Under the pieces are notes generated by a model that saw only the letters and a program-made list of their open reading frames with translations, made no database searches and was not told where the DNA came from. From the NCBI GenBank assembly GCA_963575645.1, contig OY754464.1, forward strand, positions 73,630,948 through 73,694,947: a stretch of DNA of 64,000 bases, given 5' to 3'. Shown here one piece after another: positions 1-64,000 of this stretch. Source of the stretch: Xanthostigma xanthostigma. Lineage: Eukaryota; Arthropoda; Insecta; Raphidioptera; Raphidiidae. Position 1 is the first letter of the stretch. Each line of letters begins with the position of its first letter. The position numbers and the translations under genes were made by a program.

Positions 1-333
1 AATAGTTCACGACAATTATCGCCAAAACATTCATTTGTAAACTAGGGATGTGAAAAAATAATCGATTTTTATTTTAATCGATTATTTTTTTCTTATTCGC
101 TGTGAGTTTCGGCGGTATTGCCATCTAGCGGATTTCTATTAGCAACAAGTGACGGAAAATTTACCCACATTATATATTAGATAACAACAATAATAGAGAA
201 TAAAATTAAATCGATTTTATTTATGACAATAATCGATTTTTAATTAATCGATTATAAAAATCACACATTTTAATCGATTTTTGTACATGGTGCCATCTAG
301 GCGACAGACGATTCTTTTTAGGTTTTTGATTCT
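1..333. other. AT-rich intergenic stretch with TCGATTTT-type palindromes
   Basis: No gene is visible. Several overlapping copies of an AATCGATTTTT/AAAAATCGATT motif lie at about 55-95 and 205-285. The same motif recurs at 878-945, on the other side of the two mobile elements that follow, so the two clusters may be parts of one older element that was interrupted. The TAGGGATGTG at about 44-53 resembles the start of some hAT terminal repeats, but no partner end was found. Confidence 0.4.
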
Positions 334-337
334 TTAA

Positions 338-756
338 GAGTATTCGTCCCTGCAAATACCCCCTGCACCCTTCATATCAAATCTTTTCCCCTCGCCTAAA
401 AACGGTTCGCGCTCTCCCGACGCTATTTTTAAAGCTGGAGGGTTCTGGTAAACGCCAAATGAAAGACAAAGAATCAGACTACAGATCCTTCAGGCGAATT
501 TTTTGAAAAACAGTTTCGCCTACGTGTGAAATATTACGTAACTTATTATTTTTTTCAAAAGGTTGTAAGTTTTTTCAGGAATTTTTTTTCAAAAAATTCG
601 CCTGAAGGATCTGTAATCTGATTCTTTGTCTTTCATTTGGCGTTTAGTAGAGCCCTCTAGCTTTAAAAATAGCGTCGGGAGAGCGCGAACCGTTTTTAGG
701 CGAGGGGAAAAGATTTGTGATGAAGGCTGCAGGGGGTGTTGCAGGGACGAATACTC
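338..756. mobile_element. MITE-A copy 1, TTAA-flanked palindromic element
   Basis: The two halves are inverted copies of each other: the left arm begins GAGTATTCGTCCCTGCAAA and the right arm ends with its complement GGGACGAATACTC. TTAA lies directly outside both ends (334-337 and 757-760), the target duplication expected of piggyBac-type insertion. There is no transposase. The open frame on the minus strand inside the right arm is a by-product of the palindrome. Three further copies are at 4676-5095, 44668-45133 and 58456-58692, and a decayed one at about 37130-37880, which shows the unit is mobile. The superfamily is inferred from the target site only. Confidence 0.85.
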
Positions 757-760
757 TTAA

Positions 761-877
761 GTCAGGCGGAACGTGACACATTTCGCGGAACGTGACACTT
801 TTTCGTACATGCAGCCGATGTTTCATCAATTTATAAGATTGGTGTTTCATCAATTTATAAGACGTTATCACGTCAAA
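761..877 (+). repeat. Partial copy of the AB repeat (B end)
   Basis: It starts GTCAGGCGGAACGT and ends ACGTTATCACGTCAAAA. The same block forms one end of longer elements at 12505-13109 (same orientation) and 19860-20830 (opposite orientation). It lies immediately after the TTAA of MITE-A copy 1. Inside, a TCAATTTATAAGA unit occurs twice. No coding content and no family assignment. Confidence 0.65.
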
Positions 878-950
878 AATCGATTTTTCTACAAAAATCG
901 ATTATATCTTTTAAAATCGATTTTTTAAAAATCGATTTATATTTGTCGCC
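878..950. repeat. Cluster of ATCGATTTTT palindromic motifs
   Basis: Four ATCGATTTTT/AAAAATCGAT copies follow one another within about 70 bp, able to form alternative hairpins. It is the counterpart of the cluster at 55-285. Confidence 0.5.
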
Positions 951-1029
951 GGGATATTGTCAAATCCGTGATTTTGTAATTTCACTATGTGATTCACTAA
1001 GTGACATTAGAATATCACGGGTTTATGTC

Positions 1030-1164
1030 GCATCCATTTCCTCTATGGTCAAAGGTTCTTTATTCGATAAATGGCATAAATGATTATATCTATGCATCCA
1101 TAGATTCTTCCTCTAAGATCAATGTTCTTTATTCGATAAACGACATATTATGATTTAATCTATG
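1030..1164 (+). repeat. Imperfect tandem duplication upstream of the promoter
   Basis: Two units of about 64 bp, the first from 1030 and the second from 1094, share GCATCCAT, TTCTTTATTCGATAAA and an ending like ATCTATG. They lie about 190 bp upstream of the TATA box at 1352, so they could be upstream regulatory DNA of that gene. That is inference from position. Confidence 0.6.
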
Positions 1165-1351
1165 GTGCTATAAAAGAACGAACCCTAAAATTCCATATTA
1201 TAATGACACACGTTTTTATATACGCCATTCGAATTACGTCGTAATTTGAGTTGACAATTATAGTGTGAGATTTTAAAGTTGAATTTTTAATATTATTGTT
1301 TCAAAAAGAAAAATCTTTGAGCGGAATTGAAAGTGTTTTAAAATGAGCAGC

Positions 1352-1360
1352 TATATAAGG
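1352..1360 (+). promoter_or_regulatory. TATA box of the spliced gene at 1.4-3.8 kb
   Basis: The sequence TATATAAGG is a strong match to a metazoan TATA box. An initiator-like GCAGTTGT lies at 1389-1396, roughly the expected distance downstream, so transcription would start around 1380-1391. That is about 105 bp before the first exon's ATG at 1495. Promoter function is inferred. Confidence 0.5.
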
Positions 1361-1494
1361 TGTGTATACGTAATTTCTTTTCTGTGCTGCAGTTGTGACT
1401 TTTCGTAATATTTGGTTTCAGCTATTGAAATACATTTGATATATTATATATTTTACGAAACGAATGTGTTTTTATACGCATTTCAAAAGGATCT

Positions 1495-1605
1495 ATGGAT
1501 GCGCAGACTCAAATTATAATATATTTACTTGTCACGATATTAATTGTGTTGGTGGCCATTTTGATTTTACTCCGTGCTATTAAAGACATTTCAGACAATC
1601 TACCG
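1495..1605 (+). CDS. 37-codon transmembrane micro-ORF in a first exon
   Basis: The ATG at 1495 opens 37 codons beginning MDAQTQ. They hold one uninterrupted hydrophobic run of about 20 residues (roughly positions 7-26, rich in I, L and V) followed by the charged tail RAIKDISDN. This is what a single-pass membrane micropeptide or signal anchor looks like. A donor CCG|GTATGT sits at 1606 and the acceptor TTTCATTTCAG ends at 2486. If these are joined, the codon after CCG is TGA, so the peptide ends exactly at the junction and the downstream 314-codon ORF would be a second cistron on the same mRNA. Without splicing it would read five more codons to a TAG. Alternatives are an upstream ORF that tunes translation, an isoform joined to another exon, or a chance ORF in a 5' leader. 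It matches no named micropeptide that I recognise. Confidence 0.45.
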
Positions 1606-1818
1606 GTATGTAAATATAATTAGTCGCGTTAAAACAGAATTATCTCAAATCTAAAAATGTACTCTGGTAAAGCTTATTTCTCTGCAGATATTTTCAATGT
1701 ATGATTATATGGACATTACATGTTTTTGAGATAGTTCAGTTTTGACTGAACGGTAGTTTTAGCAGTGTATTATATTCCGCTTACTTTGTTAAGTTTAGAT
1801 ATTATTAAGTTGTGTTAA

Positions 1819-2393
1819 GGGGTTACACTACCCAGGCGCGTCAAAAAAATAAGCTTTTTTTGTGAATTTTTTTACGAGTTCTAGGTGGCGGATCAAAAAA
1901 AAAAAAAATTAGGGCTTTTTACGCATAGGTATATTAAAGTTCTCAAAAATATTTGCTATTTATATATACAATGTGGTCACTTACTACTTAGTGTGCAACA
2001 TATGGGAAAATTTTTAAGCCAAAGTTGGTGCATGTCCGATAATCATTTAAGGTGCTCTTATAATTGTTGAAACTCAAACAGCATACAGGGTGGGTCAAAA
2101 AATATAAAAATTGTACAAGAGTAAAGTGCCCTTATTTAAAAAATGTTATAAGAAAAAGTTGTTTAGCATTAAAAGTTATGCCAAAATACCAAAACATGGC
2201 CTTCTAAGAAAATTTTTTTTTTTAAAACCAAAATTATAATTTTTTTGAAAAATTTTTTTTGACCACACTGTATATATAACAAAATGGCGTCGTGGTAGTA
2301 TAAAAAACAGAAACACATTTTTTTAGGTGAAAAACGGTGTACATTGTAGCAGTCCTGGTGTATTTTTTTGACGCGCCTGGGTAGTGTATCCCC
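1819..2393. mobile_element. TTAA-flanked TIR element inside the first intron
   Basis: The left end is GGGGTTACACTACCCAGG and the right end is the complement of GGGGATACACTACCCAGG, each continuing through GCGCGTCAAAAAAAT. TTAA flanks both sides (1815-1818 and 2394-2397), as in piggyBac-type insertion. No transposase is present. It lies between the donor at 1606 and the acceptor at 2486, so about two thirds of that putative 881-bp intron is this insertion. Confidence 0.8.
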
Positions 2394-2560
2394 TTAAGCA
2401 AAAAATTTCTATAAGTATAATCTCTGTTGACTGCCCGCATCCTGCAAAATATTTTGCTTTTAATTTCAAATAATTTTTCATTTCAGTGAACTGGTGGCTT
2501 CAACAGTGTGTAGTGGTGGTGTGATTAACTGTTCCGGTGATTGAAACTCCATCTTTACCG

Positions 2561-3844
2561 ATGTCGAACATCCAGTCTTCTGAACAGCAGGAAATTTCAT
2601 TCGACAGCTGTTGTAAGAACGATTTACATTCACCGCTGTCAGAATGCATAGAGTCGGTTGCTTCTCGTGACAAAGAATCGCATACGCCCGAACTCCAACA
2701 GTCGTTCATAGAAACAGGTAAGGCTTCGTTTCTCAAAACCATCGAAATATTGATACGAATAGAAAATATTTTAACACTACAGTAATACGTTATCTATCTT
2801 CAGATCGGCCGAAAGCAATAACTGAATACGGCACTGCGGACACGGATTCATCGACAGAAACTTCAGATACTAGTTGTTCTGCAGCGTCGAGTGGTCTGTA
2901 TGAATTAAACACCAGCCATTTCGAAGAGGAAGTAAACAGACCAGGTCCGTCTAGTAATACAGACCCCGGTTCAAATCCGATACTTGACAGTTTATCGGTT
3001 TCGAAAGACGGCATGGAAGACATTTTTATCGAAAATTTGGGTCCTGACACGTCGAAAGACAATGTGTCCGATACCAATGACATCGAATACGGATCGCAGA
3101 ACACCAACGTACTTGATACAGTGAACGATGAAGAAACTCCGAGTGAAACCGATTCAAGTAAATTATTATATTATTATAAAACGTTTTCTGAATTAACATA
3201 ACAGAAGACAAACTGTTTTAACATTATTGTCTGTCTTTTCGATACGCCACGCTTTAATATTGTTTTTAGGTATAAATCTCAAGTCTTCTGTTGTCCGGCG
3301 ATCATGGACTACGCCGGAAAGACATGCTGCGAAAAGGCATTTCTCTACATTTATACGAAATAAGAAAAACCCTTCCATAAATGAATGCGAAACGGTTGTA
3401 AAATCGGACAAAGATTTGCAATATCGAACACCAATGCAACTTCGACTATGGACTCATAACGAAATCAACAGACTCAAATCAAAAGGTACAAGACGTAAAC
3501 GAATAATTGAGTATTTGGTTAATCTCATTTAAGCTAAAAACACAAAATTTTTACCTATCCTCTCTGAAATTCTACTGAAATAGAACTTTTAAGTCGCATG
3601 CTCATGATATTTTTGTTTTTTTCCAGATTCCCGGAGTCGTAGAAGTTGGTCAACTCCGGAGAAACAAGTAGCACGTCAATTATTTGCATACGAAATAGCT
3701 GCAGGGAAAATTCCGACATCGCAGAAATGCTTACGAACAGTTGCTGAACATAATGTGTTAAAGAAAAGGTCCGTCGCTCATATAAAGTCGTGGGTCCAAG
3801 CCGAATGCAAACGACAGAAATTAAAAAATAACGCCCCTTGTTGA
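2561..3844 (+). CDS. Spliced gene: 314-residue protein with two tandem C-terminal copies of a W-F-K-P-C domain
   Basis: Exons 2561-2717, 2804-3157, 3270-3485 and 3627-3844 join in frame. All three introns are phase 1 with GT-AG ends and are short (86, 112, 141 bp); the stop is TGA at 3842. The start is the first ATG in the exon entered at 2487, and an in-frame TGA at 2522 excludes a longer N-terminus. Residues 1-170 are acidic, rich in S, T, D and E, and look disordered. Residues about 180-242 and 247-306 are two copies of one module: R-x-S-W-[TS]-T-P-E, then F (W+12), I (W+16), P (W+22) and C (W+27), with W at 183 and 250. From memory, similar W-F-K-P-C modules occur at the C-terminus of insect and fish zinc-finger and THAP proteins; the role is unknown to me. 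A nuclear, DNA- or protein-binding role is plausible but unproven. Codons are intact throughout, so the gene appears functional. Confidence 0.8.
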
Positions 3845-3850
3845 AATTCG

Positions 3851-4034
3851 CTTGTGAAGCTTGTCGTATTTACTTTTTATGTTAATTTATTGCTTGTAAG
3901 TTAAATGCTAGTTTGTTTATTGAAAATAACTTGTTTGTAACTCTTGTGAAGCTTGTCGTATTTACTTTTTATGTTAATTTATTGCTTGTAAGTTAAATGC
4001 TAGTTTGTTAATTGAAAATAGCTTTTTTGTAACT
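3851..4034 (+). repeat. Two-copy tandem repeat, 92-bp unit, after the stop codon
   Basis: CTTGTGAAGCTTGTCG recurs at 3851 and 3943, and the two units are almost identical, so the duplication is recent. It starts 7 bp after the stop codon of the spliced gene and therefore probably lies in its 3' untranslated region. No AATAAA signal is obvious before about 4372. Confidence 0.8.
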
Positions 4035-4037
4035 ATA

Positions 4038-4189
4038 CCTGAGTCAGACCACCAGTACCGTTCGTATTTTTTCGAAATCGGTTAGTCGTAGACAGTTGTG
4101 TCAAAAATCTGCATTATAAAAGAATACACAACTCTCTACGGCTAACCGTTTTCGAAAAAAAACGACCGCTACGGGTGGTCTGACTCAGG
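4038..4189. mobile_element. 152-bp palindromic MITE
   Basis: It begins CCTGAGTCAGACCACC and ends with the exact complement GGTGGTCTGACTCAGG. The arms are about 55 bp each around a short loop containing TGCATTATAAAAG. No coding capacity; the superfamily is not clear from the flanks. Confidence 0.8.
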
Positions 4190-4503
4190 ACACAGCTTAA
4201 CGAATACATGTTTTTTTGAGATATAACAAAATGCGGTAATTTGCATCTTAGACCTTCATAGAAATAAGAAATTTATTTTATATTAAAAATACTATATTTA
4301 AAATATATTTTTACAAATACTATGTGTTTGGCTAATAATTTATACTTTGTGAAAATTTCTATTTACAAGAAAATAAAAAATATATAAATGCGTATTTATT
4401 AATTTGAAACTTTCAATATACATGTCTTTGAATCTGCCTTCTGTCTCCTAGGGATTTTTCGAAGAAACGATTCTGAAATTTTTTAAATTAAATAATATAC
4501 TTT

Positions 4504-5288
4504 ATGGTTTTTTAAAAACCGAACACCTGATTTATATTCCCTTAGGTTGCATTCAAAGGAATTTTACCCCTCGTAATAATCTTCATAGTTTCAGGGGGGA
4601 AATCGATTTCCGGATTTTTTTATGACCTAGTGCATTCCGATGCAGTGCAATGCACTTGCGCACTCATTTTTTTAAAGAGAATTCGTCCCTGCAAATACCC
4701 CCCGCACCCTTCATCTCAAATCTTTTCCCCTCGCCTATAAACGGTTCGCGCTCTCCCGACGCTATTTTTAAAGCTAGAGGGTTCTGGGAAACGCCAAATG
4801 AAAGACAAAGAATCAGACTACAGATCCTTCAGGCGATTCATTTGAAAAACAGTTTCGCCTACGTGTGAAATATTACGTAACTTATTATTTTTTCAAAAGG
4901 TTGTAAGTTTTTTCAAGAATTTTTTTTCAAAAAATTCGCCTGAAGGATCTGTAGTCTGATTCTTTGTCTTTCATTTGGCGTTTACCAGAACCCTCTAGCT
5001 TTAAAAATAGCGTCGGGAGAGCGCAAACCGTTTTTAGGCGAGGGTAAAAGATTTGATATGTTGGGTGCAGGGGGTATTTGCAGGGACGAATACTCCTAAA
5101 TGGGGACCCCGTTAAAAAAAATGAGTGCGCAAGTGCATTGCACTGCACCGGAATGCACTGGGACCTAGGTCATAAAAAAATAGGCAATCGATTTCCCCCC
5201 TGAAACTATGGAGATTATTACGGGGGGTAAAATTCCTTTGAATGCAACCTAAGGGAATAAATCAGGTGTTCGGTTTTTAAAAAACCAT
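4504..5288. mobile_element. Outer palindromic element carrying MITE-A copy 2 at its centre
   Basis: The outer arms (4504-4671 and about 5112-5288) are inverted copies starting ATGGTTTTTTAAAAACCGAA and ending with its near complement. They share GTGCATTGCACTG-type blocks and an AATTTTACCCC block. Between them sits MITE-A copy 2. Either MITE-A inserted near the centre of a palindromic element, or this is a longer family member from which the shorter MITE-A derives. Confidence 0.75.
4676..5095. mobile_element. MITE-A copy 2, nested
   Basis: Same arms as copy 1, including CTCCCGACGCTATTTTTAAA and its complement. TTAA at 4672-4675 abuts the left end. The right end is slightly altered and about 17 bp of unexplained sequence separates it from the next TTAA at 5112. 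Confidence 0.75.
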
Positions 5289-5520
5289 ACAGTATATGAA
5301 ATTATTTTAACATGCTTGGGTAAAGGTAGGAAAAAGGCCTTTATTCTGTAGGAATTGCGGGAAACAGTTGTAAATGCCAAATACTTAAAGTAAACATTTG
5401 TTAATGCGTTCTGAAGACACAGGTTTGACAATATCACTGCGACATATAATAATCGAAACGTCAATTGAATTATAATTAAATAATTTGTTAATATGTCTGA
5501 AAAATTGGTGGATAATTTTA

Positions 5521-5677
5521 CTTATTAACTTTAATTTTACCTATAAAATATAAAACATGTATTAATTATCTTAGTAAGTATTAAAATGATAAATAATTAC
5601 TTATTAACTTTAATTTAACCTAGAAAATATAAATCCTTGTATTAATTATCTTAGTAAGTATTAAAATAATAAATAAA
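5521..5677 (+). repeat. Two-copy tandem repeat, 79-bp AT-rich unit
   Basis: CTTATTAACTTTAATTT begins units at 5521 and 5600; both end near AGTATTAAAATRATAAATAA. No gene is visible in the surrounding 5289-6045. Confidence 0.75.
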
Positions 5678-6046
5678 AATGATTTTGTTTTCTAAGGAAA
5701 AACTTCAGTGAAGTTCTCAAAGCACAGTCAACATTGTTTTCATTTGTATAATAAATAAAAAACTAATTATATTTTATCTCTATCTAGGTATATCTATCTT
5801 TATCGGCTAAATGCCAATAATAATATATATATAGGTCATAAAATTCTCTAAAATATTGCTTGCGCGTGCCATCTCCTATACAAATAATGATCTGCTTAGT
5901 TGCAACTTTTAACAATGCGTGACTCCACGCGTAGTCGTCAAAATTCATACTTCAGAGCATTGGTATCCGATGCCGGTGGCCATAGTCAACAAATTGTCCG
6001 ACTTGTGATGGATGCGTCATTCTACGCGCCACCAATAACCATAAAC

Positions 6047-6050
<4 letters not shown>

Positions 6051-6110
<60 letters not shown>

Positions 6111-6115
6111 TATAT
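6051..6115. repeat. (TA)n microsatellite
   Basis: About 30 TA dinucleotides in a row with a single interruption. The repeat creates the isoleucine/tyrosine run seen in a spurious open frame here. Confidence 0.95.
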
Positions 6116-6209
6116 AAACATTTCCAAAAATGGTGCCAAATTTCTTAGAAAGTTATGAAACGTCGAGAAATTTTGGTCCGACCCCTAGGTCCCGCCATCC
6201 GACCGACGC

Positions 6210-6440
6210 CAATAGTGTAAGTGCCTTATGGCAAATACACTAATAATGAGCACATTTTTGTCGGAACCGCGTAGAAGAATGCTGACGCTTTGATATTGTT
6301 CCAGAATGTAACTGAAGGGCTATATAAGCGGAGCAGCAACGGGCAGGAAGTCAGTGTCAGTCAAGAAGTGAACAGTGCGCGAACGACATAAATAAATAGG
6401 CGCTAAATAAATAAATTGAAAACTGAGTAAAATAAATAAT
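6210..6440 (+). other. Possible solo LTR (fossil) or other promoter-like segment
   Basis: Within 100 bp there are a TATATAAG box (about 6321), two TCAGT initiator-type motifs (about 6350-6362) and AATAAATA signals (about 6390-6410). That order is typical of an insect LTR's core promoter and polyadenylation region. No matching second LTR, primer site or coding region was found, so this could also be an unrelated promoter. Boundaries are uncertain. Confidence 0.25.
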
Positions 6441-6450
6441 AGATAATCTA

Positions 6451-6594
6451 ACGATGACGGAAGGTTTTGGTTGAGGATCATAAATAAATAAGCTTTACCA
6501 ATGTTTCGCTAGTGGCCAACGTTTAGAAAAATTTATTTTCATCTTGGTAAAGCTTATTTATTTATGATCCTCAACCAAAACCTTCCTTCATCGT
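6451..6594. mobile_element. 144-bp hairpin element
   Basis: Arms of about 55 bp: ACGATGACGGAAGGTTTTGG on the left and its near-perfect complement at the right end. They continue through GAGGATCATAAATAAATAAG and its complement. A GTTTCGC/GCGAAAC segment in the loop resembles the GAAAC part of the ribozyme-like motif found elsewhere in the window, but the rest of that motif is absent. Confidence 0.7.
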
Positions 6595-7147
6595 AATATT
6601 CTATTGGATCAACACTACTTTATGCTGAAGATAATCTAACGTTCCGATTGTATAAAATTGCCTAAAAATCGTCTTAGACGATTTTCTATTGTGGTCTCAG
6701 ATATTTAGAATAAAGTAGCATTATAAAAAAGGAAAAACAACCACAATTGATATATTATTTATTTCCTACATAGAGACACCCAACTGCGCGAATGCCGTGT
6801 ACTAACATGAACAGTCAGCGTTTTACGGTTTCGTTTGTATTCAGGTAGCCAAAATGGCAATCAGCGCTATCGATACTGCGATATGGGTATCGTTGGGTAG
6901 CGTGATCCATCATAGCACATAATGCGGAACAAATATGGAAGATTGATCGCTGCTAATAAGGCAATGCTACCAAAAACTGGACAAGCCAATTGTCCCAATC
7001 TTGATAACTGTTCACCAATTAGTCGCTTGCTGTGTTTACGGCACAGATTTAATAAAAGTTATGCTGTCTCAAAAAGCAAAACGACGTATGTCGAACTTTA
7101 ATCCGACTACGGCTAAGCCAAAAAGGTGTTTTTTTTGTGTGTATAAG
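6595..7147. other. No recognisable feature
   Basis: Moderate GC sequence without long open frames, terminal repeats or tandem structure that I can identify. Confidence 0.5.
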
Positions 7148-7505
7148 CGGCTATAATAAAGGATGTCCAGATTTGACCTTCCGATTCAATTTGATAACAA
7201 AAAACACGAAAGACTTGGAATGTTATAATTTTATTTTAAAGTACAAATGATTAGAGAAAAATGATATACTGCAAGTGACCTTTGTTCCTCACATTTCTTC
7301 CCCAAAATGTTCGATTACATTTTCGCAGATATTCTGGCCAATTTCTTCAATAGAATCAATGATGTTATCTTGAAAATGTTCACTGGTTAGCGTAGACTCA
7401 TTCCTTCTAAAGATTCCACTGAAAATAATTCAGGCGAACAATTAACGTCAGCTCTTCGAAAAATTATGCGATCGCCAAATACCTTCCTCAAAAATTTATT
7501 GTTTC
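7148..7505 (-). pseudogene. Relic of a Tc1/mariner-superfamily transposase (C-terminal part)
   Basis: Reading the minus strand from about 7500, one frame gives FGDRIIFRRADVN. This resembles the FGNRIISRRSDVNWPPRS block that precedes the last catalytic acid in a common insect transposase group (recalled, not searched). About 100 bp later another frame gives NIIDSIEEIGQNICENVIEHF, then GHLQYIIFL before a stop, like the usual GSHLNEIIF ending. The catalytic D/E block between them is missing or scrambled and the frame shifts, so it is dead. The end toward 7150 holds an AATAAAAT-rich tail and TTTGACCTTCCGATTCAA. Confidence 0.5.
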
Positions 7506-7521
7506 ATCCGCTGTACACAGA

Positions 7522-7911
7522 TGACCGGTAATTGCTCGTATTCCTCTCGGGAGAAGTAACTACGATTAATTTGGAATGATTTAACCTCTATCACTTGGGG
7601 ATCGGAAATCATTTTCGAGAAAATCTACTTTGGTTTTCTTTTTACGAAAATCCGAATTTTGGGAGTTAAAAATAGAAAAAACAAATCACTTTTTGGCCTG
7701 GATTTTTTCATGATCTGATAACTTACTAATTGGCCAACCTTTCGAAAGCTAAAAACCACGAAATCTACTGTTAGATTTTATGTTGTGTGTTAAAATTTAC
7801 AATACATAAAACAAAAATAAAATAAAAGGTGTCAATATCATAAAAAATGAAGCATTTCCCATCCCTAAGTGATAAGGTTAAATCATTCCAAATACGAGCA
7901 ATTACCGGTCA
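7522..7911. mobile_element. 390-bp TIR element (MITE)
   Basis: Ends are TGACCGGTAATTGCTCGTAT and its exact complement. The similarity continues into GGAATGATTTAACC and its complement at about 7580 and 7880. No open frame. It lies 15 bp from the mariner-type relic; whether the two are related is unclear. Confidence 0.75.
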
Positions 7912-9110
7912 CCCTATATAGGTATAGTTGACACGTGCACAACACATTTTTGACTAGGATGCACAAAGTGTATTAGTTGTTCTGCTGTGTTGAGTTTCAA
8001 GCGATTAATCCGCTACTGATCACATAGTTTTATTGCTATATCGGGTCCATAGGATAGAGTATATAGAGCAAAACAAAAGTTTCATGAAAGTACTGCTGAG
8101 GTCGTGTGTTTGTTCTTTTCTCGATTGACCTTGAATCCTTACTCTGGACTCTGGAGTTAAGCGCAATACTACGAAACGAGAATATGCTAATATAATAATC
8201 AGACTAAAGTATGTCATTAAAGCTGTCGTACTTTAAACATTTTTTAAGTAAGTTAATAAAAATAACAGAGGATTTTTAAATGGATGTTGAAATATTTTTT
8301 GTAAACTACGCTACCACGTCATTATCGTAGTTACGGAGTTTATTCATGAATAATATACGACACTACGTAAGGTATATGGCAGTGGGCGGAGTGAAGATCT
8401 CACCACTATTGCTCTCACATCTTACACATCCTTTGATAAAACACTAATCCAATTGATTCATCCAACTCCATGTTCACACCGATTCATTTCGTGGCTCGTA
8501 ACCGGGAAAGGGTTGAATTGTGCAAGCTCGCACGATCAATTTAATAAATTATTGCGCTTCAAAGTTTTTCAGATTTTAATATCTTGTTTTGTTCTGCACG
8601 ATTCTATGCAAATGCCGTATTGTGAAATATGAAAACAGTTTTAACACTTCATGAAGAGTACTACATTTATAGCCCTTATTGGAAAGTTTAATTAAATAAT
8701 AAATCATTTCTATTATAGTTGCATGAATTTTGCTCCACCCACCTAACGAAGGCGGACTTAAAAATTTATTAACATGCCGAGAATCAAGTAGTACTTTCAC
8801 TCTTCTAACTGTAAGTGTAATATGAATTGAAAAAAATGCTATTCGAGTAGTATTACAAAAAGAGTTACTCCAGATTAACGAACAGATTGGCGTAGAACCT
8901 AAAAATAAACCGTATTATCTTAACTATAAAGTAAAAAAAATATCTGTTCGTACTCCTTGTCACACAAAAATTCTCCAACGCTAATCCCTGGCGTCATGAA
9001 GTTCACACATTTTGCTAAGTTTGGAGAATCTGAAATGAAATTATGATTATTTTCCCTTCCCAATTAATGCTGGAGTATGTTGGCTCGACCCGAGCGAACC
9101 CGGGTCAAAC
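7912..9110. other. No recognisable feature
   Basis: AT-rich sequence. Short open frames here have no recognisable motifs or splice-consistent extensions. Confidence 0.5.
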
Positions 9111-9123
9111 ATACTGTCACATT

Positions 9124-9274
9124 ATCCAAGTGTGTAGACTTTCACGGTCGGTGTTGATCCAAATCTTCTTGGTTTTCGAGCTTGTATGCCGTGGTCCATT
9201 GATATTTCTACCTGACTGCAGTTGTAGACGAAACGTCAGGTAGAAATACAAGCCCGGAAACCAAGAAGATTTGG
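9124..9274 (+). mobile_element. 151-bp structured insertion with a 13-bp target duplication
   Basis: ATACTGTCACATT occurs at 9111-9123 and again at 9275-9287 and exactly brackets this segment, so a 151-bp unit was inserted here with a 13-bp duplication. That length is more typical of target-primed retroposition than of a cut-and-paste transposon. The unit folds back: CCAAATCTTCTTGG near the left pairs with CCAAGAAGATTTGG at the right end, and TATTTCTACCTGA pairs with TCAGGTAGAAATA. Between the inner arms lies CTGACTGC...GTAGACGAAACGTC (9212-9237), a degenerate member of the ribozyme-like family. No coding capacity. Confidence 0.65.
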
Positions 9275-9670
9275 ATACTGTCACATTGCATAGGGTACGG
9301 TATTACTGTTTTAATTAGTTAATCATCTTCCCTAAATCTGTTTTTTTTTTATTATCGTGGAGGTAGACTTAATTGACAGGCATGCCTTGGTTAATTTTGC
9401 CGTAGGAAAATATACTACAAATATTTTTTTACTAGCTGCTACCCACGAAATCATAAACGTTAACGGAAACTTTATTTCTCCACTACGTTCTATTGTATTA
9501 TATCAAATCCAGTACTTTTGGAGTTGAAATAATCCCACTCCTGTCTTCCAATTGGCTGGAATTTTTCGCATAGATTAACGCGCCTCAAATCACTGCGCCC
9601 TAAAATATCTTTTGTGAATCTTCTCATATTTATTCCCAGTCGGATAGATATACCTTACTCTCTTGCTGGG

Positions 9671-9839
9671 GGCTGCCCTATACCCTTCTGTTCAGATATT
9701 GCAGGAAAGGATATATTCTAGTTTCCTTTGCTTCCTTGCAGAAATGACCTTTATCATCCCGAACCTTACTCATCTTTAGAGGGCAGTGGCCAGAGAAGTG
9801 TCCTGTTAGAATTCTCAGTTCTTCCTTACTGAGAATAAG
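9671..9839 (-). pseudogene. LINE RNase H domain relic
   Basis: From about 9839 on the minus strand one frame reads LSKEELRILTGHFSGHCPLK followed by DDKGHFCKEAKET. In the RNase H to C-terminal region of jockey/R1-group LINEs the pattern is L-S-[RK]-x2-[LA]-R-x-[LI]-x-G-x2-[TS]-G-H-C-x-L, then a C-x2-C-x4-E-T motif. One of the cysteines is replaced here and a stop follows at about 9671. Neither the LINE's 5' part nor its tail was found, so this is a short fragment. Confidence 0.55.
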
Positions 9840-10035
9840 GAATTATTTAGTCCGTTTAATTGAATGCGAGATAAATATCTTTAATTTGTTGGGTTCCAGC
9901 GAGAGTCTTTATTTTCATCCTCCCGTTTGCGAACTTCCATTTTAACATGACTTAGAATAGCAACGGAACTTGCATGTTGGAGGATTAAAATTAATGACGT
10001 CTAAATAAACTTAACATGCTCATAAAGCACGTCTA

Positions 10036-10064
10036 TCATTATTATTATTATTATTGTTGTTGTT
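10036..10064. repeat. Short (TTA)n/(TTG)n microsatellite
   Basis: About five TTA units are followed by TTG units. Confidence 0.8.
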
Positions 10065-10309
10065 ATTGTATTGTTGCCTGGGGCATTCCGTGCGCATATT
10101 GCCGTTGGATCGTTGACTTTATTGAGGTTACTATTAGCGCCCACCGGGACATTCTGGTCACGCGTGGGCAGGTCGCCAATACAACAACAGAAAACTTAAG
10201 AGGATGTCACTTACTCTTAAACTCTGACCACAAGACAAAACTGCTTACGTCAGTTGTTTGGTAATTTAAGTCGCCCTTAACTAAAGCCAGGTTTAATCCA
10301 ATGCAATCA

Positions 10310-10560
10310 CCGAGCGGGGTGGCGTAGAGCACTAGACTCGCATTCGGGCGGTACCGGGTTCGAATTCCGGCGGGGGCAGACGTGGCTGGGACTTTTTCCT
10401 GCTGCCTCTCGCCGAGAAACGGTAATTCCTGTACCGACAATCTTGTTCAGGTTTTCCATGGTTTCTCTCAATAATTTCAGATAAATATCGGGATGGTTCC
10501 TTATTCAAGGCCTGTCAAACTCCTGTGCTCCAAATTTGCCTACCTTATCGTAATGCCCTA
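10310..10560 (+). mobile_element. tRNA-derived SINE
   Basis: The head at 10310-10378 has a RNA polymerase III A-box-like GTGGCGTAGAGC, an anticodon-arm-like ACTCGCATT and a B box GGTTCGAATTCC. It lacks convincing acceptor-stem pairing, so it is not a tRNA gene. The unrelated body after it (to about 10560) has no coding capacity. A 3' tail and flanking duplication were not identified, so the end is approximate. Confidence 0.6.
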
Positions 10561-11354
10561 AATTCCTTCATTCGCCCATTGCCATTAGTTAAGTGGAAGC
10601 TTAAAAAATGTAGAAAATAACGGAAAGAGTGATAGATGGAAAATATTATAATCCAATGCACTCAAACGTAACGTACTCCTATAAAAGTGTCGCGCCAATT
10701 GCGCGGATCTACTCCCAATCAAACGCGCCATTAGATTTTCGTATAAAAAAACATCAAAATAAAGTATTTCAATCATATTAACACTTTATGTGGCTTGAAC
10801 AATTATTGCAAATTGTTTTCAATAAAAAATCGGAGCATTCGACGTCCCAATCAAAGGTGACTCGGGACGTGTTTACAGACTCCTGAAATTTGGGACGTGC
10901 CGCTCCAATCATAACATCTGCCAACGCTAAATGACCAAATCGAGCCTGTCTTTGTGTACAAAGTTGGTACTTGGTCGATTTTTTCATGCAACCAGAGAAT
11001 TATGAACACGCATATACGACGTCTATTAAATGGAATTTACTGACGCTTATCAAATAATAAGCTCTGCATATATGTCTTTTACGTAGTACCTATTTACTTT
11101 ATCTGTGATCTTGTTGGTGCTCCACTGTGTTCCGTAATAAACCGTAACAATAGAATTATTTATGTATCTACATTAAGATGCTGGGTCGAGACTATTGCAA
11201 AATTTACTGCGATAAATTCATTTTATTATGATTTGTCGTATCATTTGCCAATAGGGTACTTACGTGGAATGTTTTTATCATGCAGAACGAAAATTTACGT
11301 CAATTTGAACAAAACTAAAATCTGAGAAATGTTGAGCAATTCTTTGAAATGTAA
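10561..11354. other. No recognisable feature
   Basis: Two short minus-strand open frames here have no known motif. No repeats detected by eye. Confidence 0.45.
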
Positions 11355-11680
11355 TCTATACTAATATATAAAGCTGAAGAGTTTGTTTGTTTGGTTGAAC
11401 GCGCTAATCTCAGGAACTACTGGTTCGAATTGAAAAAAAATTATTGTTCGATAGCCCATTTATCGAGAAAGACTATAGGCTATATAATATCACGCTACGA
11501 CCAATTGGAGCGGAGCATTAATGAAAAATGTTGCAAAATGTAACTCAAAAGTCCGCCGACAAAAACTTTTGAACAGTAACTCCAATCATCATGAAATTTG
11601 GACACAACATCCATCTCGGTAAACTAAGATGAATGTGCGTACACATTTCCAAATGATGGAAATAAAAAGCAAAAGATGTG
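11355..11680 (+). mobile_element. Non-autonomous Helitron, 5' part
   Basis: Starts TCTATACTAATATATAAAGC directly after an A, the 5' end of a lepidopteran Helitron family. It shares GAACGCGCTAATCTCAGGAA and CATCTCGGTAAACTAAGATG with the complete copies at 17898-18120 and 56948-57268. After about 11680 similarity is lost and no hairpin-CTAG end is found, so the copy is truncated or interrupted. Confidence 0.7.
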
Positions 11681-11813
11681 TTTTATTCACATTAATTTGC
11701 TAAAAATATATCAGCAATTGCTTATACTGCACAGCAATTGCTTTACTGCAAAGCGATTGCTTTTACTAAATTTTTATTCACCGGAAGGCTAGCATTTACT
11801 TTAAAAAACTCTT

Positions 11814-12000
11814 AGCAGGGAGTCATAATTAAATGACGAAACGTCCAATTTAATAAAACAAGTTTTTATTTTTAACAATTGAATTTTATTAGTAAGGTAA
11901 GGTAAACTATAACTTTTAATAACATATTTGTATAGAAGTATTTATTTCATTATAATTATTTATAGTTGCTGATGAAGTTATAATTGAATGACGAAACGTC
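11814..12000 (+). ncRNA. Two hammerhead-like motifs in direct tandem, 155 bp apart
   Basis: At 11969-12000 the order is CTGATGA, A, GTTA, an 8-nt loop, TGAC, GAAAC, GTC. GTTA/TGAC pairs, and the flanks GTTG (just before) and CAAT (just after) also pair, which would be stem I. At 11814-11845 an older copy has a decayed core but GTCA/TGAC, GAAAC and GTC intact. Both are followed by CCAATTTAAT. Known hammerheads need C-U-G-A-N-G-A and G-A-A-A; the base between GA and stem II is an extra one, so activity is uncertain. The tandem layout is like that of ribozyme-bearing retroelements. Confidence 0.4.
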
Positions 12001-12504
12001 CAATTTAATGAAATCAAATTCAAGTTTATTTACCTTTCCAGCTTCCTACGATTTATCTAACTAATATTATACTATGGAAACGAATAATGAAACAAAACTC
12101 TTAGCGAACGTTTTTGCTTGGTTTTATTTACATCACCCACTGACTTAACCAGCAACGACTTATGAAGAGACTACTGTACTTATCAATGAAAGATAATTCT
12201 TATGAACATGGCCTACTATTGATTTAATTTATCGATTTGTTGATACTCTGCATATACTTGATTTTTATCTCTAAATGCATAACTATTCTATGTGCGATTT
12301 TGGCAATATCTGTGACGCAAATGAGCTCTTTAAGAATCATAAAGTGGTCGCTATTGACACTTTAAACCGCGCCAAAAGTTACGCCCCCTAACCAGTAAGT
12401 TTCATACGTATTTGGTGCCTTACGTTACGGTACGGGTCATGCGCCTTCATAGCAATCAGAGACATATTTTTTACGGAAATCTACGAAAGTTTCCGAGTCA
12501 AAAA

Positions 12505-13109
12505 AATTGGTTGTCTGTAAAGTCGGTTTACGGACGATAGTTTTACGTGATAACGTATTCCGTAATACATAACCTAAATTTATATAACAATTATAATAAT
12601 TCGAATCTATGATATTGCATCTTTCGCTTCAAATTTAGGTTAATTTTTTTTATTTAAATTACTCACCATATAATATAATTGTTTTTTTTTAACTTTCTTT
12701 CGTATTTATTTTAAGTCTCAAAGATTAGCTGTCATAATATTTATAAAACAATTGTTTCACTGTTTATAATATAAAATTCCAAAACCTACTTACAATATTT
12801 AAGTATTTTCATACGTCAAAAAATTAATTTTTATAATGATAAAATTTGTAAGAAATCGATTTTTTCGAGAGATGAGACCTAGCTAAAACGATTTTTTGCC
12901 CCCCAAAATCCCTTTTCAGTAAATTTCATCCAAATCGTTAGGGCCGTTTTCGAGAAAAGCACGCACAGGGTCAGGCGGAACGTTACGCGTTACGAACGTT
13001 AGGAACGTTACGCGTTAGGAACGTTACACTTTTTCGTGCATGCAGCCGGTGTTTTATCAATTTATAAGATTGGTGATTCATCAATTTATAAGACGTTATC
13101 ACGTCAAAA
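12505..13109 (+). mobile_element. AB element, copy 1
   Basis: A repeat with unlike ends: AATTGGTTGTCTGTAAAG at the left and GACGTTATCACGTCAAAA at the right. The inverted copy at 19860-20830 has the same two end blocks (about 140 and 125 bp) but a different middle. Its insertion into another repeat there shows that these are true element boundaries. The two ends share a short inverted ACGTGATAACGT. A segment ACGTTACGCGTTAGGA repeats near the right end. No coding content; class unknown. Confidence 0.6.
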
Positions 13110-13363
13110 TTGAACGGTTACGGATGATTGGAAGTTTGAAAAATCATGAAAATATAAGGAAATAATAAGTATGGTCAGACGCACACGTACAATGCGAATT
13201 AATTATCAGGGACGCCGTATGACGAAGCAGATTCAATTGCACTTTCATTGAAATGGTGTATTGTATTAAAATTTGAAAATCAGACTGCTTGTCATACTTA
13301 ACGAATAATGAATATGAAGAATAAGATTGGAAACCCTTGTTTTAGGTGCTGCAAAAGTCTTAA

Positions 13364-13654
13364 CACTTTGACGGACAAACCGGCTTAGACCGTCATAACA
13401 AAACTTCAAAAAATTGACACGGCGGCTGAAGCCGTCGTATACTACTGAACGTTTTATAGCCAGACGGGTGTAGCAGTCTATTTTCCAGTGTAGAATACAT
13501 ACCCTGTGTGCTCTGTGTCACCGTACAAATATCTACTAAGGCAATATTGTCACAACATAACAACTTTTAAAAGTAATTCAAACATATAAAAAAATTTAAA
13601 GACTATAGTGTCAAAATTGGAACAAAACTGAATTTTTAAGAGTCCGTCAAAGTG
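13364..13654. mobile_element. 291-bp TTAA-flanked MITE
   Basis: Ends CACTTTGACGGAC and GTCCGTCAAAGTG are complementary, with TTAA at 13360-13363 and 13655-13658. Terminal sequence and target site are piggyBac-like. No transposase. Confidence 0.8.
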
Positions 13655-13659
13655 TTAAG

Positions 13660-14450
13660 ATATTTTTATGACTTTGGGGATTAAATTAGTTCTAATAATG
13701 AATTGTTTTCATACATTAGTTTGCGAAGACATTTTTGTAACGAGCAAAAAAGAGGGAAAAAATAATTAATATGAAATAATCAATCCAGACGAGACCGCAT
13801 TTTCAGAATTGTGCCGGAATTACAAAAAAAAATGGTCAGATCGTTTGTGATTTAAAATATTATGCTGCGGCATCTTAATTGTGAGAGAGTTATTTAGGGT
13901 ACATTTCGCGTACAAATCTGCAGACAAAATCGACTTTCACGCGAGTGAAGGCACGAGAAAAAGTTGATTTCTATATATTTTTTGAAAAAAATATGATTAA
14001 CCGAAACTTGTCAAGCTTAATACTGATAAATTACTGAATTTATCTCTGTATATATTATGTTTTATAGAAGTGAATTTTGTAACATTATTTTATGATACGA
14101 GCGCTAAAGTTGTGTCAGATCAAATCGTGATGTACTCATTAAAACTGCATTAACAATTTAAATTTATAGATTCAATATATTTTAGATGTCTTGGGTTCAC
14201 CAAGCATAGAAATATAAAGGTAAATTTTTGCATATTATGAGATTTCATTTGACCTACTGAATCTGATAAAATATTTCTAACATATTAAAAATAATAAATT
14301 CTTCAAAATATTTGACCTGTCGTTAAAGTCAGATATGTCTATAAATATTGTTATTTTTTTCCATATATGTATATATATTTTACCTTCTGAAATGTATTGG
14401 GTGTTCTTTTCTTAACCGATTCATTTTGTTCACTGTGTATTATACACTAA
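13660..14450. other. No recognisable feature
   Basis: AT-rich DNA with no gene, tandem repeat or inverted repeat that I could identify. Confidence 0.45.
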
Positions 14451-14488
14451 AGTAAAACTGGTATGATTGTAAAAAAAAAAATTATAAT

Positions 14489-14560
14489 GGCACTGATCAC
14501 CGAGATCGAACCTACGATCTTTAGGTTACGAGGCAGGCGCTTTACCATGCTGAAAGCTTA
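14489..14560 (-). repeat. tRNA-like module inside a repeat
   Basis: On the minus strand: TCAGCATGGTAAAGCG (A-box-like), CCTGCCTCGTAACC (anticodon-arm-like with CGT) and GGTTCGATCTC (B-box-like). It is embedded in a longer repeat: about 80 bp away on the + strand side are TTTTCAATCTCAAGAATCAA and TACCGTGCC, also found near 40.6 kb (with a tRNA-like module) and 42.46 kb. It is not a tRNA gene because acceptor pairing and CCA-ready ends are absent. Confidence 0.5.
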
Positions 14561-14972
14561 GCATAATGTTCTACATCCAGTTTTTTTAGTGTATATATGT
14601 TATACGTAACATTTTCAATCTCAAGAATCAATTTGTTTCTACCGTGCCAAAAGATGTTTTACATCATAAATAATTTTAAAACTTCGATCAATCGAGACAC
14701 AAATTTCGTTTCTTTTTTGTGTCGTCTCATGGAGTGTCGTCATTTAAGCTTATTTCAAAAATAGTCAAGATTTTTTACATGAAAACTTATTGAATACCAC
14801 AAAAATAACCACGCAACATCATAACACTTTTTTTTAAGTAAAACTTCTGTAAAATCGATTCATAAAATTGAAAATGTTACAAAACGCTGCAAAAACAAGG
14901 GTCTAAGGATCAAACCATGGGGAACCTCGCCAATGCTCGTATACCATATACTATAAAAGCGGCTGTATTAGC

Positions 14973-15050
14973 ATTAAGCTATGGTGAGTGAGATATACAG
15001 CGTCTGCCTCGTACGCAACAAGTTAATTTGAATCCATCGGTCGGCGCCAT
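14973..15050 (+). repeat. tRNA-like module inside a repeat
   Basis: GGTGAGTGAGATATACAGCG, CTGCCTCGTACGC and TTTGAATCC are followed by GGTCGGCGCCATTTTTATT. The TGGCGC-plus-T-rich tail also follows the modules at 40396-40478 and 46876-46951, so they belong to one family. Acceptor pairing is poor. Confidence 0.45.
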
Positions 15051-15114
15051 TTTTATTATTTTGTTTTAAATTTGTATTATTATTTTATATATTATTTATA
15101 CATATCGTCGTTGG

Positions 15115-15495
15115 TTCTGTAATAGCTCTTATACGTGCATAATTGGCAGATTTTACGATTTTTAAATGAAAAGATTCAGGAAACAGAGCTCTATACGCTA
15201 GTAATACCTCCAAATTAATTTTACAGTAACCTACAAGGGGAAGTAACTTTTATGTGAAAAGTTGTATCAAATAATTCCTCCCATGTGCCAATAAATCCAA
15301 AATTAACGTTAAATATTTTTTAAGAAAATACTTCGTCTTAATTAAACATGTATAGTGAAGATAAGTATGAATATTATTAGTAATATACCTCTGAAATTGC
15401 TAGTTCTTAACATCCATTGCTGAAATAACCACTTTTTGGCCTTTCCTGCAAATTTTACTTTTTGCACATAACAGGTATTACAGAACCAACGACGA
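15115..15495. mobile_element. TA-flanked MITE-E copy 1
   Basis: Ends TCGTCGTTGGTTCTGTAATA and TATTACAGAACCAACGACGA are complementary; TA lies outside each end. A second copy is at 52843-53226 with nearly the same interior. TA target and TIR type suggest Tc1/mariner mobilisation. Confidence 0.8.
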
Positions 15496-15499
15496 TATT

Positions 15500-17076
15500 T
15501 TTTTTAATTTTATCATTCCAATTCCACAAGTAGTAGTTCACTTTTCAAAATTATGCAATATTTTTTCGTTTCCCAAAAAGAATTTTTTTAGAAAAAAGTA
15601 TGTTCGTCTGTTTGTTAGTCTAGTAACAAAAAATGGATGACTGGTTACGTCATCCATTTCACAAAATCTACACTGTGTTCGATGTATCCTCATCGAAGTG
15701 TAGGAAATTCCTCAGGAGCAGGGGATTACCCTAGAGACACGTCTTTGCTAAAACACCACGTATATATCTATTCTTTATTTCTCAGATCATTATCTACAAA
15801 TATATGAAAAAATATCGAATTAAAAATTGATAAGTTATATATTTTTCAGTATCTATATAACCGATTGATAAATTACACAAACAAATATTCAGGTCAAACA
15901 GGTGGTAATTGTCGAAATTTGCGCTCGCCTTATTTATGTATAATAAAACCTACAGATTTTTATCTTAAAAACTCGCTGAAAATAAATTACTATATAACTA
16001 CATAATATGTGTATAAAATATATGAACGTGTTAGTTCTAACCAATCAAATAACAAAACTCTTGCTATTAATTAAGAATCATATTTTTTCAACGTTTATGA
16101 ATCGATGAATAACAATAAATTACCTAATCCTAATATATAATTTACTGGAGTTCGTTTAATTTGTTTTACTTTATTATGATTTTTAATAATCTGTAATAGA
16201 AATATATACTCACCTATTATAATGATATGGCCAAAAGGCAAAACCGCTTAGGTACTCACATCGCTATTGTAATTTTCTACATCTAGCTAGAAACAAATTT
16301 TGGGTGATGGATAGGGCATCAGAAATTTGAAATGGGGCGCAAATTTTAAAAGGCGGAATATATTGACTGCTTTTAAGGAATAATAAAAAAACTTTTTTGA
16401 CCCCATATATTCACTGAACACTCTTAAAGATAGAAGTTACTAATCTTGGAACAAATTTATTCGTTAAAATAAAATTTACTTTCAATGTACCAAGCCAATT
16501 ATCAGGTAAAAAAGTTAATAAAAAAATAAATATACACTGCCCTATAATCTTTTCTTTTTTTTAATATTTTGACGTTCACCCATAAATCCGACCGATGGCG
16601 TTAGTGTAAACGTAAAAAAAAAACGTTTCACAAAATAATGTTTTATCCTAACCCAATTGCACACTAAACTTCCACTAACTTTAATGTTTTACAACTATAC
16701 ACTTCACAAAAGATTAATAAACAACACAAAATAAATTCACAAGAGCAAACTGTGGATATAATACTCCACGTTTATAGGTTAGGTATTATGATTTATGTGG
16801 CGGCCATTATAATTTTATCAGACGAAGAAATATTTATACTCTCGAAGTAAGACAGAATAGATTTATATACCTGCAGTAAACATAATTATGGTTGGTGAAT
16901 TGAATTATCCCTATTTATTCGGAGGAATAGATACCTGAAAAACAAATGAACCAAATAAACTATTTACGCTCGGTGAATATGGCCATAATGAAAATGCTAA
17001 AAAATTATTTTTAAGTTTTTTTCTTGTATTAATGCGAATTTCAAAAAATATGCGAATATTCACGAATGCGTATGCG
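15500..17076. other. No gene; AT-rich with a few short repeats
   Basis: A short inverted pair GGATGAC...GTCATCC is at about 15634-15658. A GACGTTCACCCATAAATCCGA segment at about 16571 is the inverse of a segment near 38.97 kb, so it is an interspersed repeat fragment. Nothing else is recognisable. Confidence 0.4.
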
Positions 17077-17078
17077 AC

Positions 17079-17127
<49 letters not shown>
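17077..17127. repeat. (ATT)n microsatellite
   Basis: About 16 consecutive ATT units. Confidence 0.95.
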
Positions 17128-17129
<2 letters not shown>

Positions 17130-17519
17130 TTACGTCACTAATATGTACCGTAATAAAGACCTATTTAAGTTAGTTGGACGCTGAGATCTCAGCTGTTTAG
17201 CGTCTATAATCTACAATCTATTTGGCAAGTAAGGTCGAAAAATAAAAATATGTTTCAAAAACTAGATGATAGCCTTAATAGTAGTTTTAATGTCAAATCA
17301 AATAGGTAACCGTTACAAAATTAAATAAAGCAAATATCCACAGCCAGCTTGATATAATTATAATAGTAATTTGGATAATAACTATATTTCGGCCTAACTA
17401 TGTGAAATTATTAATTGTTGCGAAACTAAATATGATTTTATATACAGACTGTTCGGAACTTTCTCAGATCCAATTAGTTTAAATTTAGAAAACAAAGTTG
17501 TCTGTGTGTTTGTTAAAAA

Positions 17520-17850
17520 CACGAGAATTGCTGAACGGATTTGAATGCGGGTTTTACCATTCGATAACTTATTTCTCGGGGAAAGTTTAGATCTGTAATA
17601 ACTGGCTTCGCTCGGGTGTAAATCTAATTGTATTATCTATAGTGTATACTGAATAGATTTGAATGCGGTTTTTACCATTGGATAGCTTATTTCTTGATGT
17701 AGCTTTAGTTCTATACTTAACAGGCGGACCTGGCTTCGCCCGGGTGAAAATCGAATTAAATTCGTTATGCTGAATACATTTGAACGGGCTATTTACCGTT
17801 CGTTATGAAGAAAGCTTAAGTCTAAATGCCCGGATTCGGCCGTGTGCAAA
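17520..17850 (+). repeat. Three decayed tandem units with a Helitron/LINE-like end sequence
   Basis: TTTGAATGCGGGTTTTACCA, TTTGAATGCGGTTTTTACCA and TTTGAACGGGCTATTTACCG start units at about 17539, 17656 and 17776. The first two end with TGGCTTCGCYCGGGTG. The units are too diverged for a recent expansion. Confidence 0.5.
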
Positions 17851-17897
17851 TTAAAATGATTCTAAATTGGAGATGAAATGAGTGAGTATTATAGTAA

Positions 17898-18120
17898 TCT
17901 ATACTAATTATATAAAGCTGAAGAGTTTGTTTGTTTGAATGGTTGAACGTGCTAATCTCAGGAAATACTGATTCGTCCGACAAAAACTTTTGAACGGTAA
18001 CTCCGATCATCATGAAATTTCAACACAACATTCATCTCGGTAAACTAAGATGAATGTGCGTACTCATTTTCCTCCCCATTCGTTCTTTTGCATCCGGGTG
18101 AAACCGGGCGGGTCCGCTAG
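17898..18120 (+). mobile_element. Complete short non-autonomous Helitron
   Basis: Begins TCTATACTAATTATATAAAG after A and ends CGGGCGGGTCCGCTAG before T. The 3' end has the expected hairpin (CCGGG, GTGAAA-type loop, CCGGG) a few bases before CTAG. There is no target duplication, as expected for a Helitron. At 223 bp it lacks the middle seen in the copies at 11355 and 56948. Confidence 0.85.
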
Positions 18121-18799
18121 TTAGTTATAAATGGAGCGCTAAATGGGGCTAGTACGTAGTACTCGTATAATAAATAGTATTGTAATTAGCCTGCTCATAG
18201 CTCGGCTAGCATGTAATATTGTAGGTTAGGTATGGAATTTCTGACAACGCTACCGAAAAACTGCGGCCGGCCTCGCACGGCGCTCTAGTATAATTTAGAC
18301 AAAATATCGGAATTATTTCTTGGTGCAGTCTGTATTATAAGGTATTCATTATAAATTAACAAATTAAGCAACATTTTAAAAGAGGCACAAAAAAAAACAA
18401 ATATCCGTAAGGAAAATAATGCAAGAGTCGATAAAAATGATTATCTCTTTAATCTAGTTTTTTGTATTATACCTACCATAATCGATTAATTCACAGTATA
18501 ACTTCTGTACGCATTGCTGTTTGTATTTCACCAGGGTTTAAGGGGGTTCAATGAAATTGGTTTACATTTCAGTGAAATTTTTATTCTAACAATACATTTT
18601 TCATAAACACAATGCACTTCTTTCAATAAACGTTTTTTTTCGCGGGTCAATAATCTCTACAATATCAATGACTGAATATTTTTAGGGTAGTTACATTTTG
18701 AAGACAAAAAACGGTAAAGATATCTACTAAGTTGCTTTGAAATTTCAACACAACATTGCATTCGATTACGCGCATATTTTTATATATCTGTTATATAGA

Positions 18800-19080
18800 T
18801 GTCACACCTGTGATAGGTGAAAACATGCTTATTTTTTTAAAAAACAGCGCCATACAGCATCATCTGCTGGACGTTATAGAAACTAAAAAAAAATACTATT
18901 TTACGGCAATGGGAGGGCCATCTGTTGAATACAACGTTAAGCGACGCACGCTATACTAAATATTTTACGGAAATGGGAGCTTGAACACAGCGCCATCTGT
19001 TGGACGTTAAAACAACACACGCTAAACTAAATATTTTACGGCAACGAGGGCTTAACAGCAACACACGGAAATCAGACTGA
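18800..19080 (+). repeat. Decayed tandem repeat with GCGCCATCTGTTGG units
   Basis: GCGCCAT/GGCCATCTG, TTGGACGTTA and ATTTTACGGMAAYG recur about every 95 bp, roughly three times. Units like this are widespread in insect DNA. The open frame here is a by-product. Confidence 0.55.
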
Positions 19081-19812
19081 GCCATTGCAACGCGTGGTAG
19101 GTTACGGTTAGTAAATAGTAATATATAGAATATTTTTGTTTTAGCGGTTTATAGCTTCTTAAGCTTAATCAAATAGGTATTTTGAATTTGATTCCAAATG
19201 TCACAAGTTTTAAGGAAGTCTTCAAACTCCTTGATGTAACTTTTGGGACAGCCTGTAAATTCGAAGTGCTTTTCGGAAAGTTAAAAGCATTTTTAACAAA
19301 GGTAATTAAAAATGTCACAAGTAGATATTTTTAATTGCCGTTGATCTTATGACCATTGCGTAAATGAATATTAATTTAACTTGACTCGATGTGACACTTG
19401 TGAAAAATGTACGTACAAAATTTATGCATTTTTTTATAATATAATAAACAGTGACAAATGTTATTTTTTTTGTAACAACCTACCTGTGTTCATGTTCATA
19501 AAACTAAAGTAGTTAACTAAACCGGCGTTATTTATAAACTCGACGTTGCAAGTAGGTCAACACCCAAATTTGTATTTTTTTTGACTTGTTTTATTGATAA
19601 TTTTATAATTATGTCAATAGCTAAGTCCAAATCTTTGATTAACGTCTGATTAGAACTCTTCAATAAATAAAATTATCGACCAAGTTTTCGGACAATATAT
19701 TAATAAAAAATATAATTAATACATTAACGTTTCGATATTAGAAAAATCTTTCACAAATTGAAAATAAATAGATACTGAATATTAATTATTTTTTTATATT
19801 TTTAGATACGTT

Positions 19813-19844
19813 CTGAAGAAGATTTAAATCCGGATCGAAACGTT
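19813..19844 (+). ncRNA. Hammerhead-like motif
   Basis: Layout: CTGAAGA, A, GATTT, 6-nt loop, GGATC, GAAAC, GTT. Stem II pairs with two G-T pairs. The flanks GATACGTT (before) and AATGTATT (after) pair over eight positions, with two G-U pairs, as a stem I. Same 32-nt length as the members at 38525, 11969 and 23667. The extra A after CTGAAGA departs from the hammerhead consensus. Confidence 0.4.
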
Positions 19845-19859
19845 AATGTATTAATTATA

Positions 19860-20830
19860 TTTTGACGTGATAACGTCTTATAAATTGATGAATCACCAAT
19901 CTTATAAATTGATAAAACACAGGCTGCATGCATGAAAAAGTGTAACGTTCCTAACGCGTAACGTTCCGCCTGACCCTGTGCGTGCTTTTTGCTAATTTCT
20001 CGCTCAATTTAAATCAGATCGGTTTGAAACCAGTCTTAAACGAAAGAGGAGAACATTTTACATAGATTTCGTATAACAGAATTTGCCTAAACAGTTTTTT
20101 TATACAAATTTATATAGAAAAATAGTTGTATAAATGCAATGTTGTCTAATGCATGGCGCGACGCGGTCGGTCGTCTTTGTTTGCCGTACATGGAAATTAG
20201 AAAATAACGTATGTCTTGTCTTAACATGAAAACGGCTGCATTTCTAATGTTTAATTCAATTTTTTGACATTAGTATTTTGTGAAATGCAACGCCTTCTAA
20301 GTTAAGTATTTGGAATAACTAATTATTATTAGAACATAATACTTTGACAGTTGCAAACGTCACTTTTGACATTTCTTATCATTCCGACACCAAGGATAAG
20401 CGGATTGAAACCAAATTTTGGGAGGATGTTTGATATGCAAATATGAAGTGGCCTATTGTTTTTGGAGAACATCGGCGCATGCGTAAAAGAATATATCTCT
20501 TATAATGATGTTTTATATAATAATAATATAGTTTTTAAAACGGTTTTTACTCTATCTATTTTTACTAGAAATTTTTGTAAATTTTTTGGGGAAAATCGGC
20601 GCATGCACAAAAGAGATACATGCCATAGTTGTTTTTTATATAATAATAGTGTACTTTTTATAGTGTTTTATTATTCTACTTAATAAAATTTACCTAAATT
20701 TGAAGCGAAAGATGCAATATCATAGATTCGAATTATTATAATTATTATATAAATTTAGGTTATGTATTACGGAATACGTTATCACGTAAAACTATCGTCC
20801 GTAAACCGACTTTACAGACAACCAATTTTT
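19860..20830 (-). mobile_element. AB element, copy 2 (inverted)
   Basis: Reads as the reverse complement of 12505-13109 at both ends: TTTTGACGTGATAACGTC at the left, CTTTACAGACAACCAATT at the right. The middle differs and includes a two-copy repeat of about 130 bp with ATCGGCGCATGC at about 20471 and 20597. It splits the TIR element at 19659-20881. Confidence 0.6.
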
Positions 20831-21219
20831 TGTTAATATATTGTCTGAAAAATTGTCTAAAAAACTGTTTTATTTATTCAATAGCTAAGTATTGAGTGAA
20901 TTTGTAGTTACATCAACAAAAAAAATGTTTTTAAACCGCAACAAAATGCTACACACGTACACAGTAACAGTTCTAATACAGAACAAGCGTCCGCTACCGG
21001 TGCGTTTATACAGCACAATATGAAAACTCTCGCATACAACACGTATGACAACTAGACTTTCAGATATACAATACAGTTCAGTAGTTTATCTGAACTCATT
21101 GCAATTACACGCTTAGTTGGCAAACTGACCGCGACGTTTGTCGATGTACGGGGACAACAATTTTCCAACGGCTAAGCGGAAAAAATCTTCGAGACTCGAT
21201 TTCCGTGGTGGACGAACTA

Positions 21220-21320
21220 TTTACATACCTATTGCACTACAAAAAAGCCGGCCAAGTGCGAGTCGGACTCGCGCAGCGCGGGTTCCGTACAAACTTGTAG
21301 GTATGTAAATAGTTTAAATG
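21220..21320 (+). repeat. Lepidopteran-type interspersed repeat fragment
   Basis: GGCCAAGTGCGAGTCGGACT followed by CGCGC...GGGTTCCGTAC is a segment I know as common in lepidopteran genomes. It is bracketed by ACTATTTACATACCT and its complement AGGTATGTAAATAGT, forming a 100-bp hairpin. Confidence 0.6.
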
Positions 21321-21560
21321 CTTTAGTATAGTTTTGACGTATTGTTTGATAATAATCGAATGTTCATATACGTACGCTACGTTTCTGACACGAGTTGCAG
21401 CTTTAAATCTAGATTTAACATTTGTTTTAAGTTAAATTGAGATCTCCATTTAGACAATTGTTAATCTTACATCTCTACAGATTCAAAGTAGAAAGTTGTA
21501 TCAGAAACCGGGCGTTAGTAAACCGTTAGAGAATTCCATTTGCAAAACGACTACTTAAAT

Positions 21561-22466
21561 CAAGGGCATAGATATTTTTTTTTCTGGGAGGGGAGTAACG
21601 CAAAAATAATTCAATATTTTTGTTTAAGTTTTATTAATACTCGTATCACACAAGAATACTCACGAAGGAAGGTGTCAAGCAGAATATTAATTCCCAAACC
21701 AATTTTACCCATTTTTTTTTCAAGAAGTATTTCTAAATTTTATTAACCGACGAAATTTTTTTTTTATTTATGTATGACCACGCATAACTTTTTATAGAGT
21801 AGTCCGATTTTGATAATTATTTTTTTGTTTGAAAGGGTATACCCCGAAGCTGCTCCCATATAAATTTGGTAAAAAAATTCCAACCCTAAGGGTAGGAAAA
21901 CAGGGGATGATTGATTGTTCACTCACTGATTGTAATGTATGACCACACATAACTTTTTACAGAGTAGTCCAATTTTGATAATTCTTTTTTTATTGGTAAG
22001 GGTATACCCCGAAGTTGGTCTCATATAAATTTGGAAAAAAAAATCCTACCCTAAGGGTGGGAAAATAGGGGTGATTTATTGTTCACTCACAGATTTTCAT
22101 GCTGAGTTGTGTATTACAATTATAAATTATATAGCCACAAAAAATTATAAAATAAAAAAATGTTATCAAAAAAATTAAACCGCCGAAAAACTGAAAAGCA
22201 AGAAATAATAAATCTTTTTATTTAACTATAAGTTCTATCTAAGTAGTTGAACGTATGTGACAGTCTAGTTACTAGACTTGTTCATTGATTGTTTGACGCC
22301 GACTCAAAATTACTTAAATATAGGTACTAGACTCTAGTATATCTAAGTAATTTTGAGTCGGCGTCAAACAATCAATGAACAAAGATTTGGTATTAGTATT
22401 CGTATTATTTTTTATTATTATGATCTGAGGGGGTAAATTACCCCTTCCCCCCTATCTACGCCCTTG
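21561..22466. mobile_element. 906-bp non-autonomous hAT element
   Basis: Ends CAAGGGCATAGATA and TATCTACGCCCTTG are complementary. A perfect 8-bp target duplication ACTTAAAT lies at 21553-21560 and 22467-22474, diagnostic of hAT. Inside are two tandem units of about 175 bp (TATGACCACRCATAACTTTT at about 21771 and 21940) and a hairpin with GAGTCGGCGTCAAACAATCA arms at about 22280-22381. No transposase. The partial copy at 52625-52700 has the same 5' end. Confidence 0.85.
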
Positions 22467-22959
22467 ACTTAAATCCGACATGTTTAAATGTGTCTGGTCG
22501 ATTTATGCGTCTAATAAAGCCGGAACAATTTCTACCTCGCGAAGGCATAATGTCGAACAAACCAACAATAAAACAAAGATACAAAACATTATTATAAATA
22601 TAGTATTTTATGTAACGACGGTAGTAAAATTATTGTATTCGTCAAACATTAATGTACAGAGTGCACCAGTCAATGCACTCTCGACATTGCAACTAGGGAT
22701 GGCCAATCATGCATACTTTTTTTAATTGGATATACGCATTGGACAACCGCAGGACACTTATTTAAAATCAGGGTATCGAAAATTATTGTGAACGTCCGAC
22801 ACGCATGTCATGTTAATAGTAAATGTATATCTAGTATCGTAATTATGTTTAAAACGAGCCCTAACGAGTTTTAGCAGTCATAATCAGTCGTAACACCGTG
22901 ACACAGCAGATATAAATTATACCTATATAGATATGATATTTTTTGCATATCTATATTCT

Positions 22960-23952
22960 ATACTGATGTCGCTACTTGGTACTAAAACAGTTTTTTGTTG
23001 TTTGCTTCTGAACTAATAGCTTTGAGTAAATTCTATTAGATGTCGTTACATGTTACTACAACAGTTTTTTTAACAAAACGCCGTAATTTTGTAGAAAATA
23101 TTTTATAAAAATTATCCTATAGCGTAAGTTGCATCAAGCAAAGGCACATTTACAAAATTTCATTAAAATCGGCTAAGTGGTTTCGGAGATCAGCGCGGCC
23201 AAAATTGATTAGATATATACAATTCTCGTGTCACAATTTTGGCCGCGCTGATCTCCGAAACCACTGAGCCGATTTTAATGAAATTTTGTAAATGTGTCTT
23301 TGCTTGATACAACTTACGCTATAGGATAGTTTTTAATAAATATTTTGAACAAAATTACGATGTTTTCTCAATAAAACTGTTTTAGTAACATGTAACGACA
23401 TCTGATAGAATTTACTCAAAGCTATTAGTCAGAAGCAAACAAAAAAAACTGTTTTAGTACCAATTAGCGACATCTGTTAAAATTCGCTCAAAGCTATTAG
23501 TTCAGAAACAAATTTGCTAGAATTTGCTCGACGCCGCGCCGGGCAGCAAACGATATAAATTTTTGTTGATACGATGACGGCTGTGATCTTGATAGTAAAG
23601 GAGAAAATTAACGGGTGAAATGGCCAATTTGGAGTTGTAGAGAATTTTTATTTTTAAAGTATAGTCGACGTTTCGCTAACTTTTGTTAGCATCCTCAGGA
23701 CCTAAGGATCGTAGAAATACAAACAATATAACTTCAGTAATTAGCAAAAATACATGAACTGAAATAACAAAAGTACAAAAAAAAACAATTCTTACCAACT
23801 AAGATATAAAAATTTTACTTTTAGTATTATTTTACACTTATAAATGCGTTTTATGAATTCTTCATTACAACAATAGATAGATACAATAGGTGTAGTATAT
23901 AGGACGGTCATTTTGTCTATCGCACCCGGGTGAAGCCGGGACGGACCGCTAG
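22960..23952. mobile_element. Helitron-type palindrome: two 5' halves head to head plus one 3' end
   Basis: From the centre at about 23220, GTGTCACAATTTTGGCCGCG runs right, and the same series of blocks runs left in inverse orientation (GGCCGCGCTGATCTCCGAAA, AAATTTCATTAAAATCGGCT, AGTAACATGTAACGAC-type). The right half continues to a Helitron 3' end at 23952 (CCCGG, loop, CCGGG, then ACCGCTAG). CAAAGCTATTAG units repeat several times. The left half has no matching 3' end within the window. Confidence 0.6.
23667..23698 (-). ncRNA. Hammerhead-like motif, best stem II
   Basis: Minus strand: CTGAGGA, T, GCTAAC, AAAA, GTTAGC, GAAAC, GTC. Stem II has six perfect pairs. Flanks GGTC (before) and GACT (after) pair as a short stem I, counting one G-U pair. 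The position equivalent to hammerhead N7 is G here, T at 11969 and A at 38525, which fits a site known to vary in hammerheads. One extra base after CTGAGGA. It lies in a gap between Helitron parts. Confidence 0.45.
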
Positions 23953-24654
23953 TAGATTACATAAAATACTTTCAGGTCAGATACGATTACACTTTTTTTT
24001 CGACCGCGTCACCACAATCCCTCAAATTATCTCTCAAAAATTAAGGCTGACTGCTTATTATGGTTGATTAAACTGGAAGCATATAATAATGCCGAGCCAA
24101 TGAGTAATGTCGCTAATACAGAGAACTCGCTGAAGGTAATGGTCACAATAACCTGTCGCTGAACTCCCGTATTGTAAAAAGCACTTTCTGTATTCAAGTC
24201 GAGACGCTTTTAATGTGCTTTATATGGCTTTGAAACAACAAACAGGCCTGCTGTGAACACACATCCAACAGTTCACATCGATGGGTCGGAAATCAAGTAA
24301 ATACCGGGCACTCAATCATGACGGTTCACAATTACTTACGTTTCCTTACTGTTACTGCACCGCGATGATAAGGTCATTTTTGATGCGCAAAAAAACAATA
24401 TATACTTACATCAGAAATTTTTTTAGGAAGGTACAAAAATAAGATTTACGTTGGTAAGATGCATCGAGCCGATGGTGTTAGTGAGAAGTGTCAAATTATG
24501 TACTTTTGAGTATTATAGGTACATAATTTTATGTTGCTATTTGTTAGATCATTTATTTCATGATGAGTTGGAACTATCTGGACATGCTATAGTATAGAAG
24601 GCCAAACGACGTCTCCGGCAGAGAACGTACATATTTTGATTCCGGAACTACATA

Positions 24655-24855
24655 AGTTTACCGTTTTCTCAAAAAAAATTGTTTGAGTAACATGCAGCGA
24701 CAACTGATAGAATTAGGTCAAAGCTATTAATTCAAAAGCAAATCTGGTAGAATTTGCTCAAAGCTATTAGTTTAGACGCCGGGTCGCAAACGAAATACAT
24801 TTTGCAGAATTACTTATATCTATCGCACCTGGGTAAAACCGGGACGACCCGCTAG
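24655..24855 (+). mobile_element. Second Helitron 3' part
   Basis: Shares AGAATTTGCTCAAAGCTATT-type units with the palindrome before it and ends in a CCTGG/CCGGG hairpin followed by ACCCGCTAG at 24855, then T. It is separated from the previous 3' end by about 700 bp of unassigned DNA. Confidence 0.6.
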
Positions 24856-24869
24856 TTGTTCAATATAAT

Positions 24870-25615
24870 TAGAGAATACAATCCCGGGATCCCGAATCTC
24901 GGGATCCCGGCCGTTTTCTGGCCCCGAAAATCCCGGGACCGTACTTGGCTAATCTCGGGATTTTCGGGATTGCCACAAACAGATCTAGTTTGCATTCCGT
25001 AATCCGTTGCGCCTTGACAATTACCTTGCCTAGATTATATGAATATTATTTATTACATAACGTTAACGACAAAAAACAAGCCTTAAATATGCGGTACAAT
25101 ACGTAAGAATATGAAATCTCCAGATCCTGAAGTACAAGTACAGAAGGAATCGAGGTTGGCAAATAGTATTAGACGTGAAATAAGTCTATTCGAAAATGGA
25201 GGAGTTCGTGGATATCACTTAGAAACAGCTGATATAAGTATCTATTGTGTATTCCTCCAACCAGCTTATGTTGGCAATAAACTACGAAGCAGACTTGAAA
25301 GTCAAATGGATGCTTTGATATTTCTGCGATTTGTATTTTTGATATTCTAAATTGTTTTTTTTTTTGTGTTGTCTTTTTGATTTACAAAAGTAAAGTTTTT
25401 TTTATTTTGTCTATTTTCTTTGTTACTATATTGTGATTTGTGTTGTGCAATGATATTAAAAACATTTTTTAAGTAATTACTCAAGTTCTTTTTTAATTTC
25501 AGCCCAATTAGAAACCACATAGTCCAATCCCGGGATAGCCCCGGGATCCCGGGATTGCGAAACAAAAATCCCATAATCCCGGAATTGAAAAACATGCTCG
25601 GGATTGTATTCTCTA
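24870..25615 (+). mobile_element. hAT element with internally deleted transposase
   Basis: Ends TAGAGAATACAATCCCG and its complement CGGGATTGTATTCTCTA, with a perfect 8-bp target duplication AATATAAT at 24862-24869 and 25616-25623. Subterminal DNA is dense in CGGGATCCCGGGATT-type palindromes at both ends, probable transposase binding sites (inference). It is 746 bp, far short of an autonomous copy, and carries a transposase remnant at 25111-25350. Confidence 0.85.
25111..25350 (+). pseudogene. hAT transposase C-terminal remnant
   Basis: A 79-codon open frame joins SIRREISLFENGGVRG to YVGNKLRSRLESQMDALIFL. In hAT transposases the second block, K-x-R-[SN]-R-L followed by D-x-L-x-F-L, follows the P-[TS]-S-x-x-x-E-R-x-F-S dimerisation motif. 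That motif is missing here, its place taken by ISIYCVFLQPA. The DDE catalytic part is absent. So the frame is an internal-deletion product and cannot catalyse transposition; an interfering role is conceivable but unsupported. Confidence 0.6.
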
Positions 25616-26012
25616 AATATAATATAATAAAAAGCACCCAGGGACATGTAATTGAGATTACCTAAAATCCATGTATCTAGTACGTAATATAATGAGACAC
25701 GAGATTTATATAGTATTTTTTTTGCACTGACCCCTTTTAAAATAGCAGATTTTCAAATTTAAAAAAAATTTTGACAATTCAATTTTTAAGTAGGTAAGTT
25801 TACTTTCTATTGTCGGCTGCGTTGGACTATGGAAATAGTAGTACGACTACGTTTCGAATTTCCTTTGTTTTACGTTACGCACTCGTGTGAAATGGGTCAT
25901 TTTGCTAAAACTAGTTTTTTTCTGAATCGTTTTAATGAGGAATGACCTGGTATTAAAACGGATCAATCGGTATATAAATACTAACATCCAAGTTTTCATT
26001 GAGTATCTAGAC

Positions 26013-26550
26013 CAGAGGTCCCCGAACTTTTTTGCCTTGTAGACCACTTGCTATGTTTTTCGGTTGTGGGTAGACCTCCTGCGTGTCTGATGTTGATTTT
26101 TTGCAAATTCATTAATTTCAAATGTATTTTTGACAACCGGTATAGTGCTACTCACTTTGAACGATTTAAATTTATAACGGTAGTGAAATGTAGGTATAGT
26201 GTGAAATGTTTAGTTTTATACATTTATTAATTAGATTCAAATTAAAATGAATCAAATTAAAATTTATTTTCTGTTATATAAAATAACTAAGCAAAAAATA
26301 AATGCTTTTAGTGTGAGGAATGAATCTGATGCTTTAATCATGTTTTCAACATTAGGCATCAATTTTAGATTTAATCTTAAATCTCCTCGGTTAACGATGT
26401 CCAGTTTGTTTCTTTTTTTATTATGAGATTCACTATCGTTGACTCCCATTTGCATTTCATGGACTCCCAATTTTTTTCCCGCTGACATGGACTCCTTGCA
26501 AGTTGTCGTCGACCCCTGGGGGTCGATATAGACCACTTTGGGAGTCACTG
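26013..26550 (-). mobile_element. hAT element copy 1, internally deleted
   Basis: The left end CAGAGGTCCCCGAACTTTTT and the right end AAAGTGGTC...GGGAGTCACTG are hAT-type. A perfect 8-bp target duplication ATCTAGAC is at 26005-26012 and 26551-26558. The minus strand retains KKRNKLDIVNRGDLRLNLK, the conserved end of a hAT transposase (usual form RGDLRLKL). The longer relative at 47556-48867 has the same ends, so this is its deletion derivative of about 540 bp. Confidence 0.8.
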
Positions 26551-27479
26551 ATCTAGACATATTACGTGGCTACTTCCTATGCGGTTGAAATATCTCCGGT
26601 CTGAGAAGGTGATTGCTGACCACTAAAAGAGTATGGTTTTACAATCGATCTGCCGAAAAAAGATCGTTTAATTGCCTTGTAGCTATTTTCGGCGCTTCTC
26701 TTATGTTTCACCGACAATCCGTTTAAAGTTTTGTCTTTTTCAAAGTTTCAAGAAGCTAGCCGAATTGTTTTCGATGTTTTCGTGGTCGTTTTTTGTTATT
26801 CAACCATTTTAATGAGTGTCGAGAAGGATAAAAAATGATGGCGTTTGTTTTAATTACATTGAAGAATTAGGAAAAAGAGAAAAGATATGGTAACAAAGGG
26901 GATATTGCGGAAAATTTTAGAGGTTATTTTCTTACTAAAATACTAAAAATCTCGACCTTCATTCTGTGTATTAAATTTTTTTAGAGTGGTAATACTGCGC
27001 CTTAATAAATATGTAAAATATTCTTAACCGACTTAAAAAGAAATTGTCTATTCGACATTTGTTCTCGAGGGGTTAACTGATTTGACAAGTTTCGACACCA
27101 TTTTGTTCAGAATGTCTACGGAATGGTTTGATCCTTTAAATCGATTGATAGAAATAAACCCTAAAAAGTCACCACTCTTTTAGGTTAACTCGCCCAACTC
27201 ACCTTATATCACGCGGTAGACCATTTTTACTTCGTAACTCGACTTAAAATCAAATTATATAAACGTAACTTTATTCTTTAAATCATTGGGTATTTTGGAC
27301 CTTCTCAGAGAGGGGTAACGCCATCAACAAATTTTACCATGACAGGGGTTGACCAAACAAGGTTTCTCGTATACTACTAATAATAAACTATTACTACAAA
27401 AACAAAATTTTTGTTTAAATCGATGTACACACTTTGGTGTTGCCGCCGCCCGGACTAAGTGTTCAAAAAGGAAATTTTG

Positions 27480-27990
27480 TATTACTAGTGTGACCTGTGC
27501 GAATTATTCGCACTAAATAAGTATAATAATTATCCACTTTACAAAATTATTTTTTAAGTATGATTGCAGGTATTCAATTCGTTTCTAATTTTGCACACTG
27601 CTTATAACGTTCTTCTTTTTGTTGTATTACAATATGAAGCTCAGATGACAGATCGAAGAAATATTTTACTAAAATTGTCATATAGAGGCGCAAGTAGCAA
27701 AAGCGTTGAGCTAAGCCGTCAGATGGCATCATGCAGCATTGCTGTGACGTTGTTCAGCGTTGCTTGCTGTTTCAAAATTAAAGCCGTTAGATGGCAGTGT
27801 GCAGTATTGTGTCTGTTGTATTACAATATGAAGGTCAGATGGCAGACGTTGTTCAGCGTTGCTGTATTTTAATTAATTTACAAAAACAAAAGCAATAATA
27901 AATTTTTTAGTTGTCGATGTCAGTAGAGCAAGCAATTATCTGTAAAATGATATATAATTTATGTGGAGAAATTGTGAGGTTTTTTCTAAA
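27480..27990 (+). repeat. About 0.5-kb interspersed repeat, copy 1
   Basis: Begins GTGACCTGTGCGAATTATTC and ends near GGCAAACATCTTTAACCTTA. The copy at 45950-46500 is about 95% alike and in the same orientation. Inside, GATGGCA and GACGTTGTTCAGCGTTGC units recur. No terminal inverted repeats, tail or coding signal; class unknown. The two similar 92-102 codon open frames are shared because the DNA is shared. Confidence 0.7.
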
Positions 27991-28190
27991 AAGGGAGGCA
28001 AACATCTTTAACCTTAGCGTATTAATATATATTATGATGATAGTTATTTCATATTTAAAGCATTTTGATGATTATTTTTCTATTTAATACGGAATCTCTT
28101 CAGAATGGTCCCACATACATTTTATTTAAATCGGTTTTGTAAAATATTAGGAAAAAGTGTTAATAACGCCGCGAGCCACATCGTATTGCA

Positions 28191-28402
28191 AAGCCACTAA
28201 AAAGTAAAAAATAAAAAAAAGTTGAACTTTCTTCGAAAAAGCCACTAAAAAGCGCAAAATAATAAAAATCGGCGCCAGTTTAATATACAAAAAGTTACGA
28301 CAGTTAAATTGGCGCCGACCTCAAAACATTATTTTACGTTTTTTAGTGTTTTTTTAAAAGAGGTTCAATGTTTATCTTAAGTTTTTTTTTTTAGTTTTTG
28401 GA
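28191..28402. mobile_element. Palindromic element around GGCGCC
   Basis: AAAAAGCCACTAAAAAGCGC...TCGGCGCCAGTTTAA pairs with TTAAATTGGCGCCGA...ACGTTTTTTAGTG. An outer CACTAAAAAGTAAAAAATA block pairs with the T-rich TTTTTTTAGTTTTTGG at the right. About 210 bp, non-coding. Confidence 0.6.
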
Positions 28403-28796
28403 ATTGATACGTATTAATTATTGCATGAATATACATCATAGTAAAATAGTTTTTGCAGTGTACATATTTTATATGATATGCAAATCAGATTTATATAAAT
28501 GTACAATACCTACACGAAAAAATGTATATGATTATGATTGCTATCAATAAAAAAATATTAAAAATATGATTCTATAATAAATCTGACAGGCACGATTTTT
28601 ATATCTTGAAATGACTGTTATAAGTTAGTTAAATTGCAAAAATGAATCAAACTTGAATCCTTCAACAATACCATCGTCAATGACACGGTGATCGTAGGTG
28701 CACCTGATTGCAGTGTTGCCACCCCACACGGTCGCAAACAATCAAAACATCGCGTGTAATTTCTCTGCGTCCTGAGCTCAACATGTATAATACCCG

Positions 28797-29103
28797 CCAC
28801 GGATCTAAAAGGTTCGGAAGTTAGTCACAAACAGCGTCGCAAAGGCACATTTTAGAGACGTTGATACTCCCACCACCTCCCAGCTACCTGCAAGGCACGT
28901 GCGCTCGTCGATGATTGGCCGTGATCGTTCGTTGCCTTTGTCACTTGTCGCTTTCCTACTTTAAAGTACAGTCGAGTACGCTATTGTCAAGTTGTTATTG
29001 CTATTTTAGTTTTGTTGAGTTGCGAGTTTGTAGTTTTTTCAACAGACTGTACAAGCGCAAGCCCGCATTCGCGTCTAACTTCCGAGCCTTTTAGATTCGT
29101 GGC
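28797..29103. mobile_element. TIR element with GC-richer core
   Basis: CCACGGATCTAAAAGGTTCG and CGAGCCTTTTAGATTCGTGG are inverted partners about 300 bp apart. The interior is less AT-rich than its surroundings and has no open frame worth noting. Class not determined. Confidence 0.55.
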
Positions 29104-29110
29104 GCGTATT

Positions 29111-29563
29111 ATAAAGGTCGCTGCACACGAGGCTAAAAACGCTGCTAGATTTGCCTACCAGTTTTCTAGCGCTAGTTTTTTTGATCGCTGTTATGTGCTC
29201 GCTTCACACGAGACATCTTTTCAAGCTAGTTTTGTGAATAAATCTGGTGTGCGCGCTGCAGTGACAGTTCGTTATATAAACACAGAGCAAAACGTGTCTA
29301 TTGTCTGACTCTGAGCAGAATGACGTTGGTTTGTGAGTGTTTTTTCAAGTCGCCCACGTGACAAGATACTGCTTCCTGATTGGTTCCTGCTCATACCTAG
29401 CAGCGCACCTAGCAAGGAAAATAGCCCCTGTTTCTATTTTAAAACCTATCTTGTGAGCTAGCAGGCGAGCCCGCAGTGACGTCATTTTCAGCTTCGTAGC
29501 CAGCCTACCAGCCAGCAGAACTCCTAGCAGTGTTTCTAGCCTCGTGTGCAGCGGCCTTAAGGA
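29111..29563. mobile_element. 450-bp TIR element adjoining the previous one
   Basis: AAGGTCGCTGCACACGAGGC and GCCTCGTGTGCAGCGGCCTT are inverted partners, followed inward by GCTAGATTTGCCTACC-type matches. The inner region contains GCTAG units on both sides. The two overlapping opposite open frames of about 100 codons are effects of the inverted repeat. Target duplication unclear. Confidence 0.65.
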
Positions 29564-29915
29564 ACAAATATTTATTAAAGTGAACTGGGTTCTTTTGACG
29601 AAGAGTTGCAACGGAAAACAAACCTTATATAAAGTGTGTTCGGTATCGTGCTCCAGTGTAAAAAGTGTTAATACTTTTGACACTATTGCGTTTGTTATAC
29701 AAAAGTATCAGATATACTGACCTGTTTGGCATTTCAGTATCGGACTAAAAGAGTAAATACGGACAGTTCCGAATGTATTGTTATCACGTGATAAATATGG
29801 CAACTTATTGCTTGAACAAATTGATACTTTTGGTAAGCCTTACTGGTCTGCCAGTTGACTGTGTAACTATTTTCACTAACTTTTAATATTGGTTAAACTA
29901 TATATTTAATAACTT

Positions 29916-30239
29916 CTATATTGCTAGTGGCCGTAAGTGGAAGCTTGGCCCATGAAGTGAAACAGCAAATAACAATTTTTCTATCTCTTTCTTTTTACTT
30001 GGCCCATTGTGCGCAAGTGTCGCGTCTGTAGTGGGGCAATTAATAAGTAGAATAGAGCAAGTGAGCAAGCCACCTCCCTTTCACAGCTTAGTTCCATGTG
30101 CAAACTGACGCTGCAACTGACGCGCATCCATTCACGGACATGCGCACGAGACTCAGAGTATAATAAATGAGACAGACATATATAATATGTCTGCACCGTA
30201 GTGTTTAAGTCTTTCTCCCGATCTAAGCTAGCAATATAG
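29916..30239. mobile_element. Short TIR element
   Basis: CTATATTGCTAG and CTAGCAATATAG form the two ends of a 324-bp segment. A CAGACATATATAATATGTCTG-like palindrome lies near the right end. Class unknown. Confidence 0.4.
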
Positions 30240-30900
30240 AGGGTATTAAATATATGGGTTAAAATCCAAAATATAATTCATTTTAAAATTATGAAGTAAC
30301 GAAAATGTTTGTCGTTATGCAGCGCTCATAGAGGAACGGCCACTGCTACGAACTGAATTACGTTAGATTACACATTTTTTTTTTGTTTTTGAACAATAAT
30401 TGACCATATTTTAAAGTATACAGCTTGATATATTGTTGTCACTTGGGCAATTGCAATAACATTTTATGGTTTAACTATTAGATAATAAAATAAACTTGCT
30501 GTATTTCATTATGTACAATGCGTAGTCTTACAGTTTTTACTGTATTAAGAAAGTTTTCGCTCTGAAGATAGATCTAAATAATTTATTTTCATCATAAACT
30601 TTATAAATTAGCGAATGAAATAATAAATACCTTCCCTGCTGATTTGAGAATCTTGTCTCATTAAACTATTAATTATATGACTCAGTATAATTAAATTTAT
30701 TTGTTTAATAGACGTTTTAATTTCTTCCGCGATATGTTTTCTTCTCTTGGAAACTTCCAAGTCGTTTATTTACAGATCCGTTGAATTATAATTTATTTTC
30801 GACCTCCCGTAGTGGCGCATTTTTAGGGGCGAAAACCTAACGACAGATTTTTTACAAATAAGGAATCAAAATCTGCCAATTATTCATGTTTTATAGATAT

Positions 30901-31616
30901 GTTACGGTCTATACCTGAATTCGGTCAATGACCGAAATAAATGCGCAAAACTAGTTTTGACCAACGAATATTGCACAAACCCGAAATCTTACATTTAAAC
31001 GGGTATTGAGTGTTATAAAATGAGCAAAACTAGTTTTGCGCATGTTCAATTGGTCAAAACTATTTCTGAACGGACAGTACTAGTATGGCATCGGAATCTT
31101 CTTCGCCTTTTTAATTAACTTTTCCACATCAACGACACTTATTATATCAAAGTGATTTATTCTTCTGTATTGTTTAGCAGACAGAGGTTTTAATTCAGCT
31201 TTCAAGAAATATGCTTTCTTAACCTCACTTAGTGTAGTAAGGTAATTGTGTTTCGTCATAAAATTATGTTTCAGAACCCTCCAATAGCCGAACTAGTTGA
31301 GACTCGAATTCACCTTGCATTTTTACTTAATTATTACACTCAATATCTACCCCACCATTATATTAATTATAACATTGAGGAGAACAATTCAATAGATAGG
31401 TACATAATTAAGAACATAACCCTACTTTTATTCGGGTTCAAAAATGGGCAGAACTAGTTCTGGCCAATTGAAAATGCGCAAAACTAGTTTTGCACATTTT
31501 ATAACACTCAATACCCGTTTAAATGTAAGATTTCGGGTTTGGGCAATATTCGTTGGTCAAAACTAGTTTTGTACATTTGTTTCGGTCATTGACCGAATTC
31601 GGGTATAGACCGTAAC
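30901..31616. mobile_element. Foldback element with about 180-bp inverted arms
   Basis: GTTACGGTCTATACC... at the left is matched by ...GGTATAGACCGTAAC at the right, with ATAT on both outer sides. The arms are rich in AAAACTAGTTTTG palindromes, separated by CCAACGAATATTGC and ATTTAAACGGGTATTGAGTG. The central 340 bp is unique and non-coding. CGGTCAATGACCG is a perfect palindrome within each arm. Confidence 0.75.
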
Positions 31617-31692
31617 ATATACACTAAGAGTCCAGATGTAAATCGGCATGAAAACATTTTGAACAGAAATGCATTTTTTAACACTCTTCTAT

Positions 31693-32200
31693 TAATAGGT
31701 CATATGCATGAGACTCCAAATTGGTTTAAATTTTTATTTTGAAATATATTTTAGTTCCTGATCATATCGTAATGGTTATTTTATTAATCTACTCACTGGA
31801 AAAAAATACAAATAATAAAATAGAAACGTAGAAAATACGCGCTATTTTCGAATTTTCAAAACGCAGCGTGACGTCAGAGTATATATCAATAACAGTTTCC
31901 ATGGCGACTGGGTCGTCTCACAATAAGATTACGTCAGTATTTAGAGAAAACAACAAATAAACTTCATTTAGAACATTGACAATTTGACATCAAAGTTGAC
32001 ATGCATCATATATCGTGACGTCACATAAGCCCGCCAACATGGCCGATTGTTTAAACTGTCTATTTTTGAATATGAAATTTAATATTTTTTTTTCTTATGA
32101 TAATATTACATTTTTAAATGATTATCAATTTTTTTTCGTATTATGGTTGACTAAATAATTTATTAAAAATATAAAAAAAATACATGCATATGACCTATTA
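31693..32200. mobile_element. 508-bp TIR element
   Basis: Ends TAATAGGTCATATGCATG and CATGCATATGACCTATTA are exact complements. The interior includes GTGACGTCA at two places. No open frame. TA-type flank is possible. Confidence 0.65.
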
Positions 32201-32328
32201 TAACACCCTTTTATGTATGTATGGATCTGTGTATGTATCTAATGGAATCTTCCAATTTAATTTTTACCCACTTCCAGACGTCTGAATAATTTGAAATTTT
32301 GCACACGTGTTAAGAACCCATGAAAGTA

Positions 32329-32572
32329 CAGTGTAATCTCACTAATCCGGCACTATTAAAAACCGGAGGGTGCCGGATTATTGGAATGTTCGGATTACTG
32401 GATTACAGTGAAAAAGTCATAGGTAATGAATAAAATAAAGCATTTCATAGAGGGAATAAAGTATGTAATGTATTAAATTAACATGTAGGTACATATGTAA
32501 TTAACGGGCGGAGGGTGCCGGATTATTGGACGTGCCGATCTATCGAAGTGCCGGATTAGTGAGATTATACTG
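32329..32572. mobile_element. pogo/Tigger-like MITE
   Basis: Ends CAGTGTAATCTCACTAATCC and GGATTAGTGAGATTATACTG, with TA on both outer sides. The CAGTxxAAxCTCxxTAATCCG terminal style is that of pogo-type elements. 244 bp without transposase. GGAGGGTGCCGGATTATTGG occurs near each end as a direct repeat. Confidence 0.8.
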
Positions 32573-32801
32573 TATTATAATTTGTATAAATGTCTATTAA
32601 TATATAAATAATTTATATTATATTAATACAGTAAATACAGTAAAATTTAAACTAATTACGATTTGGCAACAGTGGATATTTGGTAGGTATATAATTATAT
32701 CACAATAATGTTAGTTGTCTGACCTGTAAATAACCACAGAGAGGAGGAGAGCATCTTAGCACGCACGCTATGTCTGCGCGGTGTATTTTTTAGACCAGTG
32801 G

Positions 32802-33221
32802 TTCTCAACTTTTAGATCGTTATCCCAAGTCGACTCTTCACGTGCTAATCCCATGGTCACAATATGTTCATAATATATTCGTAATGCGTCTATTGTGTTG
32901 TAGCGGATCATTCTGTATATAAGCTTTCATTTAACTTGCTTTGTCTGTTCCTGACTGCTACAAATCTTGCAATAATTTAAATAAAAAAATAGTTCTAAAA
33001 CTAAAACCCGACTACTGAAAAGTATGAAACAAGAAAATATTCTCATCTGAGGACAGCCACTCATATATATGAGGCCCCTCTAGATGTAGTGTGATGCACT
33101 TTGCCCTACTACTGTTAAAATGTAATTTTTTGTAGGTGGCATATGACCACGGCTATCCTCAGATGAAAATATTTTCTTGTTTCATACTTTTCAGTACTCG
33201 GGTTTAGTTTTTGAACTTACT
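32802..33221. mobile_element. hAT-like 5' end followed by a 220-bp hairpin element
   Basis: CAGTGGTTCTCAACTTTT at 32802 is a typical hAT terminus, but its partner was not found. From about 32998 to 33221 a separate hairpin is formed by AACTAAAACCCGACTACTGA with AAGTATGAAACAAGAAAATA and the complements at the right. This hairpin may have inserted into the hAT copy. Confidence 0.5.
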
Positions 33222-33310
33222 TTTTTATTAGAATTATATAATTGATTTCAATACATTAATGTTTTTTTTTTCAAATTAATGAATGGTCGCGAAATTGGTA
33301 TACAGTAATA

Positions 33311-33382
33311 TCGCGCGATTGTGGTTAGGTCGGCAGAGCATAGACTCGTAATCGCAGGGTTGTGGGTTTGAGCCACAGGTTA
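33311..33382 (+). repeat. tRNA-like module (SINE head)
   Basis: TGGTTAGGTCGGCAGAGC (A-box-like), GACTCGTAATC (anticodon-arm-like) and GGGTTTGAGCC (B-box-like) are correctly spaced. A T-rich stretch follows. No acceptor-stem complementarity, so a SINE head is more likely than a gene. Confidence 0.5.
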
Positions 33383-33738
33383 AATGATTTTTTTTTTTTA
33401 TTTTTCTTTATTGTATTAATGAGCGTTTATTTAGGAAAAAAGTTGACAGACTAAAAAAGCCAAACAAAATTTAGTAAGAAAACTTTTAAGATAAGCGTTT
33501 TTTTGAAATGTAGGTATTGAGAAGGAAAAAAATATTTTTTAATTCATAATAAATTATAAGAGTGTGATTTGTAAAAAATCGTTAACACAATTCACGCTTT
33601 TATATTATTATGAACCTGAATTATGAAAAAATGTTTTTCAGTGCATTTCAATGAAAGTTTATCTTTAAAAAGTTTATTTTTACTATTATTTTATTTGTAT
33701 TGTTCAAAAGAACAAATCAAATAATAACACTATTGATT

Positions 33739-33890
33739 AAAATAAGAAGAAATCCTTTCCATTTTTTTTTTTTATTCATTAATTTATATATTGAGCGCTT
33801 TCGGGCATAATATTAGTCCAGCGCTCAATATTTAAATAAATGAATTAAAAAAGTAAAAAAAAAATTTGGAAAGGATTTCTTCTTATTTTC
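33739..33890. mobile_element. 150-bp hairpin MITE
   Basis: AAATAAGAAGAAATCCTTTCC and its complement form the ends, with TTGAGCGCT/AGCGCTCAA near the loop. A wider inverted pair, CAATAATAACACTATTGATT-like at 33718 and its complement ending at 34001, encloses it, so it may sit inside an older palindromic element. Confidence 0.65.
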
Positions 33891-34371
33891 ATCTTAAATT
33901 TTCAAATTTATGGCGTAACAATGTTATAATTACACTATTGTTCAGAAAACAATTGCGAATGATTACTTCTGAAAACAAACAAATCAATAGTGTAATTATT
34001 TGACAAAGTCGTATTCTCGGTCTAATTTCGTTTCGTCGTCTCATCGAAACAAAAATCTCGCTCTCGTGCGAAAGCTTTGTGTCTAAAATCAATTAATGTT
34101 AAAAAACGAAATAACGTTACTCTAATTATTTAATTAAATATTGCAATTAAAATACATTGTAAAATTAGTATCATTGTGTTTTGTTATGATACAAATATTA
34201 ATTAGAACATCTTCATTATATTTTCACCATTGTATGAATAAATAGAAAAAAGAAATTAATTAATTTTGATTTCATTCCCGCAATTTTATTTTGTTATTCT
34301 TTGCGTGACCTTTGAAATGTATGATTCCAAATTGCTTTTCTTATATTAAGTACTTCATTCAGTAGTCAGTA

Positions 34372-34470
34372 CTAGCTGTTAAACCCGGCGTTGCCCGGGC
34401 CCCCGATGACCTAACGTTGGCATGATTACCTTTTTAAAATGGTCGCAATAAAATGACAGCTATTTATACT
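34372..34470 (-). mobile_element. Helitron 3' end, minus strand
   Basis: ACTAGCTGTTAAACCCGGCG followed by TTGCCCGGG is the complement of a Helitron hairpin plus CTAG end. The body would extend to higher coordinates, but its 5' TC end was not located. Confidence 0.5.
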
Positions 34471-35220
34471 TCCTCGGAAAAGCGTCAGAAATGGTTGTAT
34501 GCTAAACTAAAAGCTTTCAACTTAATACTGGCTTACATTGTGTTAAATACGACATATTAGCGAGTTTTTAACAGTTACATTACTACTACTATTTTGCACA
34601 TATCTCCTATAAAATAGCTGATTTTCACATCATAATACGCATTTTTGTAGTATTTTTGGAAGTTCACGTTCGGCTATTTTGGTATCTATGTGGACTGTTC
34701 AGCGCCTACTCTGTTTCTCTGTCACTCATATGGATTTATATGACAACTGAGTACTGACGAAGAAATAACTATTGAATTGGTAAACTAGTTTTGTTTTACT
34801 TTATGCACTAGTGTGAAAAAGAGTCATTTTACTACCGGTATACAGGTATGAAAAGCTGCTACTTGATAGGGGATCGTGTAAAAAATTAAATTCGTCTCAC
34901 CGCTTTAGTACAAATTTATTTTACCTTTAGTGTTGTAAATATTAGTAGCAAATAGCAATTAAATAATATGACCTGATAATTTTCATTTATTATTTGATTT
35001 CTAATATCTGATTTTGTTTGTTTCAGGTGAGTGTCACTTTTTTTGACGTTGGCAACCAAGTAGTAAGTACATTTTTACATTAATTTGGTATTCATTTTTC
35101 ACTGATTATTGAAATAGATTAATCGTTAAAAAAAGTTCTCCACATTTTTTTGTTGTTGAAAATATCAATAAATAAGAAAGTTATAGTGATCTGCAGTCTA
35201 CTTACAAGCAACAAGATAAG
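34471..35220. other. No recognisable feature
   Basis: AT-rich DNA without genes or clear repeats. Confidence 0.4.
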
Positions 35221-35562
35221 TAGAGCTGTAAAAGTAACGAGAAATTGTGTACCCGTATGTATTCGTTACTTAAAGAACCAGTACCCGTTACTTTCGTATC
35301 ATTACGTTACTCGTTACTTTTCATACGACATACAATCGTGTACTAACAGCATCAAGCATGTACCATCGCATCGAGGCGCGTCGCATACGTGATACGGTAT
35401 CACTTCGTTCGTATAACGTATAACCGCATCAAACGAGTCGAACTGACATGGATACGACAAATGCGAGTAACGAAATGAATTTGTAAGTAACGATTCGTTA
35501 CTTCGAGTCAGACGATGTACCCGTTACTCAGTAACGAATACATACGGTTTGTTACAGCTCTA
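35221..35562. mobile_element. hAT-like MITE with TAGAGCTGTA ends
   Basis: TAGAGCTGTAAAAGTAACGA...CGTATGTATTCGTTACT at the left and AGTAACGAATACATACG...TTACAGCTCTA at the right are inverted. The interior is dense in CGTTACTxxGTAACG and ATCGCATCGAGGCGCG-like palindromes. Terminal style is hAT-like, but no matching 8-bp duplication is seen. Confidence 0.65.
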
Positions 35563-36019
35563 TAATACAATATCAGGTATAAGGTATTACCACCACTGTT
35601 CCGTAACAAGCTACAAACATTTATAAAATTGTTCCTCTAATTATTATTTGAACAATGAATAAAAAAGCGTAACTGACAGAACTGAGTCAAGTCTTTATGT
35701 TTAGATAGGACATTCTTGAGGAAATAAATTATCTTCGCTACATCAAAAAACTGATTCGACAACAAATTGATACAAAACATCTTAGGTTCTCTCTAGTTAA
35801 TAATAGACAAAAAGAATACCCGTTAGAAAGAAACACAAATATAACTGAACGAAGACAGCATGAAAACATATCGTAAAATACCTGCTTCTTTGATTCAACA
35901 AAAAAAAAAAGTTCAAATGCAGGTAAAGATTCTGTATAGAAGAATAGATGCTATAATAGTCACCATCTGTTAGTTTCGCTTCCCAAAAACTTCTCATCAT
36001 GCTGGTGGCCTGGTTTATT

Positions 36020-36300
36020 TTTGAATTCCGATTATGGATCTGACGTATGACTTTTTTTTGCCGTTTCCCACCGGTAAATTGTAACTGTCGTCTGCTAATT
36101 ACTTCGCGTGTTGGTTGTCTGGTATTTTGGAAATACGGATTGGGATTTTGGTAAGAGTTGATGTGGAATAGGGCTTATTTCTATCGTGTCTCGTCGGTAA
36201 ATTGAAAATCTGTGTCCTCCGGTATGCTTCCCAAGATCTGTTTCTGGGGTTGTAGAGCTGGATAACATGAGAAGATACTAATTTGTTTCCAGTTGTCGTG
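36020..36300 (-). other. Possible gag-like retroelement fossil
   Basis: One minus-strand frame is rich in N, P, Q and R and resembles the C-terminal nucleocapsid region of gypsy-type Gag. No reverse transcriptase or LTR is nearby and the copy is broken. It could equally be a low-complexity coincidence. Confidence 0.2.
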
Positions 36301-37120
36301 GAAGTTATAGTCTCTCTGTTTATTGCGCCTCAAAAATTACTCATCGAGTTGAAAACAGTGTTATAGAAACTAAACGCTCATTTGGATTTCGTTAAGGATA
36401 GAGATGACACAGGCCTTTTTCATCGAGTTTGGGGAATTGACATTTTATCTGATTATTATTTCTCAAAATTTTTTTAAAGTAATTTTTGATAAATATAAGT
36501 AGGTAGATTCGTATTTGAAAGGTACTAACTGAGCGTGAATTTTGATACACACCGAACTTTTTTTATTATCTCCCCGCTCCCGTTTGAGAATTGGATTTCT
36601 GTACCTATGATATCGACATCTTGGTAAGGTTTTTTATAATTTTTTTCAGTTAATTTCAGATTAATGCTGAGTTGTTCCTTGTACAAAGTATGGACCAATT
36701 TCTTTGTATTTAGGAAATTGTAATGCCCGTTTACTATGTTCCCAAGCGAGCTATTACGAAATAAACAAAATATTCCATGCATAACCAATCGTATGTCAAA
36801 CAAAAGTATATATCTCATAAACATGCGATATTTAATGATAATTACAGACATCACAAAAGTACAAAAAATGCTATTTTTAGTTTTTTGCATATAAACAACA
36901 TTTTAAATAAATATAATACCTAATCTGTATGAAAATCCATGAATTTAAACTTTAATTCTGAGAAAAATGTTTTCATTTTTTAATATATGTGATAATTTTT
37001 TGATGAATATATTAAAAAGAAAAAATCAAACCAAATGTCGAGGATATTTTTTTAATAGAATCTGTTTCTACGTCCTGGCTTCGCTTGCGTGAATATCGAA
37101 TTTGCCCGTAGGTTCGCCTG
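36301..37120. other. No recognisable feature
   Basis: A 121-codon minus-strand open frame at 36525-36890 has no family motif and AT-driven composition (K, I, N, F). I regard it as chance. Confidence 0.4.
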
Positions 37121-37129
37121 CTTCAAGAA

Positions 37130-37880
37130 TATATGCTACCTACAACTACCCCCTGAACTCTTTATGTTAAATCATGAACTAAGAATCATACTGGAAATTC
37201 TGTAACATAGTCTTTTTTATTTATCAGCGAGGTCAGGAAATGTTTTCAAAAATCACGTTACAGATCCTATACAGGCGATTTTTTTAAAACAGGTTTTGGC
37301 TACGTGTGAAATGCTACATAATTTATAATTATTTGTTTTAAGCTGTAAGTTTTTCCAAATTAGTGTCACTTGCGGTCGTGCCATTTGCGGTCAGAACAAT
37401 TCTGCCGTTAAAAGGCAAAAGGCAGTAAGTGACCAACTTATGAATTTGAGTAAATCAAGATTTACTAAAAATGTATTGACCGTCCAGAATTTTAGACATT
37501 GGAAACCAAAACATGGGGGAAACATTTTTTAAAGACAATAAAATTATTGCTGCAGCACTTACTGCTGTCGTTGGTTTCAGTATGAACTCATTTTTCAACA
37601 AATGTCACTTACCGCCCTTTGCCTTTTTAGGGCAGAATTATCGTCCCACTCGCGTGCAATCGATATTATTAAAAGAAAATAATGTTAGGAGTGAGAATTT
37701 GTTAATTTCTAAAACACCATCGCAATCAACAGCACCCCTTAATCGTTCTGTAGAGTGATTCTTGATCGTTTTTTTGCCTTTATCTGAGCCATGTACTTTT
37801 AATGGCTTCGGGAGAGCTGGAACAGTTTTTAGGCGGGGGGAAGAATTTAAGGTTAAGAGTGCTGGGGAATATTTATTAGT
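37130..37880. mobile_element. Old MITE-A relative interrupted by another TIR element
   Basis: CTACGTGTGAAATGCTACAT and CTGTAAGTTTTTCC on the left, and GGGAGAGCTGGAACAGTTTT with TAGGCGGGGGG on the right, are decayed MITE-A blocks in the right order. Between about 37365 and 37660 lies an insertion whose ends pair: TTAAAAGGCAAAAGGCAGTA with the complement of CCGCCCTTTGCCTTTTTAGG. Confidence 0.55.
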
Positions 37881-38145
37881 AGCATATAGGTACACTTAGT
37901 GTAGACTTCGAGAGATTCTAATCTTGAGTGTACTTTAAGTTTGGGTATCAATATGTTTATAGTCCAACCGTTTTCTTATGATAAAGGTACAAAGTACAAA
38001 CTGACAGTCTGAATAGATGGATGACGTAGAAAATGTCCGAAAACCTCGTAAAAAACAATATTACAGACAGAGAATCCCGTTACAATTTTACATTATAACA
38101 TAAAACGTCAATTCAAATCTTTGATTAACGTCTGAATAGAACTCT

Positions 38146-38647
38146 ACAAGATAAAATTGTCGACCAATTTTTCTCGTTTGGTCTGAGAAAAATTGGTAAA
38201 AAAAAGTGTTAAAATTTTAGATAATGAAAGTAATTATTTTAAAAGAAGTATTTCGGAAATGTTATATATAAAATCTAATAAAAACTCTCTTAATGCTCAA
38301 TTAGATACGGAAAATTTAAGTAATATTTATGATATTATTTTGAAATAATATTTTGTTTTTTCAAATAATTTTTTCTTCATGGGTACTTTGATATCCATGA
38401 CTACGGTTTATAAATTTTGTTTGTTATTAATTTTTCATTATTTTTGAACCATTCAAAGTTTCAATCCTGCGTGAAATCTATTACTTAATTAATACTAATT
38501 AATTTTTATATTTTTTAGATATTTCTGAAGAAGATCCAAATCCGGATCGAAACGTCATCTTGTGTTATATTGATTTGTAATTTTATCATTTTTTGTCAAT
38601 ATATCGTTTGGTCTGAGAAAAATTGGTCGACAATTTTATTTACTTGA
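38146..38647. mobile_element. 502-bp TIR element bearing a ribozyme-like motif
   Basis: AAGATAAAATTGTCGACCAA at the left and TTGGTCGACAATTTTATTTA at the right are inverted. CGTTTGGTCTGAGAAAAATT occurs near both ends in the same orientation. It is the uninterrupted relative of 19659-20881, with the motif at 38525-38556. Confidence 0.6.
38525..38556 (+). ncRNA. Hammerhead-like motif
   Basis: CTGAAGA, A, GATCC, AAATCC, GGATC, GAAAC, GTC. Stem II has five perfect pairs. Relative to 19813-19844 the left arm changed GATTT/GATCC, replacing G-U pairs by G-C pairs. Stem I pairing is poor here. Confidence 0.4.
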
Positions 38648-39011
38648 ATAAAACGTCAATGTTTTTAATACACGTTGTATAATTACAAAATACATAATAA
38701 GATAATTAATACAGGTTGATATCGTTCTCTTTCTCTCTCTCTTTATAACTTCTAACGTACAAAACGAACTGAACGATGAGTCATATAAAACCGTAACAAA
38801 TGTCTTTGTCGTGCATTAGAGCACAAGCCTTAATGTAAGAGAGAGGCGGTTGCCGGTATGAGACGTTAGTAAATACATCTTAGTGGAGTCTTCGTTGTAA
38901 TTACCTCTCTTTCAACAATTAGCAACTCTACTTTGTTCGCGTTTTCAAAATGTTATCTTTGCATTCCATCGGTCGGATTTTTGGGGGAACGTCAAAACGA
39001 GCAAGGAGTAT

Positions 39012-40219
39012 TATTCAAAGCAATGGCACGTCAATCCGGTGTCGGAGAGGCAACCGGATGGCGAGTGGTAATCTGGGCCTATGAGTGGTGCAGAACCCCC
39101 TGGTAGCGGCCAAAGTGACCCCAAATGGACGGGGGCGGCGATATGGGGGTGGGGCAAAATCGAAAAATGTTTGAAAAGGCAACCGGATAAAAATGCGGTT
39201 GCATTGAAGGAAATACCCTAATTATATAATAAATTTTTTTTGCCATCCGAACCACGCGGGCCGTTTTTGCACTAGCGAATTAAAAAAAAATAAAAAAAAC
39301 ACTGAAAAGGCAACCGCTTCAAAATTAGTGAGCATACTTATTGACACCACCAAACGTTGGGAAAAAATTGCCATCCGATCCTGATGGGCAGTTTCGGAGA
39401 AACAACCCCTCAAAGTCGCCGAAAAACCCTTTTTTTCGATTTTTTCAACAATAAGTAAAAAAAACACACTAAATATTGTTCAAATCGGATGGCATTCGAA
39501 ATTTATACTGTCCTAAGTACAAATAATAGTGTGTATCAATGCCATCCGATTTTGATTATTTTTACCCCTATTAAGCCAACCCCCAAAACTCAATAACAAT
39601 AAAAATAATGCCATATGCTGCATAAAATTGTTATTTTCATGAGTTCTGGGGGTGGCTAAATAGGGGTAAATTTAATCGAAATCGGATGGCATTGATACAC
39701 ACTATTATTTGTACTTAGGACAGTATAAATTTCGAATGCCATCCGATTTGAACAATATTTAGTGTGTTTTTTTTACTTATTGTTGAAAAAATCGAAAAAA
39801 AGGGTTTTTCGGCGACTTTGAGGGGTTGTTTCTCCGAAACTGCCCATCAGGATCGGATGGCAATTTTTTCCCAACGTTTGGTGGTGTCAATAAGTATGCT
39901 CACTAATTTTGAAGCGGTTGCCATTTCAGTGTTTTTTTTATTTTTTTTTAATTCGCTAGTGCAAAAACGGCCCGCGTGGTTCGGATGGCAAAAAAAATTT
40001 ATTATATAATTAGGGTATTTCCTTCAATGCAACCGCATTTTTATCCGGTTGCCTTTTCAAACATTTTTCGATTTTGCCCCACCCCCATATCGCCGCCCCC
40101 GTCCATTTGGGGTCACTTTGGCCGCTACCAGGGGGTTCTGCACCACTCATAGGCCCAGATTACCACTCGCCATCCGGTTGCCTCTCCGACACCGGATTGA
40201 CGTGCCATTGCTTTGAATA
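39012..40219. mobile_element. 1.2-kb near-perfect palindromic element
   Basis: Arms of about 580 bp from TATTCAAAGCAATGGCACG to its complement are almost identical; I noticed only a few differences. A central segment of about 50 bp (about 39590-39640) is not symmetrical, which argues against an assembly artefact. TGCCATCCG and GGCAACCG motifs recur about seven times per arm in both orientations, like multiple protein-binding sites. The two 81-codon open frames at 39222-39467 (-) and 39764-40009 (+) are the same arm read twice and need not be protein. No target duplication is evident, so the superfamily is unknown. The similarity of the arms implies recent origin or arm-to-arm gene conversion. 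Confidence 0.8.
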
Positions 40220-40395
40220 TATAGTGCTGTGTGTATATTTATTCTTTAACTAACTTTTCTACCTGATATTTTGCTTGGTGAATTGAAAGTAAATTTTATT
40301 GTAACGAATAAATTTATTCCAAGATTAGTAGTGTTCGGGGAATATGGGCATAAGAGAAATAGACATAACAAACCAGGCGTGGTTAAAAAAAGAAA

Positions 40396-40478
40396 CTGGC
40401 GCCAACTACCGAAAACGAACCTACGACCTTCGGTGTACAGCATCCAAACCTCTCAGGCTACCGCAGCCTGCTGTACAA
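40396..40478 (-). repeat. tRNA-like module inside a repeat
   Basis: Minus strand: TGCGGTAGCCTGAGAGG (A-box-like), GATGCTGTACACC (anticodon-arm-like with GTA) and GTAGGTTCGTTTTCGG (B-box-like), followed by TTGGCGCCAGTTTCTTTTTT. Shares TACCGTGCCCAAAGAAGTTT-type flanking blocks (near 40627) with the 14.5-kb copy. Confidence 0.5.
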
Positions 40479-41819
40479 TCGGTTGTTATAATAGGTGTTG
40501 ACTAAGTATAAAGAATCAATGTTCTTGCATCTACGGAATGTCTCACGGTTTGGTCCATCCTTTTTGTAACGTTTCGTAACCCTTTTTTTAGTTTCATTTT
40601 TAATCGCATGAATCGAATTTGTCCTACCGTGCCCAAAGAAGTTTCACTCATACAGTTTCTCGTTTACATTTGTATGTGGATGTTTATTTAGTATTATCTG
40701 GGTTGTCTTTTAAATTTTTAAATATGTCATAAAATGCACAATAAATATGATTATTATCACACATGTAAGTTCAACAAAAGTTGACATACTGGAAACATTT
40801 ATCATGTACAGTGAAGTCTCGATAAGTATAAATGTCTTGATCTACTAGATATTGCAGTAAAATGATTCAAAACTGTCCAGTAAACGCTATTATATAAGTA
40901 TCAATTTTTTGTAGATTTAAAGAGTTTAACTATTGCAATGCGGAGTTTATAGAGAAATTGAAAATTAACATTTTGTAAAAAACAATATGCATGTCCAAAT
41001 TATCCACATGATTTTTTTACCTGTAGGTGTTTACCTACATTTGTTCTATTTGAAAAGAAGCTGAGACTAAAGGTTGGGGAATGTTTAAATCATTTAACAT
41101 TATACTGTCTGCTAGAAATAAGTACCTATCACGGTTATTTAATAACAGTTACCAAAAAATAATAGGTGTCAAAAAAAGTGTATTACTTGTTACTTATCTC
41201 CATTTATCTCGTCATGCGAAATACAATATTTTCATTTTTCCAAAGAAGAGGTCATTTAAAAAAAAGAGTGTGCTTTAGACCACACGACTGAAGTAAAACT
41301 TCTTCCTGCCATATATAAAATATAATAATATATAATAATGATACAATAATATTCAATAATCTATCACCATATTTTGATTAGACATTCTGATTTAACGACA
41401 CAATATAACCTCACTCTGTAGCACATATCTACAAAGACGAAATGTTTAAAATATAATTGTTGATTAAGTAATAGGCAAAAATATATATATAGATTTAATA
41501 GCATAATTTATAATGCATTTAAAAGAATTTATTAACTAACCTACATTATTTCCCGTTACAAAATGCAGAAAAATTCGATTAAATGTATTTTTGATACAAA
41601 AACAATTGTTTTCATTTTAAACGTCAAATAGTTGTTCAAAGAAAAACAGAATTTCGATTAATTGCCTTTGCCACACTCACTAACTTATATCTCCCTATCA
41701 ACTACCGTTCGTCTCGTCCGATTATGCACTTCTGTAAATGCTTTCGTGAGGCATTTACCAGCTTACTCACCAAGTCAAGCGTGCCTAAAGAAGGTTTACT
41801 TCAAAAATAATATAATCAT

Positions 41820-42403
41820 ATTATTAATATTATAAATGCGAATGTAAGTTTGTTTGTTACGCTTTCACGCAAAAACTACTTAACCGATCATCATGAAACT
41901 TTGCACATACACTCTTGAAGGTATTAGAAGTAACATAGGATACTTTTTATTAAAAAAAAATAAAAATTTTTTACGAAAAATAAGAAAGGGTTGAAAACAT
42001 TTTTTGGGCCCAAAAATACCGAAAAATTTCTCTGAATCGTTTCAAAATTGAAATTTAACCCTTTAGTAATGATTAAAATGTGCTATTAAAATTTCATTAA
42101 AATCGGCCCGACAGGACCGGACTTACAAATTTTATGAAAACGAAATATTATAAATGCGAATGTAAGTTTGTTTGTTACGCTTTCACGCAAAAACTACTTA
42201 ACCGATCATCATGAAACTTTGCACATACACTCTTGAAGGTATTAGAAGTAACATAGGATACTTTTTATTAAAAAAAAATAAAAATTTTTTACGAAAAATA
42301 AGAAAATTGTTTGTCAAAATATGTGCAATACCTCAACCCCTGATATGCATGTCAAAAGTCGATTTCCATCTCAATCGCGGGCGTAGCCGCGGGTAGCGGC
42401 TAG
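41820..42403 (+). mobile_element. Helitron with a tandemly duplicated 5' half
   Basis: ATTATAAATGCGAATGTAAG begins two direct copies about 320 bp apart (about 41830 and 42149), each continuing through CTTAACCGATCATCATGAAA and CACTCTTGAAGGTATTAGAA. Only the second runs on to a 3' hairpin (CGCGG, GCGTAG loop, CCGCGG) and CTAG at 42403. Unequal recombination or rolling-circle read-through could both produce this. Confidence 0.7.
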
Positions 42404-42619
42404 TATAGTATAAGAGTATGAGGTATGCGTACAATGTGATACGTTCATTACATTTTCAATCTCATGAATCAATTGTACCCTACCCTTGTTGAAAGAAGTT
42501 TTACTTCAATAAAATGTAGTTTCGCCCATCACAGTAACTAGAGTCGAGGTTCCACTGTACACCGTGCGGCAGCCCACACTGGTTACAGCACTTTTGTGGT
42601 CGTTTGTACGGATTGTGTT

Positions 42620-42830
42620 ACCTCCTATATGTTTGTGTAATGTGTATACAGACAACGCGACTCGAGTTTTATAATTCAGTTGGCTATGGACCGCGAAACA
42701 AGTGAGAGTTGTTTGTTGTTTATTAAGGTTGTGTGTGTTTTGTTTCTTTCATGTTCTGTGAATGAAAAACATTTAGCGCGCGGGCGTGAGTGACGTTTAG
42801 GACCATGTGGTTGTGATTTTTTTAAACAAT
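42620..42830 (+). other. Candidate 5' exon of a host gene
   Basis: This stretch is less AT-rich than its surroundings and has TTTTATAATTCAGTTGGC (weak TATA and initiator) followed by an ATG opening 35 codons that start MDRETSESCLLFIKVVCVLF, resembling a secretory signal. Downstream exons are not identifiable, so this may be chance. Confidence 0.2.
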
Positions 42831-43318
42831 ATTTTTAAAACTTTTTATCGTATTCTCTTAAACTTTATTGTTTGTGAGATTATAGTTTTGTGATGGTGAT
42901 TTTAAAATTATACAAAAAAGTTGCGTTTACTAAATAACTTTTAGGCAATAAAAATTGAAGGTTATAAATGCTACTTATATTTTTATATTTTGTAAGAAAT
43001 TAAAAGCCATAAAATGAATAATTTGATAAGAATTGATAAGAAAATTAAACATAACGATTGATGATTTTTTGCGGTATTTTTATTAGTTTTTGAACTATAA
43101 TTTACATTAAAAGTTTTCTTAAATCATTTTAAAAAAATAACTCAGTAGATAGTATTCAATTTTTTCGATTGCACGAGAAACATTTTAAAATAGAATCGAA
43201 AAAATCCAGAATTTTGTTCTAAAAAGTTCCATGGGAAATGTCGCTCAAAAAAAGATACCTAATAAAATTTATTAATCAAGGCAATTATACCTCTGCAGTT
43301 TCGACTGCGCACCATTTA

Positions 43319-43909
43319 CAGTAAAACTTCGATTATCCGACAAAGTAATAATCTTCGTAAAGTTTATTTTTTTAACGAGCAAGGCGCGTCTTTTCACGTT
43401 ATTTTTTTTTTAACTTTTTACCTCCAGTATTTTCAGAACAGAAAAATATTTTATTTTTTGTGTTTTATTTATAAATAATTATATTATTAACACCTTTATA
43501 CGTATTTAAATGTGTCCAAACGTATAAAAAACAATTGAAAATATTTATAACTTGAAAATCATGGAAAGGCTGTGCAACTAAAAACAAATTAATTAATTCT
43601 CAACGTTTCGTTCATAATTGAATTGTAAAACATTACGTCTGTATTTTTTCCCGAAACCTTGATAAAGTCCAAATGTTTAGACGAAACGTTGTGAATTTAA
43701 ATTGTTCCAATTGTCTTTATTATTTTGTCCAACCTCTCCGTAATTTTCAAGAGCTATATATAAATATTTTAGACACAAAATGTCACACTAATAATATTTT
43801 GTATTTCACCCGGAATAATTGTTTTCTGGGTCTTCGTGTAACAATATTTTTCAAGGCATTAATTAACCGTTCATATAACGGACGTAATCGTATAAACGAA
43901 GTTCTGCTG
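43319..43909. mobile_element. pogo-like element with an inserted hairpin
   Basis: CAGTAAAACTTCGATTATCC at the left and the complement of CAGCAGAACTTCGTTTATAC at the right, with TA outside both ends. No pogo transposase remains. A hairpin at about 43589-43702 with TTCTCAACGTTTCGT/ACGAAACGTTGTGAA arms includes a ribozyme-like segment. Confidence 0.65.
43658..43690 (+). ncRNA. Degenerate hammerhead-like motif
   Basis: C, TTGATAA, A, GTC-C-AAA, TG, TTT-A-GAC, GAAAC, GTT. Stem II pairs with one mismatch. The core has the C-TTGA variant also seen at 59254-59286 and 59360-59392. Confidence 0.3.
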
Positions 43910-43911
43910 TA

Positions 43912-44660
43912 TTTATATCTATAATAACTGAAATCGATTTTAGTAATTACATGGTCCAGTTTTTTTTTATATCACCTAGCGGTGATTTTGAAAACAAAAT
44001 AATTCAAATATTTATGTTTACGTGGATAAAACGCCGATTTTAAATAATTTAGACAAGTTGTAGAACAATGTTAAAGGATCACTGACAGAAAAAAAAATGA
44101 TGACTGTTGATTTTTTGAGTAAAGACAGGCATCAATTAAATCCTCACAAGTATAAATTTTTTCATAACATATCTAAGTTCGCCTTGAATTTTTTTTACGT
44201 GTTTCGAAGCTTACGTCAGGTTTATAAGTCACATGTTAAACACAGCTAGATCATAAAAATAATATTTTTTTGTATTTTACAGCTATTAAAAGTTGAAATA
44301 AAAGAAATCATTTCTGAATAGTTTGTTTATTAATAAAACTTAAACTGTGCAATTAAATATTTGGCCATGAATTTAAACTTGGATTATTTGCCGATTTAAT
44401 TATAGTAATTTTTGCATGCAGAATCAATCCTTATAATTAATATATGTCGCATTGGAATTGTAAATTTAGTTGTCTTACAAAGTGACTAGCCGTTTCGTAA
44501 AACAGGACTATATTGTAAATATAAGCGCTCAGCCAATTAGTCATTATATATCGTTTTTTGAAATTTTGTTTAAAGCTAAGGAAATAATAACCTCTTTATA
44601 AAACTAGGGCCTAAGGTGTGTGGACTGAAGTGAATACTTCTTACACCAAATTAGTTGAAT
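43912..44660. other. No recognisable feature
   Basis: AT-rich; no genes or clear repeats apart from a GACTGAAGTGAATACTTCTT palindrome near 44623 that belongs to the GAAGTAAAACTTC repeat group. Confidence 0.4.
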
Positions 44661-44667
44661 GACTTAA

Positions 44668-45133
44668 GAGTATTCGTCCCGGCAAAGACCCCCTGCACCC
44701 TTCATCTCAAATCTTTTCCCCTCGCCTAAAAACGTTTCGCGCTCTCCCGACGCTATTTTTAAAGCTAGAGGGTTCTGGTAAACGCCAAATGAAAGACAAG
44801 GAATCAGACTACACATCCTTCAGGCGAATTTTTTGAAAAACAGTTTCGCCTACGTGCGAAATATTACGTAACGTATTATTTTTTTCAAAAGGTTGTAAGT
44901 TTTTTCAGGAATTTTTTTTCAAAAAATTCGCCTGAAGGATCTGTAGTCTGATTCTTTGTCTTTCATTTGGCGTTTACCAGAACCCTCTAGCTTTAAAAAT
45001 AGCGTCGGGAGAGCGCGAATCGTTTTTAGGCGAGGGGAAAAGATTTGAGATGAAGGGTGCGCGAACTGTTTTTAGGCGAGGGAAAAAGATTTGAGATGAA
45101 GGGTGCAGGAGGTGTTTGCAGGGACGAATACTC
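44668..45133. mobile_element. MITE-A copy 3
   Basis: Full-length copy with TTAA at 44664-44667 and 45134-45137. It has a local duplication of the segment with GTTTTTAGGCGAGGGRAAAA in the right arm, making it about 45 bp longer than copy 1. Confidence 0.85.
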
Positions 45134-45137
45134 TTAA

Positions 45138-45949
45138 AAGAGCGAATTATAAGGAGCGTTGATCTTGTGAGAGATCGGAAAGAAGTAGACTACTTGATAA
45201 CTGTTACAGAGGACAGAAAAACTACCCGTGCCCCGCGTCTATCTCGCATAAAAAGTAGCGGGGGACAGCATAAGAAGTTTAACTTATATATTGTATAATA
45301 ATACTTATTTATTATAATTTATAAACGTGACGATTATAACAAAAGTGCCGTATTATAGAATGTGAATTTTTCATTCAAGCTAGGGAAATGGTTCAGTCGC
45401 CATGTTACTTATTTTTTCACGGGTTCGACATAAGTGATTTTTCCTTTACACTACAGATATGAAAATGTCTGGACATAACAAGCCTTAAGGTGTGATAGTG
45501 TTTTCCAATGCTATGCAAATAATACAACATATTGTGGAATCCATGTTTGTATTGCTCATCGTACGAAAATAAACGAATGACACGGTTCGTTCATTTGTTT
45601 GAACAAATTCTAATCAACAATATATACACAGCACACTTAATCAATTCGTTTGTCTTCTGTTTTGACACTAAACCGTTACTGATCGAATTTCACGTCAGAA
45701 ACGCACTTGTAAGTTTTTATTTAATTTGTTTCTTTTTCTAACACTTATTAAATTTGATTGGTTATTTTTCTAATACGTATTGACAATTTTGGAATGTTAC
45801 ATGATTAAAACACTAACGTTACTAAATTTTGTGTTTGATTTTAAATAAAAACTTATTAATTAGTGTAAATCATTGACCTAGCAAGAGACTTTCCTTTTTG
45901 TCTAAAACGAACCGTTTGTATGTCTATTCCGCAATTATGGCCAATCTAG
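45138..45949. other. No recognisable feature
   Basis: Short open frames only; nothing with family motifs. Confidence 0.4.
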
Positions 45950-46500
45950 AGTGACCTGTGAGAATTATTCGCACTAAATAAGTATAATAATTATCACTTT
46001 ACAAAATTATTTTTAAATATGATTGCAGGTATTCAATTCGTTTCTAATTTTGCACACTGCTTATAACGTTCTTCTTTTTGTTGTATTACACTATGAAGCT
46101 CAGATGACAGATAGAAGAAATATTTTACTAAAATTGTCATATACAGGCGCGAGTAGCAAAAGCGTTGAGCTAAGCCATCAGATTGCATCATGCAGCATTG
46201 CTGTGACGTTGTTCAGCGTTTCCCGCTGTTTGAAAATTAAAGCCTTCAGATGGCAGTATGCAGTATTGTGTCTGTTGCACTACAATATGAACGTCAGATG
46301 ACAGATCGAAGTGTTGACGTTGTTTCAAAATTAAAACCGTCAGATGGCAGAAACAAAAACAAAAGCAATAATAAATTTTTTAGTTGTCGATGTCAATAGA
46401 GCAAGCAATTATCTGTAAAATGATATATAATTTATGTGGAGAAATTGTGAGGTTGTTTCTAAAAAGGGAGGCAAACATCTTAACCTTAGCGTATTATATA
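45950..46500 (+). repeat. About 0.5-kb interspersed repeat, copy 2
   Basis: Near-identical, same-orientation relative of 27480-27990, 18.5 kb away. Begins GTGACCTGTGAGAATTATTC and ends near GGCAAACATCTTAACCTTAG. Internal GATGGCA units differ in number between the copies. Confidence 0.7.
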
Positions 46501-46875
46501 TGATACTTACACGAATTGTAACGAAATTTTGCACCAACGTTTTTTATATTGAGCAAAACTAAGCATATAAATCGTTTTTGCGATCTAAATACCCCTCGAT
46601 AGTAGGTTGTAATTGTTCAAAACAAAATGAATAACAGATGTAAGCACAACTAGAAAACAAAGGATGTGGAGCCCTGAATATGTATGATTATACCAGCTTA
46701 CCCCGGGTGTTTTTTTCAAGTAAATGCCCCCTTCATTCCTTTTTTCATTTCTTAATAAAACTCCATCGCGAGAAAAAACTCTAAATTATTGGTTTGATTG
46801 TATGAAATAATTATTTTGCAAAGATTGAAAAAATATAATTCAAATACGGAATAGTTGTAAACGACAAGAAAATAA

Positions 46876-46951
46876 AAATGGCGCGAGCCGAAATCGAATC
46901 AGCGACCTTCTGTGTACGAGACATACGCTCTACACACTCAGCTACTGTATA
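46876..46951 (-). repeat. tRNA-like module inside a repeat
   Basis: Minus strand: CAGTAGCTGAGTGTGTAGAG, ATGTCTCGTACACAG and GCTGATTCGATTTCGG, followed by CTCGCGCCATTTTTATTTTC. Same CTCGTA loop and GCGCCATTTTT tail as the other members. Confidence 0.5.
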
Positions 46952-47555
46952 GTCTATTGAATATTGATATGTACAGTCGGTTTTATGATATATACGTTGT
47001 TCCAAGTATCTATTATTATTATTATTATTATATAGAATCCGTTTTCGGTTTTATCCGTAGGCTTCTCATGCGTTGATCCCTAAACTAGTATTATGTAAGC
47101 ATTAAGCTAGGTTAGGGTACATATTATAACCTCAAAATTATTTCACAGTTAGCTAGAAGGTTAAAATATAGTGAGAAGTGGAGCTTTGCCTTACTTCGGC
47201 ATTTCTCTGCTGTACCGTTTATTTACGTCTGTTTATTCCACGATTACGACCAAATGTGTGAGTCGATTTGAACGAAATTTGGAAAGGATTTTTGAAGTAA
47301 AACTTCTTTAGGCACTCTTGACTTAGGGAGTAAGCTGGTGAATGTCTGACGAGAGCGGTTACGGAAGGTGTGTGATCGGGCGAGGCGAAAGAAAGTTGAG
47401 AGGGAGATATAAGTTAGTGAAGATAGAATGAGAGTTACGTTTCGTATATTACTGTAAGGGCAAGAGAGAGAGGTGCGCGCGCACATTTTCTTTCTCTCTT
47501 CCTCAACAAATACTTCACTGGCTGGTGGCGCCATCAGGTGGCCGAAAATATAAGC

Positions 47556-48867
47556 CAGAGGTTCCCAAACTTTTTTGTGTCGTAGACCCCTTGCCATGTT
47601 TTTCGGTTTTTGGTAGACCCCCTACTTACCTGATATTGATTTTTTGTAAGTTTCTGACTGTAGTGAAGTTTAGTGTTAAAAACTTAAAGTAAAAACACAT
47701 GTTAAGTTTTATACATTTATTAATTGAATTTAAATTAAAACTACCTACTCAAAATAAAATTTTGTATCTGTTATATAAAATAAACGTACCATAAAATAAA
47801 CATAAAACAGACTAAGCAACAAGTAAATGTTTTTAGTGGGAAGGATGAACCTGATGCTTTAATAATAAATTATCAACATTTGGCGTAAATTTTGTAAGGT
47901 TTAATCTCAAATCTCCTCGGCTAATGATGTCCAGTCTGTTTCTTTTCTTTCGTTGGGAGATTGGTAGCAGCGCTGAACCCCCTTTCTACTAGGTATGACG
48001 ATGGAAAGGAAATTAGAAATTTCCTCGCTATATTCCATAATACGGGATAAGTAACGGATATGCTTTTTTGCAACCAGAAGTGCTGATATCCGTGTTTAAA
48101 CTGAACCTTAAGTTCTTCGTTTGTACTTATTTCAGTCAGTTCCTCTTGTATTATGACATTAGTTTCTTCTATATCACCATATGGGTTAATTATCCACTAT
48201 GGTATTACCATAGTCAAAACATCCTCAAACCTAGTTTCAAAATCTGAATAGAGGGCATTTAAACGTTGAACGTAGGTTGAAACGTCGTCTTCCTGGCAGT
48301 TTGTCTGTGACAAATTGGGGAACTGGGATAATTCGCCTCGTCCAATATTTTGCTTCATTAGTTTAACTCTGGCAAGAAACGCTGATAAGAGGGACTTTGT
48401 TTTAATCAAATTTAGACTGTCGCCTTGTAACTGCAAACTAACCATATTAAATTTTATAAACAAATCTGTTAAATAGGCGATGTCTGTTTTCCTTTTCATT
48501 AAATTGACTTTTAAAATTTTATCTTTAGTATCCAGAAGTTCTAAAATACTCTCAAAAAGTGCAAAAAATCTTGTCAAACATAAGCCTTTCGACAGCCAGC
48601 GTACTTCAGTGTGAAGGAGTAATTAATGAAAGTGTTCGTCATTTTCGTCACACTTATATACTTATACTTATAAATAATGTATATGTCTTTATATTATAAG
48701 ATAGTATAATGCAAGTAAATAGGTACTATCAGTGTATGTTGACATCCACTATCGTGGACCCCTATTTTCATTTCATGGACCCCCAAATTTTTTTTTCGGT
48801 GACGTAGACCCCTTACAGGTTGTCATAGACCCCTGGGGGTCGATATAGACCACTTTGGGAATCACTG
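47556..48867 (-). mobile_element. hAT element copy 2 with large transposase remnant
   Basis: Ends CAGAGGTTCCCAAACTTTTT and TTTGGGAATCACTG. A perfect 8-bp target duplication ATATAAGC lies at 47548-47555 and 48868-48875. It is 1312 bp and keeps the C-terminal half of the transposase on the minus strand. It inserted just after GGCGCCATCAGGTGGCCGAA, which also occurs after the element (about 48902), so the target lay in a repeat. Confidence 0.85.
47880..48577 (-). pseudogene. hAT transposase, C-terminal half
   Basis: The minus strand opens at 48577 with TRFFALFESILELLD. It continues through MKRKTDIAYLTDLF, QGDSLNLIKTKSLLSAFLAR and LNALYSDFETRFEDVL, all blocks familiar from ZBED5/SCAND3-like hAT transposases. 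After a stop at about 48197 another segment holds ARKFLISFPSSYLVERGFSA, the hAT dimerisation motif (P-S-S-x-x-x-E-R-x-F-S), and the RGDLRLKL ending is decayed. The N-terminal zinc finger and first catalytic acids are missing, so it is inactive. Confidence 0.75.
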
Positions 48868-49159
48868 ATATAAGCAGTACTAACAATAGAATGACACATA
48901 CTTGGCGCCATCAGGTGGCCGAAAAGTACTCTTTACTTGCCGGTGGCGCTATCGGGTGACTAAAATCCAACGAGATCTAAGTAATTGCAATGTATTACTT
49001 TTGTTTTCATTATCTTTATGTAATATATTCTACGTTTAAAGTGAATAACATGGTAAATTCATTTTAAAGTTCATATTTGGTGAATTTTCGGGTGAATAAT
49101 AACAAATTATGGCAGGAAGAAGTTTTACTTCAGTCGTGTGATCTAAAGCACGCTCGTTT

Positions 49160-51390
49160 TTCTTTTAACCTAAGCTGAACGACATATAATTTGTGTACTG
49201 TCGAAACCGTGATTTAATAAAACAATTGTCCTTACTGGCTTGGAACGAATTATCAAAATGCAAAATTCCTCAGAACCTCGTTAAAATTTTAAAATAAGCA
49301 AAACATTCCATGTCGTGATAGTGAATATTATGAAATCATCATAAACGTAATTGTTGGACATGGAGAATAAAATACGACTTCCTCATTTAACAGTAAATAA
49401 AATGGCGCATTATAGGCATCGTTTTGTTTTCTTCACGTTCTCACGATTGCAATCGGAATGAATAATGAATCAGAGCGTTATTAAAAAATAATAATATCAA
49501 CACGGTTATACAAAATATGCTGCATTAATGGACAATAAATTACTTCTATGCTATGGCGATTTGCAATTATAAATTTAAAAAAAAGTGTCGATACTTACCC
49601 AGTAAATTACGCTCAATTTTATTGCCAACATTCATCGTTTGAATTTTAATTGATTTGTAATTAAATTTACTATACAATAATCACTACGGGTTGACTTAAT
49701 ATTTTCCTTTCTCTTAGTAGAACCAACTTTATTTTATGATCCGTTCTCGAAAAAATAGCAGTTTTCGATTTGGTTCGTCATTAAACTACCCTTATTTTGA
49801 AAAAGTAAAAGAAAACCCTGATGAATCTTGTGAAAACCCGAAATTAAAAATCGTTGACCAACATCGTGTGATTAAAGCAACTTTTTTTTACTAAAAACGT
49901 TTGCTTATAATATATCCAATTAACTAACTGATCGCCTTTCAATGAATTTCAATGGGACTCTTTTATTTCTAATAGTAAATCGAATAAAAAAATAAAATAA
50001 TACAGAGATAAATGTTTTTAAAAATATTTATCCAACGAATAAAATTTAGCATCAATCAAAAAATTAAACAATGCATTTTTAAATGAAAAGAAGTATTTGT
50101 TTGATCCAATCCTTCTTGGAAGATTATTAAAAATTCTTGTATACCTATCTCTTCAACTGCCCTAAAACAAAGTTGACATTCATGTTGTTGATTTCTGGAA
50201 TATTAGAAAGTGCTCGGTATGTAAACTTTCTAATATTCAGGATGCCATCACAAGCGACTGCGATGTTGGGTCCTTTATTATTACACAGTTACTTACCTCG
50301 GATCTCTCTGTCACACACTTCCACGCGCGTCAAAATTTAAAATTCGCAAACCCCTAATAGGACCGAATATTTCGCAAACAACCCTATATCAACGTGTTCG
50401 CAATAAAACAGCGCTTATGATTTTCCTATTATCCCATCAAATGAAAGTAACTTGCATCGACATACCCAGTAGTTCGCACAGGTAAATAATAGACAACCCA
50501 ACGGCTGCCCATTCTATACGTTTATACTTCAAGTCAGGACAAAATTTTCTTATTATCTGGATGTGGCAACATTTAATAAAAAATCATTTTTTTAAAAATA
50601 ATTAAAAATTGTCTGTCCAGGATTTTTTTAGCAAACCCATTTTTAATATATTTTGTAATATACTAAATTCATGATAAAATATGTTTCATTCTATTATCAG
50701 CTCGGTGAAGGTCGATTTAGGTTCGGCTCTTAGACTATTATAATGATTTAACACACCTCGGTATTATAAAATGACAATACGTAATCAAATTATAATGCAA
50801 CAAGGTCTCTAAAAAACGGATTATCAAATGTCTCTGTGCATATTAGTATTACTTATAATCCGTGTTCTATTTTAAAGTAACTATACTTACAATTATTGTT
50901 TTTTAAATGCGTTTAAAATTACATAGAATTCTTTCAAAGAAATACATTAAAAATGGATTAAATGTTATTATTAAATATTTTCATTGTTAAATTGTCGCCT
51001 TAATTAGTGTAAAGCCTGTTTCACAATCAACTAAGGGAGAATTACAAGTCTTTTGACTGTTAATTTCAATTCGGTTAAATGGAGCTGATTTTGTACTTGT
51101 CGTTGAAAAAACTAATAAAGATCCTTTAATGTTGTTAGTGTTTGTAGGTTAATAAAAAAAAAAAATTTTTTAAATTCTGTATTTTTCAATTGATCACATC
51201 CCTAAAACTCTGGATTTTTATGTTCTAAAATGTTTGGCTCTCTAAGTTACTTAATTTTGAATATTTTGATATGTAACTCGTTTCGTCGAATTTTTGTTCG
51301 ATTTCAAAAACTTTTTCCGTAGGAGAGTGATTTCCAAACCTTAGTATATTACACCTACCTGAGAAAAACTGGCTTATTATTATAATATAG
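49160..51390. other. No gene; repeat end at left, otherwise nothing recognised
   Basis: At about 49108-49155 TATGGCAGGAAGAAGTTTTA and CTTCAGTCGTGTGATCTAAAG form the inverse of 41270-41315, so related repeat ends lie 7.8 kb apart in opposite orientation. The rest is AT-rich without motifs. Confidence 0.4.
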
Positions 51391-51641
51391 AGCAGGGATT
51401 CCCAACCGGTGTGGCATGAAATTTCGTAATAAAAGAATACATTTACTGTTGAATGCGTTGCCGGTCGAATTGTATAACTTTGCCCACTTACAAACTTTAG
51501 TTCCAAATGCAGAATTATTTATCACTGACCTGACTCACTATTTGCCGGACGGCATCATGAGATGAGTGAGTCTGCGCCGTGTGTGATACCAAAATCTAAA
51601 TTTTGTATCATTTTGCTGGTTCAGGACGCGACGCCTTAGGC

Positions 51642-52148
51642 CAGGGGTCGGCAACCTGCGGCTCGCGAGCCGCATGCGCCTCTTTTGATGTAAAGTTGCG
51701 GCTCTCCAGTTCCATACGCCAAAAATTTTATTTTGGTATAAGTTCGTTCCAAGCAGTTAGCAAACGGTTCAGAAACCGCCACCCGCATGCGCACTGGGTA
51801 AAACGAAGCTGTTAGTGGCGATTTTAGAACACGTTTTACCTACTGCGCATGCGGGTGACGATTTCGGAACCGTTTGCTGGCTGCTTGGAACGAACCTTAT
51901 ATAAACCCTTAAAAATCGTCCAATCGATCCATGATTAAGTACCATGTCTATATCTCTCAGCCATTTCCACTCGCGTCTCACCCGCACCGCCCCCGCCGCG
52001 ACGTGTCGTCCTCGGATATAATATATATTATACCTATATAAGTAAATACTATAATACTGAAACGAAAATGTTTAGTGGCTCTCTAAAAACTGGGAAATGT
52101 AAACTGTAACTTTTTGCTCTTTCGTCTCAAAAGGTTGCCGACCACAGG
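51642..52148. mobile_element. Inner hAT-like element
   Basis: Left end CAGGGGTCGGCAACCTGCGG; right end AAAGGTTGCCGACCACAG. The GGTCGGCAACCT terminus followed by GCGGCTCGCGAGCCGC is a widespread non-autonomous hAT style. It contains the palindromic MITE described next. Confidence 0.6.
51734..51898. mobile_element. Innermost palindromic MITE
   Basis: AAGTTCGTTCCAAGCAGTTA...CGCATGCGCA is matched in inverse by TGCGCATGCG...TGCTTGGAACGAACCTT. TATA flanks both sides. About 165 bp. The overlapping opposite open frames here are due to this palindrome. Confidence 0.7.
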
Positions 52149-52505
52149 GGCAAACTTTAGCGAGACACAGTTTGGAAACCACTGCCCCGGGGAGTTAATG
52201 CATCGCCTTTTGTTAAGTTTGTGAACTAAGCAATCGTATTGCCGCTTTCAGAAAGATGAATGTCCTCATCAACGGTGAACATAAATGACTTCCACGCAGT
52301 GTAAAAATAATGCATAATAATATTTAATGATGTCAGAAATGACTGATATTGTACAGTAAGACTTTTTATTTCGACTGTACGCACCGAGTGAGTGTCATTT
52401 GAATTACCTGAACATAGAAGATTAATGTTAAGAAATCAGAGAATCGGACGGTTAATTGTGTAAAATGTGACATTTGATTTATAATTAAAATCATTTAATA
52501 ATAAA

Positions 52506-52590
52506 ATGACTAGTACGCCGATTGGTGCAGCTGCAGCTTCTTTACATCACCATAAAAGGCCAGGAAGTGGATTAAGTCTCAGTGTTTTAG
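52506..52590 (+). CDS. First coding exon of an unidentified host gene
   Basis: ATG at 52506 in a good context (AATAAAATG) opens 28 codons: MTSTPIGAAAASLHHHKRPG, then SGLSLSVL. The donor AG|GTATGTAACT follows and the exon ends in phase 1. Codon content contrasts with the AT-rich surroundings. The upstream 300 bp lacks mobile elements and has no in-frame ATG nearby, so it is a plausible 5' UTR. The next exon is not visible before 64000; the gene would need a first intron of more than 11 kb, now full of elements. I do not recognise the protein. Confidence 0.55.
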
Positions 52591-52624
52591 GTATGTAACT
52601 TTTCTGTTTTTACTCTGTTAGCAA

Positions 52625-52700
52625 TAAGGGCGTAGATATTTTTTTTCTGATGGGGGTTAAAGCGTAAAAAATCAATATTTTTTGTGGGGACTTTTGATAT
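52625..52700 (+). mobile_element. 5' fragment of the 21.6-kb hAT family
   Basis: AAGGGCGTAGATATTTTTTT and the following AATCAATATTTTTTG match the left end of the element at 21561. The right end is absent. Confidence 0.55.
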
Positions 52701-52842
52701 TTCATTTGTAATAGTGTACTTAAGACCTGTACCAGTTTTCAGCTCCATTCGAAATTGAAATGTTTATTTTGACTGGACTAACAACAGTCTGTGTATTGAC
52801 AGCTTAGAGTCTAACAACACGATATAAATAATATTGATTATA

Positions 52843-53226
52843 TCGTCGTTGGTTCTGTAATAGCTCTTATGTGCATAGTTCGCAGATTTTACGTTTTTTA
52901 AATGAACAGATTCAGGAAACGGAGTTCTATACACTAGTAATACCTCCAAATTAATTTTACAGAAACCAACAAGGATAAGTAACTCTTATGTGAAAAGTTG
53001 TATCAAATAATTCCTCACATGTGCCAATGAATCCGAAATTAACGTTAAATATTTTTTAAGAAAATACTTCGTCTTAATTAAACACGTATAGTAAAGATAA
53101 GTATGAATTAGTAATATACCTCTGAAATTGCTAGTTCTTACCATCCATTGCTGAAATAATCACTTTTTGGCCTTTCCTGCAAATTTTACTTTTTGCACAT
53201 AAGAGGTATTACAGAACCGACGACGA
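52843..53226. mobile_element. TA-flanked MITE-E copy 2
   Basis: Nearly identical to 15115-15495 over its full length, with TA outside both ends. It lies within the presumed first intron of the gene starting at 52506. Confidence 0.8.
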
Positions 53227-53675
53227 TATGCAGGAATTAATTTCATTCACAATTTTGGAAATTATTAATTAAATAGGCGACCTTAACCTAAGGATAATAA
53301 TGCCATTAACTTAAAAGTCACACAGGAAGTGTATATGGAGAGTTTACCATATTAAGATACATTACCTATTTGCATAGTAATAAAAAGTCATTCATTAATA
53401 ATAATAATAATAGTATGTGTATATTTTATTGATTTTGTTGTCGGTGTTATTTAGAAGTAATTAAAAAACTATAATTTATTGAAAGACTGTTTTCCTCATC
53501 GTTTTAATACTTAACCCTACAGTGAACCCGCCATCATCAGTGTAAAATGCATATTCCTGACTTATGGTTTTCTATTGAAACGAGAATTAAGAAGATTTTT
53601 TTGCATGGCTACATGAATGGAGCGGCATAGTCTGAATGAAATGACACTTAAATTACTTCATTCTGATTTCAAATA

Positions 53676-54140
53676 CAGTGGATTTCGGTTATAGCGACGA
53701 TGAGGGGACCGAATAATTCCGTCGCTATATCCGGAAGTCTCACGCGGCGCCACTGTATAATGCAATAAACATAATATAGTTTTTCAGAATATAAATTTTC
53801 TAAACCTTAGTATGTACAGTGGATTTCGGTTATAGCGACGATGAAGAGACCACATAATTCCGTCGCTATATCCGGAGGTCGCTATATCTGGAAGTTTCAC
53901 GCGGCGCCACTGCATAATGCAATAAACATATACCTAGTTTTTCAGAATATAAATTTTCTAAACGTTAGTATGTACAGTGGATTTCGGTTATAGCGACGAT
54001 GAGAGGACCGCATAATTCCGTCGCTATATCCGGAAGTCGCTATATAGAAAGAAAAGTATACTTTAAATTTAAGGGACGTGTGTCGTCGCTATAACCGAAA
54101 AGTCCTTACAACCGAGGTTGTTATGAATGAAAATCCACTG
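53676..54140 (+). mobile_element. TIR element with its 5' end repeated three times
   Basis: CAGTGGATTTCGGTTATAGC starts at 53676, 53817 and 53975, each followed by GACGATGA and AATTCCGTCGCTATATCCGG. A single inverted end finishes at 54140 (AAAATCCACTG). TA precedes each left end. The terminal style is pogo/Tc1-like. The array arose after the element lost its transposase. Confidence 0.7.
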
Positions 54141-54477
54141 TGCGTTTAAAAATACCTTTCAAAATATTTATCTAAACTTTTTAAAGTAGGTACCTTATTA
54201 TCCATTTTTCGTTTTATTGAATACAAAAATAATTGGCATGCCTTCTCACAGTACTGACGATGTGAAGGACAAAATTCATTGGCCAACGAACATTTTTTTA
54301 ATCGTAACAAAGCGGCTCTTTAAACGATATCTGCACGAATTTTAAATGTTTCTGTTGAAATTGAAAATGTACGTAGCTAAATTAATTTCGTTACAGATTG
54401 TTTACGTAGTGGGAAGATACCTAGATATAGGCTTGACAGATTAAAATTTAAGCAAAAACTGTAGGAGTCAGGAAAAT

Positions 54478-54745
54478 ACGCTGTCATGGTATAAAAAACA
54501 ATATTTTGATGAAAAATGTATTAAAGTATATAAAAGGGATCTACCGTATTAATTTAGAATAAAAAAAATTTCTATTTTTTTCATTAAAAAATGCGGTATA
54601 ATCGTTGCTAACTAGAAAAAAAAAATTTTTTTTATTCTAAATTAATACGGTAAATCCCTTTTATATACTTTCATACATTTTTCATCAACATATTGTTTTT
54701 TACCATGTCAGATTCAATTTTTAAGCGCCGTGACAGCGTTTTTTC
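54478..54745. mobile_element. 270-bp palindromic element
   Basis: AAAAGGGATCTACCGTATTA and TTTAGAATAAAAAAAATTT on the left pair with the complements on the right. Outer parts extend to CGCTGTCATGG and CCGTGACAGCG. Arms are about 85 bp or longer. Confidence 0.7.
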
Positions 54746-54890
54746 ATAAGCAAATCAGCTTTTACAAGGGCCGTGTCAAAACACCACCTTAATTTTTTTC
54801 TGAAAGAAGGTTTGACATCTATTTTATGCATAAAAATTGGTCTGTCTGCGAAAAAATGTTTGTTACTATGACAGACTTCATAAAAAAAAA

Positions 54891-55150
54891 TTTATAACAA
54901 AATATGAAATCTGACAAATTTATTAACAAAAATTGTCAGCCAGACAAGTTGTATTAGATAGAAGAGATCTTAAACTTTATTTAAAAAAAATTCAAGGAGG
55001 TGTTATGAAATGTATTTTCATAAAAAAAAATAATTTATAACAAATGAAGTCTGACAAATTTATTAACAAAAATTGTCAGCCAGACAAATTTTTTCAAAAA
55101 TGGTACTTTATTTACTACAAATTGTATAAATTTCAAGCAGGTGTTTTGGA
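54891..55150 (+). repeat. Two-copy tandem repeat, about 142-bp unit
   Basis: TCTGACAAATTTATTAACAA and AAATTGTCAGCCAGACAA occur in both units. AT-rich and non-coding. Confidence 0.65.
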
Positions 55151-55687
55151 AAAAAAATCATGTTTTTTTTTTTTAAATTCAAAAATTCATAAAAAATAAC
55201 AATTAACAAATTTTTACTAGTCTGGCGGGCGTAACATGTTTCTTACATGTTTTTCAGCCATTTTCACTTTATAATTTTGAGGTGTTCATAGGGGTAACTT
55301 TTTCTGTCATGGGAGCTTGAACTACTAGCACATGAATCTTGTCGTCATCTGGATTCTAGACGAATCTAACCGTTGAAAATAGACTAGAGAGTGATTCACG
55401 TGGTCGCTGAATGGTTGGAATAGGCGTAATTATTATTCACTGTCGGTTCATTAATTGATTCCGTTGTTATTACAAAAGTCTTTTATATGGTATAATTTGA
55501 ATATTAACATTTTGCACCATTTCCTGATGTTCTATGTAAAGCAGAAATTATGAATGAAATAGCATTGAACGTTTTAGTCAAGTGCATTACGTCATCATAT
55601 TTCGTTCATAAAAATCATCGGTTCTTTTACTTCATTTGAATCGTTTTCTATAACTACCCTTACCTATAACTCCAAGAAGAAATATAT

Positions 55688-55792
55688 TACACCACAAGGG
55701 CCGAAAGTGTGATATTCTTGCACTATGCGCCATGATACTCGAGGTGCTGACGCGCAGTGCAAGGTATCACACTTTCGGCCAGTGTGGTGTAT
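55688..55792. mobile_element. 105-bp palindromic MITE
   Basis: TTACACCACAAGGGCCGAAA with GTGTGATATTCTTGCACT pairs with AGTGCAAGGTATCACAC and TTTCGGCCAGTGTGGTGTA. Nearly the entire unit is stem. Confidence 0.7.
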
Positions 55793-56277
55793 ACTATTTT
55801 GCTTCATACCTTGGTCGTAAGTACGCTTATTAATTAGTTAATTACTTATTTATTACATAAAATACAGATAAATTCCAAGCAAGTAGCTTTGAGGTTATCT
55901 ATATGTAAAAACACGAATGACAGCTGTTCGCGACTATTAGCTAAAATGTAATTGAAACGACGTCTAAACAACAGTTGATAGGTTATTCTTACTTGACTGC
56001 CGCCCGAATGCACGTACTTCCCGCATCAGTGCGTGTAACCCACCTATGCGTAAATGTTAGACTTTCTGCCTTATAATTGATGCCGAAAGTATATACTTTC
56101 GATCGAGGTTATTAAGCAAAAAATTATTATGAACATGGATAAGGTTCTTCAAGAAATTATATTTACCAAATAAATAATTTAACCGAAACTTAAAAATACG
56201 GGAATAAATTTAGTTGAAAATACATCAGTTCGACTGCAAGTTCTGTCAAAACCGACAATAACGGAGCGAAGACTATA

Positions 56278-56493
56278 AGGTCTAGTTTATATGAGAGGCG
56301 TTCAACGCGCGTTGGCCCAACGCGCGTTTACAACTTCTATACAGTTGTACCTATATAACTGATTATATGATAACGCGCGTTCAACGCGCCACCAACGCGT
56401 GTTATCATGTGAACAGTTATATACAATTGTATAGAAACTGTAAACGCGCGTTGGGCTAACGCGCGTTGAACGCCTCTCATATAAACTAGGCCT
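56278..56493. mobile_element. 216-bp hairpin MITE with AACGCGCGTT palindromes
   Basis: AGGTCTAGTTTATATGAGAG and CTCTCATATAAACTAGGCCT are the ends; GGCGTTCAACGCGCGTTGG and its inverse follow inward. Arms of about 90 bp. AACGCGCGTT/AACGCGC units recur at least six times. Confidence 0.8.
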
Positions 56494-56947
56494 AAAAGAA
56501 ATATTGATCTTGTGGTATTATTTTCTTTTGTTAAAAAAAGATCAGATTCCCTGTATGATCGTAGCAAGGATAAGTTCATTTGGGGACAAGATTCGTTCGT
56601 GAACGACGCATCGTTTGTTTACAGCGGTTATGTTAATTTTATTAATTAACCATATCATCTGACCTTGTCTCTTTTGTATGTCCAGTTTATAAATGCCAAG
56701 CCTGTAGACATTGATCATAACGTTCACACAATAACAATACAACGTACTTAACAAGACGTACGCATGCGCATTGTGAAAAAACCTTCAACTTGAAGCGATT
56801 TATTAGTGAATGATCGATTCAAGTGGAAATTTTTTACCAAACATGTAAACAATCTTGTCAGGTGAAAGTGTTGTTTCTATAAAAATGTTTTTTTACCAGT
56901 GAATTGCCCAACTTATTGACCCGTCACTTGTTCCATGTAGAATAAAA

Positions 56948-57268
56948 TCTATATACTAATATATAAAGCCGAAGAGTTTGTTTGTTTGTTTGGTTGAACG
57001 CGCTAATCTCAGGAACTACTGGTTTGAATTGAAAAAAAAATTTTTGTTGGATAGTCCATTTACCGAGGAAGGCTATAGGCTATATAATAACGCTACGGCC
57101 AATAGGAGCGGAGCATATATGAAACGAATGTTGCAAAATTTGTCCATCCGACGGTAACTCCGATCATCATGAAATTTGGACACAACATTCATCTCGGTAA
57201 AGTAAGTACTCATCTCCCTCCCTCCATTCGTTCATTTGCACCCGGATGAAATCGGGCGGGATCGCTAG
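56948..57268 (+). mobile_element. Complete non-autonomous Helitron
   Basis: TCTATATACTAATATATAAA after A, and CGGGCGGGATCGCTAG before T, with the terminal hairpin CCCGG...TCGGG. 321 bp; same family as 11355 and 17898, keeping the middle that the latter lost. Confidence 0.85.
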
Positions 57269-57328
57269 TGAAAAGTTTTTAAAGTGACAAAACTTAAGAG
57301 GATTCTCACATTGATGACTAAATGCACG

Positions 57329-57359
57329 CTGATGAAGCTAGAATCGTAGACCAAACGTT
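57329..57359 (+). ncRNA. Hammerhead-like motif
   Basis: CTGATGA, A, GCTA, GAATCG, TAG(A)C, CAAAC, GTT. The core CTGATGA is perfect, stem II has one bulge and GAAAC has become CAAAC, so this member is probably dead. Confidence 0.3.
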
Positions 57360-57994
57360 GGAAATATAAATTAACATATTGTACAGGCTAAAGGTTCCAT
57401 TTTCCCGTTAGTATACTCTTTTTAAAACACATGAGAGGAACGATAACAACAACCAATATGAATAATTTCTTAATGTTTGTTCAGTAACTTCTCGAAGGGT
57501 TTACCAAATTGAAAATTTTTACTCTAAAAAAATGAGCTGAACATGAAACGGCATATTTATGATTTTACATGGTAAATCTTTGTTTACACTTAAGGAGTTC
57601 ACCAGCCGTATAGATAGCATTAGATATCCATAATAAGACGTTGTTATTAAAAAAGAAAAGTAATAATTGTGTAGGATACTGAAATATATAGATTGATTAG
57701 TCATACTTTCAGTGATTGAGGGGTTTGCTATTATGGGATTGTCGTTACGTATGGTGTCACTGAATTATTGACAACTTATCGAGTCAATAAAACGTAATAA
57801 ACAACGCCTAGATTGACACTAATTAATACAAAACAGCATTAATTAACAGACACAACGACCGTAAATAAACACTATGCATGCATGCATCATTTGCATTACA
57901 CCTCTGTTAATGCAAAATAGTACCAAATATATCCTCAGGTGAATCGAAATGTGGTGGATGCACGCTCTGAGGCTAGCGTTGACCACCGACATTT

Positions 57995-58455
57995 TCAATA
58001 GCTGCTCATAACTCGAGAGCTGGCTACAGTGTGCGGATTTACTTCGTTGACATTCGGTGATTGCTTTGGATATCTGGTGGCAGATGATGCTTGATGTTAA
58101 GATTGTTTGGCATTCAATGGCTGCTTTAAATTCTAGAGCTGGTTACAGAGTGCGGATTTAGTTCGTTGATTCGTTGACATTCGATGATTGCTTAGGATAT
58201 CTGGTGGCAGATGATGCTTGATGTTAAGATTGTTTGGCATTCAATGACTGCTCATAACTCTAGAGCTGGTTGCAGTGTGCGGATTTACTTCGTTGATTCG
58301 TTGACATTCGATGATTGCTTAGGATATCTGATGGCAGATGGTGCTTGATGTTAAGATTCTTTGGCATTCAATAGTGCTCAAAATTCTAGAACTGGTTACA
58401 GTGTGCGGATTTAGTTCGTTGATTCGTTGACATTTGGTGATTGCTTGGGATGTAT
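57995..58455 (+). repeat. Minisatellite, 119-126-bp unit, about 3.7 copies
   Basis: GCGGATTTAGTTCGTTGA-type blocks start at 58033, 58152, 58278 and 58404. Later units share an extra TTCGTTGA compared with the first. The array ends exactly where MITE-A copy 4 begins. Confidence 0.9.
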
Positions 58456-58692
58456 GCTGGCTTACAACCTTTTGAAAAAAATAATAAGTTACGTAATATT
58501 TCACACGTAGACGAAACTTTTTTAAAAAAAATTCGCCTGAAGGATCTGTAGTCTAATTCTTTGTCTTTCATTTGGCGTTTACCAGAACCCTCTAGCTTTA
58601 AAAATAGCGTCGGGAGAGCGCGAACCGTTTTTAGGCGAGGGGAAAAGATTTGAGATGAAGGGTGCAGGGGGTGTTTGCAGGGACGAATACTC
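58456..58692 (-). mobile_element. MITE-A copy 4, half element
   Basis: Contains the central segment (CTTACAACCTTTTGAAAAAA) and one arm to GACGAATACTC, followed by TTAA at 58693-58696. It is in opposite orientation to copy 1. The other arm is missing, replaced by the minisatellite. Confidence 0.8.
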
Positions 58693-58699
58693 TTAACAT

Positions 58700-59213
58700 G
58701 CAGCTATAGTGTTGGGTGCGATGATTCATTGACCCATGGATGGGCTGCTACTATACACTAAAAATCCAAAATTGGCTACAACAGTATCAAACTTCGAAAG
58801 CTTAATTCAGATATTGTGAAATCACTACGTGATTGCACGGCACAGTGCGGTAAACAGTTCTGAAATTTCACCCAATATTTGTGAACTTGACCAACGTTGT
58901 TTTTGCCTTGTGGATAGCCTTTTGCAGTTGCGCAAAGAGTGTGCAAGCAACACATAATACATTGTATTTAATTTTATTTAAATCATATGTACGGTCATAA
59001 ACACATTCAGACATTATGTTGATATTTGTTTTAAATCGATACGGTACAATGGAATTTCGCATGTCGAACAAAAATTGAGGAAGCTGTAAATTTTGTTTAA
59101 AATTAGAAACAGACAATACTCAATTTTAAATGTCTGTAATTGTAACAGTAATGTAACAGTATTCACAAATATATTTTAGATATGGTGTCCATCGATAATA
59201 ATTAATAAGAAAA
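58700..59213. other. No recognisable feature
   Basis: A short minus-strand open frame of 82 codons at 58868-59116 has no recognisable motif. Confidence 0.4.
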
Positions 59214-59442
59214 ATCGCAGGTTTGTGGACAAAAGTTATATTTAGAAATGTACGACGTTTCGTCTATAAATTTAGACTTTTTCAAGTACAATATGAAAAT
59301 TATTTAAAACAATAATTATGACAATAATAATTATTGTTTTAAATAATTTTCATATTGTACTTGAAAAAGTCTAAATTTATAGACGAAACGTCATACATTT
59401 ATAAATATAACTTTTGTCCACAAACCTGCGATTTTTCTTATT
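59214..59442. mobile_element. 229-bp near-perfect hairpin with a ribozyme-like motif in each arm
   Basis: AATAAGAAAAATCGCAGGTT and its complement are the ends; the arms (about 100 bp) are nearly identical. Motifs at 59254-59286 (minus) and 59360-59392 (plus) read C, TTGAAAAA, GTCTA, loop, TAGAC, GAAAC, GTC, with TGTA/TACA flanks able to pair. The centre is ACAATAATTATGACAATAA-like. It abuts the end of the DIRS-type fossil. Confidence 0.65.
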
Positions 59443-60543
59443 TTATGATCAAAGGAACTTACCTAAGTGATCTTCGATCATAATTTTATGAGAGTATTTT
59501 CCGAAGAGATCAGTTACTTGATAGATAAGCCTTCTGCTTGATGTTGCCACAGTGTTTAAATCGTGTAGAAACAAAATCTATGGTGTCCCTACACATTGCT
59601 CCACTCTGTCTACATCTCCATTATAGTTGAGAGCTGAGAAAAATCATAATATTCGCAGCCTTATAACTTCCACAGGGGAAGAAGAATGCGTTCGGGTAGG
59701 GAGGGATACTGATCTCTTCGGAAAATACTCTCATAAAATTATGATCGAAGATCACTTAGGTAAGTTCCTTTGATCATAAAATTTTATTTCGAGTATTTTC
59801 CTCAAGATCAGTTACTTGATAGATGTTTAAAGCAAAGAAGTTTTAAGGCGGAGAGCGAATATTTTATACTTTATTACACTCACCGCCATATTTAAACAAT
59901 CTGGTATAGACCTATATATAAAGGTGTATAATGTATATGTATTTAACATTCTTATTTAAGGTAAATAAAAAAATAACAGTCTATTTCTCTTGACTAAATC
60001 ACATAAATTATCACATTTAACATTTCTAAAGTGATGTTAAAGCAATTTAAAAAAATAACAATAATTCTTTTTCTTTAATCACATAAGTTACCATATTTGG
60101 TCATTTTACTTATTTTTGGTGGATTGCAAAATTGTTTTTGCAAATTCTAGGCCATTTCCTACAATAGGTCTATTGTAGAATTTTGCGAAGGAACAAGACG
60201 ACCTTGTCCATCCTGCTGTTTTCCTTATAATGTCTATATTAATGCCCTGTCTCTCTGCTAGAGAGGTTGAAGCATGTCTAGTGCTATGGGCGGAAAAAAT
60301 ATTTGTATTAATTCCGCTGTCCTCTAGTGTTTGTTTAATCCACCGGCTGATACTTTGACTAGAGGCTGCGTGATATGGTCTTTTGAATGTAATAAATAGT
60401 CTATTAGCGTGAGATCTAATATTCTTAGTCTTATTCATGTACCCCACTAGAGCCGTTGCTGGACAAATGTTAGGGTTGTCCGTAAAGTCTGGAACTCGTA
60501 ACAAAGGTTGAAATCTACCCAGGCCAGTGGTCTTAAATTTTTC

Positions 60544-60576
<33 letters not shown>

Positions 60577-63010
60577 CTCTAACGTTTCGTTACATATTGA
60601 TATATTATCTATATTGATAAGGAAATAGTTTGTACTCTCTGAGCTGTACACAGAGATAGTAAGGTTACTGTTTTCTTGGTTAAGACTTCTAGGTTTAAAC
60701 TTTCATTAGGCGAAAGTGCCTAAGTGTTCTAGCACTGGCGATGGGTCCCAGGTTTTTTCGTATTTCGGTTTTAAGGGTCTTAAATTAAAGGCCCCCCTAA
60801 AGAATCTCTTTATTGTGGGATCAGAACCTACTTCCGGACCCATAATCATTGACAATGCTGATCTAGCGCCGTTAAGGGAACCATATGCAGCTCCATTACT
60901 GAACAGTTCATTTAAAAAATTAATAAGAGCGGCGTCTAGTGTGTACGGACTAATTTGACATTTATTACAGTATATTTACCACTTACGTAAGTAGAGGTCG
61001 TATTGTTTAGCTGTAGCGTTGGATATTGAAGCTATGATGACCTCAATGCTGTGTTTAGAATGGCCCTTTCTTAGATATGCCGTGCTGACAACTTCGCGGA
61101 AACCAGGGTAAGCTTGTAAAGTTTTCATAATCATAGAAAAATGGCGGGAAAGCATAGAAGTAAAAATTTTTCCCATTTTTGTAAACGCATCTACTGCGTA
61201 CGATTCTGAATCCTTTTTCCAAGATACGAATTTTGAGCACTTTTTATTTATTCTAGAGGCAAACAAGTCTATTTCTGGTTTACCGAAACAACTGACAATC
61301 TTTTTGAAAATGTCTGGGTGTATTTCCCATTCAGTTTCGATTTTTGTTCTACCTGGCTCAAAATCAGCCTCTTTGTTTTCTTTAGATTGGATATACGATG
61401 CAAATATCCAAATATGTCGATGTTCTCACCAACTCTAAATTTTTCGGGCTAAGTTGTTTAAGTTTGGGAATTGGATACCGCCCATACGATTCACATAAGC
61501 AATCGCTGTTGTGTTATCGACACGAAGTAATACCTCGCAGTTTTTTAAGTCCTTTGTGAAGCATTTAATTGCGAGATATACCGTTAGCATTTCCAAATAG
61601 TTGATATGATGTGAACTTTCATCTTCTTTCCAGAAACCATGAATGTTTCCCCATTGCATGCTGCACCCCATCCCGTAGTGCTAGCATCGGTATATATTTC
61701 CGTAGTGAAATTGTTGGTTCGAATAGGATTAACAGAATGTAAGATATTGTTATGCCACCAGAGAAATTCGCTTGTAAATTCGGTCGGGAATGTGATTAAT
61801 ATATTGTAATCATTATCTCTTTTCTTTAACGCTAAATATTTATAACGTTCAAAATTTTTGTGTGTACCCAACCGTATACTACTGTTAGACATATTGATAT
61901 TATGACGCCAATAAAATGAGCGAGTTTTCTTATAGAACACTGTCTTCGTTCTTTGAAATGTCGTATTAAAAGAAATATTTTATTTCTTTTTTCCTGCGGA
62001 ATGCCCAATGTAGAAGTTTGTGAGTTTAATTCAAACCCAAGAAATGTACAAACTCTACGAGGGGTCGTTAGACTTTTTTCAAAATTAATTATAAACCCTA
62101 GTGACTGAAGTAACTTGGAAGTGAAGTCGATATTATCTTTGCATTGTTCTGCCGTACTTTCTATTATTAGAAAATCATCCAAATAATTAACTGAGATACA
62201 ACCACGTGATCTTAAATATGTAAGTACTGGTCTCGTTAACTTTGTAAATACGTATGGAGCTGAGGCCAGGCCAAATGGTAGACAATTGAATTCATACAAA
62301 ATGTCTTGAAAAAAAGAATCTAAGGAATTTTCTATGACCCTCATTTATAGGTGTAACAAAAATATGAATCTTTCAGATCTATTGTGCTAAAATAGCAATT
62401 TTTTGAAATTAATTTTATCGCAGTCCTAATGTCCTCCAACTTAAAATGTTTCGAGTTTCGAAAGGTATTTAGATTTTTTTTAAAATTAAAATAAATCTGT
62501 TACTGCCATTTGGTTTTGGCACCACGAAGATTTTTGATAGGTGCTGACCCACAGTAGGCTGACATTTTGAAATGGCACCCATTTCAAGTAGCTCATTTAT
62601 GCAGTTATTAATTTTTCGAGTATCTAGTTTTCTTTGGATCTTACTAGCTCTGATAATGTTGTTCCCAGAGCTGAGACTGTCGCACTTATTTGACACTGTC
62701 TTTCGTTCAACTTTTTATCTCTGTTGACCACGGTCTCCGAGATCGTAGCACTCCTTCGATGACGTCTTCCACAGGTTCCTGATCAGGAAATAGTTTTAGT
62801 TCATCTCCGTCTGGCCCTTCACTGAGGGGGTATTCCGGATACTCGTATTCGCTGTAGGTGACACTAGAGTGACTGCTATTGGTGATTGACTGAATGAATG
62901 ATTCATTATTGTCTATGGAGTTGTTTCCTGAAACTAAACCAGGCTTGCTTAGTTCCTGATGTTTAATACCGAAGTATTGTATGTTTACTGTCTTTTACAG
63001 TTATCTGGGT
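59443..63010 (-). mobile_element. DIRS-type tyrosine-recombinase retrotransposon (fossil)
   Basis: Parts in order on the minus strand: an acidic Gag-like piece (about 63.0-62.7 kb), reverse transcriptase with a YLDD active-site signature followed by an RNase H-like region (about 62.7-61.4 kb), then a tyrosine recombinase (about 61.3-60.1 kb) with an HxxRH-type motif and a catalytic-tyrosine region. This order and the recombinase in place of a DDE integrase define DIRS-like elements. At the 3' side an inverted pair of about 70 bp (59443-59512 and 59708-59778) and a direct third copy (about 59768-59826) fit the unusual split or inverted repeats of the group. The copy is broken in at least five places and so not young, yet its domains are still easy to read. 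Outer limits are approximate. Confidence 0.75.
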
Positions 63011-63047
63011 CTAGGTGATCAAGATTGACAATTGATTTGGAAAATGG

Positions 63048-63236
63048 GTAGATGTCACACATCTAACATGTCCGCCGCGCGGAACATGCTTAGCCAGTAG
63101 TGTATTGTAGGTAGATGTCACACATATAACATGTCCGCCACGCGGAACATACTTAGCTAGTACTATATTGCAGGTAGATGTCACACATCTAACATGTCCG
63201 CCACGCGGAACATGTATAGCCAGTACTGTATTGTCG
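63048..63236. repeat. Tandem array, 63-bp monomer, 3 copies
   Basis: TAGATGTCACACATCTAACA starts at 63048, 63111 and 63174. Each monomer has an AGATGT/ACATCT hairpin (one copy decayed), then CATGTCCGC, a 3-nt loop and GCGGA-A-CATG, which pair as nine base pairs with one bulge. It leads straight into the 126-bp array. Confidence 0.9.
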
Positions 63237-64000
63237 GTAGTTGCAATAGATGTAATGTACATCTAGCATAACCTTAGCAAGGTGTATGCTTTTCGGTATT
63301 GTAGTTGATAGATGTCACACATCTAACATGATCGTAACACGATACATGTTTGTTACCGAACAGTCGTTGCAATGGATGTAATGTACATCTAGCATAACCT
63401 TAGCAAGGTGTATGCTTTTCGGTATTGTAGTTGATAGATGTCACACATCTAGCATGATCGTAACACGATACATGTTTGTTACCGAACAGTAGTTGCAATA
63501 GATGTAATGTACATCTAGCATAACCTTAGCAAGGTGTATGCTTTTCGGTATTGTAGTTGATAGATGTCACACATCTAACATGATCGTAACACGATACATG
63601 TTTGTTACCGAACAGTAGTTGCAATAGATGTAATGTACATCTAGCATAACCTTAGCAAGGTGTATGCTTTTCGGTATTGTAGTTGATAGATGTCACACAT
63701 CTAACATGATCGTAACACGATACATGTTTGTTACCGAACAGTAGTTGCAATAGATGTAATGTACATCTAGCATAACCTTCGCAAGGTGTATGCTTTTCGG
63801 TATTGTAGTTGATAGATGTCACACATCTAACATGATCGTAACACGATACATGTTTGTTACCGAACAGTAGTTGCAATAGATGTAATGTACATCTAGCATA
63901 ACCTTCGCAAGGTGTATGCTTTTCGGTATTGTAGTTGATGGATGTCACACGTCTAACATGATCGTAACACGATACATGTTTGTTACCGAACAGTAGTTGC
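63237..64000. repeat. Tandem array, 126-bp dimeric unit, 6 copies and a 7th starting
   Basis: TTGCAATAGATGTAATG-type starts are at about 63241, 63367, 63493, 63619, 63745, 63871 and 63997, exactly 126 bp apart. Each unit is two diverged 63-bp monomers. Half 1 has AGATGT/ACATCT, then GCATAACCTT-AGC-AAGGTGTATGC. Half 2 has AGATGT/ACATCT, then CATGATCGT-AAC-ACGATACATG. TTCGGTA in half 1 is complementary to TACCGAA in half 2. Copies are nearly identical, so expansion is recent. The array continues beyond the window. Confidence 0.95.

Follow-up and report, generated by a model that had tools for sequence, protein, structure and literature searches.

Hammerhead-like motifs with an extra core base in Penelope-like element insertions of Xanthostigma xanthostigma

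Cervera and De la Pena in 2014 and Lunse et al. in 2017 reportedly described minimal type I hammerheads in Penelope-like elements (PLEs), and minimal hammerheads with a two-pair ACGU stem III have been reported to work between two copies. At the hammerhead cleavage site, H17 may be any base but G. In 2001, De la Pena and Flores are said to have described a viroid hammerhead carrying an extra core nucleotide, located after A9.

Passages of PMC7761336 describe PLE hammerheads as dispersed copies in the thousands and term the role of hammerheads in Penelope elements "still a mystery". For Penelope of Adineta vaga, excerpts of PMC3846280 give head-to-head inverted pLTRs, an optional ~31-bp tail, target duplications of 8-10 bp and a proposed self-priming. 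Metazoan retrozymes, according to part of PMC7229834, consist of tandem units of about 300 bp with type I hammerheads.

The motifs of Xanthostigma xanthostigma resemble the PLE minimal type I hammerheads in their position at the pLTR/ORF junction, a reduced stem III and insertion ends past the cut and, as far as the excerpts of PMC7761336 go, in their thousands of dispersed copies. They may differ from them in a constant extra base after A9 and in a common U3-A8 core pair.

Motif copies in the window

The window, a stretch of 64,000 nucleotides, was read with a covariance model (R1) of 16 rows, all from outside the window, and all ten places listed in the initial annotation were covered. The features are as follows:

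6443..6640, strand (.): PLE-derived inverted insertion flanked by a 10-bp target duplication (6443-6452, 6631-6640)
6518-6545, minus strand: decayed motif inside the 6443..6640 insertion (R1 E 0.016)
9205..9245, plus strand: U3-A8 subfamily copy with an inner deletion (no R1 match up to E 10; sequence in common with L078 at 4500)
11822..11844, plus strand: decayed motif, 3' half only, CTGATGA lost, same subfamily as at 11961 (R1 E 0.014)
11961..12008, plus strand: PLE hammerhead motif of C3-G8 type, stems I and II of 5 bp each (R1 E 6.2e-9)
19718..19762, minus strand: decayed inverted (head-to-head) partner of 19813, bearing the longer tail (R1 E 0.2)
19805..19852, plus strand: PLE hammerhead motif, stem I 8 bp (R1 E 1.7e-9)
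23659..23706, minus strand: PLE hammerhead motif of C3-G8 type, with 4 bp in stem I and 6 bp in stem II (R1 E 8.1e-9)
38517..38564, plus strand: PLE hammerhead motif, commonest subfamily among the matches listed, weak stem I (R1 E 3.5e-9)
43651..43698, plus strand: decayed motif, U3-A8 type (R1 E 0.0097)
59246..59293, minus strand: PLE hammerhead motif of U3-A8 type with a 5-bp stem I (R1 E 1.3e-7)
59353..59400, plus strand: PLE hammerhead motif, U3-A8 type (R1 E 8e-6)

Six of the ten sites first proposed are strong members (R1 E <= 8e-6) and two are weak (43651 and 11822). The other two fell away in the model: 9212 has no match up to E 10, and 57329 (R1 57321+), which had been ranked among the good members, was rejected with E 1.2 and reads CAAAC where GAAAC is expected. 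Site 9212 has CAGTTGTAGACGAAACGTCAGGTAGAAATAC in common with a TTGA-type copy, at 4500 in L078, that retains a whole stem II; we therefore read 9212 as an inner-deletion copy. The candidate at 5411 was dropped as well, its R1 E being only 1.3. Two decayed copies, 6518-6545(-) and 19718-19762(-), were absent from the initial list.

The CTGANGA box had been given for all sites. It is intact, together with the rest of the core (CUGANGA...GAAA and A15.1-U16.1), at 11969, 19813, 38525 and 23698(-), but CTTGANAA (UUGANAA) takes its place at 59285(-), 59361+ and 43659+. The proposed stem I lengths, 8 bp at 19813, 5 bp at 11969 and 4 bp at 23698(-), match the flanks in a by-eye count that includes G-U. 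The motifs 59246..59293(-) and 59353..59400(+) form the left and right arms, respectively, of a palindrome at 59204-59442, and another repeat cuts off the downstream arm of the 19805..19852 motif at about 19859. The window copies resemble truncated PLE ends; a search of the window with five PLE proteins (tblastn, E 1e-3) detected no PLE coding remnant.

Family size, stem covariation and the cleavage-site base

A pattern search of the whole source genome (623 Mb) returned 20,913 hammerhead-like matches against 193 for the reversed control pattern, and a stricter form returned 3,490 against 3. The motif is thus more frequent than chance would have it, and the family is real and very large. The vanishingly improbable alternative of a degenerate pattern arising by chance in AT-rich DNA could appeal to 57329 and 9212, two of the ten listed sites, which are no better than chance to the covariance model; it is already refuted by these counts and by a covariation that none of the 500 shuffles matched.

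Stems I and II covary over 16 rows with a score of 1.021 versus 0.204 in shuffled rows, and 0/500 shuffles reach it; these are 16 of 61 alignment rows, chosen by setting aside same-subfamily copies, window copies and rows without stem II. L001/L017 and L013/L018 are related, so the 16 rows represent about 14 subfamilies. Pairing is found in 53 of 76 cells of stem I (31.6 in shuffles) and in 82 of 95 cells of stem II (48.2 in shuffles). One of the five covariation measures, pairs with a change on both sides, is not above the shuffles (276/500). The covariation is strong across subfamilies with dissimilar flanks and therefore answers the objection that the stems reflect shared descent of one palindrome; it also bears out the proposal of a ribozyme or ribozyme-derived family.

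At H17, which directly follows GAAACGT, only 177 of the 20,913 genome matches have a G, and 61/61 alignment rows have another base. Stem III consists of the palindrome ACGU only.

Linkage to PLE genes and insertion anatomy

In 28 of 33 PLE loci carrying the RT/GIY-YIG gene, a same-strand motif follows downstream of the gene (E <= 0.05; 26/33 at 0.01), in a strand tally read off the table by hand and over loci many of which represent one PLE subfamily and four of which (L035, L036, L041 and L065) gave R1 rows. These 33 were taken from 50 loci, the other 17 overlapping used ones or sharing a cluster on C4, and none of the 33 has an opposite-strand motif at the 3' side. At C1:26.03 Mb, motifs in direct orientation flank a PLE gene on both sides. 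The minimal hammerheads of PLEs had been named as the nearest kind, and this position downstream of PLE genes agrees with it.

Among the matches listed (the first 100 of each of two genome searches), close motif pairs are mostly head to head, and only 3 of 36 close neighbours are in direct orientation. These matches do not show the retrozyme arrangement of short repeats in direct tandem, each with its own hammerhead. The likeness to retrozymes is that of hammerheads within animal repeats, whereas the insect motifs form mostly head-to-head pairs with PLE anatomy (compared with part of PMC7229834).

Target duplications of 11-17 bp were detected in 12 of 17 tested pairs; the arm ends are unequal, one arm being longer, and the inner truncation point differs between copies. 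Set against the excerpts of PMC3846280, Penelope of Adineta vaga is similar in its inverted head-to-head pLTRs, single tail and target duplications, but the insect's 12 clear cases have duplications of 11-17 bp, and the arrangement is very common there. Two things had escaped the initial annotation: copies are mostly head-to-head PLE insertions, and some of the family carry U3-A8 as a core pair.

Outward-facing inverted motif pairs with target duplications would also be expected if the motifs were the inverted termini of a MITE-like DNA transposon, whose transposase would preserve the hairpin as a DNA palindrome. We dropped this highly improbable reading on the differing inner truncations and unequal arms; the covariation of subfamilies with dissimilar flanks and the RT/GIY-YIG genes adjoining the motif also speak against it. 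Downstream position, head-to-head pairs and target duplications instead mark the motifs, on sequence grounds, as predicted PLE terminal-repeat (pLTR) hammerheads, a kind already known.

Core variation and a proposed mechanism

The motifs are very probably hammerhead ribozymes, or decayed remains of them, from the pLTRs of several PLE families. The sequence, covariation, H17 rule, PLE gene linkage and insertion anatomy are direct observations; cleavage after H17 and two-strand priming are inferred. The predicted order is stem I strand, C3 (U3)-U-G-A-N-G8 (A8)-A9, extra base, stem II, GAAA-C-G-U, H17 and stem I strand, in which the self-complementary A-C-G-U would form a two-pair stem III and cleavage would follow H17. 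New copies would arise by target-primed reverse transcription starting about 60-90 nt beyond the predicted cut, commonly primed from both target strands as suggested by a PLE studied in vitro (PMC11167929); the outcome would be two 5'-truncated copies in head-to-head union, flanked by target duplications, the tail of one being longer. This anatomy matches the Penelope description in excerpts of PMC3846280 and is explained in part by PMC11167929, from which our reading of two-strand priming is drawn, in contrast to the self-priming that those excerpts propose for Adineta vaga.

Most close pairs are inverted, and their arms in read-through RNA would therefore anneal to one another and not form ribozyme folds, which counts against the ribozyme reading. 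Also against it stand the bare ACGU palindrome of stem III, the weakening of a viroid hammerhead ascribed to an extra core base, the failure of the Rfam hammerhead models to report the motif and the lack of a PLE coding remnant in the window. For PAc, a PLE of Anolis, mutating the ribozyme had no effect on insertion, and RNA ends at the cut were not detected (PMC11167929), a further point against. Together with insect insertions that end past the cut, this lends something to an unlikely alternative, a ribozyme-derived but non-catalytic motif whose fold is bound by a PLE protein as a packaging or priming signal, core and stems being kept for binding. The near absence of G at H17 (177/20,913) and the joint change of both sides of the 3-8 pair are expected of catalysis, not of a plain binding hairpin.

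U3-A8 replaces the core pair C3-G8 in 4,974 copies genome-wide and mixed forms are rarer, a comparison that is approximate since the pattern behind the 20,913 count is looser than the 3-8 patterns and the copies descend from few masters. We had considered the CTTGA subfamily as ribozyme-dead and dropped this, as placing the C of CTTGA in stem I gives U3-A8. Stem I then has 5, 3, 3 and 4 pairs at 59285(-), L030, L031 and L078:4500, with poor fits at 59361 (0 pairs), 43659 (1) and L010:2908 (2). Exact-word searching of a limited paper library for a U3-A8 or a C3-G8 base pair in hammerhead ribozymes gave no match, which is no proof of absence.

Stem II pairs only with one base after CTGANGA left unpaired: 28 of 50 distinct inserts, from the first 100 matches listed and all on contig C1, pair in this register, against 1 and 1 in the neighbouring ones. 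The extra base pointed out previously is thus systematic, and stem II does not directly follow A9 as in the canonical hammerhead model. One or two bases inserted after A9 fall within known hammerhead alignments (PMC10085705, in part), and an extra core base is said to weaken a viroid hammerhead (PMC11014351, in part). The likeness to that viroid case is one added base in the conserved core; as far as these excerpts go, the viroid case is one RNA, whereas in the insect PLE motifs the base is constant across subfamilies. A start codon formed by A9, an extra T and G10.1 was considered and set aside, several frames stopping soon (by eye).

The constant extra base suggests a putatively slowed cleavage. 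We conjecture that it might hold cleavage slow or protein-dependent, so that the reverse transcription start site, which lies beyond the cut, would not be lost too early. It is possible, although on the whole doubtful, that the PLE hammerheads of this insect form a subclass of their own, marked by a bulged base that is fixed after A9 and by interchangeable C3-G8/U3-A8. The catalytic core itself would then covary naturally in two or more PLE lineages, and cleavage would be damped, sparing template RNA for reverse transcription that begins past the cut. With over 20,000 copies from many subfamilies, the genome offers a natural mutagenesis set: the 3-8 pair, H17 and the stems are conserved in it, and DNA insertions end well past the predicted cut.

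Rfam named no hammerhead in the window at gathering score or up to E 10, consistent with the suspicion that standard models may miss the motif, and none in ten motif loci, where it mostly gave microRNA-type hairpins. Over the genome, RF00163 and RF02275 gave two places, below the cut-off (73/81,843 and 58/26,350 candidates scored). The Rfam hammerhead models tried miss the extra-base class of PLE hammerheads; a canonical hammerhead without the extra base is present in the same genome (L079).

Motif copies in the window and across the genome

The initial annotation had described ten recurring hammerhead-like motifs in the window (64 kb, 33% GC; C1:73630948-73694947 of a 623 Mb host genome in 28 contigs), all in the order CTGANGA, one base, hairpin, GAAAC. 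The genome has 78 matches to the odorant-receptor family PF02949, a family not known outside insects, which identifies it as that of an insect. As read in the sequence, nine of these motifs are:

11969: CTGANGA, one base, stem II and GAAACGT unbroken
19813: the same, unbroken
38525: the same, unbroken
23698 (-): the same, unbroken
59285 (-): CTTGANAA at the CTGANGA position
59361 (+): CTTGANAA at the CTGANGA position
43659 (+): CTTGANAA at the CTGANGA position
11822: motif without its 5' half
57329: CAAAC variant

The described order stands at the first four and fails at the three sites with CTTGANAA. The proposed covariance-model search was run with a model (R1) built on a 16-row alignment (A1), all rows from outside the window, and matched eight of the ten sites, six at E <= 8e-6 and two at E ~0.01; two of the six strong sites (19813 and 38525) belong to subfamilies also represented among the training rows. 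R1 support was absent at 57329 (E 1.2) and at 9212, which from its sequence looks like a copy, with a deletion, of a TTGA subfamily seen in the Penelope-like element (PLE) locus L078.

The pattern CTGANGA-N7-N(4-20)-N3-GAAACGT has 20,913 genome matches against 193 for the reversed control. A stricter pattern (one extra base, G-C closing pair), whose letters exclude stems beginning GA or ending TC, has 3,490 against 3. The motif is more frequent than expected by chance.

Stem pairing and departures from the consensus core

In A1 (9 pairs, 141 cells), 91.5% of cells are paired against 50.6 +/- 3.5 after shuffling (0/500), although the rows were hand-picked for having stem II and its pairing percentage is favoured by that choice. 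Both sides are changed in 62 cells (19.0 shuffled; 0/500), and the covariation score of 1.021 (0.204 +/- 0.044 shuffled; 0/500) falls to 0.127-0.196 when the partner is shifted by 1-3 columns. Further pair types number 27 (21.0 shuffled; 8/500), and pairs with any two-sided change do not differ from shuffles (8 vs 7.4; 276/500). Across 19 clusters, stemless ones included, stem II pairs in 82/95 cells in register 1 (48.2 +/- 4.4 shuffled; 37 and 35 in other registers), and stem I in 53/76 cells in the register that leaves out exactly H17, the base before the predicted cut (31.6 +/- 4.2 shuffled; 22, 28 and 23 in others). Stems I and II pair and covary as claimed, each in a single register. In 61/61 rows the H17 position holds T, C or A. 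Requiring G there leaves 177 of the 20,913 genome matches and 29 of the 193 control matches.

The extra base between A9 and stem II, mostly A or T, is present throughout, in agreement with the initial annotation. Among 50 distinct inserts, taken without selection for stems from the matches listed for the 20,913-match pattern, 28 form at least four stem II pairs with one base skipped, and 1 each with zero or two skipped (shuffled mean ~0.8). The RF00163 model found two places in the genome at 33.6 bits (cut-off 34; 73 of 81,843 candidates scored). One of them, L079 (C1:5417220-5417400), possibly a retrozyme, is a canonical hammerhead with stem II immediately after CTGATGA and without the extra base; the other, C1:46574205-46574250, has an equal RF00163 score. 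According to PMC10085705, one or two bases inserted beside CUGAnGA fall within known hammerhead alignments.

TTGANAA is a second departure from the consensus: if the base before it is assigned to stem I, positions 3 and 8 become U3 and A8, so that both partners of the core C3-G8 pair are replaced together. The U3-A8 pattern has 4,974 genome copies (control 22), and the otherwise identical C3-A8 and U3-G8 patterns have 471 (control 7) and 770 (control 4). Under independence ~17 U-A copies are expected, the C3-G8 count being available only from the looser pattern (20,913). U3-A8 is common to several stem II sequences and occurs at two PLE lineages, C1:26.03 Mb and the following locus:

L031: GIY-YIG 1501-1704 (-); U3-A8 motif at 952, same strand

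The number of U3-A8 events may nevertheless be only a handful. In a PLE hammerhead, C3G and G8C abolish cleavage and the double change restores it partly (PMC11167929). No literature on a U3-A8 pair was found by exact-word search of a limited collection of papers, which limits the reach of this result. That PLEs carry minimal type I hammerheads in dispersed copies is already known (PMC7761336, PMC7229834, PMC6155905, PMC6431247); the extra base and U3-A8 may be departures from these, unless Cervera and De la Pena 2014 or Lunse et al. 2017 show them.

Penelope-like elements and their insertions

PLE loci of several lineages were collected from GIY-YIG matches and an RT-GIY-YIG protein search, with domains checked. 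With R1, a same-strand motif follows downstream at 28/33 loci (E <= 0.05; 26/33 at 0.01), and an opposite-strand motif lies on the 5' side at 11/33 and on the 3' side at 0/33. L030, L032, L033 (E 0.23), L037 and L065 have no same-strand downstream match at E <= 0.05. The suggested kinship with PLEs is borne out by these positions and by an insertion anatomy like that of their terminal repeats (pLTRs); no PLE coding remnants were found within the window. One example of the layout is:

L078: inverted motif near 80; motif without its first bases, somewhere within 560-772; RT and GIY-YIG open frame up to 3306; motif 3707

The L078 lineage motif is GAAAC-TA-GTC, with a two-base loop in stem III and, by eye, the stem I register kept after GTC. 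At C1:26.03 Mb, the PLE gene is flanked by direct motifs 3,096 bp apart, and the unit with its motifs is also present inverted alongside.

Motifs separated by under 1 kb are oriented -,+ in 19/21 cases among the first 100 places listed for the 20,913-match pattern and in 14/15 among the first 100 for a second pattern; the remainder are direct and none is +,-. The 17 pairs tested comprise 15 from the 20,913-match pattern, L038 and the window pair at 59 kb. A target duplication of 11-17 nt (p <= 0.025 vs shuffles) is present in 12 of them, and no such duplication was found in L010, L015, L021, the window pair or L038. Measured from the CTGA start, the arms of these 12 end at 94-122 nt (shorter arm) and 117-167 nt (longer arm), a difference of 9-53 nt, with the predicted cut at ~31-33. 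Inverted pLTR, tail and target duplication form the arrangement described for Adineta Penelope in PMC3846280, which prefers self-priming as the origin of inverted junctions. The anatomy, which favours neither origin, is compatible as well with cutting and extension of the two target strands by one protein, with reverse transcription starting inside the template (PMC11167929).

On our best reading, the PLE hammerhead could cut PLE RNA at the pLTR/ORF junction, probably via paired copies, since stem III consists of no more than two pairs. The ends of the insertions lie beyond the predicted cut, so the RNA copied into DNA was intact at its 3' ribozyme; we conjecture that a ribozyme of low activity, or one gated by protein, would be in keeping with this. 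The PAc hammerhead did not cleave in the absence of protein (PMC11167929), and a viroid hammerhead is reportedly weakened by an additional base in its core (PMC11014351). As a counterpoint, cleavage could have no role in insertion, as ribozyme mutants insert all the same (PMC11167929).

Other features of the loci and the window

Seven loci (L001, L003, L011, L012, L017, L036, L065) carry a T-rich tract followed by AG and then AT a few bases upstream of CTGA, and the tract with AG resembles a 3' splice site directly before stem I. Another repeat (GACGTGATAACGTC...) occurs three times in the window (787-878, 13002-13110, 19859-19967), and its third copy interrupts the PLE insertion at 19813 in the downstream arm. 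Broken pieces at 60106-60651 (-) and 61832-62344 (-) match Phage_integrase (tyrosine recombinase) and RVT_1, a combination like that of DIRS-like retroelements. An inverted repeat at 39012-40219 has 572-nt arms, 99% complementary, around a 64-nt spacer. A dispersed palindromic family forming long hairpins (334-740, 4672-5100, 44664-45138, 58461-58696) gives microRNA-type Rfam matches below cut-off, and tandem arrays of 63- and 126-bp units (63047-64000) reach the window end.
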